Positions 1-64,000 of a stretch of 64,000 bases of DNA are shown here, in pieces. Each line of letters starts with the position of its first letter. Position 1 is the stretch's first letter. The notes below the pieces were generated by a model. It did no database searches. It saw only the letters and a list, made by a program, of their open reading frames with translations, and was not told the DNA's origin. The DNA lies in contig NC_049994.1 of assembly GCF_000003815.2 (NCBI RefSeq), positions 18,019,815-18,083,814 on the forward strand, in the 5' to 3' direction. A program made the translations under genes and the position numbers. The stretch is from Branchiostoma floridae. Lineage: Eukaryota; Chordata; Leptocardii; Amphioxiformes; Branchiostomatidae.

Positions 1-66
<66 letters not shown>
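1..66. repeat. (TA)n microsatellite
   Basis: Almost pure TA dinucleotides run from the first base to about position 66. This is seen directly. Confidence 0.97.
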
Positions 67-68
<2 letters not shown>

Positions 69-228
69 TCTTCTGCTCAATAAAACATAAAATAATAACA
101 GTCAGAGTCAACAAAGAGAACTAAGGAATACGGCACTGACATGTAACAGAGGTTGACATTAAAAAAGGCGACATCGTACATAGCCTGGGTACCATCCGAT
201 TTCTACCGGGGCTTGTTACACTCGCTAC

Positions 229-655
229 TAGGGGTGGGTACCGGTACAGAAAATCCAGGTCCGGTTCAGGTCCAGAGGATCAGGTCCAGGTCCGGACCTG
301 AACCTTGACCTGATTCAGTATGACTCATACCAATGGTCCATTTCACTACAAAGGAATCTGTTTGGTGGAGTATTAGACTTACACTGGCTTTTTAAAATCC
401 TACAACGCTAACTGCACCTGTACGATTGGCTGTAAAACTTGGTAGAAATTACTACAAGCCCTACTCTACTTCACTCTTGTTATTTTCTTCCACCTGCAAG
501 CGCCAAAACGTGTGAATGCCTGATAAAATAATCTGATAATTTTCTAATCGGTCCAACATCCGGTCCAACTAATTTTTCCAGGTCCGGTTTTTCTGGACCG
601 GTCCAATAAGAAAAACCGGTTTTGTACCGGTACGCTGTACCGATACCCAGCCCTA
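229..655. mobile_element. Non-autonomous hAT-like DNA transposon (MITE), 427 bp
   Basis: The ends are imperfect inverted repeats: TAGGGGTGGGTACCGGTAC on the left and its near complement on the right. An 8-bp direct repeat, CTCGCTAC, flanks it at 221-228 and 656-663. Eight-base target duplications with a TAGGG-type terminus fit the hAT superfamily. The interior is rich in GGTCCGG / CCGGACC words and has no transposase frame. Terminal match and duplication are seen; superfamily is inferred. Confidence 0.85.
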
Positions 656-1007
656 CTCGCTACCCTAACAAGAACTTCAGACTTGCAAAAAAATAGACCA
701 TTTAAAGACAAGGAAGCATCCCTGGCTATGGAACAAACTTTTATTCAGAAAAGCATACACGTTCTTCAAGTGGAAACATGTTCGTATTTTTACAGCATTT
801 CTTAACATGCTGGTTTGAACCAATGCTGTCTCTGTGTTATGTTACAATTTTTAAGCCTTTAAATCCGTGCACAAAATAAATCGTACACGTATCAAGAAGA
901 TATACATACATCAATCATTGCACTACGGCTATAGAAGTATCCAATCTACTCATTCGTAGTGATCATCAAAGTAGCTTGGGATATCTGTAAACAAAAACGA
1001 CACTTTG

Positions 1008-1122
1008 CCGTCGGGCGTGGCATAACTGATAGAGCGTTCGGCTCGGAATCAAGAGGTCCTGAGTTCGATCCCAACCGTGCCCCCGAGGTTTTGCCCTTGG
1101 GAAAGGCACTTTTCACGAGAAA
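1008..1122 (+). mobile_element. tRNA-derived SINE fragment
   Basis: An A-box-like stretch (TGGCATAACTGATAGAGCG) is followed about 35 bp later by a B box (GAGTTCGATCC). After them comes a segment reading TTGGGAAAGGCACTTTTCACG, seen in many deuterostome tRNA-headed SINEs. The acceptor stem no longer pairs well, so this is a SINE head and not a working tRNA. Confidence 0.6.
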
Positions 1123-1705
1123 AAAAAACGACACTAGTAAACAAATGCAATCTGCTAGTTTTCCACTATAAAGTAAGGTCTTTGGGGAAAATAGTTATAA
1201 TAAAGGTTAGTCTGCCTACTACACAACTATATGTACATAGAATTAGAACCTCGATTTTTAATCACATGTAACAATGAATATATTAATACTTGAGTACCTT
1301 AATGAAGTTGCAGTTATGCCACTACTAGTGACTACTTGAATCTATCATGTAATGAATAAATGAAGACCTTTATATCCACAAGTATGCCATGTCACAAGAA
1401 AAGAAAATTAATATTTTACAGTTACATATGATACAATGTCAAGCTAGCACAAGAACTATATATAATACTGAGTGAATTTGACAATTCCTTTTTGTTTTAC
1501 GAAGGAAATGTAATATCAATTACATTTATTAAGAAAGGGGTTGTCTAAACCCAATAGAAATATGACTTTTTCTGTATCACTTAGGTGTATAAAGTACATA
1601 TACATTGTATCAAATATCTCTTAATGATACTCACTGGACGAATTTTAGCTGTAAAGATGATGTGTTTTTAGTGTGTCGTTGTTATTTCAAGAGCTACATA
1701 TCAGT

Positions 1706-1939
1706 AGTTACTCCAATTTTCTTCAATCAATGACCGTGTAAAGGTAAGGTACATACGTCCCAAATTTTCGATGTCTAACAGCACATCTTCGTCACGGGGA
1801 ATGACCTAGTCTCAATCTCGCGAGAGAACACGAGCCTAGGTCAGGCTTGCGTGGATGATCTGCCCCCTCCACGCAAGCCTGGGAGGTATGTACCTTACCT
1901 TCACAAAACAGTCATTGATTGAAGAAAATTGGAGTAACT
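1706..1939. mobile_element. Palindromic MITE, about 234 bp
   Basis: Long inverted repeats begin AGTTACTCCAATTTTCTTC and continue through CAATCAATGAC and GGTAAGGTACATAC on both arms. A smaller internal inverted repeat (CTAGTCTC, GCTTGCGTGG) fills the centre. A related, differently ended copy lies at 30256-30459. No open frame is present and no clear target duplication was found. Confidence 0.75.
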
Positions 1940-1957
1940 GTATTCATACTAGTTATG

Positions 1958-2024
1958 TGGAGACTCCAAGTGAGCTCGCCGCAGTGAGTGAGAGTGAGTG
2001 AGTATTCATACATGACTGTTGAAC
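1958..2024 (+). mobile_element. LINE 3' end fragment with GAGT tail
   Basis: The segment GTGGAGACTCCAAGTGAGC followed by GTGAGTGAGAGTGAGTGAG matches, on the opposite strand, the terminal codons and simple-repeat tail of the LINE fragment at 15428-15610. Only the last few tens of bases are kept. Confidence 0.55.
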
Positions 2025-2450
2025 CCCTTCAATGATACATATCAGTACAATTTGAATTTAAAACAGATTAGAAAATGACACTCCTTTGTGGAGTTAAGCA
2101 CTCCTTTAAGGATTATCACCTGGCTGAATTAATTGACATTTTGACCTTCCAATCTTTTCTTATTTATGAATTAAGAATTAAGAATATTGATAGATGGGCA
2201 TGAAAGAATTCTAATTCTAATTTGTTTGGTCATATGGATGAGGTTTTAGTGCCCCTAACATGATTTTTTCTATAGGAAAATACAGCACCTTTGGTACATA
2301 CCACTGCAATGAAACTATGTTTTTCATGTGCATAATGATGAAAGCTACAAACTCACGTTTGCGCAAATTTATATCCTCTAATGATCTGTAGTTATTAGAA
2401 AATTATTTTTTATTTGATGAAAACAATAAAGAAATAGAAATGTTAAAGTC
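2025..2450 (-). other. 3' flank of the NHL gene with a possible poly(A) signal
   Basis: AT-rich sequence with no gene. On the minus strand an AATAAA hexamer lies at 2414-2409, about 37 nt after the stop codon of the NHL exon, which suits a short 3' UTR. Nothing else is recognised. Confidence 0.5.
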
Positions 2451-3277
2451 TCACGGAGACACGGTGTGTCGTGGAAAGATGGTGACACTGTGGTCCTTTA
2501 TATTTGTTACCACTAGTTGTCCTTCAGAACCGACAGCGAGTTTTCTGGGATCTTTGAAATCAACGACGACCCGGACAAACTCCCCTTGGCTTGTGTACAT
2601 ATCTATTCGATCTTTTCCGTCGTTCGACACAATCATATGGCCAGAGGAGTCTGTACAGATTCCCAAAGGAAAGCTCAGTCTGTTTCCAACTTCGAATAGC
2701 TTGTTTCCAGAGTGATTGTACACCTGAACAGGGTAAAACATTGCCGTAACCAGAATGTTTCCATCGAGAGCAGACGCAACGTCATTGATTTTCAAATTTC
2801 CGTCTTCAAAACTACGGACGAGAGAACCGTCCGGTTGAAAAATCGTGATTTTGTTTCCCTCCCCCACTATGATTCTATCGTTCAGCACGTCTACCTCTAT
2901 GCTTGGGTATCCAAGTATCGCGCTCTGAAGGCGTAAGTCAGACTTGACCACTGCCCGGCCTTGGCTACTATATCGTATGACATGTGCGTTAGGATTTGAT
3001 AATGCACCTCTATTCCCCACTGCCCACAAAAAACCCTTTGCATCAATCGCAATATCAGTAGGGAGAATTTCGGTACTTTCCCCCGGCACTTCCGTGGAGA
3101 ACTGTCGGAGATAAACCCCATCCATGCTGAAGACTTGGACACGCCTGTTCAGCATGTCCGCCACGAATATCTCATTGTCAGCGGACACGGCCACCCCGTA
3201 GTTCTGTCTGAATTGCCCCGGGCCTCTTCCCTCCTCACCAAACACGATCTTCTCTTGTTTTTCGTGTCTGGAGATTT
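2451..3277 (-). CDS. Terminal exon: six-bladed NHL beta-propeller ectodomain
   Basis: This exon encodes about 275 residues ending in IFPRHTVSP and a stop. Six repeats of about 40 residues can be read. Blade 1 (PGQFRQNYGVAVSADNEIFV) is the clearest, then blades starting near ILPTDIAIDAKG, LGYPSIEVD, INDVASALDG, LSFPLGICTDSSG and PRKLAVGSEG; each ends in a hydrophobic strand such as RRVQVF, ITIF or VTIF. Six NHL blades make one closed propeller, so the domain looks complete. The acceptor is TTCCAG at about 3283-3278, preceded by a pyrimidine tract. There is no RING, B-box or coiled coil, so it is not a standard TRIM-NHL protein. The exon needs a preceding donor in phase 1, but the exon at 4896-4798 ends in phase 0, so a connecting exon is probably missing, perhaps in the 4539-4638 gap. 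Confidence 0.85.
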
Positions 3278-4103
3278 CTGGAAGGAATAACCAGAATATA
3301 AGGCCATGTTGGTTCGATTATATGGATGACATCCATTTTCATCGTTTTTAAAACAAAACAACAACAAAAACTTTTCAAACATACAGCAAATCGTACAAGG
3401 CTGCTGTAAAATGAGCATTTATATGCTGTAGATTGCATAAAAATATCGGAAAACAGAAGTTAATGTCATAGAATGCCAAAGTCAGTCCCAAATTAAAGTC
3501 AAAGAAGAAGATGTGAAAGAACAAAAATGAATAATATTTTTATTTGTTTTGCTGTGCTCTGTGTGTTAAGTTATTTGTTTAACCTTCCTAACTACACGGA
3601 ATCCATACTGAAGGCAACATTTGGGGGTGGGCAAACATTTAGTAAGTGTCCCTCTCGGTTCCAAATAGTTAGAAGACAGGCCTGGAATCAGGTTTGGTAA
3701 GTGATTGACATATCTAAAATTCTCAAAGACATTCCTTTGTTAGACCTCTGATGAATCAATAAGATGTTATTGACGTTAAAATGTGTGACAGAAATCTAAT
3801 GTCAGGCTTTGTCAATTATAGAGATCCAGGTTGTTTAGAGATCAATTGGTTCAAATATAACATGATATTGACTATACGGAGACAGTTTTTCTTCATTTTC
3901 ATATTAGATGAACAAATAAACGATACCTTCAAGCTGTGAACTAATGGTGATCATTAATTCCCCAACAGGGTCGCGGCTAGCGGAGCCTGTCTGTAACGGA
4001 TTAACAATCAAGGCATATTATGGAAACTATGTATGAACTGTGTACATGCGTGACTAATGAATCTCTTCAACGAAGGCTTATTATGAAAAAAAACTTTACC
4101 TTA

Positions 4104-4234
4104 CCTAACCTACTCTCCAAGCAGAGGTTAGGCTCCGGCTGTTTTTTTAACGTTTTTTTAAAGTCGTTTAATCGGACTTTCTATTGTGTGATTGTATCTT
4201 GTATTGTCAAAACCTGCTTGGAGAGTAACCTAAC
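4104..4234. mobile_element. Short MITE of the CTCCAAGCAG family
   Basis: Inverted ends share TACTCTCCAAGCAG on the left and CTGCTTGGAGAGTA on the right. The same terminal word, CTCCAAGCAGATCC, ends the better copy at 39909-40029 and starts a fragment at 21886. No coding capacity. Confidence 0.6.
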
Positions 4235-4326
4235 CAACACTAATTTTTTTTTTATTAATGGTCACTCCAAGGTTACATTGTAACTGCATCAACATTCATA
4301 TAGTAAGGTTCTTTTAGCACAACCAG

Positions 4327-4538
4327 AAAATAACTTACTTCCGACGTTTCGGTGTCTGTCAGACACCATCATCAGGGTGGAATGACGGGAACTACTTCTT
4401 GCTGCTACTTATAGCCGATGTAGGTGGCGTTGCAGCAGCAAGAATGCCATCCCAGACGTGGCTCAGCTTGTATCCCCCCTCGTCTCTGTTCATGACTGGC
4501 ACTGATTGTCTGACAGACACCGAAACGTCGGAAGTAAG
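4327..4538. mobile_element. Penelope-like element relic with hammerhead-type terminal motif
   Basis: A fossil. On the minus strand, 4376-4331 contains a CTGATGA core, a six-base-pair stem (GGTGTC with GACACC) and GAAAC, in the order of a hammerhead ribozyme core. A related copy lies in the opposite orientation at about 4505-4538 and runs into the gap. Hammerhead motifs are known in terminal repeats of Penelope-like retroelements. No reverse transcriptase remains. Family is inferred. Confidence 0.5.
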
Positions 4539-4638
4539 NNNNNNNNNNNNNNNNNNNNNNNNNNNNNNNNNNNNNNNNNNNNNNNNNNNNNNNNNNNNNN
4601 NNNNNNNNNNNNNNNNNNNNNNNNNNNNNNNNNNNNNN
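4539..4638. other. Assembly gap (100 N)
   Basis: Exactly 100 N, a conventional unknown-length gap. It follows a repeat motif and precedes an AT microsatellite. Confidence 0.99.
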
Positions 4639-4797
4639 ATATATATATATATATATATCCCTAAAAAGGGGCATTATACATACAGTAATGGCATGTTTTA
4701 TATCTTTTGCCATGTTTGTCATGTTACATGGGGGAAGGTGCCTGAAATAAAGCTGACATGAAAATGAAAAAAAAAATGTAACGGAGGTTACACTTAC

Positions 4798-4896
4798 TGT
4801 GGACACAAACACGGGGCCAGCCGTTGTCGACTCAGGAGTACTGAAGTAGTCATGGTACCCTGTGACTGTTGACATAGGGTCCTCAGTTGACTTCGG
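4798..4896 (-). CDS. Ser/Thr-rich exon of the NHL receptor-like gene
   Basis: This 99-nt exon is bounded by GTCTACAG before 4896 and GTAAGT after 4798, and is open in the phase required by the transmembrane exon. It encodes 33 residues beginning PKSTEDPMSTVTGYHD and ending PVFVST, with many Ser, Thr and Pro. It would form an extracellular stalk between membrane and propeller. It ends in phase 0. Confidence 0.6.
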
Positions 4897-4939
4897 CTGT
4901 AGACATAAACGGGTTTTGTTTAGGGATCTATTTCAAAAT

Positions 4940-5270
4940 CAACCATGTACCAGGGCCCGGCCGGGCCCAAAAATAGTCTCTAACAGACGTACTAGGCTCG
5001 CTTAAGCCTACGTCACATCTCCGAACCGGGGCCTGGCCGGGCAGCTTTCGGGAACGAAAAGACTTAAACAAATGACATCAAAATACACAAAATGTGAAAA
5101 TAAGACATATGGGCATGATTTGTGTATATTTTGAGGTAGACATTTTAAAATTTTGGTTCCTTAAATATCCCAGCCGGGCCCCTAAGTTCTTTTTTTCACA
5201 AAGGTAATCGGCCGGGCAGCTTTGGAGAATAAAAGTACGATATAAAAGACAGCAACAAAACCAAACGTAC
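4940..5270. repeat. GC-cored palindromic repeats (GGCCCGGCCGGGC family)
   Basis: Several near-palindromic cores (GGGCCCGGCCGGGCCC, GGGGCCTGGCCGGGCAG, CGGCCGGGCAGCTTTGGAG) punctuate this intron. The stretch around 5210-5270 is the inverted counterpart of 5790-5870. They look like termini of a small hairpin element present in two or more copies. Confidence 0.6.
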
Positions 5271-5368
5271 CAAAAATATTTCAACAGCATGACTGTGCAT
5301 ATTTATAAGTGAAACATACCACAGAAATCACAATGTGACAAGTTTTTCGGCTGATCAGTAACAAGTAC

Positions 5369-5478
5369 CTTTCGCACGCTGATAATGGAACGGAGTGAGA
5401 AGTCGACACTGATTCCGATGGAGATCAGCAAGATGGCAGCTGTCATTGCAGCGACGTACACCCAGCGAGTTGTACACC
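5369..5478 (-). CDS. Transmembrane exon of the NHL receptor-like gene
   Basis: This 110-nt exon is bounded by TTTTCCAG before 5478 and GTACTT after 5369. It joins the phase-1 end of the first exon without a stop. It encodes CTTRWVYVAAMTAAILLI and then SIGISVDFSLRSIISVRK. The 20-residue hydrophobic run after RW is a convincing single transmembrane helix. With the tyrosine motifs upstream and the propeller downstream, a type II (N-inside) topology is inferred. The donor has the weak form AAG|GTACTT. Confidence 0.7.
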
Positions 5479-5725
5479 CTGGAAAATGTCAAATTAAACA
5501 AAAACAAATGAATAGAGCACATAAAACCTAATTTGAGTCGTATTCCCAGGGAATGCTCAGGTCTTCCTTCTACGTATGCACGGAAATCCCACACATGCCT
5601 GTACAATTTTGGGAATTCTTGACAAACAGATGTACACTAGGCTAGCCCCTAAGGCGTAGCTAAAAACTTTACCACATGAGATTAAGCAGTGAAGACAATG
5701 GGCATCGTGTAAAGCCTATTTCATA

Positions 5726-5872
5726 CCCGGGGCCCGGCCGGGCTGTTTGCGGAAACGAAAAAAAGTTGATGTCAATAAATATGCACAAGGTATGCTGCTG
5801 AATCATTTTTGGTACGTTTTCTGTTCTTCATCGTACTTATGTTCTCCAAAGCTGCCCGGCCGAGCCCCTTTT
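5726..5872. mobile_element. GC-cored hairpin MITE
   Basis: Left end GGGGCCCGGCCGGGC and right end GCCCGGCCGAGCCCC form terminal inverted repeats of about 15 bp around an AT-rich interior containing TTGGTACG. The same interior occurs inverted at about 5210-5285. Confidence 0.6.
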
Positions 5873-6369
5873 TGGAAATTTGACGTTAGCTTAACTTCCA
5901 TGGAGGTTTTCACAGTTTGAAAATTGAAGCAGCAAAGGAAAGAACAAGAGTTCGAAGATCTCGTGCCGTCGCAAAATAGTTAGAATTTCTCTTATGCCTT
6001 GCTTAATTACGTAACATGTGTCAAATATTCACTTCCTGTCATTCTTCGACGAACGTAGTTCTAAAGCAAGCTGGGGCCGGCCCCGAACCTACAGCAGGTC
6101 TTCCTTAGTTCACAAGCCACAAAAATCATGAACATCGAATATCCAGGTTCTGCTGCACTATGAAGGTCACATATGAGGGGGGCTCAAAGATGATCTTGAC
6201 CTTTGTCTTCCCAACACCTTCCAACGTACCCACATACCAAGTGTCATTACAAAAGTCAATGTTCAAAAGTCATGTTTACCACAAATATCCGGAAACACAC
6301 ACACACTCACACACACACACACAAACACACATAAAGAAGAAAAGACAAGGTAAAGAAGAAAAGACTTAC
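5873..6369 (-). other. First intron of the NHL gene, 5' part
   Basis: No gene is visible. A (CA)n run occupies about 6296-6331, close to the donor GTAAGT (6369-6364). Confidence 0.6.
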
Positions 6370-7582
6370 CGACAGCTGGCCGATGGCGAACGTTTGCCAC
6401 ATACATCGGATTCGGGATCAGGGCGTTCTGTGCGCGGGTAGGGTCTTCTGTGGAAAGCGCGCCCCCTGGCGGATTAGCATCCGTCCCAGAGGTGGTCAGA
6501 ACGCCATTGTTGCTGTCCGATGCATTTGCTTCCCTTTCCTGGGAGGCTGTCTCTTCCCCCACGTCCTCTTGACACATGTACGCAACAGCGTACGGTTGGA
6601 TAGCCTGAGACTCAGCAGCTACATCGGTTGCTTTGAGAAGAGCGTCATCGTTATTGTCCTGGAATCTAACAGCGTATGGCTGGATGGAAGGATGTCCGTC
6701 ACGTGTTGCAGCTATGTCGGTGGTTCCATCTTCTTCTTGGGCGTCGCCGTCATATGCTGGAGTGAAGTTGTTCTCATCGTCTTCCCGAAGGATGGGTACA
6801 GATGATTGGATTTCTTCTACGTTATCCGGGTGAACCGTGGCGTTAGCGTGAAGGTTTGGCTCGTGCGTTGCGCTAGTGTCTTGCATGTACATCGGATTTC
6901 CGCTGACGTGTCGCTGGGTGTCGCTATAAATGGCTGGCGTGAAAATGTCTCTACCGTCTTCCCCGCAGGTTGGTACCAGTGATCGGATCCCTTCTACGTT
7001 ATCCGGGTGAAGGTTTCGCTCGTGTACAGATGTGTTGGTGTTTTGCAGGTACATCGGATTTGTGCTGACGTCGTCATTTAGTGCATCAGTTGAAGAAGGA
7101 TCTACGGTGCTTTGCAGGTATGTAGAATTGTCATTAAGGGTGCTTGGTGAGTTAACTGCGTTCTGGAGGTACAGCGGAGCTGTGTCAGTGGCAGTCTGCC
7201 CGTTCATTGTGATCGGGTCGATAGGATTATGAAGGTACATCGGATTTGGTTTGGGAGAGTTTTGCGCGTTCGCTGGATTAGGAGTCGTCTTGTTTTGCGG
7301 ATTTGGATGCTCGTGGTTTCCCACAAACTCCGGAATTTGATGCGCATTATTAGAGGGATAAGTGGATATATCAATGTTACCTTCGCCCCTGACAGAAGCA
7401 GATTTGGCGACATATCCATCGTCACTTGCAGAGTCTACTTGCATGTTGTCAGCTGCATCATCACTTTTCATTGGTTGGTTTTTATCATCGTCATCATCGC
7501 CATCGCTGTGCATGCTGGTCCGTTCGTGAGCTTGCTTGAAGAGAGGTTGTCCAGTTTCCGTACCAAGCTGTGCACGTGCCAT
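6370..7582 (-). CDS. First coding exon: cytoplasmic tail with repeated NPxY and IQPYAV motifs
   Basis: The exon encodes 404 residues plus one base. I start it at ATG 7582 (MARAQLGTETG) because the upstream in-frame start would be TTG. The sequence is acidic and low in hydrophobics. It contains six related tyrosine motifs: NPMYLHN, APLYLQN, NSTYLQS, NPMYLQN, NPMYMQD and NPMYVAN. Two copies of IQPYAV, an FTPAI-Y/FTPAYD pair and a HPDNVE repeat also occur. NPxY is a known binding motif for PTB-domain and clathrin adaptors and, when phosphorylated, for signalling proteins; that this tail works so is inferred. The exon ends CCAGCTGTCG|GTAAGT in phase 1 and joins the transmembrane exon. I cannot give a named orthologue; large TM-NHL families of this style occur in lancelets. 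Confidence 0.8.
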
Positions 7583-7719
7583 AGAGTCTCTCCTTTCTTC
7601 CTTCGAATACAAAATGACTTAATAATAGAACTATCACATATTGGATTACTCTCATTTGATTTTTTTTATTTACTTAGAGGTCACCGCAAAACAAGGCTCG
7701 TGGAGCCACTCAAGCGTTT
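7583..7719 (-). promoter_or_regulatory. 5' flank of the NHL gene
   Basis: About 140 bp separate the start codon from a LINE fragment. No TATA box or other core element was recognised, so the promoter position is not known. Confidence 0.25.
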
Positions 7720-8112
7720 TGGGTTACGTTACTGAATTTTGAAGAGAGATGTTTGTTAACCCTTAATTTAAACAGTTTCAGACTGTACCCCGTGGGGAAG
7801 CAAGTCCGTGGAAGCTTATTCCATAGCGATGTTGTTCTAGGAAAAAAGCTCTGAGCATGGAACTTCCTCCTGTTAGGTGGATTGTGGAGGAAGAAAGGAT
7901 GATTTGTTTCCGTGGAAGTGGCTAAACGGGTTCTTGCAGTGAAGGTTCGTATTGAAGGCACAAGTGAGTGAAGTTCTGCCGAGCATTTACCATGGAAGTA
8001 CCTATAGAAAAGTGCTAGGCTAGCTACATCACGCCTTTGGGCCAATGGTTGTAGTGTGGCGAATAAGTCGCCGACAACAATGATCTGACACCTACTTGAT
8101 AATTTTGTCAGA
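7720..8112 (-). mobile_element. LINE 3' end: C-terminus of a non-LTR reverse transcriptase
   Basis: The minus-strand frame reads RRDVASLALFYRYFHGKC, later SFFPRTTSLWNKLPRTCF and FKLRVNKHL before a stop near 7720. The series RR-x-V-A-S-L-x-x-F-Y-R-Y, then F-P-R-T-S-x-L-W-N-x-L-P, then F-K-x-x-V-N is the usual C-terminal tail of Jockey/CR1-like LINE polymerases. The copy is strongly 5' truncated; its remaining start abuts a mariner-type insertion at 8116. Confidence 0.8.
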
Positions 8113-8115
8113 ATA

Positions 8116-8653
8116 CGAGGGGTGATCAATAAGTTCTCGGCTTCACCCGGAAAAAATAAGCACAACTCAGATTTCGAAGCATAGATGTCAAGTATAAAGT
8201 CTTATATGAATGTGTACCTAAATTCAAATTATTGTGATCATTACATTTCAGGTGACACCTAGTAAGGTAAGGGAGAAGGAAAAAAACGTGGACAATTGAG
8301 CTGCGACCTGAGATGTACGCATCATATTGCGCTGCTGGAAGCCAGACACCCACTTCTTTTTGCTTGAATTAGGAAGAGAATCATTATCAAACATTTTGGC
8401 AATGTCTTTTGTTAATGACAAAGAATTTACGGCATGGGGAGCTCAACCCACACACGTCTGATCACAATTCACCCTTGTTTTTCTCACCACTTACCTTCTG
8501 ATTTGCAAAAAACGATTGCCTCGAAAGCCGACTGCAATGATTTGAAACTTGGAGGATATTGATAAAAGGCTTCATACTACGAAGCTGTTCCTCAAAATTT
8601 GAATTGTTCTTATTATTTCTGGGTGAGACCGAGAACTTACTGATCACCCCTCG
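8116..8653. mobile_element. Mariner-type non-autonomous element, 538 bp, TA target site
   Basis: Inverted ends (CGAGGGGTGATCARTAAG on both arms, continuing TTCTCGG and TCACCC) are flanked by TA at 8114-8115 and 8654-8655. This is the Tc1/mariner signature. The interior has no transposase frame, though a stretch near 8286 could read as the start of one (W-T-I-E-L-R). It sits in LINE-like sequence whose two halves continue on either side. Confidence 0.85.
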
Positions 8654-8655
8654 TA

Positions 8656-9308
8656 TGTACTAGGCGCATGGACAAACACGAGTGAACAATAAGATCAGTG
8701 TTATTTTTCTGGGTCAGACCAAGGAGCTTTAAAGCTTTTGAGCTTCTTGGTCAGACGGTACTTGCCAGCTGTTCCATTTACACGGAAATCACTTTTTTGT
8801 CTGACAAATGATAAAAAAACTAAGAAAAAAATGTGATTTTCGGACAGTTTTGGTGACCGTGCAAAATGAATTCCTCAGCATGCCTTGCAAAAAAGGTAAT
8901 TGTTTGGTAATAGACAAAAACATGTGATTTCCGTGTAAAGGGAACATCTCGTAAGTCCCGTCTGATCTATTTGGTCTGACAAAAAAAAAAAAACACTGAT
9001 CTAACTGTTCGTCGTGTTTGTCCATGTGACTAGTACATATTCTGATACAAATATCAAGTAGGTGTCAGATCAATGAGAGGAATCCAATAGGGAGTAGTTG
9101 TTCTGGTCATTTTGTATTCAAATGGTTAATGCTTTTTTTTTTCTTAGAATGGACCAGACTGGGTTACAAACATGTTAAAGGTAGTGCTATAGCCTTTTTG
9201 AGGCAAAACGATTTCCTCAGCATTCCTTGCAAAAATGGTAATTTTCTGTGATAGACAAAAGAGGTGATTTCCATGTAAACTGAACAGCTGTCAGTTCGTA
9301 AGTCCTGT
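8656..9308. repeat. Nested inverted and direct repeats beside the palindrome
   Basis: A segment of about 110 bp (8865-8985) is repeated directly at 9208-9310; both hold CCTCAGCATNCCTTGCAA and GTGATTTCC. The stretch 8656-8722 pairs in inverted orientation with about 8970-9060, and 12880-13000 is another copy of the latter. GTCTGACCAAGAAGCTC-type ends recur. No gene is visible. Confidence 0.6.
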
Positions 9309-10975
9309 CTGACCAAGAAGCTCAAAAGCTTAAGAGCGAATGTCTGTAAGGGTCAAACAATGGTGGCACCGGTCAAAAAATAGATTTGGCTCCTTTTTTG
9401 CACAGTGATAGTACTTGGTACACAACCCCTCAAAATAGCTTTCTTTCTTCTCAGAACCCTTCGTTGCCATGGCAACACGCCAAAGAAGTTTGGGGGCCAT
9501 TTTGCCGGATTTGGGCATGTCAAAAACATGAAAATTTGCCAACTTTAGGGCACTATCACTGAACAATGCTTTAACTAAACAACAAAGGCAGAATATGCTG
9601 ATCAGAACAATGCCTAAACTTGTATGAAATAGCAGTAAAGTTAATCTCCTGTAAATTCTAAGGCCCTGGGCAGCCTGAATACAATACACTGTTTTCAGGT
9701 TGTAAAGAATCTGAAATTTTGCCCAACTTCAAAGCACTGAAAGTCCATAAGTATAAAATATTTTCGCTTGCAATTTACTACAAATAATAACCTACTATAG
9801 GGCTATTAGATGAATGCTAGCAAAGTTTGGGTTCTTGTTTTGTTGCTAGGCAATCGTCCGTCGAAGTGGGTCAAATTTCATGATTTTGACAATATGTCAT
9901 TTTGTGCTCTCTTTAAACAATCATAAGTCCCATACCAAAGTTGCTCTGCAATTAAAATTCACATGGATTATAAACCAATGTATTGTCTATCAAATGCATG
10001 TTTGTAAAGTTCGGGTTCTTGTTTTGTTGCTACGCAATCGTCCATCGAAGTGGGTCAAATTTCATGATTTTGACAATATGTCATTTTGTGCTCTCTTTAA
10101 ACAATCATAAGTCCCATACCAAAGTTGCTCTGCAATTAAAATTCACATGGATTATAAACCAATGTATTGTCTATCAAATGCATGTTTGTAAAGTTCGGGT
10201 TCTTGTTTCGTTGCTACGTAATTGTCCTTTAAAGTGGGTCAATTTTCATGATTTTGATAAAATACCTTATTTTGCATCATCTTCGAACAATCATAACTCA
10301 CAAGCCAAAATTGTTCTGTAACTAGAATTTACCTGAAATGTAAACCAAGATATTGTTTCTCAGGGTCATGCTTGTAAAGTTTGGGTTCTTGTTTTGTTGC
10401 TAAGCAATTGTCCGTTAAAGTGGGTCAATTTTCATGATTTTGATGATATATCATTTTGTGCTCTCTTTGAACTGTCATAAGTTGCAAAGTAAATTTGTTC
10501 TGAAATTGAAATTAAGAAGGAATACAAAGGAATATATTGTCTATCAAATGCATGTTTGGACAGTTCAAGTTCGGGTATTCTAACAGTGAATGTGCATGTC
10601 CCTGAAAGTAGGTCGTATTCCACTGACTTTCCACAAATCATGTTCTTGACAACAGTGATACACAGTCTTTGTTTTTATAGAACCGATGTAACAATGTGCT
10701 ATCACCATAACAAAACATTTGTAGGGATTATATACTACACAAAGTCATATTTATGTTTAATGTCAGATTAATCCACTCTGAACTTTCAAACATTCTGCTA
10801 GTTTTACTGCTAAGCATGACGTATGACTACAGTCTTAAACATGTTTGCATCCCCACAATATGACTCTCGAAGACTTAGCTTATACAGTGTATATACATAT
10901 TTGGAACGAATATCATAAATCTCTGTGCATCTTTCTTTTCACGGTAGCATTTATGTGAAAACATGCGTTTTTCAG
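9309..10975 (+). repeat. Left arm of a large palindrome
   Basis: This 1.67 kb segment is the reverse complement, at roughly 95-98% by eye, of 11422-12879. Anchor matches include the region around GGTGGCACCGGTCAAAAAA near 9363 and around CATCCCCACAATATG near 10850. The arm includes about 4.5 direct units of a 185-bp tandem repeat. Frames here are repeat copies without recognisable protein families. Confidence 0.9.
9823..10570 (+). repeat. 185-bp tandem repeat in the left arm
   Basis: Unit starts, marked by AAAGTTYGGGTTCTTG, fall at about 9823, 10008, 10192 and 10376, with a partial unit near 10560. Spacing is 184-185 bp. The units starting near 9855 and 10041 are almost identical over about 150 bp. 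The right arm has one unit fewer, so one was duplicated after the arms formed, or lost from the other arm. Confidence 0.9.
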
Positions 10976-11421
10976 TTTCTGCTATTCAATGGACCATACT
11001 CGTTTTAAGCAAGGGCAAGAACGAACCTAGTAGGTACTCTTGAGGTTTGCCTGAAATGCCAACTCCTGGCGGCGATTGAAGTTTGTCTGCTAGTCTGTCT
11101 GTGTGGAAATTAGCTTGACAGGCTAACGTCAAAATACGGCAGAGGATGATGAAGGTCAGCATCTTGACCTAACTTTGTTCGAATCTATCAACAGTAAAGA
11201 TAAAAAATGAAGCAACGAATGATGTTTATCTACGTCTTCCTTTTTGGGAGACACATATAAGCTTGCGATTTGGCAAGGAAATTGAAATTGTACGAACTAA
11301 CATTCCTAAATCTGATTTGCGATCACCAATAATTGATTGCCTTTGGAAGTTCATATTTGTGGCAAAAATTCAAGAATACCGAAATTCATGTCCTTGCTGA
11401 AAATGAGTGTGTTAGCAGAAG
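10976..11421. other. Spacer of the large palindrome
   Basis: About 450 bp of unique sequence separates the arms. No open frame of note, no RNA gene and no known repeat was recognised. Confidence 0.7.
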
Positions 11422-12879
11422 TTGAAAACACACATGTTTTTCACATTACTGTGAAAGAAAGATGCACAGAGATTTAAGATATTTGTTCCAATGTAGAAAT
11501 AAGTCGCCATATTGTGGGGATGCAAACATGTTCAAGACTGTAGTCATACGTAATGCTTAGCTTTAAAACTAGCAAAGTGTTTAAAAGTTCAGAATTGATT
11601 AATCTGACATTAAACATAAATATGACTTTGTGTAGAATATAATCCGTACAAATGTTTTTTTTTTCATGGTGATAGCACATTGCTACATCGGTTCTATAAA
11701 AACAAAGACTGTGTATCACTGTTGTCAAGAACATGATTTGTGGAAAAGTCAGTGGAATACGACCTACTTTCAGGGACATGCACATTCACTGTTAGAATAC
11801 CCGAACTTGAACTGTCCAAACATGCATTTGATAGACAATATATTCCTTTGTATTCCTTCTTAATTTCAATTACAGAACAAATTTACTTTGCAACTTATGA
11901 CAGTTCAAAGAGAGCACAAAATGATATATCATCAAAATCATGAAAATTGACCCACTTTATTAAAACGGACAATTGCTTAGCAACAAAACAAGAACCCAAA
12001 CTTTACAAGCATGACCCTGAGAAACAATATCTTGGTTTACATTTCAGGTAAATTCTAGTTACAGAACAATTTTGGCTTGTGAGTTATGATTGTTCGAAGA
12101 TGATGCAAAATAAGGTATTTATCAAAATCATGAAAATTGACCCACTTTAAAGGACAATTACGTAGCAACGAAACAAGAACCCGAACTTTACAAACATGCA
12201 TTTGATAGACAATACATTGGTTTATAATCCATGTGAATTTTAATTGCAGAGCAACTTTGGTATGGGACTTATGATTGTTTAAAGAGAGCACAAAATGACA
12301 TATTGTCAAAATCATGAAATTTGACCCACTTCGACGGACGATTGCCTAGCAACAAAACAAGAACCCAAACTTTGCTAGCATTCATCTAATAGCCCTATAG
12401 TAGGTTATTATTTGTAGTAAATTGCAAGCGAAAATATTTTATACTTATGGACTTTCAGTGCTTTGAAGTTGGGCAAAATTTCAGATTCTTTACAACCTGA
12501 AAACAGTGTATTGTATTCAGGCTGCCCAGGGCCTTAGAATTTACAGGAGATTAACTTTACTGCTATTTCATACAAGTTTAGGCATTGTTCTGATCAGCAT
12601 ATTCTGCCTTTGTTGTTTAGTTAAAGCATTGTTCAGTGATAGTGCCCTAAAGTTGGCAAATTTTCATGTTTTTGACATGCCCAAATCCGGCAAAATGGCC
12701 CCAAACTTCTTTGGCGTGTTGCCATGGCAACGAGGGGTTCTGAGAAGAAAGAAAGCTATTTTGAGGGGTTGTGTACCAAGTACTATCACTGTGCAAAAAA
12801 GGAGCCAAATCTATTTTTTGACCGGTGCCACCATTGTTTGACCCTTACAGACATTCGCTCTTAAAAGCTTCTTGGTCTG
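11422..12879 (-). repeat. Right arm of the large palindrome
   Basis: Reverse complement of the left arm with scattered substitutions. It holds three and a half 185-bp units, marked by CAAGAACCCRAACTTT near 11985, 12172 and 12358. The outer end, CGCTCTTAAAAGCTTCTTGG, matches the inverted outer end of the left arm at about 9309-9340. Confidence 0.9.
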
Positions 12880-13002
12880 ACCCCAAAACAATGTAACGCT
12901 TATCTAACTGTTCTCCCGTGTTGGTCCATGTGACTAGCACATATTCTGACGAAAATATCAAGTAAGTGTCAGATCAATTAAAAGGAATAAAATAGGGGTA
13001 GA
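12880..13002. repeat. Copy of the palindrome-flanking repeat
   Basis: Similar in direct orientation to 8970-9095, including TGTTGGTCCATGTGACTAG and a stretch resembling the LINE fragment. Its continuation resumes at 13261 after an insertion, matching 9096-9200. Confidence 0.65.
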
Positions 13003-13251
13003 TCTTACATTAGGGCACATCAACCCTCGTTGAATCGTAATGGTGGCAGGTTACGCCATCCCGCCATTTATGATTCGCTGCTACCTGACGTCATCCGACG
13101 ACTTCCGGATTAGTGCAGCGAATCATTTCATCTGAAGAAGGTCGGAGTGCTCGACCGAACATTTATGGTGAGTCCCTTCTTTGTGTTGGAACAAAGTTTA
13201 AACTTTTTCAATATGGAATCAACCAACACAGATGAGCTTTCATCCGGATAT
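13003..13251 (+). mobile_element. Penelope-like element 3' relic with 9-bp target duplication
   Basis: A fossil insertion of 249 bp between two copies of TAGGGGTAG (12994-13002 and 13252-13260). It has a CTGAAGA core, a stem of GGTCGG with CGACC, then GAAC, which resembles the degenerate hammerhead-type ends of Penelope-like elements. The related sequence at 9085-9110 lacks it, giving an approximate empty site. Family is inferred; no coding sequence remains. Confidence 0.55.
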
Positions 13252-13260
13252 TAGGGGTAG

Positions 13261-13628
13261 TTCTTTTAAGGCATTTTGTATTCAAAGGGTTAATACTGTT
13301 TTTCTTGGAATTGGCTGGTCTCCGTTGCAAAAATGTTGTAGTCCTATAGAATTTTTGGGGTAGGGGGTTGTTATCCAGTGTGTCTAGGGCACGGTTTTAA
13401 GAGACGGAGCCCATCGCTCTCTGTACAGATCTCAGTATGAAGACATTTTTGCACGGCGTTAATTATATAAACAGGTACAGAAAAGGTTACAGTAAGAATT
13501 ATGAAAGCTCCTAGGTTACAGACCATGCATTGTTCTTATTTATCTATTTTCTATTTTCATTGGTAGCTCACCTCAGTGCAAAACAAAGCTTTGTACAGAG
13601 GGACCCTGGAAGACATAACATCTACATA
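13261..13628. other. Noncoding stretch
   Basis: The first 95 bp continue the repeat seen at 9096-9200 (CATTTTGTATTCAAAKGGTTAAT). The remainder shows no gene or repeat that I recognise. Confidence 0.5.
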
Positions 13629-13819
13629 TACTGTAAATGAATTTAAGTTCGCGGGGATTTAGGACTTTTCGCGGTGGATTTAAGTTCGCGGTAACGCCAT
13701 AGACTGCAATCTAATATCATAATAGAAAAATGTTCGCGGTAGTTTTAAGTTCGCGGTGAAGTGGTCACCGCGAAAACCGCGAACATTAATCCACCGCGAA
13801 CATTTCTGCATTTACAGTA
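13629..13819. mobile_element. TTCGCGG-type MITE, copy 1
   Basis: Ends are TACTGTAAATGMA and its complement. The interior is a chain of short inverted words, TTCGCGG and CCGCGAA. Two more copies lie at 21011-21221 and 40884-41078. No protein is encoded; TA is the likely target duplication because TA begins and ends each copy. Confidence 0.85.
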
Positions 13820-13929
13820 CATAATATGTAACAAACCTGGTGAAGCTGGTGTGTTACAGAAGTTGGTGTGTTACACCGAAGGGCGGTTATATCGGCTATA
13901 CAGATACAGATACAAATACAAAAATCCCT

Positions 13930-14156
13930 GATAGAAGACCTGGTATTTCTTCTCTTGGGTGTTTGGCCAGGGGTCCTGGGTTCAAATCCTGTTATGCTAC
14001 TGATCTTGTGTCCTTGCGAAAGGCAGTTTACATGACATACCTTTCCCTTTCCCTACGGAGATGTAAAAGTGGGTTCCAGACTTCAATTGGGGAAGCCAAA
14101 GGCGGTAAAAGGAGAGCGTTTGGCTCGGACTTCCAAAAGCCATGCCCTAGACACAG
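13930..14156 (+). mobile_element. tRNA-headed SINE, 5' part
   Basis: A B-box-like GGGTTCAAATCC lies at about 13978, followed by CCTTGCGAAAGGCAGTTTAC, the common SINE segment also seen near 1095. The body continues to ATGCCCTAGACACAG, where a MITE is inserted. The SINE resumes at 14443. Confidence 0.7.
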
Positions 14157-14442
14157 TAAGCTGGAATCCAGTCTACCGTGGAGTGGCCTGGCTACCTTCG
14201 GGACAGGAGGGTCTTTCCACCGCCGGGGTAATCTTTCACACCCGGTAGGGTTTTTGCACGGTGGGAGTTTGCCATCCACGGGTTGTGGCCTATTAATTAA
14301 CTCCCACTGGGCAAAGTCCTACCGCGTGAAAATCCTACCGGGTGTGAACGATTATCCCGGCGGCAGAGAACTGCACTGGCCCCGTAGAGAGCCTACACTA
14401 ACTACGGTAGGCCGTGCCACAACTAGACTGGATTCCAGGTTA
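14157..14442. mobile_element. Mutator-like MITE, 286 bp, 9-bp target duplication
   Basis: Terminal inverted repeats TAAGCTGGAATCCAGTCTA and TAGACTGGATTCCAGGTTA match at 18 of 19 positions. TAGACACAG flanks the element at 14148-14156 and 14443-14451. Nine-base duplications fit the MULE superfamily. A second inner inverted repeat (CACCCGGTAGG with CCTACCGGGTG) makes it almost wholly foldable. It is inserted inside a SINE. Confidence 0.85.
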
Positions 14443-14500
14443 TAGACACAGTGGATGCCTGGCCCTACCCTAAAGAGGTGTTAAACATAATCAAGGAAAT
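14443..14500 (+). mobile_element. tRNA-headed SINE, 3' part
   Basis: Continues the SINE after the inserted MITE: the second copy of TAGACACAG, then TGGATGCCTGGCCCTACC and AGAGGTGTTAAACATAATC. Confidence 0.55.
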
Positions 14501-14769
14501 AAAAGTATCAAACCTTCGTACTTCCAGCCTGCGATTCCAGGTGGCTCCAAGCTTAAAGCGCAGTCAAGAAGACAGTGGTTTCGAGAGGTCCGTCCGAGTT
14601 AGCGCCGAATTTCAGCCGCTCCAGACTCGTGAGAGAGTAGTCAGCACTCCCACTTTATAACGGAAATACTGAATAAGCATGTTGAGGTATTATGTTCTGG
14701 CCAATGATTTGTTCGGTCAGCAGACAATTAAAGTTGTTATCACCTCCATAAAAATGGGGGGTTTTCATA
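14501..14769. other. Noncoding stretch
   Basis: No gene, repeat or RNA signal is recognised here. Confidence 0.4.
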
Positions 14770-15157
14770 GCATGTGTGTGCAAGGGGCGTTTCCAGCGCA
14801 ATATCTCCAGAACGAAACGTGCAATTGCGATAATATTTGGTTCAAGGGTTCACCAGGTGGTGTTGTCCTTGCGGTCAGGGTTGATTTTTGGGCCTCCTGG
14901 TAATTGAGCTTGATACTGCAGCTGGCCTGACCACCTAGCCTGAGTATCACCCTCCGTAGTGACCGCTGGCTCTACGGAGGTCACTACGGAGGATGATACT
15001 CAGGCTAATGACCACCAAGATTTTAAAATGTAACAAAATTTATTTATTTCTTCTTCTTTTTTCATTCGCAGCCTTGTATCAGCTTTGGGGTTGCCTGAGA
15101 ATGCCACACATATTAAATGGAATCAGAAAGATGGTCTAAATTGGAAACTATAGAGAA
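14770..15157 (+). repeat. Duplicated intergenic segment, left copy
   Basis: Shares long stretches with 19220-19550, for example GCATGTGTGTGCAAGGGG, CAATATCTCCAGAAC and AGCCTTGTATCAGCTTTGG. The right copy lies downstream of ZF-1, so this segment is part of the repeating unit. It contains a 73-bp insertion at 14936-15008. Confidence 0.85.
14936..15008. mobile_element. 73-bp hairpin MITE with 8-bp target duplication
   Basis: TAGCCTGAGTATC and its complement form the ends, and the arms pair almost throughout (CTCCGTAGTGACC with GGTCACTACGGAG). TGACCACC flanks it at 14928-14935 and 15009-15016. The paralogous sequence at about 19390-19410 lacks the insertion. Confidence 0.8.
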
Positions 15158-15384
15158 TAAGCCCTTTCACAGATACGCATGTGTGGCGACATGAATTCTA
15201 GGTAACATGTCAAAGGTTAAGGCCCCGAAATTGAAAACAAAACCCGTCTGGACATTTTGGGCAAGTTATGGTCGAGACTGTTTACAATTTCGGGGCCTTA
15301 TTCTTTGACATATTATTACCTAGAATTCCTGTCGCCGCACATGTTTTCTGACCTAGATCTGCATGTGTGAAAGGGCTTATTCAG
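15158..15384. mobile_element. Palindromic MITE with GAATAAGCCCTTTCACA ends
   Basis: The ends are GAATAAGCCCTTTCACA and its complement. The arms continue with matching ATGTGTGGCGACA / TGTCGCCGCACAT and AGGCCCCGAAATTG / CAATTTCGGGGCCT. A shrunken relic of the same element lies at about 19545-19632, so the insertion predates duplication of this segment. Confidence 0.75.
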
Positions 15385-15427
15385 GGTATGGTCATTCTAG
15401 GTGCTATTAAGGCCTTTATTAATCTAG

Positions 15428-15610
15428 ATAATACTCACTCACTCACTCACTCACTCACTCCGGCGAGCTCGCTCGAAGTCTCCGCAAAACTAGTTTCCTC
15501 CACCCCTCCTTGTCCTCCATCGCTGCGGGAAGTTGCTGCAGGTCCAAACCGCTGTCTTCAGCAAGTTGCTTAATATACGACTTTCGCGGTCTTCCCCTGC
15601 CTGTTTCCGT
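15428..15610 (-). mobile_element. RTE-like LINE 3' end with (GAGT)n tail
   Basis: On the minus strand the frame reads GRGRPRKSYIKQLAEDSG, then AMEDKEGWRKLV and RRLRASSPE before a stop and a run of GTGAGTGAGTGAG. A glycine/arginine-rich start, Y-x-x-Q-L-x-E-D, then A-M-E-D-x-x-x-W-R-x-x-V is the usual C-terminus of a family of RTE-like LINEs. Only this 3' end is kept. Confidence 0.75.
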
Positions 15611-15676
15611 GATTTGGGTTCCACAGTAACAGTTTGTTTACTACCTCATCTTTTTTCCTCCAGCAATGGCCTGCAA

Positions 15677-15843
15677 GACGCTTTGTAACGTATTGGCGGG
15701 AGTCATATATTTTGGGAATCAGGAGAATAAATTTGACCTTTGACCCGCAGTAGTTCACCTCTGACCCCTCGCTACGACGAAGGAAGACGCAGATTGCCTT
15801 GACTCCCGGTTCACACAAGGAGAAAACCCGTCCTAGGAAGCAG
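15677..15843 (+). promoter_or_regulatory. ZF-1 first exon / promoter block
   Basis: Conserved block shared by the ZF units. It contains GACGCTTTGTAACG, an E2F-like TTGGCGGGA (15693-15701), a DR1 TGACCTTTGACCC (15734-15746), a second DR1-like TCACCTCTGACCC (15755-15767), a CCCGGTT motif and a donor CAG|GTAAGT at 15843/15844. DR1 is the binding pattern of RXR, HNF4 and COUP-TF receptors. All frames of the exon have stops, so it is 5' UTR. The transcription start is unknown. Confidence 0.75.
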
Positions 15844-16760
15844 GTAAGTCAAACAGCAAGCAGTCATTTAATTTGATGTTGATAGTAAGAGTTTAAGATC
15901 ATTTCTGTGGAGAAAAAAGACGAAGAAACATGATAGTTTGTAGTAAATTTCTTCCGTATTGGAATGGGATGGAAATGAAGGGGGAGGGGGGCGAAACCGA
16001 ACATTCGTGCGATCCTCATCACATCAAAATGACCGTTGTGGAGGATATGGTTGGGCTTTTAGAGGATATCAAATGGTATGTAATGCCATGTAAGGCCGTT
16101 AGGTGTTTTGTAATTATACTAAAGCTAACATGTGGAAACACCCCTTAGTGACCTTCAAACCAAGGAATTTATGTCGTAGCCAGGGGGAGGCTTTTAGCTC
16201 ATATTTTCAAGATGCTGGGGAAGATTTTATGTTGTATTTTCTACTATTGAATTTTTGCAAGTTTCTTTACTGCAACTGTTGCGTGCATAGACTTGAATCT
16301 GGTAGTTACTAGTATAGCAGTAGGGTCAGCTGGGAGAAAATGGATGTACAACACATATTTTTTTATTATAAATTATAATAGAAAAATATGTGTTGTATAT
16401 CCATTTTCATAACCTTTCTCCAATCCGTTTACATTGCATTTTCTTCATGGGAACATTTTCCTTCAAATTTCCTGCCATTTGGGGTAAAACTAACCGTAGT
16501 TGATATAAGAAAGGTTCTGAGCGATATTAACGGATTGTGTGACTTCCATGGGGGTATTGTAACAGCATGATGATATAACAAATTACTCTAGAAAATAAAA
16601 TTATCAAAATTTCACAAGGCAAAATTTCTTTTTTCACACAAAAAGTATGAAATTTGGTTGGGTTTTTAGGCAGTAGATTGAAATCAGCTGATTAAGTTAT
16701 AGCTTAATTTTTTTTCTGTCAATTCTAATAGTATGATCACTTTTTACCTTTTCTTATTAG
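15844..16760 (+). other. ZF-1 intron
   Basis: Begins GTAAGT and ends TTCTTATTAG. The G-rich box GGGGGAGGGGGGCG lies at 15980-15993. A 74-bp hairpin occupies 16335-16408. Nothing else is recognised. Confidence 0.75.
16335..16408. repeat. Near-perfect 74-bp hairpin in the ZF-1 intron
   Basis: GAAAATGGATGTACAACACA and its complement form a 27-bp stem with one mismatch, closed by an AT-rich loop. No target duplication is clear. It may be a tiny MITE or a small-RNA precursor. Confidence 0.7.
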
Positions 16761-16767
16761 GCTGGAC

Positions 16768-17835
16768 ATGGCAACGGCAGGACAAGGGTCTCCCACCGAA
16801 GTAGAGCAAAATTCTTTTGATGAGTCTCTCACCGGAGTTTCCCAGATGGACAGCAAAACAACCAATGCTGAAGACCAGACAGCAGACCAAAAGGTCAACT
16901 TGAACACTGCTAGTGAGCATGCAGGAGACAAACCCTACAAGTGTGACCGCTGTGACTATTCTACACCATGGAAATCTCACTTTAATGGTCATCTAGCAAC
17001 TCACACCGGAGACAAACCCTACATGTGGTGTGGGGAGTGTGGGTACAGGACAACTCAAAAGTCTGAATTATCCCGACATATGAGAACCCATACAGGAGAG
17101 AAGCCCTACAAGTGTGACCAGTGCGACTATTCAGCTGCACTGAAATCCAGTCTGAACAGGCATATAGCAGCAAAGCACACAGGTGAAAAACCCTTCAAGT
17201 GTGACCAGTGCGATTTTGCTGCAATAACAAAATCCCACATTGACTACCATATAGCAGCAAAGCACAGTGGTGAGAAACCCTACATGTGTGGGGAGTGTGG
17301 GTACCGGACAGCTCAAAAGTCTAGGTTATCACGACATATGAGAACCCATACAGGGGAAAAACCCTACAAGTGTGATCAGTGCGACTATTCTGCCACAGAG
17401 AAATTCAATTTGGACAAACATTTAGCAAAGCATACCGGCGATACCGGCGACAAGCCCTACATGTGTGGTGAGTGTGGTCACCGGACAGCCCAAAAGGCTG
17501 ACTTGGCGAAACATATGAGAACCCATACAGGTGACAAACCCTACAAGTGTCACATGTGTGACTATTCTGCAGCGCGGAAATTCAGTTTGGACAACCATAT
17601 GGCAGCAAGGCACGCTAGTGAGAAACCCTACCCGTGTAAGGAGTGTGGGTACAGGACAACTCAGAAACCTACTTTGCTTCGACATATGAGAACCCACACT
17701 GGAGAAAAACCCTACAAGTGTGATCAGTGCGACTATTCTGCAGCAGTGAAAGTCAACTTGGACTACCATGTAGCAGCAAAACACAGTGGTCAGAAACCCT
17801 GGAGAATGTGGGTACAGGACAGCTATAAACTCTAA
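16768..17835 (+). CDS. ZF-1: C2H2 zinc-finger protein, 10 fingers, truncated tail
   Basis: The protein has 355 residues. The leader (1-56, MATAGQGSPTEVEQNS...) is acidic and polar without a known domain. Ten C2H2 fingers follow, joined mostly by TGEKPY-type linkers, so sequence-specific DNA binding in the nucleus is expected. Fingers alternate between YMCGECGYRT and YKCDQCDYSA forms. Finger 2 carries an extra Trp (YMWCGEC). The linker after finger 6 holds a TGDTGDKP duplication also present in ZF-2. The frame ends SGQKPWRMWVQDSYKL: an 8-nt deletion at 17800/17801, relative to the ancestral YMCGECGYRT codons, destroys an eleventh finger. The start is the ATG seven bases after the acceptor TTCTTATTAG. 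No KRAB, SET or BTB domain is present. Confidence 0.93.
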   Translation: MATAGQGSPTEVEQNSFDESLTGVSQMDSKTTNAEDQTADQKVNLNTASEHAGDKPYKCDRCDYSTPWKSHFNGHLATHTGDKPYMWCGECGYRTTQKSELSRHMRTHTGEKPYKCDQCDYSAALKSSLNRHIAAKHTGEKPFKCDQCDFAAITKSHIDYHIAAKHSGEKPYMCGECGYRTAQKSRLSRHMRTHTGEKPYKCDQCDYSATEKFNLDKHLAKHTGDTGDKPYMCGECGHRTAQKADLAKHMRTHTGDKPYKCHMCDYSAARKFSLDNHMAARHASEKPYPCKECGYRTTQKPTLLRHMRTHTGEKPYKCDQCDYSAAVKVNLDYHVAAKHSGQKPWRMWVQDSYKL

Positions 17836-19200
17836 CCTGTCTAAACACATCAAAACCCATATTGGAAAATGAACAAACAAATGTAAACAGCACGACAGTT
17901 TTTTTAAAATCATCTTTCGACATAGAAAAACAAGTGTCATCAGTGTCACTGCGATGTGGACGCCATGTGGCTGATTCCTGATCAGAGACAAAAAAACTGA
18001 TGATAGCTTTGCGGAGAGTCTGCATACAGGATAAATGACAGTTTTGCCCTCTGCGGGTCTTCTGGACATTACTGTCATTATTCGTGCTCCTCATCTGACT
18101 ATTGTTAGACTAATAGAGGCCTCGTGGACCTGAAAGATGATATTGGCAATGATATGGCATGTGATTCTTGGCTTACGGAGAGTCTGGATACAGGATAAGT
18201 GACAGTTCGACCCTGTGCGGCCCTTCCGGACATTAAGAGTGCTTCCAACCTGACTATTGTGAGACTCTGACTGAGAGAAGCCGTGTGGACTTGAAAGGTC
18301 ATCCTAAATGTAAAACTTAGCTTGATTATTCAAAACTTAAAAGGTGATTCTGTATAAGAAACTTTGCTTGATTACTTTTGACTTCTTATTTTGATGTGAG
18401 TCCACTGTGTAAGATTTATAGAATGAGTTGATAGTTCATTATAGGATAAGTTAATGGACCTTTTCAAGTAGGCAAGTGTTTTCTAAGCTAAAGCAAGCTA
18501 AGGTATCGAATTTTTATTGTTACTTTTTTACATGTCTAACATTTGTAGCTTGATGAAAAAATATTTTGCCAACTTACTTGAAATATGTATTCTGTTTCAG
18601 AAATGTCTAACCTGTAGTGAATACCAACAACAGAAAATAATCGACCACACAAAAGCAGTGGTCTCGATGAAATTATTTTACTGGTGTTTGACAACTAACC
18701 TCCAAGGTGATCGAGTGTTAATGAAGAAATGAAGTGCACACTACGTTAGAAATGTGCAATGGTAGATATTTAGTTTCATAGGATATTTTATAGTTTTAAA
18801 ACGTGTTAATTATTTTCAGATAATTCCTGTTGTTTTTGTTAAGGAGAAGACTTCAGACTTCGTATTATCTTATTCGTACCCTCTAATCTATGTATTACTA
18901 GGTTATCATAGGCCACCATGGATATAAGGTTTTAAACTTTATTCGAGAACATATGGTGTGCTCGATGAAGCTGTGTGAGAAATGAGAAGTAACACAACTG
19001 TCTATAGTGCTAACGCAATAGAATACAAGGTTTAACATCGTCTACTGGCTCCGTCTGATTCCACAACAAGATACAACACTTAATATCACAGTATGTAACA
19101 AATATGTGATACAAAATCAAGTTAAATGGCATAAATATCCTCAGCTATTATTTGCAAACTCTAAAACAACAATCGAGTTCGCCCATACAGCAGAACTACG
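17836..19200 (+). other. ZF-1 3' flank / probable 3' UTR
   Basis: It contains two tandem copies (about 18011-18140 and 18175-18305) of a 160-170 bp unit with GCGGAGAGTCTG, ACAGGATAA and GACTATTGT. Then come stretches conserved after every unit, including CTAACCTGTAGTGAATACCA and GCTAACGCAATAGAATACAA, followed by CTCCGTCTGATTCCAC near 19040. The last block probably marks the transcript end, though the hexamer here is AATAGA, not AATAAA. Confidence 0.6.
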
Positions 19201-19219
19201 TTTCCTCTATTCATAGAAA

Positions 19220-19640
19220 CCCAATAGTTTTACGTAGCATGTGTGTGCAAGGGGTGTTTTCGGCGCAATATCTCCAGAACTCGCGAAACGTTCGATCGAG
19301 ATAATATTTAGTACATGGGTTGGTGGTGTTGGCCTGGCGATTAGGGTTGATTTTGAGCCTCCTGGTGGTTGAACTTGATACTGCAGCTGGCCATGACCAA
19401 CTAGATTTTAGAATGAAGGCAAAATTTATTTCTTGATTTATTTATTTTTTTTTTTCATTTGCAGCCTTGTATCAGCTTTGGGGTTGCCTGAGAATGTCAC
19501 CCATATTAATTGAATCTTTAAGATGGCCTAAATTGCAAACTTAAGAGAATAAACAGAGGTTAGAACGCATGTGTGGCGACAGAAATTTTAGGTAATATGT
19601 CCAAGGTTCAGAGCTTTTTCAGGGGTACGGTCGTTCTACG
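19220..19640 (+). repeat. Duplicated intergenic segment, right copy
   Basis: Second copy of the segment at 14770-15400, without the 73-bp hairpin and with a shrunken form of the GAATAAGCC MITE. This places 14.8-15.4 kb and 19.2-19.6 kb at equivalent positions of two repeat units. Confidence 0.85.
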
Positions 19641-19899
19641 TACCTTTATCTAAGTAATCCATGTTATAAATTCACGCATTCTCTCATCGATAATATCATA
19701 ACGAATATATGGACATACGAACTCACCAAAAAGCAATTACTCAGCTCCACAATTACTGACAAAGCAACTGGATAAGGATTAGCATCCATTTCTTCGAAAC
19801 CGACCTTTTTTTATGTTAATGTTAGAATAGAAACAGACGCATAGCACATGTAGAATTATTTGAATGATCTTTGTAGACCACAAAACGTTGACAAAAACG

Positions 19900-20067
19900 A
19901 AAAAGGCCTAACGTGCTACCTGAAGTCAAGCGGTTTACAAGGATTATCAGGATTACATTTTTCACCTTTGACCTACATAAGTTGACCTGTGACCTCCTGA
20001 TACGATAGAAGGATATTGCTGCACTGAGTCCCGGTTTACTTGCAGAGAAAAAGCGCCAAAAAAGCAG
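19900..20067 (+). promoter_or_regulatory. ZF-2 first exon / promoter block
   Basis: It has TCACCTTTGACCT (19962-19974) and TGACCTGTGACCT (19983-19995), the second being a perfect DR1 (AGGTCACAGGTCA on the other strand). A CCCGGTTTAC motif and the donor CAG|GTAAG at 20067/20068 follow. The E2F-like box and the GACGCTTTG start of other units are missing, so this is the most diverged promoter of the array. Confidence 0.7.
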
Positions 20068-21010
20068 GTAAGACTTAGAAACGAGCAGAAAATTATTTTT
20101 GATACTAAACATAACAGTTTAAGAAAAGGCCTGTGGATGAAATTCCACAGTAACATGATAGTTTTGAGGCATTTTCTTGATGTGAATGAGTCGGAAGTGA
20201 AGGGGGAGGGGGCGAAACCAAACGTTCGTGTGACCTAGTTTCCTTCGTACGTCATCAAAAGGCGAAATGGACGGTTTGGAGGACACAGAATGCTATATAA
20301 TGTAACGCTAGTTCACCTTTATCCGCGGGGCAACCTAAGTCCGTTGTATTTTAAAGCAGGGTATTGGTATTTAGGGCTATCAAGTCAAAGGCCGGTGGTT
20401 TCTATGCTTTGAAAATATCTCAATTTCAAACCAGCGTCCATTGACTCCAAAGCTCTACCATGTTTTAAACTACAACGCATATTGGTTACCCCCTCGAATA
20501 AATACTTGCTTGGTTTGTAAAACGCGTAGAAACACCTGAAAGTCATTGATTTGATTTATTATGATTGCAAAACCGTACAAATATGCAAGTGGGTCACAGG
20601 CAGCGGTATGCTAGTGTTGTGACCCACATATGAAATTATACATAAATATACGTTGATACACTAACTGCCACATTAAATACAATTATTAGATACAAATTAG
20701 GATTACAAATATGATCTGGAGTATCAATGTTCTAACACTATATTACATCTGGTACTGTCCAGTCCATTTCAAAGGCTATCACATAAGTTTTCTTCAAGTT
20801 TGAATCAAAATAAAATCTGATTAATGTAAGAAAGAGTTTTGAGGGTGCTATTAGAGGGGCAAATGACTTATCATTGTGACTAACTCACACTGACTTTTTA
20901 GTAACTTACTTGTAAAGTTCTTGAATTTAAGAAACGCAACATTTCCTAATTCATATGAAACCTGCCAAAAATCACTGTAGGCTTATTTGTAGCATTAGGT
21001 CATATATACA

Positions 21011-21221
21011 TACTGTGAATGCAGAAATGTTCGTAATGGTTTTATGTTCGCGGTTTTGGCGAAACAGTCTTACCGCGAACCTAGCTAAAACCACCGCAAT
21101 TTTTTTTCCATTACACAGTATGTGACTGCAGTGTATGGCACTACCGCGAACTTAAACCACCGCGAACACTCCAATTTCCCGCTAACGCGAAATTAAATCC
21201 CCGCGACTTGCATTCACAGTA
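21011..21221. mobile_element. TTCGCGG-type MITE, copy 2
   Basis: Ends TACTGTGAATGCA and TGCATTCACAGTA, with TTCGCGG and CCGCGAA words inside. More diverged than copies 1 and 3. Confidence 0.85.
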
Positions 21222-21696
21222 ATTGTAAAGCTCCAAGTACTTTGTTTTCAGTACAAGTTTGGAATTTTGTGATCAAACAATTATGTTTACCTCACAGAAG
21301 GGAGACATATTATTTTTGCCTTTCTTCTTTTTCTTCTCTAAACAAATGAGGTCAGTGACCTGTACCACACGGCTGTCGCCATGGTTACTGGGGTTGCGTC
21401 AGGCACCCTGTGGTCTTCGATGGTTCGTGTACATAATTTATGTCATACCTGGGCAGCGATAACGTTCGATAAAGGTGTTCCGGACCGGGTGATAAAAAGT
21501 TGTATCAGACATGCTTCAAAGGTTTATCACACAGGCTTCCATCGAACATTTTGTGTGGTCCTTGCACATGCCGAGTGCGGCGCGTTCGAACATTCGATTA
21601 CCTGATTCAATCGTTGGAACATTTCTGTTGTAACAATGTTTGAGGGCAACAACTTTTCTCAACTTCTGTTTTCTCAGGTCGGTATGACATTGATGA

Positions 21697-21799
21697 AATA
21701 CAACACGGTGTATTCCGCATCACCCTCTGGCCTTTGGGTGATCCTACCTGCTGTTGGGCTGGTACCTCTGGTGATACGGAATTTACACCGTGTTGTGTT
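21697..21799. mobile_element. Hairpin MITE (ACAACACGGTGTA ends)
   Basis: ACAACACGGTGTATTCCG on the left and TTTACACCGTGTTGTG on the right form inverted repeats. GCATCACC and GGTGATACGG extend the stem. About 103 bp, noncoding. Confidence 0.7.
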
Positions 21800-21885
21800 C
21801 TATATGTAGCAACAGGTAGCTGGTACAGAGCCGGAGTGGCTGGTCATCATACACAATGAATGTATTTGAGTAAGAATAGACAGCA

Positions 21886-22060
21886 AATCTCCAAGCAGAT
21901 CCTACTGTAGTATCAAAGATAGTATCAAAAGCTGCCAGATTCAATAGGAGTATGTTAAGCTACTGGGAGCCAAACACACTCCTAGGCCGGATTCACTCTT
22001 CTGCCATCTTTTAATTCTATCTTATGCTACCGTAGGTTCTACTTAGGGATTAAAACGGAC
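21886..22060. mobile_element. CTCCAAGCAG-family MITE fragment
   Basis: Begins AATCTCCAAGCAGATCCTAC and has TAGTATCAAA, both as in the copy at 39909-40029. A possible right end is ATGCTACCGTAGG near 22030. The middle differs. Confidence 0.5.
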
Positions 22061-22179
22061 GACTAGTTTGTTTTAATGTTAGGCTAGCCCAACAAATAGA
22101 AATAAACATTATATATTTGCTACCAAATGTTATCTTTTTAGTTTAATAATCTTCAATTTCTTTATTAGGTCCAATCATC

Positions 22180-23985
22180 ATGGAAACGACAGGACTCGGG
22201 TATCCCACCGAAGATCAGAGCTACTTTGATGGGTCTCCAACCTGGGTTCCCCAGGTTGACTGCGACAGCAAAGCAAGCAATGCTCAAGACCAGATTGAAC
22301 AAGACAACCTGAATAACTCTGGTGAGGAACCCTTAATGTGTAAGGAGTATATAGGAACCCAGATCGAACACTATTCTACTGTAAATAAAACCGCCATGGA
22401 TAGTCATCTGGTTAAAACCCATGGTGAGAAAGCCTACAAGTGTGACCAGTGTGACTATTTTTCATCAAAGAAATTCAATTTAGACCAGCATAAAACAAAA
22501 CACACCGGTGAGAAGCCCTATGAGTGCGAGGAGTGCGGGTATAGGACAGCTCGAAAATCTGCTTTGTTTCTACATATGAGAATTCTACATATGAGAACCC
22601 ACACTGGAGAAATACCCTACAAGTGTGACCAGTGTGACTATTCTGCAGCACAGAAAGGTACTTTGGACATCCATAAATCAGAAAAACACAGCGATGACAG
22701 TGGTGAGAAATCCTACAATAGTTTCATTAGATTCATCATGGAAACGACAGGACAAGGGTCTCCCACCGAAGATAAGAACTGCTATGCTAGGTATCCAACT
22801 GGGGTTCCCCAGGCTGACTGCTTTGGGTCTCCCACTGAAGATCACAACTGCTATGGTGGATCTCCAACCGGAGTTCCCCAAGTTGATTGCTTTGGGTCTC
22901 CCACCGAAGATCACAACTGCTATGGTGGGTCCCCAACCAGGGTATGGCAGGTTAACTGTGAAAGCAAAGTCATTAAAGCTGAAGACCAGAACATGGAACA
23001 AGTCAAGTCGAACAACACTGGTGAGGAACCCTACATGTGTGAGCAGCCGACCTTAGCTAAGCTTCTGGGAATCCATATCGGAGAAAGACCTTTTAAGTGT
23101 GACCAGTGTGACTTTTCTTCTATGAATAAAATCGCTTTGGATACACATCTTGTGGAAAAACATGGTGAGAAACCCTACATGTGTGGGGAGTGTGGGTTCA
23201 GAACAGCTCACAGATCAAGTTTGTCTCAACATATGAAAACCCATACAGGAAGAAAACCCTACAAGTGTGACCAGTGTGACTATTCTGCAGCACTTAAAGG
23301 CAACGTGGATATCCATATAGCAAAACACACCGGTGAGAATCCCTACAAGTGTGACCAGTGCGATTTTGCTGCAATAACGAAATCCCACATTGACTACCAT
23401 ATAGCAGCAAAGCACAGTGGTGAGAAACCCTACATGTGTGTTGAGTGCGGGTATATGACAGCTCGAAAGTCTAGGCTATCACAACATATGAGAACCCATA
23501 CAGGTGATAAACCCTACAAGTGTGACCAGTGTGACTATTCTGCAGCAGATAAATCCAATTTGAACAAACATTTAGCAAGGCATACCGGCGATACCGGCGA
23601 CAAGCCCTACATGTGTGGGGAGTGTGGTCACAGGACAGCTCAAAAGGCTGACTTGGCGAAACATATGAGAACCCATACAGGTGACAAACCCTACAAGTGT
23701 CACATGTGTGACTATTCTGCAGCGCGGAAATTCAGTTTGGACAACCATATGGCAGCAAGGCACGCTAGTGAGAAACCCTACCTGTGTAAGGAGTGCGGGT
23801 TCAGGACAACTCAGAAATCTACTTTGCGTCGACATATGAGAACCCACACTGGAGAAAAACCCTACAAGTGTGATCAGTGCGACTATTCTGCTGCAGTGAA
23901 AGTCAACTTGGACTACCATGTAGCATCAAAACACAGTGGTCAGAAACCCTGGAGAATGTGGGTACAGGACAGCTATAAAGTCTAA
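22180..23985 (+). CDS. ZF-2: C2H2 zinc-finger protein with an internal second leader, 13 fingers
   Basis: The protein has 601 residues. After a leader (METTGLGYPTEDQSY...) come one degenerate finger and three intact ones. One of these holds a five-residue insertion (HMRILHMRTH). At residue 187 a second leader begins in frame with Met (METTGQGSPTEDKN), seven bases after an acceptor-like GTTTCATTAG. It contains three 23-residue tandem repeats (GSPTEDHNCYGGSPTGVPQ type; 69-bp units at 22756-22962). A degenerate finger and ten intact fingers follow. The last part (from the TGDTGDKP linker on) is nearly identical to ZF-1, including the 8-nt deletion at 23950/23951 and the WRMWVQDSYK tail. The gene looks like two coding exons joined in frame. 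DNA binding in the nucleus is expected. Confidence 0.92.
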   Translation: METTGLGYPTEDQSYFDGSPTWVPQVDCDSKASNAQDQIEQDNLNNSGEEPLMCKEYIGTQIEHYSTVNKTAMDSHLVKTHGEKAYKCDQCDYFSSKKFNLDQHKTKHTGEKPYECEECGYRTARKSALFLHMRILHMRTHTGEIPYKCDQCDYSAAQKGTLDIHKSEKHSDDSGEKSYNSFIRFIMETTGQGSPTEDKNCYARYPTGVPQADCFGSPTEDHNCYGGSPTGVPQVDCFGSPTEDHNCYGGSPTRVWQVNCESKVIKAEDQNMEQVKSNNTGEEPYMCEQPTLAKLLGIHIGERPFKCDQCDFSSMNKIALDTHLVEKHGEKPYMCGECGFRTAHRSSLSQHMKTHTGRKPYKCDQCDYSAALKGNVDIHIAKHTGENPYKCDQCDFAAITKSHIDYHIAAKHSGEKPYMCVECGYMTARKSRLSQHMRTHTGDKPYKCDQCDYSAADKSNLNKHLARHTGDTGDKPYMCGECGHRTAQKADLAKHMRTHTGDKPYKCHMCDYSAARKFSLDNHMAARHASEKPYLCKECGFRTTQKSTLRRHMRTHTGEKPYKCDQCDYSAAVKVNLDYHVASKHSGQKPWRMWVQDSYKV

Positions 23986-25850
23986 CCGTTCTAAACACAT
24001 GAAAACCCATATTGGAAAATGAACAAACAAATGTATTAAACCAGCACGACATTTTTTTAAAATCATCTTTCGACGTAGAAAAACAAGTGTCATCAGTGTC
24101 ACTGCGATGTGGACGCCTTGTGGCTGATTACTGATCAGAGACAAAAACTGATGATGGCTTTGCGGAGAGTTCGGATACAGGATAAGTGACAGTTTTGCCC
24201 TCTGCGGGTCTTCTTGACATTATTAGTGCTCCTCACTTGACTATTGTCAGACTAATAGAAGCGTCGTGGACCTGAAATATGATATTGCATGTCGGCTTAA
24301 GGAGAGTCTGAATACAGGATAAGTAACAGTTCGACCCTATGCGGCCCTTCCTGAATTTAGGGGCTATTGTAAGACGCTCACCCTAAGAGAAGCCATGTGA
24401 TCCTCCATGTAAAACTTGGCTTAATGATTCTAAACTTCTCATGTTTATGAATCGAAAGTCCTCTGATAGAATTATAGAATGACTTGATAGTTTCTCATAG
24501 ATATAGATATATAATATGAATATAATTATGTATAATATGGAGAATCTGGATTCAGGATTAGTGACAGTTCGACCCCGTGAGGCCCTTCCGGAAGTTAAGG
24601 GTATCTGACTTGTGGGACTCTCACGGAGAGAAGCCGTGGGGACTTGAAAGGTGATCCTGCATCTGAAACTTAGCTTGATTACTTCTCACGTTGGTGAGAG
24701 TCCATTGTATAAGAATTATAGAATGACTTGGTAGTTGCTCATAGAATAAGATGATTTATGTTTTCAAATAGGTTATTGTTTGTACAAAGCAAGTTAAGGC
24801 ATAGAATTGGTTTTGTTACTTTGTTATATACCTAACATTTTCTTTAAGAAATAATATTTTGTCTACTTACTTTGAGTATATACTGTTTTAGAGAATGTCT
24901 AACATGTATTGAATACCAGCAAAAAACAATAAGCGACAAAAAGCAGTGGTTACGGTAAAATGATTTTTACTGCTGTTTGTCATCTAACCTGCAATGTGAT
25001 CGAGTATTAATGAAGGAATGAAGTGCACACTGTGGTAGAAATGTGTAACAGTAGATATGTAGTTTTATAGGATCGTTTTTGAAACTTTATCATTTTCTGA
25101 TAATTCCTGTTTAATATAATGTTTAGAAAACTTTACATGTGAGTTTGTACGATTTAATTCGTACCCTCTGATCAATGTATTACTATGTTAGTCCATCATG
25201 GTATGCTCCATAAAGCTGTGTGAGAATTGAGGAGTAACACAACTTCTGGCACCACCCGTGGAATGTCCACCCCACTGTCTGTAGTACTAACGCAATAAAA
25301 TACAAGTTTTAGCAGCATCTACTGTCTCCGTCTGATTCCACAAAAAAGTAAAAACTCGACATTACAGTTAACCACAGAAGTATGATACACTTCATATTGC
25401 AGTATGTAACACATATGTGATACAAATCAAGTTGAATGGTAGCATGTCTTCAGCTATTATTTTCAAGCTCTAAAACACAATCGAGTTCGTCCATACAACT
25501 GAACAACGTTTCCTACACTTATAGATACCCAATGAGGCACAATACGAAGGAAATTATCGACATGCGCAGTTAGCAATGTTTTTTTTAACTTTCGATCTTA
25601 AGTCTTTCGATCAGATAGAAAATCGCCAACAGTAGGAAAATCGGGAGACCGGAATAAGATTCATTTTTTTAATCCTTTCTTAGACTAGCTCAATGACCTG
25701 TATGTGTTAATTGATTATGTTTATATGCCTCACGGCCCAAGTCCAAGGCCCTCTGAATGTACCTGACCGATAAACAACACTTGAATCTATTGCTGAGTGA
25801 CCCTCTAAAGGTAAGGCATAGCGGCCAAACCTCAGACTGAAAACGAAGCT
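23986..25850 (+). other. ZF-2 3' flank and intergenic region
   Basis: Three tandem copies of the 3' flank unit lie near 24160-24280, 24295-24420 and 24535-24660, against two after ZF-1 and one elsewhere. A canonical AATAAA lies at 25294-25299, followed by CTCCGTCTGATTCCAC. No separate gene is seen up to the ZF-3 promoter. Confidence 0.6.
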
Positions 25851-26011
25851 TGGCGTCTTTAACGTGTTGGCGGGAGTCAAATATCTGGGACATCAGGAGA
25901 ACATATTCACCTTTAACCCGCACTACTTCACCTCTGACCCCTCGGTACGACGGAAGAACAACAGCCCCCTCGCAGGATTTTACGTGAGGGGAAAAACGTC
26001 ATAGGAAGCAG
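25850..26011 (+). promoter_or_regulatory. ZF-3 first exon / promoter block
   Basis: E2F-like TTGGCGGGA at 25867-25875. DR1-like TCACCTTTAACCC at 25907-25919 and TCACCTCTGACCC at 25928-25940. Donor CAG|GTAAG at 26011/26012. Confidence 0.75.
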
Positions 26012-26662
26012 GTAAGAGCTGATGGCAAGCAACCAAGTATTTTGATGTCGAGTGTAAAAGTTTGAGGTCATTTTTGTGGAAGAAAACCAGAGAAATATGA
26101 AAGTTTATAGGACATTTCTGGATATGAAAATGGTGGAATCGCACAGGGGGAGGGGGGCGAGACCAAACTTGCCCCGTCATCACCTCCATACGTCATACAG
26201 CAGGGAGGTGACAGTTTAAGAGGGTATGGAGTGATACATAAGACCATATAAGGGCATTTAATGGTTTGTAAGTGGCACGTGGAAACATCCGGAAGTGACC
26301 TTTGAACTAGGTAGGGAGGGGGCCGGGATGATGGTTCGGACAGTGTCATTTTTTCAGGTTGTTGTATCATCTATTATTTTGGCTTTTCCAATTTCTTAAA
26401 TCTACTGCAACAATAACAGTGTTGGTAAAATTTTATTGATAAGAACAGGAAGTTCAGGGGTGATCTATAGATGCATAATTCTTTATCTGTAATTTGCATA
26501 TCCCAATATCTTATCCCAATATATATTCATCCCTATAAGCACTAGCTAGCAAAGGTCAAGTTTTCTAGGAAAAGCGAAGTATTCACAAATAGTTGGTCCG
26601 AAGCTGTGTGGCCATATTAAATAACTACAATTAAACGAATCGCTTTGTGGGGGATAAAGAAT

Positions 26663-27608
26663 AAGAGCGAGGCTATTGACACACCCAGTGTGTCGATAGC
26701 CTAAACAGGCTATCGACACACTGAGTGTGTCGATAGCCTGTTTAGGCTATTGGCACACTCAGTGTGGCGATAGCCTGTTTAGGCTATTGACACACCCAGT
26801 GCTAGAAACCACTAAAATGAGGAAATCTTACGATTATATTTGACAATCAACACTCTGAAAAATACAAATGGCATCCTGTGTCCATTATCAACCCAAAATA
26901 CGATCTTTTTCACGTGTTTGCGGCACAATTTTAAACATCGGAATCTGCTATCATATAGGGTGCTAGTTTTACTGTCACCGCATGTGATCATGGCAGCCAT
27001 GTTGGATCGGTTAGGAACACGATTTGAGCTGTGTTTACCGACGAATTCCTGCCGTATTGGAGAATTTGCGGCCTCAAAACTTATATCACTAAGGAAGCGA
27101 AGTTATAGTTGTTGCTTTACCTCCATTATTTTTAATGTGAAAGAAATATTCTTCCGAGTCGCTGCCGATAGCGCCGGAACCACACGGCCGAAAATTATGA
27201 CGTGTTCTGTGGTCAGTGTTATTTTTGGTTTATGATGCTAACAGAAACTTTAAAAGTTGTTTATATATAAAATATTCTTATATCAAATGGATGTTTAAAA
27301 AGGGACAAAAAAATTAAAAAACCTCCGGCGCGGACTCGAACCGGGTCGGAGCTGTTAGCATGAATTCCCGGGTCAACGCTCTTCACCACTACACTACGCC
27401 AAACATATACGATGAAAGCTGTATTAACAGGTATCCAAATGTAGGGCATAACTTGAATACGTCCGTTCATTCCAAGATTCAAAGATTCCAAGGTCTAATC
27501 TTCCGAACAATGTCTAATTAATTATTGCTTGTGTAAAATATTGCCGGAAAGGCATGTTACAAGCTCTGATTGGCTGACTGGCATCTCGGTGTGTCAATAG
27601 CCACAGCG
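26663..27608. mobile_element. 946-bp non-autonomous DNA transposon with palindromic subterminal array
   Basis: The ends carry GGCTATTGACACACC and GGTGTGTCAATAGCC, a few bases inside flanking copies of AAAGAAT (26656-26662 and 27609-27615). The ZF-5 intron has one AAAGAAT (36483-36489) and no insert, so it is the empty site. At 26671-26803 the terminal word recurs as tandem palindromes (GGCTATCGACACACTGAGTG and variants, about four). The interior includes a tRNA-like stretch. No transposase is seen. Superfamily uncertain; 7-8 bp duplication could suit hAT. Confidence 0.85.
27306..27405 (-). other. tRNA-like sequence inside the transposon
   Basis: On the minus strand, GGCGTAGTGTAGTGGTGAAG (A-box-like) is followed by a perfect B box GGTTCGAGTCC, then CGCGCCGGAGG and a T-rich run. 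The end segments pair only with G.T wobbles and the anticodon arm is unclear. A SINE head or decayed tRNA is more likely than a working gene. Confidence 0.45.
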
Positions 27609-27873
27609 AAAGAATTATGTACTGCCTCATCTTTGAAACATCATGAGGGAATGTATTCTTACTGACGTGACAACTCTAAAAGACTTGCAGGTGATTTTTA
27701 GTAACCTGTTGGATTCTTGAAAGATAGGAAAATCAACGGTTCCTTTTACTATGAACGCGCCTAAACTATTGTGGGGTATAAGTGTATGGTCATATAACAC
27801 TATATACAGTACTTTCTTTAGATATAAACGATGACTTTTGTAATTCTTTCTTCATTTTCTCAGTAGGTTAGAC

Positions 27874-28962
27874 ATGGAAACGACTAAACAAGGGTCTCCC
27901 ACCGGAGTGGATCAGAACTGCTATGATGGGTCTCTCACCGGAGGTCCCCACTTTGACTGCCAGAGCAAAATAAGGAATGCTGGAAACCAGACGGCAGCAC
28001 AAAACGCCAACATCAATAACGCTGGTGAGAAACAATTCATGTGTGGGGAATGTGGGTACCAAACAGTTCAAAAGTCTAAGCTATCCAGACATATGAGAAC
28101 CCACACAGGAGAAAAACCCTACAAGTGTGACCAGTGTGACTATTCTGCTGCACGGAAAGCCCATTTAGACCAGCATCGCACAAGACACACCGGTGAGAAA
28201 CCCTACATGTGCGGTGAGTGCGGATACAGGACAGCAACAAAGTCCATTTTGGCTAAACACATGAAAATGCATACAGGGGAAAGGCCCTTTAAGTGTGACC
28301 AGTGCAACTATGCTACAACACATAAACCCAATTTGGCCAGGCATATAGCAGCAAAACACGGTGGTGAAAAACCCTTTAAGTGTGACCAGTGTGACTATTC
28401 TGCAACACAAAAGTACCACCTTGATTACCATATAGCAACAAAGCACACTGATGATAAACCCTACATGTGTAGGGAGTGTGGGTACAGAACAACTACGAAA
28501 TCTAGGTTATCCCGACACTTGCGAATCCATACTGGAGAAAAACCCTACAAGTGTGACCAGTGCGACTATTCTGCAGCACAGAAATCCACTTTGGACCAGC
28601 ATCGCACAAAACACACGGGTGAGAAACCCTACATGTGTGGGGAGTGCGGGTACAGGTCAGCTCAAATGTCCACCTTATACCAACATATAAGAACCCACAC
28701 TGGAGAAAAACCCTACAAGTGTGACCTGTGTGACTATTCTGCAGCATCTAAATCAAATTTGAACAAACATTTAGCAAAGCACACCGGAGAGAAACCCTAC
28801 ATGTGTGGGGAGTGCGGGTTCAGGACAGCTCAAACGTCTCACTTATCTGCACATATGCGAATCCATACAGGTGAGAAACCCTACATGTGTGGGGAGTGCG
28901 GGTACAGGACAGCTCACAAGCCACACTTGTCTAGACACATGAGAACCCATGCAAGAGAATGA
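27874..28962 (+). CDS. ZF-3: C2H2 zinc-finger protein, 11 fingers, intact
   Basis: The protein has 362 residues: a leader of about 52 residues (METTKQGSPTGVDQNCYDG...), then eleven uninterrupted C2H2 fingers and the short tail ARE. The end HMRTHARE matches those of ZF-4 and ZF-8, so it is probably the ancestral terminus. Every finger keeps both Cys and both His. Fingers 4 and 5 are both of the KCDQC class, breaking the strict alternation. Two adjacent GECGY fingers end the array. The start is seven bases after the acceptor. Expected role: nuclear sequence-specific DNA binding. ZF-5 is the closest relative by leader and first fingers. Confidence 0.95.
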   Translation: METTKQGSPTGVDQNCYDGSLTGGPHFDCQSKIRNAGNQTAAQNANINNAGEKQFMCGECGYQTVQKSKLSRHMRTHTGEKPYKCDQCDYSAARKAHLDQHRTRHTGEKPYMCGECGYRTATKSILAKHMKMHTGERPFKCDQCNYATTHKPNLARHIAAKHGGEKPFKCDQCDYSATQKYHLDYHIATKHTDDKPYMCRECGYRTTTKSRLSRHLRIHTGEKPYKCDQCDYSAAQKSTLDQHRTKHTGEKPYMCGECGYRSAQMSTLYQHIRTHTGEKPYKCDLCDYSAASKSNLNKHLAKHTGEKPYMCGECGFRTAQTSHLSAHMRIHTGEKPYMCGECGYRTAHKPHLSRHMRTHARE

Positions 28963-29871
28963 CCTAACACGTATAATCTGCTTGATAGTTTCTAAATCGT
29001 CTGGTTTTTTCCCCTTTCAGTACTTGACAAAACACGTGAAAGAAACGTAGTGTTACCAGTGTCACTATACTCTGCGAGCTTTATGTGACTAAATTTTGAT
29101 CAGAGACATCCGTAAAAACTGATGACGAACCGGCTTTGCGGAGAGCCTGGATACACGATAAGTTATAGTTTGACCCTGTGCGACCCTTCTTGACATTAAG
29201 GGTGCTTCCCACTTGACTATTGTGAGACTCTCACTGAGAGAAGCCCTGTGGACCTTAAAGATGATCCTGCATGAGAAACTTAGCTTGATTACTTATAACT
29301 TGTTATGTTGATGAGAGTCCGCCGTGTAAGAATTTTAGAATGTCTAAAAGTTGCTTATAGGGTATGTTGGACGTTTGCTTTTTTTCTTCAAATGGGCAAG
29401 TGTTTTTGTTACTTTGTTATATATCTAACATTTGTCTACTTACTTTGAATTTATATTGTTTTTTAAAATGTCTAACCTGTAGTGAATACCAGCAAAAGAA
29501 AAGAATCGACCACACAAAAGGTCTCGGTGAAATGATCCTCTGCTGTTTGTCAACTAATCTGCAAGGTGATCGAGTGTTAATGAAGGCATGAAGCACACTA
29601 TGGTAGAAATGTGTAATGGTAGATTTGTAGAATCGTTTTTGAAACTTGATAATTGTTTTCTGATAATTCATGTTGTTGCTGTTTAGGAGCAAACTTTGTA
29701 CTTGAGTTCGTATGATCTAATTCGTACCCTCTAATCTATATATTCACTATCGCTATCACTAGCCCCATAGCTCTGTATTACTACTTTCTATTATATTCTA
29801 TGTATTACCAAGTTAGTATAGTCCATCATGAATATCAAGTAAGCTCCACTGAACCTCTGGCATCACCAAAC
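28963..29871 (+). other. ZF-3 3' flank
   Basis: Contains one copy of the conserved 3' unit (GATGACGAACCGGCTTTGCG, CTGGATACACGATAAG) and CTAACCTGTAGTGAATACCA. It is cut by the gap at 29872 inside the block that normally ends the unit. Confidence 0.6.
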
Positions 29872-29971
29872 NNNNNNNNNNNNNNNNNNNNNNNNNNNNN
29901 NNNNNNNNNNNNNNNNNNNNNNNNNNNNNNNNNNNNNNNNNNNNNNNNNNNNNNNNNNNNNNNNNNNNNNN
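29872..29971. other. Assembly gap (100 N) in the ZF array
   Basis: The left flank has reached the end of a unit's 3' flank, while the right flank restarts at an earlier point of the same 3' flank. The gap may hide a collapsed unit. Confidence 0.95.
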
Positions 29972-30750
29972 TAACTGATATGTTTGTAATGGCTAGATAT
30001 GGAGTTTCATAGAATGTTTTTTGAAACTTGTTCATTGTTTTGGGATTATTTCCTGTGTGGCTAGTTCAGGAGAAAACTTTTGTTAAAGCACACCCACCTC
30101 ACTGTCTGTAGTGCTAACACAACAGAATACAAGATTAAGCAGCATCGACTGTCTCCGTCTGATTCCACTACATAGAGCAAAACTTAATAGTACAGTTTGT
30201 AACAGAATGTGATACAGAATCAAGTTGAATAAGATTCAATTCCTTATCCATTATGGTTACAACAATTTTCATCAATCAATGACTGCTTTTTGTAAAGGAA
30301 CAGTACATACCTTCCAAATTTTCGATGTCTACCAGTACATCATCGTCAGGGGAATGACCTAGTCTCAGTTCTCGCGAGAGAGCACGAGACTAGGTCAGGC
30401 TTGCGTGGATCATCTGCCCCCTCCCCCCCGCCTCCTTGCGGAGAAGGGGTAGGTAGCGCTTATCCATTATGTAGAAACTTTAAATCAACAATCAGGAGAA
30501 CTATGCCCCCCCTATGTAGACTGTACGAAATAATGTCTTGTTCTGCAATGTTTTTAAGCAAAGCCTTTCGCACAGCAAAAACAACCTACAACAGTACGAA
30601 AATCAGAAACTTGTTTTATCCATTTTCCTAGATGAGCTCGATATCCTCTAAGCGCTGATTACACCCATGAACAGAATTTAGATCTGAATCTATTGGTTAG
30701 AGATTGGCTATCATACTAAACATAAGGCAAAACGGTAGAACCTCACACTG
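29972..30750 (+). other. 3' flank remnant and intergenic region before ZF-4
   Basis: It matches 51115-51670 (between ZF-7 and ZF-8) closely, apart from an insertion at 30256-30459. No gene. Confidence 0.6.
30256..30459. mobile_element. 204-bp insertion related to the 1706-1939 MITE
   Basis: Its left part matches the left arm of the element at 1706 (CAATCAATGACTG, TTTTCGATGTCTA, GAATGACCTAGTCTC). Its right end is different (CCTTGCGGAGAAGGGGTAGG). A 12-bp direct repeat, TTATCCATTATG, flanks it at 30244-30255 and 30460-30471. The equivalent site near 51370 is uninterrupted. Confidence 0.75.
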
Positions 30751-30912
30751 ACGCTTTGTAACATGTTGGCGGGAGTCAAGTATCTTGAGAATCAGGTGAA
30801 AAAATTTGAACTTTGACCCGGAATAGTTCACCTCTGACCCCTCGCTGCGACGAAAGCAGAAAGCAGCTCGACTCCCGGTTTACGCGAGGAGAAAACCCGT
30901 CTTAGGAAGCAG
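30750..30912 (+). promoter_or_regulatory. ZF-4 first exon / promoter block with altered donor
   Basis: E2F-like TTGGCGGGA at 30766-30774. DR1-like TGAACTTTGACCC at 30807-30819 and TCACCTCTGACCC at 30828-30840. At the exon end, other units read CAG|GTAAG; here it is CAG|ATAAG (30913-30914), so the GT donor is lost. Confidence 0.7.
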
Positions 30913-31884
30913 ATAAGGCTTAACAGCGAGCAGTCAGGTATTTTGATGTTGAGCGTAAGAGTTTGAGGTCCTTTCTGTGGAGAAAAACGGAAGTAATATG
31001 ATAGTTTGTAGGAGATTTCTGTATTTGAATATGGTAGAAATGAAGGGGGAGGGGGGCGAAACCAAACATTCGTGAGACCCTCATTACCTCCGCACGTCGT
31101 GTAGGAGGAAAGGTGGTCGTTTTGGAGGGTTTGAATGGGGTTTTGGATGATAGAAATTATACGTAGTGTAATGTAAGGGCGTTAAATGGTTTGTAAAGCT
31201 CACATGTGGGAATACCCCAATGTGACCTTTGGAAGCAAGGAATGACGTATCTAAGTTGAGGGTGGCCTGCTTTACCCTGTCTCATTGTTGCAAGTTATAA
31301 GGGACAATTTTAAGTTGTATCATCTAATTTTAGCTTTGTTTATGAATTTGAATTTAGTGTAGCAGTAGTGTCAGATAAGACAGTAATAGAGTAACTAATC
31401 TCAAAACTTTCAACCTTTCTCATTCTGCAAGTGTCTCCCAGAATGTGTTGTGTTCGTATTTATAAGATTAGCTGAATACAATTGTAAAGCTTGTCAATAG
31501 TAATATCAGCTAATTGACTATAATAAAGCATACAAAGCATACAAACTATATACTGCATATAAGTACCAATTCATTTACGTTTTCTTTCCATTCAGGGTAG
31601 AATTAATTCTAGTTTATACAAGAAATATTCTGAGCGAGATTGACTGGTTGATGACTGATTATAATAGCTAACAGGAAAATTATAACAACTTGCTCTAGCC
31701 GAGAGAATTATCGGTTGAGAAAACAATATTTCTTTTTTTTCCACAAACCATTTCTAGATTTGGTTGAGCTGCTATGCAGTAGGTGAAAATTATTTGATCA
31801 AGTTGTAACACAAAATAGTTTGTTTTCTATGAATTTTCAATATCATTATGATTGAAACAATTTCTTCTTGTTTTTTCTTATTAG
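30913..31884 (+). other. ZF-4 intron region
   Basis: G-rich box GGGGGAGGGGGGCG at 31045-31058. The acceptor TTTTTTCTTATTAG at 31871-31884 is intact. No other feature seen. Confidence 0.7.
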
Positions 31885-31891
31885 GCTGCAC

Positions 31892-34237
31892 ATGGCAATG
31901 GCAGGACAAGTGTCTCCCACCGATGTGGATGATGGGTCTCCCACCGGGGTTCCCAAGATTGACTGTGCCAGCAAATCAAGCAATGGTGACGACCAGACGA
32001 CAGCACAAAAAGTCCGCGTGAAGATTGCTAGTGAGCATACAGGAGAAAAGCGCTACAAGTGTGACCGCTGTGACTATTCTGCAGCATGGAAATCCAACTT
32101 AAACCGTCATCTAGCAACTCACACCGGAGACAAACCCTACATGTGTGGGGAGTGTGGGTATAGGACAACTCAAAAGTCTGAATTATCTAGACATATGAGA
32201 ACCCATACAGGGGAAAAACCCTACATGTGTGACCAGTGTGACTATTTTGCAGCAGATAAATCCAATTTGGACAAACATTTAGCGAAGCATACCGGGGACA
32301 AGCCCTACATGTGTAGGGAGTGTGGGTACAGGGCAGCTCATAAGGCTGCATTGGCGAAACATATGAGAACCCATACTGGTGAAAACCCCTACAAGTGTGA
32401 CGAGTGTGACTATTCGGCAGCAATGAAATCCAGTTTGGACAATCATGTAGCATCAAAACACACCGGAGACAAACCCTACATGTGTGGGGAGTGCGGGTAC
32501 AGAACAGCTAAAAAATCTCACTTATCCCAACACATGAGAATCCATACTGGAGAAAAACCATACAAGTGTGACAAGTGCGACTATTCAGCTGCACAGAAAG
32601 GCAGTCTGGACAGCCATATAGCATTAAAACACACTGGCGAGAAACCCAACATGTGTGGGGAGTGTGGGTACAGCACAACTTACAAGTCTGACTTATCCCA
32701 ACATATGAGAACTCATACTGGAGAAAACCCCTACAAGTGTGATCAATGCGAGTATTCTGCAGCAAAGAAATCCACTTTGGTTACTCATCAAGCAACACAC
32801 ACCGGGGACAAACCCTACATGTGTGATGAGTGTGAGTACAGGGCGGCTCAAAAGTCTGACTTCGTCAAACATATGAGAACTCACACAGGAGAAAAACCCT
32901 ACAAGTGTGACCAGTGTGACTATTGTACAGGAGTGAAAGGCAATTTGGTCAGACATGTTAGAACAAAACACGCCGGTGATAAACTCTACCTGTTTGGTGA
33001 TTGTGGGTACAGGGCGACTCAAAAGTCTACTTTAATCCACACTGGAGAAAAACCCTACAAATGTGACCAGTACGACTATTCTGCTGCACAGAAACCCCAC
33101 CTCGACCACCAGTTGGCATTGAAACACACTGGTGAGAAACCCTACATGTGTGGGGAGTGTGGGTACAGGACAATTCAAAATTCTCTGTTATCCAGACATA
33201 TAAGAATCCACACAGGAGAAAAACCCTACAAGTGTGACCATTGTGACTATTCTGCAGCACAGAAAAGCAGTTTGGACAACCATATAGTAGCAAAACACAG
33301 TGGTGAGAAACCATACATGTGTGGAGAGTGTGGATACAGGGCGGCTAGAAAGCACCACTTAACCCAACATATGAGAACCCACACAGGAGAAAAACCCTAC
33401 AACTGTGACAAGTGCGACTATTCTACATCACAAAAGATCAATTTGGTTACCCATCAAGCAACACATAACGGGGACAAACCCTACATGTGTGGGGAGTGTG
33501 GGTACAGAGCAGCTCAAAGGTCTAACTTATCCCGACACATGAGAACCCATACAGGAGAAAAACGCTACAAGTGTGACCAGTGCGACTATTCTGCAGCACA
33601 GAAATCGACTTTGGTCCAGCATAGCACACAACACACGGGTGAGAAACCCTACATGTGTGGGGAGTGTGGGTTCAGAACAGGTACAAAATCAAAGCTGTCA
33701 ATACATATGCGAATCCATACTGGAGAGAAACCCTACAAGTGTGACCAGTGCGACTATTCTGCAGCACAGAAATCGACTTTGGTCCAGCATCGCACACAAC
33801 ACACAGGTGAGAAACCCTACATGTGTGGGGAGTGTGGGTTCAGAACAGCTACAAAATCAAAGCTGTCAATACATATGCGAATCCATACTGGAGAAAAACC
33901 CTACAAGTGTGACCAATGTGACTATTCTGCAGCAGAGAAATCAAGTTTGAACAAACATTTAGCAAATCACACCGGCGAGAAACCCTACATGTGTGGGGAG
34001 TGCGGTTTTAGGACCACTCGGAAGTTTGTATTGTCGGCACATATGAGAACCCACACAGGAGAAAAACCCTACAGGTGTGATCAGTGTGACTATTCTACAG
34101 GAGACAAAGGCAATTTGGTTAGACATGTTAGAACAAAACACAATGGTGAGAAACCCTACATGTGCGGGGAGTGTGGCTACAGGACAACTCGGAAGTCAAC
34201 CTTGTCCAAACACATGAGAACCCATACAAGAGAATGA
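31892..34237 (+). CDS. ZF-4: long C2H2 zinc-finger protein, 24 intact and 2 degenerate fingers
   Basis: From ATG 31892, seven bases after the acceptor, the protein has 781 residues. A longer in-frame start upstream lies in the intron and is rejected. The leader is short (MAMAGQVSPTDVDDGS...). Twenty-four canonical fingers are present. Between fingers 11 and 12 one has lost its first Cys and part of its helix (LYLFGDCGY...), and the next has a second Cys changed to Tyr (KCDQYDY). A two-finger module is duplicated almost exactly: 33571-33738 and 33739-33906, period 168 bp. The tail is THTRE. This is the longest array in the window. The reading frame is intact although the upstream donor is altered, so expression may depend on another promoter or donor. 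Confidence 0.94.
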   Translation: MAMAGQVSPTDVDDGSPTGVPKIDCASKSSNGDDQTTAQKVRVKIASEHTGEKRYKCDRCDYSAAWKSNLNRHLATHTGDKPYMCGECGYRTTQKSELSRHMRTHTGEKPYMCDQCDYFAADKSNLDKHLAKHTGDKPYMCRECGYRAAHKAALAKHMRTHTGENPYKCDECDYSAAMKSSLDNHVASKHTGDKPYMCGECGYRTAKKSHLSQHMRIHTGEKPYKCDKCDYSAAQKGSLDSHIALKHTGEKPNMCGECGYSTTYKSDLSQHMRTHTGENPYKCDQCEYSAAKKSTLVTHQATHTGDKPYMCDECEYRAAQKSDFVKHMRTHTGEKPYKCDQCDYCTGVKGNLVRHVRTKHAGDKLYLFGDCGYRATQKSTLIHTGEKPYKCDQYDYSAAQKPHLDHQLALKHTGEKPYMCGECGYRTIQNSLLSRHIRIHTGEKPYKCDHCDYSAAQKSSLDNHIVAKHSGEKPYMCGECGYRAARKHHLTQHMRTHTGEKPYNCDKCDYSTSQKINLVTHQATHNGDKPYMCGECGYRAAQRSNLSRHMRTHTGEKRYKCDQCDYSAAQKSTLVQHSTQHTGEKPYMCGECGFRTGTKSKLSIHMRIHTGEKPYKCDQCDYSAAQKSTLVQHRTQHTGEKPYMCGECGFRTATKSKLSIHMRIHTGEKPYKCDQCDYSAAEKSSLNKHLANHTGEKPYMCGECGFRTTRKFVLSAHMRTHTGEKPYRCDQCDYSTGDKGNLVRHVRTKHNGEKPYMCGECGYRTTRKSTLSKHMRTHTRE

Positions 34238-35679
34238 CCGAACAAGGGTAATTCGCTTGACAGTTACTAAATCGTCTGTTGATAAAGTTTTTTCCAGTAG
34301 TTCACTAATATGCGATATGTGACTGAATTTTGATCTGAAACATCCGTGGAAACAGATGACGAACCGGCTTTGCGGAGAGCCTGGATACAAGTGACCCTTC
34401 TGGAAACTGAGGGTGCTGCCGCCCTGGATATTGTGAGACTCTCGCTAAGAGAAGTCACGTGGACTTGAAATGTGATCCTGTATATGGAACTCGGCTTGAT
34501 TATTCTAGACTTCTCATGTTTATGAATTGAAAGTCCACTGTTAAACAGAGAATTATAGAATGACTTGATAGTTTCTCATAGGATAAGATGATAGATGCTT
34601 TTTTTCAAATAGGGAACTATTTGTCCAAAGCAGGTTAATGCATCAAATTAGTTTTTGTTACTTTGTTACATATCTAACATTTGTACTGACGTAATTGTAC
34701 ATATGTAGTTTTGTAGAATCGTTTTTGAAACTTATTTCTTGTTTTCTGATAGTTCCTGACCCTGTTGTTAGAGGAGGAGACTTTACACTTGAATTCGTAT
34801 TACTTAATTCGTACCCTCTAATCTATGTATTACTATGGTAAGTTTAAAATGTGCGTATTTTATTCGAAACAATATAATATACTCCATGAAGCTGTGTGAG
34901 AATTGAGAAGTAACACAACATCTGGCACCACCACCCGTGGAATGCCCACCCCACTGTCTGTGGTGTTAACGTAACAAAATACACGATTTAGCTGCATGCA
35001 CTGTCGCCTTCTGATTCCACAACAAAGACAACACTTAGTATGACAGAGGTATGAATATTAAGTATGCTCCATGAAGCTGTGTGAGAATTGAGAAGTAACA
35101 CAACCTCTGGCACCACCCGTGGAATGCCCACCCCACTGTCTGTAGTGTTAACGCAATAAAATACAAGGTTAAGCAGCATCTACTGTCTCCGTCTGATTCC
35201 ACAGCAAGACATAAACAAAATATTACAGTATGAAATTGATGTGTGATTAGCATCAGGCTGAACGACATTCTTTTCTTTATTAGTTATGTGTAAACTTTAA
35301 ATCAACAATCTAGTTCACCTGTAAAACAGAACTACGTTTCCTCTGTTTATAGAAACCCAGTAAAATGGAAGACGTTGCGCCATCTTTGATGCGATGAAAC
35401 ATTTTCTTGTTCTGCCCATGCCAGAATGAAAGGCGTACCTCCTACAGGAAAAAAAAATCCAACAGTATGAAAATCAGGAGACTAGAATAACATTTGTTTT
35501 TTTTTTACTTTTTCCCTAGACTAGCTCAATATCCTCTAAGTGCTAATTGATCATGTTAATATGCGTCACGCCCCTCACCCATGTACAAAATTTGGATCTG
35601 AATCTATTGGTGAGATTCGCAATCATACTAAAGATAAAGCAAAGCGGCCGAACCTCAGACTGAGGACTTAGCATGACGC
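34238..35679 (+). other. ZF-4 3' flank with a duplicated transcript-end block
   Basis: The end block (CTGTGTGAGAATTGAGAAG ... CCGTCTGATTCCAC) occurs twice, at about 34885-35025 and 35070-35205. The first copy has the degenerate AACAAA, the second a canonical AATAAA at 35155-35160. No gene follows before the ZF-5 promoter. Confidence 0.65.
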
Positions 35680-35837
35680 TTTGTAACGTGTTGGCGGGAG
35701 TCAAATATCTTGAGGATCAGGAGAACAAGTTTGACCTTTGACACGCAGTAGTTAACCTCTGACCCCTAGCTGCGACGATAGAAGAAAGCAGCTCGACTTC
35801 CTGTTGATGCGACCAGAAAAACCGTCAAAGAAAGCAG
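35675..35837 (+). promoter_or_regulatory. ZF-5 first exon / promoter block
   Basis: E2F-like TTGGCGGGA at 35691-35699. DR1-like TGACCTTTGACAC at 35732-35744 and TAACCTCTGACCC at 35753-35765. Donor CAG|GTAAG at 35837/35838. Confidence 0.75.
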
Positions 35838-36739
35838 GTAAGAGCTGATGGCGAGCAATCAAGTATTTTGATATGGAGCGTAAAAGTTATAGGTCATTTT
35901 TGTGGGAGAAAACCAGAGAAATATGAAAGTTTATAGGACATTTCTGGATATGAAAATGGTGGAATCGCACAGGGGGAGGGGGGCGAGACCAAACTTGCCC
36001 CGTCATCACCTCCATACGTCATACAGCAGGGAGGTGACAGTTTTAGAGGGTATGGAGTGATACCTAAGACCATATAAGGGCATTTAATGGTTTGTAAGTG
36101 GCACGTGGAAACATCCGGAAGTGACCTTTGAACTAGTTAGGAAGGGGGCCGGGATGATGGTTCGGACAGTGTCATTTTTTCAGGTTGTTGTATCATCTAT
36201 TATTTTGGCTTTTCCAATTTCTTAAATCTACTACAACAATAACAGTGTTGGTAAAATTTTATTGATAAGAACAGGAAGTTCAATAGGTGATCTATAGATG
36301 CATAATTCTTTATCTGTAATTTGCATATCCCAATATCTTATCCCAATATATATTTATCCCTATAATCACTAGCTAGCAAAGGTCAAGTTTTCTAGGAAAA
36401 GCGAAGTATTCACAAATAGTTGGTCCGAAGCTGTGTGGCCATATTAAATAACTACAATTAAACGAAACGTTTTGTGGGGGATAAAGAATTATATACCGCC
36501 TCATCTTTTGAACATCATGAGTGAATGTATTCTTACTGACGTGACAACTCTAAAAGACTTGCAGGTGATTTTTTAGTAACCTGTTGGATTCTTGAAAGAT
36601 AGGAAAATCAACGGTTCCTTTTACTATGAACGCGCCTAAGCTATTGTGTGGTATAAGTGTATGGTCATATAACACTTTCCGGTACTTTCTTTAGATATAT
36701 ACGATGACTTTTGTAATTCTTTCTTCATTTTCTCAGTAG
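35838..36739 (+). other. ZF-5 intron
   Basis: Nearly identical to the ZF-3 intron but without the 946-bp transposon. G-rich box at 35972-35985; acceptor TTTTCTCAGTAG. Confidence 0.8.
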
Positions 36740-36746
36740 GTTGGAC

Positions 36747-38480
36747 ATGGAAACGACTAAGCAAGGGTCTCCCACCGGAGTGGATCAGAAATGCTATGAT
36801 GGGTCTCTCACCGGAGTTCCCCACTTTGACTGCCAGAGCAAAATAAGGAATGCTGGAAACCACACGGCAGCACAAAACGCCAACATCAATAACGCTGGTG
36901 ATAAACTCTTCATGTATGGGGAATGTGGGTACCGGGCAGTTCAAAAGTCTAAGCTATCCAGACATATGAGAACCCACACAGGAGAAAAACCCTACAAGTG
37001 TGACCAGTGTGACTATTCTGCTGCACGGAAAGCCTATTTAGACCAGCATCGCACAAGACACACCGGTGAGAAACCCTACATGTGCGGTGAGTGCGGATAC
37101 AGGACAGCAACAAAGTCCATTTTGGCTAAACATATGAAAATTCATACAGGGGAAAGGCCCTTTAAGTGTGACCAGTGCAACTATGCTACATCACATAAGC
37201 CCAATTTGGACAGGCACATAGCAGCAAAACACGGTGGTGAAAAACACTTTAAGTGTGACCAGTGTGACTATTCTGCAACACAAAAGTACCACCTTGGCAA
37301 CCATATAGCAACAAAGCACACTGATGATAAACCCTACATGTGTGGGGAGTGTGGGTACAGAACAGTTGAAAAGTCTAAGTTATCCCGACATATGAGAGCC
37401 CATACAGGTGAAAAACCCTACATGTGTGACCAATGCGAATATTCTACAGCATGGAAACACCATTTGGTCCAGCATCGCACAAAACACACAGGTGAGAAAC
37501 CCTACATGTGTGGGGAGTGTGGATTCAGGACAGCTCTAAAGTCTACCTTATCCACACATATGAAAATCCACACTGGAGAAAACCCCCACAAGTGTGACCA
37601 GTGTGACTATGCTGCAGCACTGAAAGCCACTTTGGACAATCATATAGCATCACAACACACTGGTGAGCGACCCTACAAGTGTGGTGAGTGTGGATATAGG
37701 ACAGTTCAAAAGTCAAAGTTATCCAGACATATGAGAACCCACACAGGTGAAAAACCCTACAAGTGCGACCAGTGTGACTACTCTGCTGCACGGAAATCCG
37801 TTTTGGACCAGCATCGCACAAAACATACGGGTGAGAAACCCTACATGTGTGGGGAGTGTGGATACAGGGCGGCTCAAAAGTCTGACTTATCCCGACACAT
37901 GAGAACCCATACTGGAGAGAAACCCTACAAGTGTAAACAGTGTGACTATTCTGCAGCAGAGAAATCAAGTTTGAACAAACATTTAGCAAAGCACACCGGC
38001 GAGAAACCCTACATGTGTGGGGAGTGTGGATATAGGACAGCTCAAAGGTCTACTTTGTCTAAACACATGAGAACCCATACTGGAGAGAAACCCTACAAGT
38101 GTAACCAGTGTGACTATTCTGCAGCACACAAAAACAGTTTAGACAACCATATAGCAGCAAAGCACAGTGGTGAGAAACCCTACATGTGTGATCAGTGTGA
38201 CTACTCTGCAGTACAAAAGGCCACTCTGGACAAACATATAGCGGCAAAACACACTGGAGAGAAACCCAACATGTGTGGGGAGTGCGGGTACAGGACAGCT
38301 ATAAAGTCCATTTTGGCTAAACATATGAAAATTCATACAGGGGAAAGGCCCTTCAAGTGTGACCAGTGCAACTATGCTACATCACATAAGCCCAATTTGG
38401 ACAGGCACATAGCAACAAAACACGGTGGTGAGAAACCCAAGGTCAAGGTCACTGCTCTGCGATGTGTGACTGAAAGTTGA
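36747..38480 (+). CDS. ZF-5: C2H2 zinc-finger protein, 17 fingers, 3' end fused to former UTR
   Basis: From ATG 36747 the protein has 577 residues. The leader METTKQGSPTGVDQKCYDG is almost that of ZF-3. The first finger is degenerate (FMYGEC: Cys to Tyr); seventeen canonical fingers follow. The last two (KSILAKHMKIHTGERPF... and CNYATSHKPNLDRHIATKH) copy fingers 2-3 nearly exactly. The frame then runs GGEKPKVKVTALRCVTES into sequence that is 3' UTR in ZF-8 (GGTCAAGGTCACTRCTCTGC). Unequal recombination has evidently removed the ancestral last fingers and the HTRE tail. Nuclear DNA binding is expected. Confidence 0.93.
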   Translation: METTKQGSPTGVDQKCYDGSLTGVPHFDCQSKIRNAGNHTAAQNANINNAGDKLFMYGECGYRAVQKSKLSRHMRTHTGEKPYKCDQCDYSAARKAYLDQHRTRHTGEKPYMCGECGYRTATKSILAKHMKIHTGERPFKCDQCNYATSHKPNLDRHIAAKHGGEKHFKCDQCDYSATQKYHLGNHIATKHTDDKPYMCGECGYRTVEKSKLSRHMRAHTGEKPYMCDQCEYSTAWKHHLVQHRTKHTGEKPYMCGECGFRTALKSTLSTHMKIHTGENPHKCDQCDYAAALKATLDNHIASQHTGERPYKCGECGYRTVQKSKLSRHMRTHTGEKPYKCDQCDYSAARKSVLDQHRTKHTGEKPYMCGECGYRAAQKSDLSRHMRTHTGEKPYKCKQCDYSAAEKSSLNKHLAKHTGEKPYMCGECGYRTAQRSTLSKHMRTHTGEKPYKCNQCDYSAAHKNSLDNHIAAKHSGEKPYMCDQCDYSAVQKATLDKHIAAKHTGEKPNMCGECGYRTAIKSILAKHMKIHTGERPFKCDQCNYATSHKPNLDRHIATKHGGEKPKVKVTALRCVTES

Positions 38481-39908
38481 TTTGAGACATCCGTAAAAAC
38501 TGATGACGAACCGGCTTTAAGGAAACAGGATAAGCGACAACCCTGGCGACCCTTCCGGACATTGAGGATGCTTTCCACGTGACTATTGTGAGACTCTCAC
38601 TTAAAGAAGCCAGGTGGAACTGAAATGTGAAATTACTTAGCTTGATAACTTTTAACTTCTTATGTTGGTGATAGTCCACTGTGTAAGACTTATAGGAATT
38701 ACTCGATAGATGCGCAAAGGTAAGTTCGAAGTTTGCTGTGTTTTTTTCAAATAGGTTACTTTGTTATATATCTTACATTGCTACAGTTATGAAATAATAT
38801 TTTGTCTTCTTACTTGAATATGTTCTGTTTGGGACATGTCTTGTAGGTAGAATTATACAATGAGTTGATCGATGCGCACAGGATAACTTGAAACATGTTT
38901 ACGATAGTATTGTAGAATAACTTGATAGATACTCATAGGATAAGTTGATAGATGTTTTCAAATAGACAAGTGTTTGTCCAAAGCAAGTTAAGGCATCGAA
39001 TTAGTTTTTGTTACTTTGTTATATGCCTAATATTTGTATCGTAAGAAATAATACTTTGTTAACTTACTGTGGGTACATTCTATTTTATAAAATGTCTATC
39101 TAACCTGTAGTGAATCCCAGCAAAAGAAAATAATCCACCACATAAAAACAGTGGTCTCGATAAAATGATTTTTACTGGTGTTTGTCAACTAACCTGCAAG
39201 GTGATCAAGTGTAATGATAATAAAGGATTGAATTGTTCACTGTGTTAAATATCTGTTCGATATGTAGATATGTAGAATCGTTTTTGAAACTTGTTAATCG
39301 TTTTTTGATAATTCATTTTGTTATAGTTAAGGAGGAAACATTACACTTGAGTTTGTATTATGAAACTCGTACCCTCTAATCTATGTATTACTAAGTATAG
39401 TCCATCATGAATATGAAGTATACTCCATAAAGCTGTGTGAGAATTTAGAAGTAACACAACCTCTGGCACCACCCGTGGAATTCCACCCGCTGTCTGTAGT
39501 GCTATAAACGCAATAGAATACAAAGTTTAACATCGTCTACTGTCTCCGTCTGATTCCACAACAAGATACAACACTTGGTATGACAGTTTACAACAGAGTT
39601 GTGATACAGATGTTAAATTAAATGAAATTCGATTCTTATCTATTTTTTTTGGAATCTCTAACACAACAATGGAGTTCGCTCATGTACATCAGTTCGCCCG
39701 TGCAGCAGAACTGCGTTTCCTCTACTAATAGAAACCCAATGTAGACAAACGGGATACCTTTCGTGATATAGTCTAAGACAACATGAAAAATAGGAGACGA
39801 GAATAGTTTTTGATTACGTTTTTCCAAAACTGGTTCAATATACTCTTTATCATATATAAGTGCTTAAATATGATAAAGCTAATTGATCATGTTTATATGC
39901 CTCACGAC

Positions 39909-40029
39909 ATAATCTCCAAGCAGATCCACGGTGGCGTAATATAGTATCAAACCCACTCCGGGGCCCATTTGACTCCTTGGCCAGCTTTGATACTATCTTA
40001 TGGCACCGTAGGATCTGCTTGGAGATTAT
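39909..40029. mobile_element. CTCCAAGCAG-family MITE, complete copy
   Basis: Ends ATAATCTCCAAGCAGATCC and GGATCTGCTTGGAGATTAT are perfect inverted repeats of 19 bp. The inner arms pair through ACGGTGSC and TAGTATCAAA. It splits the block that reads CCTCACGGCCCTCA in other units; TCACGAC and TCACGGC flank it as a target duplication. Confidence 0.85.
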
Positions 40030-40120
40030 CACGGCACTCACCCATAATCGACACTCGAATCTATTGGTGAGTGATGGGCCATCATAATAATGTGTTAAAT
40101 GTGAGATAAAGGGTAGAACT

Positions 40121-40303
40121 GTAACAGTGGGGGTTCAAGTACTCATATAGCGCAAACCGACCTTTCCAAATGGCGGTAGGCTTTTGGCTGAATCGGTTAC
40201 GCTTGCTAGGTTTGTGATCTGACGGTCCGGGTTCGATTCCCAGGAGTCAGGATATTTGTATGTATTGTTCCTTTCTGTTCTACTCGCCCTTCGGAACCTT
40301 TCA
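40121..40303 (+). mobile_element. tRNA-derived SINE insertion
   Basis: A-box-like TGGCTGAATCGGTTACGC and B box GGGTTCGATTCCC lie within an insertion interrupting a block that reads AACCTCAGACTGAGG in other units. AGAACT and AGAACCT border it as a probable short target duplication. Confidence 0.6.
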
Positions 40304-40308
40304 GAACC

Positions 40309-40489
40309 TCGGACTAAGAACGAAGCATGGTACTTTTTAACGTGTTGGCGGGAGTCAAATATGTTGGTAATCAGGAGACCATATTCACCTTTGACCTACC
40401 CCCTTCACCTGTGACCCCTCGTTGCGACGGAAGCACTAGCAACCCGAGCGCCTGATTTTACGTGAGGAGAAAAACGTCATAGGAAGCAG
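40309..40489 (+). promoter_or_regulatory. ZF-6 first exon / promoter block
   Basis: E2F-like TTGGCGGGA at 40345-40353. DR1-like TCACCTTTGACCT at 40385-40397 and TCACCTGTGACCC at 40405-40417; here the spacing is 20 bp, not 21. Donor CAG|GTAAG at 40489/40490. Confidence 0.75.
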
Positions 40490-41858
40490 GTAAGGCTTAA
40501 TAGCGAGCAGTCAAGTATAATGATACCTAGCGGAAGAGTTTGAGGTCATTTCTGTGGAATAAAAAGTGTAGAAAGTTGATGGTGGTTAGTACATTTCTAG
40601 ATATGAACATGGTAGACAATGAAGGGGGAGGGGGGCGCAACCAAACATGCGTGCGACCCTCATTCCTCATTACGTATCTACTACGTAACGTGGCTGTTTT
40701 AGGAAATATTTAGCCTTTTTGGAGGACATGCAATGTTATCTAATGCCATGTAAGGCAGTTATTGTTTTTTTGTAAAGCACACGTGTTTGAGAGAGAGAGA
40801 GAGAGAGAGAATGGTTTTGTTTATTGACATATTCACATAATTTAATGCCTCGAAGTAACGTTTAAAAGGCAGGCATACTGAAGTACTGTAAATGCAGAAA
40901 TGTTCGCGGTGGATTAATGTTCGCGGTTTTCACGATGGCCACTTTACCGCGAACATTTTTCTATAACGGTATTAGACTGCAGACTATGGTGTTACCGCGA
41001 AATTAAAACCACCGCGAAAAGCCTATTTTCCCGCTACCGCGAAATTAAATCCCCGCGAACTTAGATGCATTTACGGTATATCAAGCCAGGGGAAGAGTGG
41101 GGCTGTTTTTATAGCTCGTTGCAGATTGTAGGGAAAGCTATCGTTTTATATCATCTGTAAGCTATTTACTATTAGATTTTCTTTATTGAATGTGTTGTGT
41201 CTATCAAATTTGAATTTAAATAATTAAGAAGAAAGCTGAAGAAAGTGACAATGATGCTACAATATCATCTTTGTTGTAACTTATATACATTTTCGTATCC
41301 TTCATGGGTGTGAACAGACGGTATCTGTTACATACAATAGTATCATCAGGCAAAGGCCCAGCAATTACTTATTGGCCCTTGGATAGAACTATTTCCAGAC
41401 AACTCACTGGCCTCAGTTTGTACCACTCCGCCAGACCACAACACAACAGTATCTAAACTCTGAAATTTCTACCTAGCTTTATCATTCTGCTAGTGTCTTC
41501 CAGAACCATACTGTACCAATTTCATTGCTAATTTTCCCTGCCATTTTCCTTGATTTTGGGGTAGAATTGCATGATTCTATTTAATGTGATTATTATAAGG
41601 AAGGTTTTATTAAAGTGAGATTGGCGGTTTGAGTGATTCACAGTAAGGTCTGACAGGGATTTCACCAGACTTAAATAGTCGTGCTTAGAAAATTATCACA
41701 AGTGGAGAAAGCAACACTTCTTTTCTCACAACACACGCCAGAATGAAGTTGAGTTATAACACAATAGTTATCTGATCAGGTTATAACACAGTCTATTTTC
41801 AATATCATGATGACTTAGAAAAAAATCACTTTGTTTTCTCTCTTTATTTTCTCATTCG
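40490..41858 (+). other. ZF-6 intron with lost acceptor
   Basis: G-rich box at 40624-40637, a (GA)n run at 40791-40810, and TTCGCGG MITE copy 3. Where other units read CATTAG|GTTAGACATGG this one reads CATTCGGTTAGACATGG, so the acceptor AG is CG at 41857-41858. The next AG, at 41862-41863, leaves two bases before the ATG. Confidence 0.7.
40884..41078. mobile_element. TTCGCGG-type MITE, copy 3
   Basis: Ends TACTGTAAATGCAG and TGCATTTACGGTA, with many TTCGCGG and CCGCGAA words inside. Confidence 0.85.
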
Positions 41859-41865
41859 GTTAGAC

Positions 41866-42628
41866 ATGGCAACGGTGGCACACGAGTCTCACACTGGAGT
41901 AGGGCAGAACCGCTGTGATGGGTCTCCCGCCGAGGTTTCTCAGACTGCCTGTGACAGCAAATCAAGCGATGCTGAAGACCAGACGGCAGCACAGAAAGTC
42001 AACTTAAAAAACGCTGGTGTGAAACCCTTCATGTGTGGGGAATGTGGGTATCGGGCAGTTCATTGGTCTAAGTTATCCCGGCATATGAGAATCCATACTG
42101 GAGAAAAACCATACAAATGTGACCAGTGTGACTATTCTGCTGCAGAAAAGGGTAGCTTGGCTACTCATCAAGCAACACATACCGGGGACAAACCCTACAT
42201 GTGTGGGGAGTGTGGCTACAGAGCGGCTCAAAAGTCTAAGTTATCCAGACATATGAGAATCCATACTGGAGAAAAACCCTACAAGTGTGATCAGTGCGAC
42301 TATTCTGCATCACGGAAATCCTACCTGAAGCACCATATGGCAGCAAAGCACACTGGCGAGAAACCCTACATGTGTGGGGAGTGTGGGTATAGGACAGTCC
42401 AAAGGTCTGAGTTATCCATACATATGAGAACCCATACAGGAGAAAAACCTTACAAGTGTGACCAGTGCGACTATTCTGCAGCAGTGAAAGTCAATTTGAA
42501 CAACCACATAGCAGCAAAACACACTGGTGACAAACCCTTCATGTGCGGGGAGTGTGGGTACAGGACGACTACAAAATCTACGTTATCCATACATATGCGA
42601 ATCCATACTGGAGAAAAACCCTACAAGT
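41866..42628 (+). pseudogene. ZF-6, 5' part (7 fingers), disrupted by a transposon
   Basis: The leader MATVAHESHTGVGQNRCDGS is followed by seven canonical C2H2 fingers, closely matching ZF-7. After GEKPYK the frame enters a transposon at 42629 and continues only 28 codons to a stop (SQHENNFLSKVSEIRIKP...), ending at 42714. The remaining five fingers lie 3.8 kb downstream at 46416. With the acceptor change as well, this host gene is probably dead or makes at most a seven-finger protein ending in transposon codons. Confidence 0.88.
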
Positions 42629-43129
42629 CACAGCACGAAAACAACTTTTTAAGCAAAGTTTCAGAGATACGTATAAAGCCCTTAAAGGCGGAGAAATATT
42701 TCAGCAGATTTTAAGATCTATTAAAGGCATCGGAAACATACATTTGGCATTTACGGAAGATTTCAGCGTTTGTAAATCTAACTTAATTTGTTGTGTTTCT
42801 TTACGTGAATTTTACATGTATTTTAGTATGCCGAAGAGACAACTTAAATGTCTCAAAAATATTTTCTGTCAAAACGGACAAATACCGTTTCTCTAGATCT
42901 GTTACAAAATACATGTTAACCGGCTAAGTCAAATGTAATAAGCCTTTGTCTGGTGTTAGATAAAACATTGCGTCATCTGTTTTATAACAGTCAAAACTGA
43001 AAATTATTGCGCTTTCTGGTACAAAATGTTATGTTTATACCTCAGCAAATACAAATACAATACAATACAAAGTCAAATACAATAATCTTCTGTGTATCTT
43101 AGCTATTCCGAAAGCATTTGACGTATTCA

Positions 43130-44470
43130 AACTTTCTGTGCGCAAGGTTTAATTCGAACAGGGGAGAACCTCTCACGGTTAGCTTATATGCGCTATTTTA
43201 CGTTATATGAGATGTTGCGTATACCATGGTCAATATTGACCGAAGGATGCCATATATATAATTTATTTCGAACCGTCATTTACGCAAAGAAGGGAAGACC
43301 TCCCCCGTTAATATATTTGCTAAGCCGTATATGAAATGTTGCGTATTTCATTTGAACATACGACATGTTTAATTTTTGAATCCGCGCAGTTTCAGCGAAC
43401 TAGGGGAGACCTCCCCCGTTTAGCTTATATGTTGCCAAAACGTATATGAAATGTTGCGTAATTCTTTTGAACATACGACATGTTTAATATTTGAATCCGC
43501 ACAGTTTAAGCGAACTAGGGGAGACCTCCCCCGTTTAGCTTTTATGCTGCCAAAACGTATATGAAATGTTGCGTATTTCTGTAAAACATACAAGTTTAAT
43601 CTTTGAATCCGCGCAGTTTAAGCGAACTAGGGGAGACCTCCCCCGTTTAGCTTATATGTTGCCAAAACGTATATGAAATGTTGCGTATTTCTGTAAAACA
43701 TACGACATGTTTAATATTCGAATCCGCACAGTTTAAGCGAACTAAGGGAGACCTCCCCCCGTTTAGCTTATATGCTGCCAAAACGTATATGAAATGTTGC
43801 GTATTTCTGTAAAACATACAACAAGTTAAATCTTGGAATCCGCGCAGTTTAAGCGAACTAGGGGAGACCTCCCCCGTTTAGCTTTTATGTTGTCAAGACG
43901 TATATGAAATGTTGCGTATTTCTGTAAAACATACAACAAGTTAAATCTTGGAATCCGCGCAGTTTAAGCGAACTAGGGGAGACCTCCCCCGTTTAGCTTT
44001 TATGTTGTCAAGACGTATATGAAATGTTGCGTATTTCTGTAAAACATACAACAAGTTAAATCTTGGAATCCGCGCAGTTTAAGCGAACTAGGGGAGACCT
44101 CCCCTGTTTAGCTTATATGCTGCCAAAACGTATATGAAATGTTGCGTAATTCTGTTGAACATACAACAAGTTTAATCTTTGAATCCGCGCAGTTTTAAGC
44201 GAACTAGGGGAGACCTCCCCCGTTTAGTTTATATGCTGCCAAAACGTATATGAAATGTTGCGTATTTCTGTAAAACATACGACATATTTAATCTTTGAAT
44301 CCGCGCAGTTTAAGCGAACTAGGGGAGACCTCCCCCGTTAACGTTTAGCTTATATGTTGCCAAGACGTATATGAAATGTTGCGTATTTCTGTTGAACATA
44401 CGACATGTTTAATCTTTGAATCCGCGTAGCTTAAGCAAACTTGGGGGTACTACCCCCGTTTTATCTATTA
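43130..44470 (+). repeat. Subterminal tandem array, about 12 units of 112-117 bp
   Basis: Units are marked by GGGGAGACCTCCCCCGTT, a near-palindrome, at about 43163, 43293, 43404, 43516, 43628, 43745, 43861, 43977, 44091, 44206, 44320 and 44441. Each also has ACGTATATGAAATGTTGCG and AATCCGCGCAGTTTAAGCG. The outer units are most diverged and the central ones nearly identical, as expected from unequal exchange. Confidence 0.93.
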
Positions 44471-44499
44471 GCTAACACCGTCTCAAAGGTTTTATGAAA

Positions 44500-45660
44500 C
44501 GGTGCCTTTTTCTGCTGAACATACGGCATGTTTGAAGCGCAGTTTATGCGAACAGGAGGAGACCATTTCCTTTTTATTTTATACCGCATATATGTTCTGA
44601 AATTCCAGGGTCTAAATCAGGGTGAGGTTTTCTTTGTGGCATGCATGTTGACACTCGAGCTAAGAGACGGTAGAAATCCCGACTACTGCTATGAATATCT
44701 CCGCGACTCAACCTCTGCTTGAAGAATAAGGATGTAGTAGGTATACCGTTTTGTGCAGTGAGTTGTGTTTTCTCTATAAAACGGCAAGCAGTTCTTACTA
44801 CAGGTAAATGTACGAAATATGTTTATTTCTTTATCTACAAGCAAGCGTCGAGAAAGAACAGTTTGTGCACACAGGCGGTGTCTTCTCGTGTTGCTCGTGT
44901 TTGTTTGGGCAGGCAAGATGTAAATTTATTCAGCGTTATTTCGTACTCGCCATGGTGCGCACGCCTCCGTCCGTCCAAGGAGGTTGAACTTCCTTGGTCC
45001 GTCTGTGGCACAGCTGTGTCATGTGATAGGATGTATCCAATGGCAGAAAAGAGTGGGGGGTTCAAATTTACGGGCCATACGTACGACAAGGAGCGGTTAT
45101 TTTCCAGGCGTTCATTTTTGAAGAGAAGTATTGAAGAAAGTTTGGGCCTGCTCTAGCCCGCAAGTTGTGGCCGCAACACCGCTTTTACCGCCTAGGACCC
45201 CCGGTGACGGAATTTGACTCAAAGATACGAGGTGGCTATCATTCTGTACAAGCTGTTGTTGTTGGAAATCGACACAGAATGGAAATCACGGCCCTTGCAC
45301 CATCCGGATTAATAGAAGCCGACACTGCAAGCTGAACATGTTTCGCGTTCACAGAATCCAGGACCATCCAACAACACGAGTCATATCGGCCACTACTCTA
45401 GGATACTCTAGATCTTACCGGATTCTTATTCCTGTGGTGACCAGATGGAACTGTACATGTGTGCTCTTTTTAACTTACGCCGAGACGCTTCACCCGACAC
45501 TGGAAATGGGACTGTGGGCTGCTGCACGGAACTGCGCAACCGTTGTGATTGTTTCAACTGCCGACTACATCAGAATGAAAGGCCACAAATACCTAGTAGT
45601 CTGTAGGTTTTTTTTTACTTTTCCATGTAATATTTTCTCGTAATTCAATAAAATTTTAAA
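44500..45660 (+). other. Unique core of the CACTA-like element
   Basis: Two open frames lie here on the plus strand: 44719-45156 (145 codons) and 45338-45643 (101 codons, MFRVHRIQDHPTTRVIS...). A canonical AATAAA follows at about 45648. No transposase motif or other family is recognisable. It could be a captured host fragment, a transposase 3' exon or chance frames. Confidence 0.4.
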
Positions 45661-45719
45661 GTTTCATCCATTGTATTTTCTTGCTTTGAAATCTGCTAAT
45701 GATTATTCTCCTAAAATGG

Positions 45720-46235
45720 CACTTATCCACACCTTAATGCACACGTATATGAGACGTACAGAGGGAACTTTAAACATGTCTTAAGGGTGTTTTGGTACGT
45801 ATTTATGACAACTTTAAGCTGCTAAAAAGAAAAATATAGACACATTAAATCCTCTTAATTCACACGTATATGAGACGTAAATAGGCTTTAGATCAAATAA
45901 ACGTGAAGTTTAAACATGTCTTAAGGGCGTTTTAATAAGTATTTATGGCAAATTTAAGCTGCTGAAAAGGCACCTAAACACACGTTATAATCCACTTAAT
46001 GAACACGTATATGAGACGTAAACAGGCTTTAAATCAAATAAACGTGAAGTTTAAACAAGTCTTAAGGGCGTTATAATAGGTATTTATGGCAAATTTAAGC
46101 TGCTGAAAAGGCACCTAAACACACGTTATAATCCACTTAATGCACACGTATATGAGACGTAAATAGGCTTTAGATCAAATAAACGTGAACTTTAAACAAG
46201 TTTTAAGGGGGTTTTAAAAATCATTTACGACATCT
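45720..46235 (+). repeat. Second subterminal array, about four units of 120-143 bp
   Basis: Units begin at CACACGTATATGAGACGTA-type words near 45740, 45861, 46000 and 46143, with TTTAAACAWGTCTTAAGG in each. Shares CGTATATGA with the left array in the same orientation. Confidence 0.9.
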
Positions 46236-46415
46236 TTAAATTGCTGAAAGATAACGGGAAAACCGGAAAATAAGGACTAACACGGACCTACAGAAAGACC
46301 ACTTAAAGGCAATATTTACGTACTCGTATAAGTGGTGAATAGATCCGTAAAGGAGGAAAATACGTCAACATTACGCATGGTTTCAGCATCCTTAAATACC
46401 GTTTTTCGTGCCGTG

Positions 46416-46834
46416 AGTGTGACCAGTGTGACTATTCTGCAACACAAAAGGCCACTCTGGACAACCACATAGCAGCACAACACACCGTTGAGAAACCCAA
46501 CATGTGTGGGGAGTGTGGGTACAGGACAAGTCGAAAATTTGCCTTAACCAGACACATGAGAACCCATGCAGGAGAAAAACCCTACAAGTGTGGGGAGTGT
46601 GGATACAGGACAGTTCAAAAGTCTCACTTATCCCGACATATGAGAACCCATGCAGGGGAAAAACCCTACAAGTGTGACCAGTGTGACTATTCTGCAGCAC
46701 AGAAAGTCCATTTGGACCTCCATGTGGCGGCAAAACATACCGGTGAGAAACCCTACATGTGTGAGAAGTGTGGGTACAGGACAGTTCGAATGTCTGACTT
46801 GTCTAAACATATGGAAATCCATATTGGAGAATGA
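46416..46834 (+). pseudogene. ZF-6, 3' part (5 fingers)
   Basis: Resumes the zinc-finger frame exactly after the transposon's AGT duplication. Five fingers follow: CDQCDYSATQKATLDNHIAA, NMCGECGYRTSRKF..., YKCGECGYRTVQKS..., YKCDQCDYSAAQKV... and YMCEKCGYRTVRMS..., with the tail HIGE. It is nearly identical to the end of ZF-7 but keeps the last finger that ZF-7 has lost. It has no start of its own. Confidence 0.88.
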
Positions 46835-48467
46835 ACAAGCAAATGAAACCAGCACGACAGTTACTAAATCCTTTTTCGACCACCATATCGCAAAACACAC
46901 TACATAGAAAAACAAGCTGGGTATTCAGTGTCACAAATCTGAGCTGTGGACGCATTGAACTCTGATGAGAGACAGCCATATAATCTGATCCCGGATTTGT
47001 GGACAGTCTGGATACAGGACTAGTGACAGTTCGGCCCTGTGCGGCTCTTTAAAACATTAAGGGTGCTTCTCACAGTACTTCTACAATATGACTATTGTCA
47101 GACTGTTACCGAGAGAAGCCATGTGGACTTGAAAGGTGATCCTAAAGGTGAAAATTAGCTTGATCATTTTAACCCTCATGTTGATGAAAGTCCACTGTTT
47201 TAGGTAGAAGCATAGAATGACTTCATAGATGCTCATAGGATCCGTTTATAGATGTTTGTAAATAGTGTTTGTCCAAAGCAAGTTAAGGCATATTGAATTG
47301 TTTCTTTTTGTTACTTTGTTATATATTTAAAATTTCTACCGTAATGTAATAATATGTTGTCCACTTTCTTTGAATATAGTCTGTTTTGAAAATGTGTAAC
47401 CTTTAGTGAATACCAGCTTAAGACAATAAGTGGCGCTGAAATGTTTTTACTGTTTGACAACTAACCTGCAAGCTGATCGCTGAAGGAATAGCAATGATAA
47501 TTTATTGATTGCAGTTCCAATCTCCAAATACGTAGCAGCACTGTAACACACTGAATTGCGTATTCAGGCATTAAAACAAACACACAGGTACATTAAAACT
47601 CAACATAGTAAAGTAAAGAAAAGTTCAGTAATGAAAAGTATATTAATGAGACTAACATGTATGACTGAAGTGCACACTATGGTAGAAATGTGTAATAGTA
47701 GATTTGTAGTTTCATAGAATAGTTTTTGAAACTTGTTCATTGTTGATTATTCCTGTTGTTATTGTTGAGGAGGAAACTTTACACTTGAGTTCGTATTACT
47801 TAATTCGTACCCTTTAATCTATGCATTACTATGGTAGTATAGTCCATCATGAATATCAATTTTAAAAGGTACTTATTTTATTCGAGAAAGTATGCTCCAT
47901 GAAGCTGTGAATTGAGAAGTAACACAACCTCCTGCACCACCATCCGTGGAATGCCAACCCCGCTGTCTGCTAACACAAAGGAATACAAGGTTTAGCAGCA
48001 TCTACTGTCTCCGTCTGATTCCACTACATAGAACAAAACTTAATAGTACAATTTGTAACAGAATGTGATACAGAATCAAGTTGATATTCAATTCCTTATC
48101 TATTATGTATAAACTTTAAATCAACAATCGAGTGCCCTGTACAGGAGATCTATGCTCCCTCTATTTGTAGACTGTACGAATTAATGTCTTGTTCTGCGCA
48201 GCGAACAATGATTTTTAAGCAAAGCCTTTCGAGCAGCAAAAACAACCCCCAACAGTACGAAAATCAGGAAACTAGAAAGAATAAGATTTGTTTCATGCGT
48301 TTTTTCCCCTAGATTAGCTCAATATCCTCTAAGTGCTCATTGATGTGCATATGTTAATATGCCTCACGGCCCTCATCCATGAACTAATTTTGGATCTGAA
48401 TCTATTGGTGAGAGACTGGCCATCATACTAAAGATAAGGCAAAGCGGTCTAACATCGACTGAGCACT
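46835..48467 (+). other. ZF-6 3' flank and intergenic region
   Basis: Nearly identical to 50215-51300 after ZF-7, including a shared insertion near 47500-47660 (ATTTATTGATTGCAGTTCC). The end block CTCCGTCTGATTCCAC lies near 48010. No gene. Confidence 0.65.
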
Positions 48468-48630
48468 TAACATGACGTTTCGTAACGTGTTGGTGGAAGT
48501 CAAATATCTGGGATATCAGGAGAACTTATTCACCTTTGACCCGTACCGCTTTACCTATGACCCCTCGGCAAAAGAAGAAACCAGCTCGATCCCCGGTTTA
48601 CGCGAGGAGAAAACTCGGCATAGGAAGAAG
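48467..48630 (+). promoter_or_regulatory. ZF-7 first exon / promoter block
   Basis: DR1-like TCACCTTTGACCC at 48530-48542 and TTACCTATGACCC at 48551-48563. The E2F-like box is altered (TTGGTGGAA). The exon ends AAG|GTAAG at 48630/48631 instead of CAG. By chance this copy is open from an ATG at 48472 through the donor; homologous copies are not, so I treat it as UTR. Confidence 0.7.
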
Positions 48631-49096
48631 GTAAGACTTAATAGAAAGCAGCCAGGTATTCCTATATGAGCGTAAGAGTTTCAAGTTATTTTCGTGGAAG
48701 AAAAGCGGAGAAATATGATAATATATAGGGCATTTCTGGATATGAATATGGTGGCAATGAAGGGGGAGGGGGGCGAAACCGCCGCACGTTAAAGTAGTAT
48801 AGGTAGGGGGCAACGTGGTCGTTTTTGGATATAAATACAAAATAAAATAGCTTTTTGGGGGACATGATTCTATCTAATAGAACTGGTTGAGTGACTGTAG
48901 GGGCTGACAGGGATTTGTGACATTAATAATAGTCGAGTTAGAAAATTGTCACAAGTGGAGAAAGCAACATTCCTTTTCTCAGAGACACGTCGGAAATGAG
49001 TTATAACACAATAGTTATCTGATCAAGTTATAACAATCTATTTTCAACATCATGATCATGATGACTTAGAAAATAATCTCTTTATTTTCTCATTAG
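48631..49096 (+). other. ZF-7 intron (short, 466 bp)
   Basis: G-rich box at 48762-48775; acceptor TTTTCTCATTAG. It lacks about 900 bp found in the ZF-6 intron. Confidence 0.75.
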
Positions 49097-49103
49097 GTTA
49101 GAC

Positions 49104-50207
49104 ATGGCAACGACAGGACCAGGGTCTCACACTGGAGTAGAGCGGAACCGCTGTGATGGGTCTCCCGCCGAGGTTTGTCAGATTGCCTGTGGCAGCAAAT
49201 CAAGCGATGCTGAAGACCAGACAGCAGCACAGAAAGTCAACTTAAAAAACGCTGGTGAGAAACCCTTCATGTGTGGGGAATGTGGGTATCGGGCAGTTCA
49301 TTGGTCTAAGTTATCCCGGCATATGAGAATCCATACTGGAGAAAAACCCAACAAGTGTGACCAGTGCGACTATTCTGCTGCAGAAAGGGGTAGCTTGGCT
49401 ACTTATCAAGCAACACATACCGGGGACAAACCCTACATGTGTGGGGAGTGTGGGTACAGAGCGGCTCAGAAGTCTAAGTTATCCAGACATATGAGAATCC
49501 ATACTGGAGAAAAACCCTACAAGTGTGATCAGTGCGACTATTCTGCATCACGGAAATACTACCTGAAGCACCATATGGCAGCAAAGCACACTGGCGAGAA
49601 ACCCTACATGTGCGGTGAGTGTGGATATAGGACAGTCCAAAGGTCTGAGTTATCCATACATATGAGAACCCATACAGGAGAAAAACCTTACAAGTGTGAC
49701 CAGTGCGACTATTCTGCAGCAGTGAAAGTCAATTTGAACAACCACATAGCAGCAAAACACACTGGTGACAAACCCTTCATGTGCGGGGAGTGTGGGTACA
49801 GGACGACTACAAAATCTACGTTATCCATACATATGCGAATCCATACTGGAGAAAAACCCTACAAGTGTGACCAGTGTGACTATTCTGCAACACAAAAGGC
49901 CACTCTGGACAACCACATAGCAGCACAACACACCGTTGAGAAACCCTACATGTGTGGGGAGTGTGGGTGCAGGACAAGTCGAAAATTTGCCTTAACCAGA
50001 CACATGAGAACCCATGCAGGAGAAAAACCGTACAAGTGTGGGGTGTGTGGATACAGGACAGTTCAAAAGTCTCACTTATCCCGACATATGAGAACCCATG
50101 CAGGGGAAAAACCATACAAGTGTGACCAGTGTGACTATTCTGCAGCACAGAAAGTCCATTTGGATCTCCATGTGGCAGCAAAACATACCGGTGAGAAACA
50201 TGTGTGA
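49104..50207 (+). CDS. ZF-7: C2H2 zinc-finger protein, 11 fingers, last finger lost by frameshift
   Basis: The protein has 367 residues. The leader is MATTGPGSHTGVERNRCDGS. Eleven fingers follow; finger 2 has His changed to Tyr at the first zinc ligand (SLATYQATH), so ten are canonical. Finger 9 reads CGECGCRT and finger 10 CGVCGYRT. The frame ends GEKHV. Compared with ZF-6 (GAGAAACCCTACATGTGTG), five bases are missing near 50200, which removes the twelfth finger and the HIGE tail. It is the sister of ZF-6 and shows its pre-insertion structure. Nuclear DNA binding is expected. Confidence 0.93.
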   Translation: MATTGPGSHTGVERNRCDGSPAEVCQIACGSKSSDAEDQTAAQKVNLKNAGEKPFMCGECGYRAVHWSKLSRHMRIHTGEKPNKCDQCDYSAAERGSLATYQATHTGDKPYMCGECGYRAAQKSKLSRHMRIHTGEKPYKCDQCDYSASRKYYLKHHMAAKHTGEKPYMCGECGYRTVQRSELSIHMRTHTGEKPYKCDQCDYSAAVKVNLNNHIAAKHTGDKPFMCGECGYRTTTKSTLSIHMRIHTGEKPYKCDQCDYSATQKATLDNHIAAQHTVEKPYMCGECGCRTSRKFALTRHMRTHAGEKPYKCGVCGYRTVQKSHLSRHMRTHAGEKPYKCDQCDYSAAQKVHLDLHVAAKHTGEKHV

Positions 50208-51674
50208 GAAGTGTGGGTACAGGACAGCTCGAAAGTCTGACTTGTCTAAACATATGGAAATCCATATTGGAGAATGAACAAGCAAATGAAACCAGCATGA
50301 CAGTTACTAAATCCTTTTTCGACCACCATATCGCAAAACACACTACATAGAAAAACAAGCTGGGTATTCAGTGTCACAAATCTGAGCTGTGGACGCATTG
50401 AACTCTGATGAGAGACAGCCATATAAGCTGATCCCGGATTTGTGGAGAGTCTGGATACAGGACTAGTGACAGTTCGGCCCTGTGCGGCTCTTTAAAACAT
50501 TAAGGGTGCTTCTCACAGTACTTCTACAATATGACTATTGTCAGACTTTTACCGAGAGAAGCCATGTGGACTTGAAAGGTGATCCTAAAGGTGAAAATTA
50601 GATTGATCATTTTAACCCCCATGTTGACGAAAGTCCACTGTTTTAGGTAGTAGTATTGAATGACTTGATAGTTGCTCATATGATCCGTTATTAGATGTTT
50701 GTAAATATGCAAGTGTTTGTCCAAAGCAAGTTAAGGCATATTGAATTGCTTCTTTTTGTTACTTTGTTATATATTTAAAATTTCTACCGTAATGTAATAA
50801 TATGTTGTCCACTTTCTTTGAATATAGTCTGTTTTGAAAATGTGTAACCTTTAGTGAATACCAGCTTAAGACAATAAGTGGTCTCGGTGAAATGATTTTT
50901 GCTGTTTGTCAACTAACCTGCAAGCTGATCGGTGAAGGAATAGTAATGATAGTTTATTGATTCCAATCTCTATATACATGACAGCGCGGAATTGTGTATT
51001 CAGGCTTTAAAACACACATTAGGTACATGAAAACTTAACATAGTAAAGTAATACAAAGTAACGTAATGAGACTTACATGTATGAATGAAGTATGCACTGT
51101 GGTAGAAATGTGTAATGGTAGATATGTAGTTTCATAGAATCGTTTTGAAACTTGTTAATTTTTTTCGGATTATTCCTATTGTCTTTGTTCAGGAGAAAAC
51201 TTTTGTTAAAGAATACCCACCCCACTGTCTGTAGTGCTAACACAACAGAATACATGATTAAGCAGCATCGACTGTCTCCGTCTGATTCCTCTACATAGAA
51301 CAAAACTTGATAGTACAATTTGTAACAGAATGTGATACAGAATCAAGTTGATATTCAATTCTTTATCCATTATGTATAAACTTTAAATCAACAATCGAGT
51401 GCCCTGTACAGGAGAACTATGCCCCCCCTATTTGTAGACTGTACGAATTAATGTCTTGTTCTGCAATGTTTTTAAGCCAAGCTTTTCGCATAGGAAAAAC
51501 AACCTATAACAGTACGAAAATCAGAAACTTGTTTTTATCCGTTTTCCTAGACGAGCTCGATATCCTCTAACCGCTGATTACACCCATGAACAAAATTTGG
51601 ATCTGAATCTATTGGTGGGAGATTGGCTATCATACTAAACATAATGATAGAACCTCAGACTGAGGACTTTGTAT
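50208..51674 (+). other. ZF-7 3' flank and intergenic region
   Basis: Contains the out-of-frame remains of the last finger (to about 50277), the conserved 3' unit, the insertion shared with ZF-6 (about 50940-51080), and the end block near 51280. No gene. Confidence 0.65.
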
Positions 51675-51837
51675 GACGCTTTGTAACATGTTGGCGGGAG
51701 TCAAATATCTTGAGAATCAGGTGAAGGAATTTCACCTTTGACCCGGAATAGTTCACCTCTGACCCCTCGCTACGACGAAACCAGAAAGCAGCCCGAGTCC
51801 AGGTTTACGCGAGGAGAAAAACCGTCATAGGAAGCTG
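51674..51837 (+). promoter_or_regulatory. ZF-8 first exon / promoter block
   Basis: E2F-like TTGGCGGGA at 51691-51699. DR1-like TCACCTTTGACCC at 51732-51744 and TCACCTCTGACCC at 51753-51765. The exon ends CTG|GTAAG at 51837/51838. Confidence 0.75.
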
Positions 51838-52465
51838 GTAAGACTTAACAGCGAGCAGTCAGGTTTTCTGATGTTGAGCGTAACAGTTTAAGATCATTTC
51901 CGTGGAGAAAAAGACGAAGTAATATGCTAGTTTGTAGGAGATTTCTTTATGTGAATATCGGTAGAAATAAAGGGGGAGGGGGGCGAAACCAAGCAAACGT
52001 GTCGCCCTCATTACCTCCGCACGTAGTGTAGGATGCAAAATGGCCGCTTTGGAACATATAAATGGCCTTTTGGAGAAAATGGTATGCATTGTCATGGAAG
52101 GCCATCTGCTGTTAAGATTTCCCCCAGTTTCTCCCCCACTGCATCTGTCGCGATCGTGTACATCCTCCAATTTCCGTGCCATTTCGGGATAAAATGAACT
52201 GTAGTCGATATAAGAAAGGTTCTAAGCGATATCAATGGATTGAATGACTTTATTTGGGGTATTGTAACAACTTAATGATGTAACAACTTACTCTAGAATA
52301 TAAAATGATAAAAAGTTGAGAAATCAAAATTCTATTCGCAAAAAAATCGAAATTTGATTGGGTTGTTAAGCAGTAGAATTGTGAAATTATCTGATCAAAT
52401 TATAGCTCCGTGTAGTTTTTCTATCAATTCTAATATTATGATGACATCTAACCTTGTCTTATTAG
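51838..52465 (+). other. ZF-8 intron
   Basis: G-rich box at 51972-51985; acceptor CTTGTCTTATTAG. The part near 52180-52400 resembles the ZF-1 intron (TTGATATAAGAAAGGTTCT). Confidence 0.75.
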
Positions 52466-52472
52466 GCTGAAC

Positions 52473-54003
52473 ATGGCAACGTCATGGCATGGGTCTCTCA
52501 TCGAAGTAGAACAAAATTGCTGGAATGAGTCTCCCACCGGGGTTTTCCTGTTGGACTTCAACCCCACATCAAGCAATGCTGAAGACCAGGCAGCAGACCA
52601 AAAGGTCAACTTGAACACTGCTAGTCACGTAAGTGAGCAGGCAGGAGACAAACCATACAATTGTGATCGCTGTGACTTTTCTACATCATGGAAATCTCAC
52701 TTGGACCGTCATCTAGCAATTCACTCTGGAGAAAAGCACTACATGTGTGGGGAGTGTGGGTACAGGACAACTAAAAAAATCTAACTTAGTACAGCATATG
52801 AGAATCCATACAGGAGAAAAACCCTACAAGTGTGACCAGTGCGACTATTCTACAGCATGGAAAACCCATTTAGTCGAGCATCGCACAAAACACACTGGCG
52901 AGCAACCCTATATGTGTGGGGAGTGTGGCTACAGGACAGGTTATAAATCTAGCTTGTCCAAACATATGAGAATCCATACAGGTGAAAAACCCTACAAGTG
53001 TGACCAGTGCGACTATTCTGCAGCACGGAAATCCGATTTGGTTCAGCATCGCACAAAACACACGGGTGAAAACCCCTATATGTGTGGGGAGTGCGGATAT
53101 AGGACAGTTCAAAAGTCTAAGTTATCCATACATATGAGAATCCATACTGGAGAAAAACCCTACAAGTGTGACCAGTACGACTATTCTGCATCTCGAAAAC
53201 CCCATCTTGAACATCATATTGCAGGAAAGCACACCGGTAGGAAACCCTTCATGTGTGGGGAGTGTGGGTACAGGGCGGCTCATACATCTAAGCTATCAAT
53301 ACATATGCGAACCCATACTGGAGAAAAACCCTACAAGTGTGACCAGTGTGACTATGCTGCATCACGGAAACACCATTTGGACGAGCATCGCACAAAACAC
53401 ACGGACGACAAACCCTACATGTGTGGAGAGTGTGGGTACAGGACAGCTCGGAAGTCTGACTTATCCAAACATATGAGAATCCATTCAGATGAAAAACCCT
53501 ACAAGTGTGACCAGTGCGACTATTCTGCAACACGGAAAGTCAATTTAGGTATCCATCAAACAACACATACAGGGGACAAACCCTACATGTGTGGGGAGTG
53601 TGGGTACAGAGCAGCTACAAGGTGTACGTTATCCAAACATATGAGAACCCACACAGGAGAAAAACCCTACAAGTGTGAGCAGTGTGACTATTCTGCAGCA
53701 CAGAAGCCCCACCTGGACTACCATATGGCAGCGAAGCACACCGGTGAGAAACCCTTCATGTGTGGGGAGTGTGGGTACAGGACAGCTCAAAAGTCCACCT
53801 TATCCCAACACATGAGAACCCATACAGGAGAAAAACCCCACAAGTGTGACCAGTGTGACTATTCTGCAACACAGAAATCAAGTTTGAACAAACATTTAGC
53901 AAAACACACCGGCGAGAAACCATACATGTGTGGAGATTGTGGGTTTAGGACAGCTTGGAAGTCAACCTTGTCCAAGCACATGAGAACCCATACAAGGGAA
54001 TGA
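52473..54003 (+). CDS. ZF-8: C2H2 zinc-finger gene with a frameshift in an A7 run, 16 fingers
   Basis: The first frame (52473-52784) encodes leader MATSWHGSLIEVEQNCWNES, finger 1 and half of finger 2, then stops. The rest (about 52780-54003) is open in another frame and encodes fingers 2-16 and the tail THTRE. The join lies in seven A residues (52773-52779) where six would keep frame (RTTKKSNLVQHMRIH). One finger has Cys changed to Tyr (KCDQYDY), the rest are canonical. A one-base homopolymer difference may be a sequencing error, a polymorphism or a true null allele. Leader and promoter link it to ZF-1 and ZF-4. Confidence 0.8.
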
Positions 54004-55598
54004 CTAAATAAGGATAATTCGTTTTTTTTTTTTGCAGTTCTTTACAAAACACATGAAAAAAACACAGTGTGGTCAAGGTCACTACTCTGCGATGTGTGAC
54101 TGAAATTTGATCTGAGACATAAAAACTGATGACGAACCGGCTTTGCGGAGAGCCTGGATACAGGACAAGTGACAGATTATCCCTGTGCGGCTATCCCGGA
54201 AATCAAGGGTGCTTCTCATCTGATTATCTATAGTGTGGACTTGAAAGGTGATGCTGCATGAGAAACGTATCTTAAACTTCTCAAGTTGATGTATCGAAAT
54301 TCTACTGTTTAAGGTAGAATTATTGATAGATGACTTGATAGATGCGCATAGGATAAGTAGATAGACATTTTCAGATAGGCTGTCCAAAGCATGGACTTTG
54401 GACGATATATAACAAAGTATCAAAAACTAATGGTTTGTTATATACATGTGTATCTAACATTTGTACCGTTTTGAAATGATATTTTCTCTACTTGCTTTGC
54501 ATATATACTGTTTTAGAAACAGTCTAACCTGTAGTGAATACTAAAAGAAAATAAGCGACCACACAAAAGCAGTGGTCTCGGTGAAATGATTTTACTGCTG
54601 TTTGTCAGCTAACCTGCAATGTGATCGAGAAATGAAGGAGTAGAAATGTAATATGGTAGATATGTAGTTTTATAGAATAGTTTTTTTTACAAACTTGTTG
54701 TTTTCTGATAATTCCTGTTATTATTGTTAAGGAGGAAACTTTACACTTGAGTTCGTTTTATCTAACTCGTACCCTCTAATCTATGTATTACTAAGTTAGT
54801 ATAGTCCATCATTAATATGAAGTATACTCCATGAAGCTGTGTGAGAATTTAGAAGTAACACAACCTCTGGCACCACCACCCGTGGAATACCAACCCCACT
54901 GTCTGTAGTGCTAACTCAATAGAATACAAGATTTAGCAGCAGCTACTGTCTCCGTCTGATCCAACAACAAGAGAAAACACTTAGTATGATAGTTTACAAC
55001 AGTGATACAACGTCAAGTTGAATGAAATTTAATTCTCATTTATTATTTGCAAACCCTAAAACAACGATCGAGTTCGCTCATACAGCAGAACTGTATTTCC
55101 TCTACTTATAGAAACCCAGTGAAGGGAATACGAAATATATTTCTTTTTGAAATAGTTGAACTGTAATTTCCAACACCAAAATTGGACTCACCCAAAAGTT
55201 TCGACTGCACAGCATCAGTCTTTGTCAAGGAATGAACAATCCACTGCTGTCGTGACGTCACGTTATGCAGATAGAACACGTGACTCAGTAAGCAGTGGAT
55301 TATAAGTTGCAGGAAGTCTGTGGCGCCCACCGTCTCTATTCAGAAATGTCAAGTAAAGCCTTTCGAAAGCCAGAAATCCAACGGTAGGAAAATTAGGCGA
55401 CTAGAATATTATTTGCTTTAATAGGATTTTTCCTAGACTAGCTCAATATCCGGCTCTAACTAATTGAACATGCCAATGTTCCTCACGGCCCTCATCCATG
55501 AACAGAATTTGGATCTGAATCTATTGGTAAGAGACTGGCCATCATACTAAAGATATATTAAAGGCAAAGCGGTCAAGCCTCAGACGACTGGGGACTTA
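54004..55598 (+). other. ZF-8 3' flank and intergenic region
   Basis: Conserved 3' unit (GATGACGAACCGGCTTTGCG), CTAACCTGTAGTGAATAC, and an end block near 54950. An insertion with Penelope-like features lies at about 55136-55345. No gene. Confidence 0.6.
55136..55345 (-). mobile_element. Possible Penelope-like relic
   Basis: A fossil. On the minus strand GACAAAGACTGATGCTGTGC is followed by a CAGTCGAAAC, resembling the end motif of Penelope-like elements. It interrupts the paralogous block between AAACCCAGTGAAG and AAATGTCAAGTAAAGCC. Family weakly supported. Confidence 0.35.
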
Positions 55599-55599
55599 G

Positions 55600-55765
55600 C
55601 ATGACGCTTTGTAACGTGTTGGCGAGAGTCAAATATCTTGGGAATCAGGAGAAAATTTGACCTTTGACCCACCATAGGTCACCTCTGACCCCTCGCTACG
55701 ACGAAAGAAGAAAGCAGTCCGACTCCCGGCCTTTACGCGAGCAGAAAACCCGTCATAGGAAGCAG
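55600..55765 (+). promoter_or_regulatory. ZF-9 first exon / promoter block
   Basis: DR1 TGACCTTTGACCC at 55658-55670 and TCACCTCTGACCC at 55679-55691. The E2F-like box is changed to TTGGCGAGA. Donor CAG|GTAAG at 55765/55766. Confidence 0.75.
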
Positions 55766-57516
55766 GTAAGACTTAATAGCGAGGAGTCAGGTGTTCTGAT
55801 GTTGAGCGTAAGAGGTTTGGGTTATTTCTGTGGGAGAAAACTAGAGAAATATGATAGTTCGTAGACGATTTCTGTATTTGAATATGGTAGAAATGAAGGG
55901 GGAGGGGGGCGAAACCAAACATACGACCTCCGCACGTTGTGTAGGAGGAAAGGTGGTCGTTTTGGAGGGTATAAATGGGTTTTTCGATGATAAAAATTAT
56001 ACGTAGTGTAACGTAAGGGCCTTAGATGGTTTGTAAAGCTCCTAATGCCCCTAAGTGACCTAAATATATGGAAGTAAGGAATGGCGAAGCCAGTGGGAGG
56101 TGGGGTTGTTTAGGTTTTTTAACCCGGGAGCTTCCCCCCCCCCCCCCCCCACGATGCCCCATACGGGGCCATTTGGGGGTTTAAAGAATGTAGATATGTA
56201 GATGTCTCAATGTTTCTAGTTGTGAAAAGCAATTTTATCTTTTATCACCTGCTACTAAGATATTGACTAGTTTCTATACTGCATCTGCTGTGTGTATCGA
56301 ATGTAGATTTTGTATATCAGATAGAGAGTGCCACAATATCATCTGTGCTTTACACCTACTTTCATACCCTTTAGTTGTCTAAACAGGCGGTACCCAAACT
56401 CTAAAGTAAAACCGTTTCATGTGCCAGAAAGCAATTACTCAAGCAACTGGATATGATTTTATAAGTTGCTTGAGTAACTGCTTCTTTTTGGCATATATTC
56501 TTACCTGGATGTCTAACCTTCATCGACATAACCGTTACCACTCTGCAGGTTTCCTACAAAACATTCTGTACCATGTACCGACTCAATGCTGACATTTCAA
56601 TGCTGATTACAACAATTTTCCTCCGCCAGGGGGTACAAATGATTATATTTGATATAAAGAAGTTTCGTAGCGAGAGTAACGGGTTGAGCGACTGTAAGGG
56701 CAGCACAAGCATTTACGAGAAATTAGTAGAGTCTCCATTGTCATCATTTACAAATGTTTTCAATTATATGTCCAGGAGATTTTATACTTTTGAAATATTT
56801 CTAATGCTATTTGAACTTTCTGAATATTTCCCCCGGTCTGTAAAACAGTTTGTAAACGATGGTAACAGTATTTTGCCATTATTTGCTATTTTCTACCATT
56901 TTTTTGTAATATTGGGTCAGTGGGCTAGGAAGAAAGCAATTCACATCCTTGCAAAGTATGTTTGGGTGCCATGTCAATGGCATACCACAAAGGACCCACT
57001 AGTGCCCATCAGTGAAATTTAAAAATATATCAGGAAGACAAAAGGGGCTAACTTTTATGGGGCAATTAATTAATTCTACCATTTGGTAAGGTTAACCATT
57101 TTTTGTAAATAATTCTAAAAGTGAAAGAATCCTGCAGATGTTTGAAAATTACTGTAAATAAAGAAATTTTTGTGTGATCTCTTTCAAAATGTTTCCAAAG
57201 TATTCAAAGGAATTCAAATAGATTCAAAATTCTATATTAATATTTTTGAAAAAATTGTAACTGTTGGGGCTTAGAAATTCTTTTATTCAAAATAATTCTA
57301 AATTATTACAATTATTGTCTAAAAACCCTCATGGTGTCTCGGAATGGACTCTAAAGCTAAGAAAATTAGCAAAAATTGAAAAAGCAACATTTTTGTTCTC
57401 ACAATACACGACGAAATTGAGTTGAGTTGATACGCAATAGTTATCAGATCAAGTTATAACAATCTATTTTCAATATCATGATGACTTAGAAAATTATTTT
57501 TTTATTTTCACAATAG
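55766..57516 (+). other. ZF-9 intron (1.75 kb)
   Basis: G-rich box at 55898-55911, a poly-C run at about 56136-56151, and a short hairpin at about 56425-56495 (GCAATTACTCAAGCAACT pairing with AGTTGCTTGAGTAACTGC). The acceptor is TTTTCACAATAG. An open frame at 56573-57022 is AT-rich and unsupported. Confidence 0.7.
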
Positions 57517-57523
57517 GTTAGAC

Positions 57524-58561
57524 ATGGCAACAGCAGGACATGGGTCTCATACTGGAGTAGAGCAGAACCGCTCTGATGGGTCTCCCGCCGAGGTTTTTCA
57601 GATTGCCTGTGACAGCAAATCAAGCGATGCTGAACACCAGACGGCAGCACAGAAAGTCAACTTTAAAAACGCCGGTGAGAAACCCTTCATGTGTGGCGAA
57701 TGTGGGTACAGGACAGCTCATAGGTCTAACTTATCCCGACACATGAGAACCCATACAGGAGAAAAATCCTACACCTGTGACCAGTGCGAGTATTCCACAA
57801 TACGGAAATCCCAACTTGACTGCCACATAGCAACAAAACACGGTGGTGATAAACCCTACATGTGTGGGGAGTGTGGGTACCGAACAGTAGAAAAGTCTAA
57901 GTTATCCGTACATATGAGAACGCATACTGGAGAAAAACCCTACAAGTGTGACCAGTGCGACTATTCTGCAGCAAAGAAATACACTTTAGTTACTCATCAA
58001 GCAACACATACCGGGGACAAACCCTACATGTGTGGGGAGTGTGGGTACAGAGCAGCTCAAAGGTCTAGCTTATCCCAACATATGAGAACCCATACAGGAG
58101 AAAAACCCTACAAGTGTGGGGAGTGTGGATTCAGGGCAGCTCTAAAGTCTGATTTAGCCCGGCATATGAGAACCCATACAGGAGAAAAACCCTACAAGTG
58201 TGACCAGTGCGACTATTCTGCTACACAGAAATATTCTGTGGACATCCATAAAGCAGCAATACACAGTGGCGAGAAACCCTACATGTGTGGGGAATGTGGA
58301 TACAGGGCAACTCAAAGGTCTACTTTATCCAAACACATGAGAACGCACACAGGAGAAAAACCCTACAAGTGTGACCAGTGCGAATATTCTACAGCACAGA
58401 AAGTCAATTTGGACAGGCATATAGCAGCAAAACACACCCGCGAAAAACGCTTAATGTGTGGGGAGTGTGATTTTAGGACAGCTCGGAAGTCAACCTTGTC
58501 CAAACATAAGAGAGCCCATATGAATGAGAATGACCAGTCAGATTTGACAGTTACTAAATAG
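57524..58561 (+). CDS. ZF-9: C2H2 zinc-finger protein, 10 fingers, intact
   Basis: The protein has 345 residues. Leader MATAGHGSHTGVEQNRSDGS, then ten canonical C2H2 fingers and a distinct tail (MNENDQSDLTVTK). Fingers 5 and 6 are both GECG-type. The tail differs from HTRE because the stop lies further on; ACTAAATAGTAAATCGTCTG-like sequence here is early 3' UTR in other units. No disabling change is seen in promoter, donor, acceptor or frame, so with ZF-3 it is the best candidate for an active gene. The leader groups it with ZF-6 and ZF-7. Confidence 0.94.
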   Translation: MATAGHGSHTGVEQNRSDGSPAEVFQIACDSKSSDAEHQTAAQKVNFKNAGEKPFMCGECGYRTAHRSNLSRHMRTHTGEKSYTCDQCEYSTIRKSQLDCHIATKHGGDKPYMCGECGYRTVEKSKLSVHMRTHTGEKPYKCDQCDYSAAKKYTLVTHQATHTGDKPYMCGECGYRAAQRSSLSQHMRTHTGEKPYKCGECGFRAALKSDLARHMRTHTGEKPYKCDQCDYSATQKYSVDIHKAAIHSGEKPYMCGECGYRATQRSTLSKHMRTHTGEKPYKCDQCEYSTAQKVNLDRHIAAKHTREKRLMCGECDFRTARKSTLSKHKRAHMNENDQSDLTVTK

Positions 58562-59750
58562 TAAATTGTCTGTTGGTAAGATTTTTACAGTACAAAACAC
58601 ATGGGAGAAATCTAGTGTGGTCAGTGTCACTACTCGATCATGTGACCGAGTTTTGATCAGAGACACCCTTAAAAACTGATGCGAAGAGCCTGGATACGGG
58701 AAAAGTGACCGATCGACATTGTGATACCCTTCCGGAATTTAAGGGTACTTTTCACCTCACTATTGTGTTATTATGTAAAACTTGATTATTTATGATTTTC
58801 AGGTAGATGAGGTACTGTTTAAGGTAGAATTTATAGAATGACTTTATAGATGATCATAGGATAAGTTAATAGATGTCAAATAGGCAAGTGTTTGTCCAAA
58901 GTAAGTTAAGGTATTGAATTGTTTTTGTTACTTTTCTTATTTATATTTGTATCGTTAGGAAATAATATTTTGTCTACTTACTTCGAATATATTCTGTTTT
59001 AGAAAATGTCTAACCTGTAGTGAATACCAGCAAGAGAGAATAAACGACCACACAAAAGCAGTGGTCTCTGTGACATGATTTTCACCGGTGTTTTTGAACT
59101 AACCTGCAACGTGATTAAGTGTTAATGAAGGAATATCGAATGAAGTACACTGTGGTAGAAATGTGTAATGGTAGATACGTAGTTTTATAGAATTTATTTT
59201 GTTGTTTGTTTATTATTTTCTGATAATTCTTGTTGTTATTGTTAAGTAGGAAACTTTAGACTTCGTATTATCTTATTCTAATCTATGTATGACTTAATTA
59301 GGATACTAGTAGTCGTCCATAATGAATATCAAGTATGCTCCATGAAGCTGTGTGAGAATTGAGAAGCAACAACCTCTGGCACCACCCGTGGAATGCCCAC
59401 CCCAATGTCTGTAGTACTATGTTAGCAGCATCTACTGTCTCCGTTTGATAACACAACAAAATACAAAGCTCAATAGTACAGTTTAGAACAGAGATGTGAT
59501 ACGAAATGCAGACAATAAATTTCTTACCTTGCGAATGTCAGAAATGTAAAGCAAAGCCTTTCGAAAAGAAAACAAAATTCAACAGTAGAAAAATCAGGCG
59601 ACTAGAATAAGATTTGTTTTTATGCGTTTTTTCCGTGACTAACTCAATATCCTCTCCCTCACGGCCCTCACCCATTATCAAAATTTGAATCTGAATCTGA
59701 ATATTGATGAGAGATTAGCCATCATACTAAAGATAAGACAGACTGAGGGC
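58562..59750 (+). other. ZF-9 3' flank and intergenic region
   Basis: Carries the conserved 3' unit, CTAACCTGTAGTGAATACCA (about 59009) and an end block near 59430 (shortened, CTGTCTCCGTTTGAT). No gene. Confidence 0.65.
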
Positions 59751-59756
59751 TCAGCA

Positions 59757-59920
59757 TGACGCTTTGTAACGTGTTAGCGGGAGTCAAATATCTTGAGAAT
59801 CAGGCGAACAAATTTGACCTTTGACCCACAGTACTTCACCTCTAACCCCTAGCAGCGACGACAGAACAAAGCAACCCGAGTCCCGGTTTACGCGAGCAGA
59901 AAACCCGTCATAGAAAGCAG
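59757..59920 (+). promoter_or_regulatory. ZF-10 first exon / promoter block
   Basis: DR1 TGACCTTTGACCC at 59815-59827 and TCACCTCTAACCC at 59836-59848. E2F-like box TTAGCGGGA. Donor CAG|GTAAG at 59920/59921. It predicts a tenth zinc-finger coding exon beyond 64000. Confidence 0.75.
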
Positions 59921-60764
59921 GTAAGACTTAACAGCGATCAGTGAAGTATTCTGATGTTGAGCGCAAGAGTTTTAGATAATTTCTGTGTTTGAAAACTGAA
60001 GTAATGTGACAATTTGTAGGAGATTTCTGAATGTGAATATGGTAGAAATGAAGGGGGAGGGGGGCGAAACCTAACATTCGTGTGCGACCCTCATGACCTC
60101 CGCACGTTGTGTAGGAGGAAAGGTGGTCGTTTTGGAGGGTACAAATGGGTTTTTGGATGATAAAAAACTATACGTAGTGTAACGTAAGGGCGTTAGATGG
60201 TTTGTAAAGCTCACATGTGGAAATGCCCTTAAGTGACCTTTGGAAGCAAGGAACGGCGAAGCCAGTGGGAGATGGGGTTGTTTAGGTTGTCTGACCCAGG
60301 AGCCTCACCCCCCCCCCCCCCACGATGCCCAATACGGGGCCATTTGGGGGTTTAAAGAATGTAGATATGTAGATGTCTCAATGTTTCTAGTTGTGAAAAA
60401 CAATTTTATCTTTTATCATCTGCTACTAAGATATAATTGGACTAGTTTCTTTACTGCATCTTCTGTGTGTATCGAATGTAGATTTTTGTATATCAGATAG
60501 AGAGTGCCACAATATTATCTGTGCTTTACATCCACTTTCATACCCTTTAGTTGTCTAAACAGGCGGTACCTAAACTCTAAACGGCTACTTCACAATCTAA
60601 TGTACCAAAAGGGGGTCACTAGGGGTGAAAATTCAACTCCATTTTATTCTTTTTTTGTTATTAGCAGTTCAAAGGTACACACCTTGGGCATACTATCCTA
60701 AAGGATCTCCGCACAACGAGCTTTTATAACTTCGGTACATGGGCTTTTATAAATGGATCACTAA

Positions 60765-62880
60765 GGGGGTACGGACGCTACAACTGTAGAATTACTAGAA
60801 CTGCAGCATACTGTATATTCAACATTAGAACAGAAAATGGGTGTTTTATCCTTATCTTCTTGTATAATTAGCATTTGCAATGCTAGGAAATCAACTCAAG
60901 TTGCAGTATGACTATGTTAGGTCATTTTCTGGTCATCTGTTACTAAAGCAGCTATAATGATATGCGGGTATTTTGGCTTGAAGCAAAGATCAAATACTAT
61001 AATTCTTAATCCAGATACCATAGTAGCTAAATATTGGTGGTTATCTATCCTTATTGGGCTTCTACATAAAATCACAACAGATATAGTGTATAACATAACA
61101 TAGAATCTTTCATATGACCATTAATGAACATTTCAAGGGGGGTACGGACGCTACACAATTATAGTAAAGACTGGTAGTGAACAATGGAATTAGCCCACTA
61201 AACATGTCCATTTTCTAATAATCATTAACTATTTACTAATTGAAGCATCCATTAATGCTACTGCAGCAGTTTAACAAAGAAAATGAGAATATAAATATGC
61301 CAGTTGAGATTCCACCCAGTTGGATCTGTACTCTACTTTTTGATAACAGGCCTACTGATAGAAGATTTTACAGAATCTGTGATAAAGAAGTGATGGTTTA
61401 CATANNNNNNNNNNNNNNNNNNNNNNNNNNNNNNNNNNNNNNNNNNNNNNNNNNNNNNNNNNNNNNNNNNNNNNNNNNNNNNNNNNNNNNNNNNNNNNNN
61501 NNNNNNNNNNNNNNNNNNNNNNNNNNNNNNNNNNNNNNNNNNNNNNNNNNNNNNNNNNNNNNNNNNNNNNNNNNNNNNNNNNNNNNNNNNNNNNNNNNNN
61601 NNNNNNNNNNNNNNNNNNNNNNNNNNNNNNNNNNNNNNNNNNNNNNNNNNNNNNNNNNNNNNNNNNNNNNNNNNNNNNNNNNNNNNNNNNNNNNNNNNNN
61701 NNNNNNNNNNNNNNNNNNNNNNNNNNNNNNNNNNNNNNNNNNNNNNNNNNNNNNNNNNNNNNNNNNNNNNNNNNNNNNNNNNNNNNNNNNNNNNNNNNNN
61801 NNNNNNNNNNNNNNNNNNNNNNNNNNNNNNNNNNNNNNNNNNNNNNNNNNNNNNNNNNNNNNNNNNNNNNNNNNNNNNNNNNNNNNNNNNNNNNNNNNNN
61901 NNNNNNNNNNNNNNNNNNNNNNNNNNNNNNNNNNNNNNNNNNNNNNNNNNNNNNNNNNNNNNNNNNNNNNNNNNNNNNNNNNNNNNNNNNNNNNNNNNNN
62001 NNNNNNNNNNNNNNNNNNNNNNNNNNNNNNNNNNNNNNNNNNNNNNNNNNNNNNNNNNNNNNNNNNNNNNNNNNNNNNNNNNNNNNNNNNNNNNNNNNNN
62101 NNNNNNNNNNNNNNNNNNNNNNNNNNNNNNNNNNNNNNNNNNNNNNNNNNNNNNNNNNNNNNNNNNNNNNNNNNNNNNNNNNNNNNNNNNNNNNNNNNNN
62201 NNNNNNNNNNNNNNNNNNNNNNNNNNNNNNNNNNNNNNNNNNNNNNNNNNNNNNNNNNNNNNNNNNNNNNNNNNNNNNNNNNNNNNNNNNACATATTGGT
62301 TTGGACAAGAGAAACAATAGTGCAGGGGGTACGGACGCTACACATTACATACTATGTAATACTATGTTTAATTTATGCCTTGTATAATGTAGATCTACCA
62401 AACTGGTGTTCTTACATCAGCTAAACTCATGAGGGGATATCAAATATCATCTCACATCCATCTTTGGCTGCTTTGGAATGAACCATTTATGAAGTCTGAG
62501 GGGGTGTAGAAATCTCAGAAAAATGCAGCTCAAATTCATTGAAAAGTCACATTTTTAGAGAAAAAAGTTAACCAATCATATCTGTAAGAACTGTAATTAA
62601 TGTATTGAATCAGAATTGTAGCAGTTGGACAGCAATTTTAACAGCATTTTGCTAAAAAGCTTCAAATGGGGGTACGGACGCTACAGGTGGGGGTACGGAC
62701 GCTACAGGGGGTACGGACGCTACATTTTGATGTTTACGGTGCTATACTAGACAGAGTTTTCAGGACAGCAATGGTTTAAAGGGTGTTCTAGTATGTGGTA
62801 ATAGAGACCTCTAAACTGTCATAATCACAAGCTTGTGGGATTTACTTAGTACAGAAATTAAAGGGGGTACGGACGCTACA
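60765..62880 (+). repeat. Seven dispersed copies of an 18-bp motif
   Basis: GGGGGTACGGACGCTACA occurs exactly at 60765-60782, 61138-61155, 62325-62342, 62668-62685, 62689-62706, 62707-62724 and 62863-62880. Three are nearly contiguous. I saw no copy outside this element. Confidence 0.95.
61405..62290. other. Assembly gap (886 N) inside the transposon
   Basis: Run of 886 N. Its length is not a round number, so it may be a size estimate. Confidence 0.99.
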
Positions 62881-64000
62881 GATTTTTTTCGGAAAATGAC
62901 ATCCTGGACTTTGCTTGTAAATAATATGTCATAAGAGTGTGCTACTGATCTTATTCTACTTCTGACCTTATACACACATAATACCTTACTTTTACATACA
63001 AAGACAACACCAATATTACCAAACAATTAGCTGCTACAGACTACAGATATATCCAGTTAAAATAACATTGGAATCTGTCAACATGTGGGTAAAATGGAAA
63101 AATAGTCCCTATGGAACCAAAAAATGGTCATGTCCTTCAAAAAAAGCATAAAATCACTAGTAGTCACATGACCGCATATCAAAAGCAAGTGGTTTCTAAC
63201 TACCAACTACAATTTTTCTGTTAGATCAGAGGTTTAAGAATTAGTAAAAACTGAATGGTCCCCGATAACGCTCAAAATTGGGCATTTTTAGGTTATATTT
63301 TGGTCAATATTTTCGCCAAATATTGACCGATTTACAAAATTCTTTTTGTGACATGTTCCTTATTGTACCAGGTTTTGGGAAATGAATTTATACAACAGCT
63401 ATAGACTGTGTATCTTTTGCTATCAACTGATAACATGTCAGAAAAAAAATGGGTACATTAGATTGTGAAGTAGCCGTAAAGTAAAACCGTTATCATGTGC
63501 CAGAAAGCAATTACTCAAGCAACTGGATATGATTTTAGAAGTTGCTTGAATAACTGCTTCTTTTTGGCATATCTTATTACCTGGATATCTAACCTTCAAC
63601 GACATAACCGTTATCACTCTACAGGTTTCCTACAAAACATTCTGTACCATGTACCGACTCAATGCTGACATTTCAATGCTGATTACAAGACTATATTTCT
63701 ACTAAAAGCACAAAATCCCACCATCATACAGAACTTGGGACAGTTCATTAACCACTGCCTTCAAAGAAGAAGTCAAACCCGACAATAGTATCCATAGTAT
63801 CATGTAGTTGATTAGACACTAGTTTTATGTATTATTCTATTTACTTCTCTTTGTTCTTGTGACTGTATATGCAATTAGCTTAGTTCTTGAGACTGTATAT
63901 GCAATTAGCCCTCGGGCATGATTTTGCAAATAAACAATCTGTACAACAATTTTCCTCCGTTTGGGGGTAGAATTGATTATATTTGATATAAGGAAGTTTC

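Follow-up and report, generated by a model that had tools for sequence, protein, structure and literature searches.

How can dozens of fast-evolving zinc-finger genes be kept under joint control? The question is raised by the window (the whole stretch of Branchiostoma floridae DNA that was analyzed, 64,000 nucleotides), which contains ten zinc-finger units with a similar promoter/first-exon block (Table 1). For zebrafish, a common TATA promoter is a partial answer, as described in the part of PMC10547256 available to us. In the lancelet, the control module that has been kept is a pair of nuclear-receptor-type sites (DR1) at the putative first exon. This pair points to a testable factor class, the NR2/RXR group, and predicts joint expression of the lancelet genes.

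Table 1. The ten blocks of the window with their DR1 sites and zinc-finger coding regions (window positions).
Unit	Strand	Block	DR1 site 1	DR1 site 2	Zinc-finger ORF or fingers	Remarks
1	+	15684..15850	15734-15746	15755-15767	ATG 16768 to 17835	donor AGCAG/GTAAG
2	+	19908..20076	19962-19974	19983-19995	22180 to 23985	E2F-like word lost
3	+	25858..26017	25907-25919	25928-25940	27874 to 28962	
4	+	30757..30921	30807-30819	30828-30840	31892 to 34237	24 fingers; donor ATAAG in place of GTAAG
5	+	35681..35843	35732-35744	35753-35765	36747 to 38480	
6	+	40336..40498	40385-40397	40405-40417	41866-42714	sites 20 bp apart; fingers resume at 46343-46834 beyond an insertion
7	+	48481..48639	48530-48542	48551-48563	49104 to 50207	
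8	+	51681..51846	51732-51744	51753-51765	52473-52784 and 52717-54003	fingers in two frames
9	+	55609..55774	55658-55670	55679-55691	57524 to 58561	
10	+	59764..59929	59815-59827	59836-59848		ATCAGG element at 59799..59804 (proposed initiator region)

Two DR1-like 13-mers are present on the plus strand in each of the ten blocks, as the first-pass annotation had claimed, and the start-to-start spacing that it gave is right (21 bp in nine units, 20 bp in the sixth). Both sites are direct repeats of RGGTCA-like half-sites with a one-base spacer, which is the form of a DR1. A profile of the block finds the ten units at E 1.5e-94 or better, the next match in the window being at E 1.8. No further same-strand pair 20-21 bp apart occurs in the window when sites with up to three mismatches are considered. 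Unit 2 has the lowest profile score of the ten, and its promoter part is 51-59% identical to those of the other units. In this most diverged block, site 2 (position 19983) is indeed TGACCTGTGACCT, a perfect AGGTCA-N-AGGTCA.

The blocks are assigned as putative first exons, judged by the absence of ATG and the positions of donor and acceptor. The segment lacks an ATG in seven of the ten units and is ended by a GTAAG donor in nine, and, of nine units examined, eight have a TAG acceptor 7-11 nt 5' of the zinc-finger start codon. Some units (4, 6 and 8) do not look intact. In unit 6, the usual acceptor TAG is changed to TCG, with an alternative TAG five bases further, and the zinc-finger exon is split by a 3,787-bp insertion. 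The part of the window 3' of unit 10, interrupted by an N gap at 61405-62290, shows no zinc-finger exon; the first one after this unit (L009:208-1494) starts about 200 bp beyond the window end.

The alignment comprises 58 copies of the promoter/first-exon module, located on C16, C158, C166 and C19. They represent many clustered C2H2 genes with one common promoter module, fingers having been sought near part of the 58 copies. For conservation analysis, a set of 54 copies that were found without dependence on the DR1 pattern was used. Four copies first found by that pattern (L015, L016, L035 and L036) are excluded from the counts for 46 and 54 copies; L035 and L036 were later also recovered by a census search with DNA queries. 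These queries contain the DR1s, so that copies devoid of a DR1 are under-sampled. Of the 53 and 52 candidates in the two census searches, 40 each were scored, and matches that covered fewer than about 60 model positions were left out, L065 among them.

Across the 54 copies, the DR1s changed least, at 2.3-2.7 steps per column; the flanks changed at 4.3-4.5 and the 8-bp spacer between the sites at 9.8. Among 130 placements with the same geometry, the DR1 pair in register scores best (P 0.0004; this and the following P values are approximate, since the copies are paralogs with mosaic histories, so that columns are not independent). At or below the observed value were 2 of 130 placements for 46 copies (P 0.0005), 5 of 132 for 19 copies (P 0.005) and 4 of 190 for the ten window units, the latter all within 2 bp of register. 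The trees for these tests were built from the same alignments, in which gene conversion is present. Only 11 of the 13 columns of site 1 were scored in the 19-, 46- and 54-copy tests because the first two align ambiguously, and an 18-column "core" test in the ten units was set aside because variable positions had been removed after inspection. In all four sets, the DR1 half-site columns are more constrained than their neighbors; in the smaller sets, neighboring or donor-region placements score as low or lower. The outcome that the first-pass annotation had named as refuting, DR1 bases that evolve as fast as neighboring ones, did not occur, DR1 bases being among the slowest sets of this geometry in the ten units and the slowest in the 54 copies. 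In the latter set, TAACGTG, ATCAGG and the donor region are kept as well as the DR1 columns, so the DR1s are not the sole constrained element.

Recent tandem duplication and gene conversion might simply have copied the block, with the DR1s as passengers. The copies are paralogs, the similarity of the blocks runs on into the intron, and identity is mosaic, which suggests conversion (units 3 and 5 are 99% identical in the deeper intron and 58% in the exon tail). Pure shared ancestry is nevertheless very unlikely, because within the same alignment the rate of change exceeds that of the sites about fourfold in the spacer and about 1.7-fold in the flanks, and because distant copies with non-aligning coding N-termini retain both sites. 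On C158, ten copies have blocks that are on average 72% identical to the ten of the window (65-79%), and among the N-termini compared (three by two), no alignment was clearly above shuffles.

The constraint might also act on RNA, through a splicing signal or an element of the 5' UTR, and would then not involve a DNA-binding site. The segment is apparently transcribed and lies 5' of a conserved donor, but a consensus structure of the putative first exon from 15 copies has 0 predicted pairs, and the repeated DR1 form is a signature of DNA binding. We consider this highly improbable.

Segment lengths were compared in 48 copies, six having been dropped first. The standard deviation is 0.3-0.5 for ATCAGG to site 1, for the DR1 spacer and for site 2 to CGAC; two of the three flanking segments have a large length spread, partly from single outliers. 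The length from GAAAA to the donor is 14-15 in 46 of the 48 copies.

The motif kept in the family is RGGTCA-N-AGGTNA, on the minus strand. Both sites have at most two mismatches each to TNACCTNTGACCY in 49 of the 54 copies and at most one each in 43. The five copies without an intact pair comprise three partial matches, one decayed site 1 and one deletion, in which about 24 bp are gone and a single DR1 is left. The pair is spaced by 21 bp in 36 copies, 22 bp in ten, 20 bp in two and 23 bp in one. An exact two-turn phasing, as implied by the 21-bp spacing of the window, is therefore rejected as a strict rule. Genome-wide (513 Mb), there are 24 occurrences of the strict pair ACCTTTGACC-N8/9-TNACCTNTGACC and none in the reversed control, which is more than expected by chance; this count covers N8/9 spacings, so that pairs 22-23 bp apart fall outside it. 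The double DR1 is nearly confined to the zinc-finger block family, to which 22 of the 24 strict pairs belong (the exceptions are L014 and L034).

Sequence variation within the sites is found mainly at half-site base 5, at the purine in position 1 and at the one-base spacer of site 2; that of site 1 is nearly fixed. A receptor element of the DR1 type is expected to tolerate changes at half-site base 5, the position-1 purine and the spacer base. The commonest spacer is T in site 1 and C in site 2, which read A and G on the opposite strand. Two other identities were rejected by reading: TCF/LEF (CTTTGA), because site 2 lacks CTTTGA and has a variable spacer base, and a ZEB-type paired CACCT, because at the base concerned site 1 has G, C or T and site 2 any of the four letters (35 copies).

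We propose that an expanded C2H2 zinc-finger family has its core promoter and a non-coding first exon in these blocks, where two DR1 elements, about two helical turns apart, lie just 3' of an initiator-like ATCAGG element and 5' of the first splice donor. A receptor of the NR2/RXR group that reads DR1 (candidates are TR2/TR4-like, COUP-TF, HNF4 or RXR dimers) would bind the two sites next to each other where transcription starts, and its occupancy would set time and place of family transcription. That such a receptor controls the family from both DR1s is the most likely mechanism, and we consider it probable. We infer that transcription would start at ATCAGG, that two dimers would lie on one face of the DNA and that the genes would be expressed jointly. 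Because the sites were kept while surrounding letters changed, it is suggested that one receptor class controls the whole fast-evolving repertoire, the ten genes of the window and dozens elsewhere.

The sites may have another reader, either the encoded zinc-finger proteins themselves (autoregulation) or a zinc-finger factor for the TNACCTNTGACC word. The 3' half-site accepts almost any letter at base 5, unlike the textbook AGGTCA (35 copies), and finger contact positions are highly variable. According to the available part of PMC10547256, gene promoters and the genes of other family members are possible targets of KRAB zinc-finger proteins. Against this, both the arrangement as a repeat and the positions at which changes are tolerated match the expectation for a nuclear-receptor DR1, and DR1 words are enriched far outside the zinc-finger block family: genome-wide, TGACCTTTGACCC occurs 434 times (16 in the reversed control) and TCACCTCTGACCC 89 times (9 in the control), with 21 of the 89 placed in the family, these counts including repeats (L002 and L008 are 99.6% identical over 459 bp). 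We regard a reader of this kind as unlikely.

The first-pass annotation had also described an E2F-like word, TTGGCGGGA, as kept in most units. An E2F site is of the TTTSGCGC type. The word is exact in six of the ten window units (1, 3, 4, 5, 6 and 8), has one mismatch in units 9 and 10 and two in unit 7, and is absent from unit 2. In the family, it is exact in 17 of 46 copies and within one mismatch in 24 of 46. General conservation of the word is not supported, and E2F is a weak candidate for a core element. A canonical TATA box common to the aligned blocks was not noticed on reading their letters.

The ATCAGG element is an addition to the earlier description of the block. It starts 14-16 bp 5' of site 1 in all ten window units, and its columns are nearly invariant in the 54 copies. 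The pattern ATCAGG-N10..13-ACCTTTGACC occurs 67 times in the genome; 32 of these are the zinc-finger block, and 35 are outside of it by position and letters. At wider gaps, there are 26 matches at N14..17, known by pattern alone, and 7 at N20..23. Eight outside loci were chosen non-randomly, by a similar sub-pattern and a 13-base gap, and seven of them precede other C2H2 zinc-finger exons, while the eighth lies in front of an ORF that encodes a RAG1 importin-binding domain. Four further loci, on different chromosomes, have no zinc-finger exon within about 1.8 kb; a YY1-like word, counted without a control, is present in two of them, one of which (L083) is half N. ATCAGG 5' of a DR1 recurs at some other zinc-finger gene starts.

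These outside matches, the RAG1-type ORF and the finger-less loci are what would be expected if ATCAGG with DR1 were a general type of lancelet core promoter, often with YY1, the co-regulation of zinc-finger genes being a mere by-product. This is a doubtful reading, though with a better chance than the alternatives above: nearly half of the 67 matches are the zinc-finger block, C2H2 exons prevail downstream of the chosen outside loci, and the double DR1 hardly occurs beyond the family. It overlaps with control by an NR2/RXR-group receptor and is not exclusive of it. Tentatively, and with somewhat more confidence, we speculate that ATCAGG followed by a DR1 about 10-17 bp on may be a core-promoter code for much of the lancelet C2H2 repertoire, on many chromosomes and with unrelated N-termini, which would provide one nuclear-receptor input, with double DR1 or DR1 plus YY1 as sub-types.

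The family has parallels in known systems. Tetrapod KRAB zinc-finger clusters are tandem C2H2 arrays with variable DNA-contact residues, and the lancelet family is of the same build. Unlike in those clusters, no KRAB domain is among the Pfam families, at most 25 per protein, listed for four lancelet proteins (three from the window and one from C158), one of which reached this maximum. We know of no common DR1 promoter in tetrapod KRAB clusters. According to the parts of the sources available to us, early members of the zebrafish FZNFs share a TATA-box promoter, and their expression peaks sharply when the genome is activated (PMC10547256, PMC5690287). The lancelet genes resemble these as a large, young, clustered C2H2 family with a common promoter architecture; they differ in that their blocks have two DR1s 3' of ATCAGG, no common TATA box having been noticed on reading.

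For human TR4 (NR2C2), the available part of PMC3019231 describes binding close to start sites and within the first exon or intron of genes, a preference for DR1 with an A or G spacer, and several hundred general target genes; in every cell type, the share of peaks with a DR1 is below 30%. The lancelet sites, which are near a putative start and first exon, have A or G spacers on the other strand and therefore fit this preference; unlike for TR4, a tandem DR1 pair is found in one gene family. Among the literature matches listed, no title or abstract opening reports DR1 sites in zinc-finger or amphioxus core promoters, and in the main text of PMC6292497 on amphioxus promoters, as far as it was available, "nuclear receptor" and "NR2" have 0 occurrences. 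The same source, in its available part, indicates that Branchiostoma lanceolatum has been profiled by CAGE and ATAC, and reports YY1 and TATA features for CAGE-defined amphioxus promoters. The second class of ATCAGG-DR1 loci resembles these promoters in its YY1-like words.

The double DR1 is a real, family-wide and constrained module of the zinc-finger genes, most likely a promoter. Ten pairs of DR1-like 13-mers are present on the plus strand of the window where the first-pass annotation had placed them, with start spacings of 21 bp in nine pairs and 20 bp in one. When a 420-base profile around the pairs was searched in the window, the ten promoter/first-exon blocks were recovered as strong copies, with no further match at E <1. 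The exon 1 donor at the block end is GTAAG in nine units and ATAAG in unit 4. An E2F-like word, also attributed to most units, is not borne out as a general feature: it is exact in 17 of 46 copies, and none was seen in the copies from contig C158 that were inspected by reading.

The block recurs through the genome. The strict pair ACCTTTGACC-N8/9-TNACCTNTGACC has 24 matches, versus 0 for the reversed pattern, and 22 of these are copies of the block (loci L014 and L034 are not). A DNA-similarity search, in which all 40 scored candidates match (the best 40 of 53), located copies on C16 (18.0-18.4 Mb and 2.5-2.6 Mb), C158 and C19. With the C19 copy as a second query (40 of 52 candidates scored), further copies were gained, C166 being among the contigs. 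With neighbours retrieved by place included, 58 copies were aligned. C158 family members likewise encode fingers, but their N-termini (3 x 2 cases) align to those of the C16 type no better than many shuffles, whereas block identity averages 72%. The gene that follows the C19 copy is a zinc-finger gene of another build, with five fingers by motif count and an N-terminus of another kind.

DR1 bases change more slowly than their neighbours. In the ten units, the pair requires 16 parsimony steps over 26 columns; when this geometry is slid along the block, 4 of 190 placements are equal or below, all ≤2 bp from the true register. For 19 copies found independently of the DR1 pattern, 31 steps were counted in 24 columns, where permutations average 50 (P 0.005); five of 132 placements are as low, two at or adjoining the register and three, with slightly fewer steps, in the exon tail/donor region. 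With 46 copies, P is 0.0005 and 2 of 130 placements are as low. With 54 copies (60 steps versus 104, P 0.0004), the register is the single lowest of 130 placements, and steps per column are 2.27 for site 1 and 2.69 for site 2, versus 9.75 in the spacer, 4.49 upstream and 4.26 downstream; these and the preceding P values should be taken as approximations, the copies being paralogues affected by conversion. Changes cluster at half-site base 5, the site 2 spacer base and the position 1 purine, so that the kept word is RGGTCA-N-AGGTNA. Both sites are retained in 49 of the 54 copies. One of the five exceptions (L054) has ca. 24 bp less than three relatives; its single DR1 joins the beginning of site 1 to the end of site 2, which might reflect recombination between both sites.

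TAACGTG and ATCAGG are as well kept as the DR1 sites (54 copies). In the window units, ATCAGG precedes site 1 by 14-16 bp and, given its CA step, could be an initiator. In 48 copies, the lengths ATCAGG-site 1, site 1-site 2 and site 2-CGAC have standard deviations of 0.3-0.5; those of three other segments are 2.3-6.4, partly from single outliers.

We propose that the block is a core promoter, on which two receptor dimers would sit side by side on the DR1 pair, at or just past the start site. The putative receptor could be TR4-like or equally COUP-TF, HNF4 or RXR, which are inseparable by sequence. PMC3019231 describes DR1 binding by TR4 near start sites in human cells, with A or G as spacer. 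DR1 words are enriched genome-wide (434 versus 16 reversed; for another word 89 versus 9, with 21 of the 89 in the family), these counts including repeats. The closest precedent for the biology of the lancelet family is the zebrafish FZNF family, for whose early members PMC10547256 and PMC5690287 report a common TATA-box promoter and an expression burst at genome activation; by analogy, the lancelet family is predicted to be co-expressed. The first-pass annotation is right in substance on the observation, and its interpretation is supported about as far as sequence reaches.

The signature ATCAGG-N10..13-ACCTTTGACC has 67 genome matches (reversed: 0), which include near-identical duplicates and thus are not independent events. 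By position and letters, 32 belong to the block, one of them assigned without fetching the locus, leaving non-family counts of 35 (N10..13), 26 (N14..17) and 7 (N20..23), which suggests a loose preference for 10-17 bp and no single fixed distance. Among the 35, a gap of 13 is commonest (18 matches). Eight of these 18 loci were picked for a similar sub-pattern; seven stand before C2H2 exons (C200, C13, C8, C158), and all eight carry a YY1-like CCGCCAT or ACCATTTT 46-65 bp after ATCAGG. The eighth (L076), a putative promoter of this type, stands before an ORF that matches the RAG1 importin-binding domain (Pfam RAG1_imp_bd, E 8e-10). Four other non-family loci have no finger exon within ~1.8 kb, and two of them have the YY1-like word. 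The occurrence of this putative signature before zinc-finger genes outside the family is the newest and least secure part of this analysis.

In units 1-9, the C2H2 finger exon starts with ATG, with a TAG acceptor 7-11 nt before it, except in unit 6, where TCG replaces this TAG and another TAG follows 5 bases further. The next finger exon for unit 10 is ~200 bp beyond the window end. A simple motif count gives 10-24 fingers per gene in units 1-5, 7 and 9. Two main types account for 101 of 121 fingers; their frame is nearly fixed, and the most variable helix positions are contacts -1, 3 and 6, in one type also +2.

The zinc-finger exon of unit 6 is interrupted by a 3,787-bp insertion. As read, its ends are inverted (CACAGCACGAAAA / TTTTTCGTGCCGTG) with an apparent 3-bp AGT duplication, which suggests a DNA transposon. 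The fingers of unit 8 are divided between two overlapping frames, through either a frameshift or an error of assembly. Units 3 and 5 share 99% identity deeper in the intron but 58% in the exon tail, a mosaic that probably arose by gene conversion.

Coordinates of the features discussed (C, contigs of the assembly; L, loci retrieved elsewhere in the genome)
Feature	Position	Strand	Remark
Window	C16:18019815-18083814		within 513-Mb assembly of 431 contigs
Whole array	C16:18.0-18.42 Mb	both	extends well past the window both ways
ORF upstream of array	window 2454-3317	-	NHL repeat / SGL-type match
Units 3 and 5	window 25607-26407, 35432-36232		mosaic identity
ATAAG donor	window 30897-30931		unit 4, richest in fingers (24)
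Unit 6 insertion	window 42629-46415		fingers resume within 46343-46834
Unit 8 frame split	window 52452-54003
C19 block copy (L061, L071)	C19:3486000-3489850
L054	C16:18228240-18228720	-	no intact pair; single DR1
L046, L066, L069			no intact pair; partial matches
L018:720			no intact pair; decayed site 1
Block match, locus not fetched	C158:1447174
L076	C9:2711900-2713980
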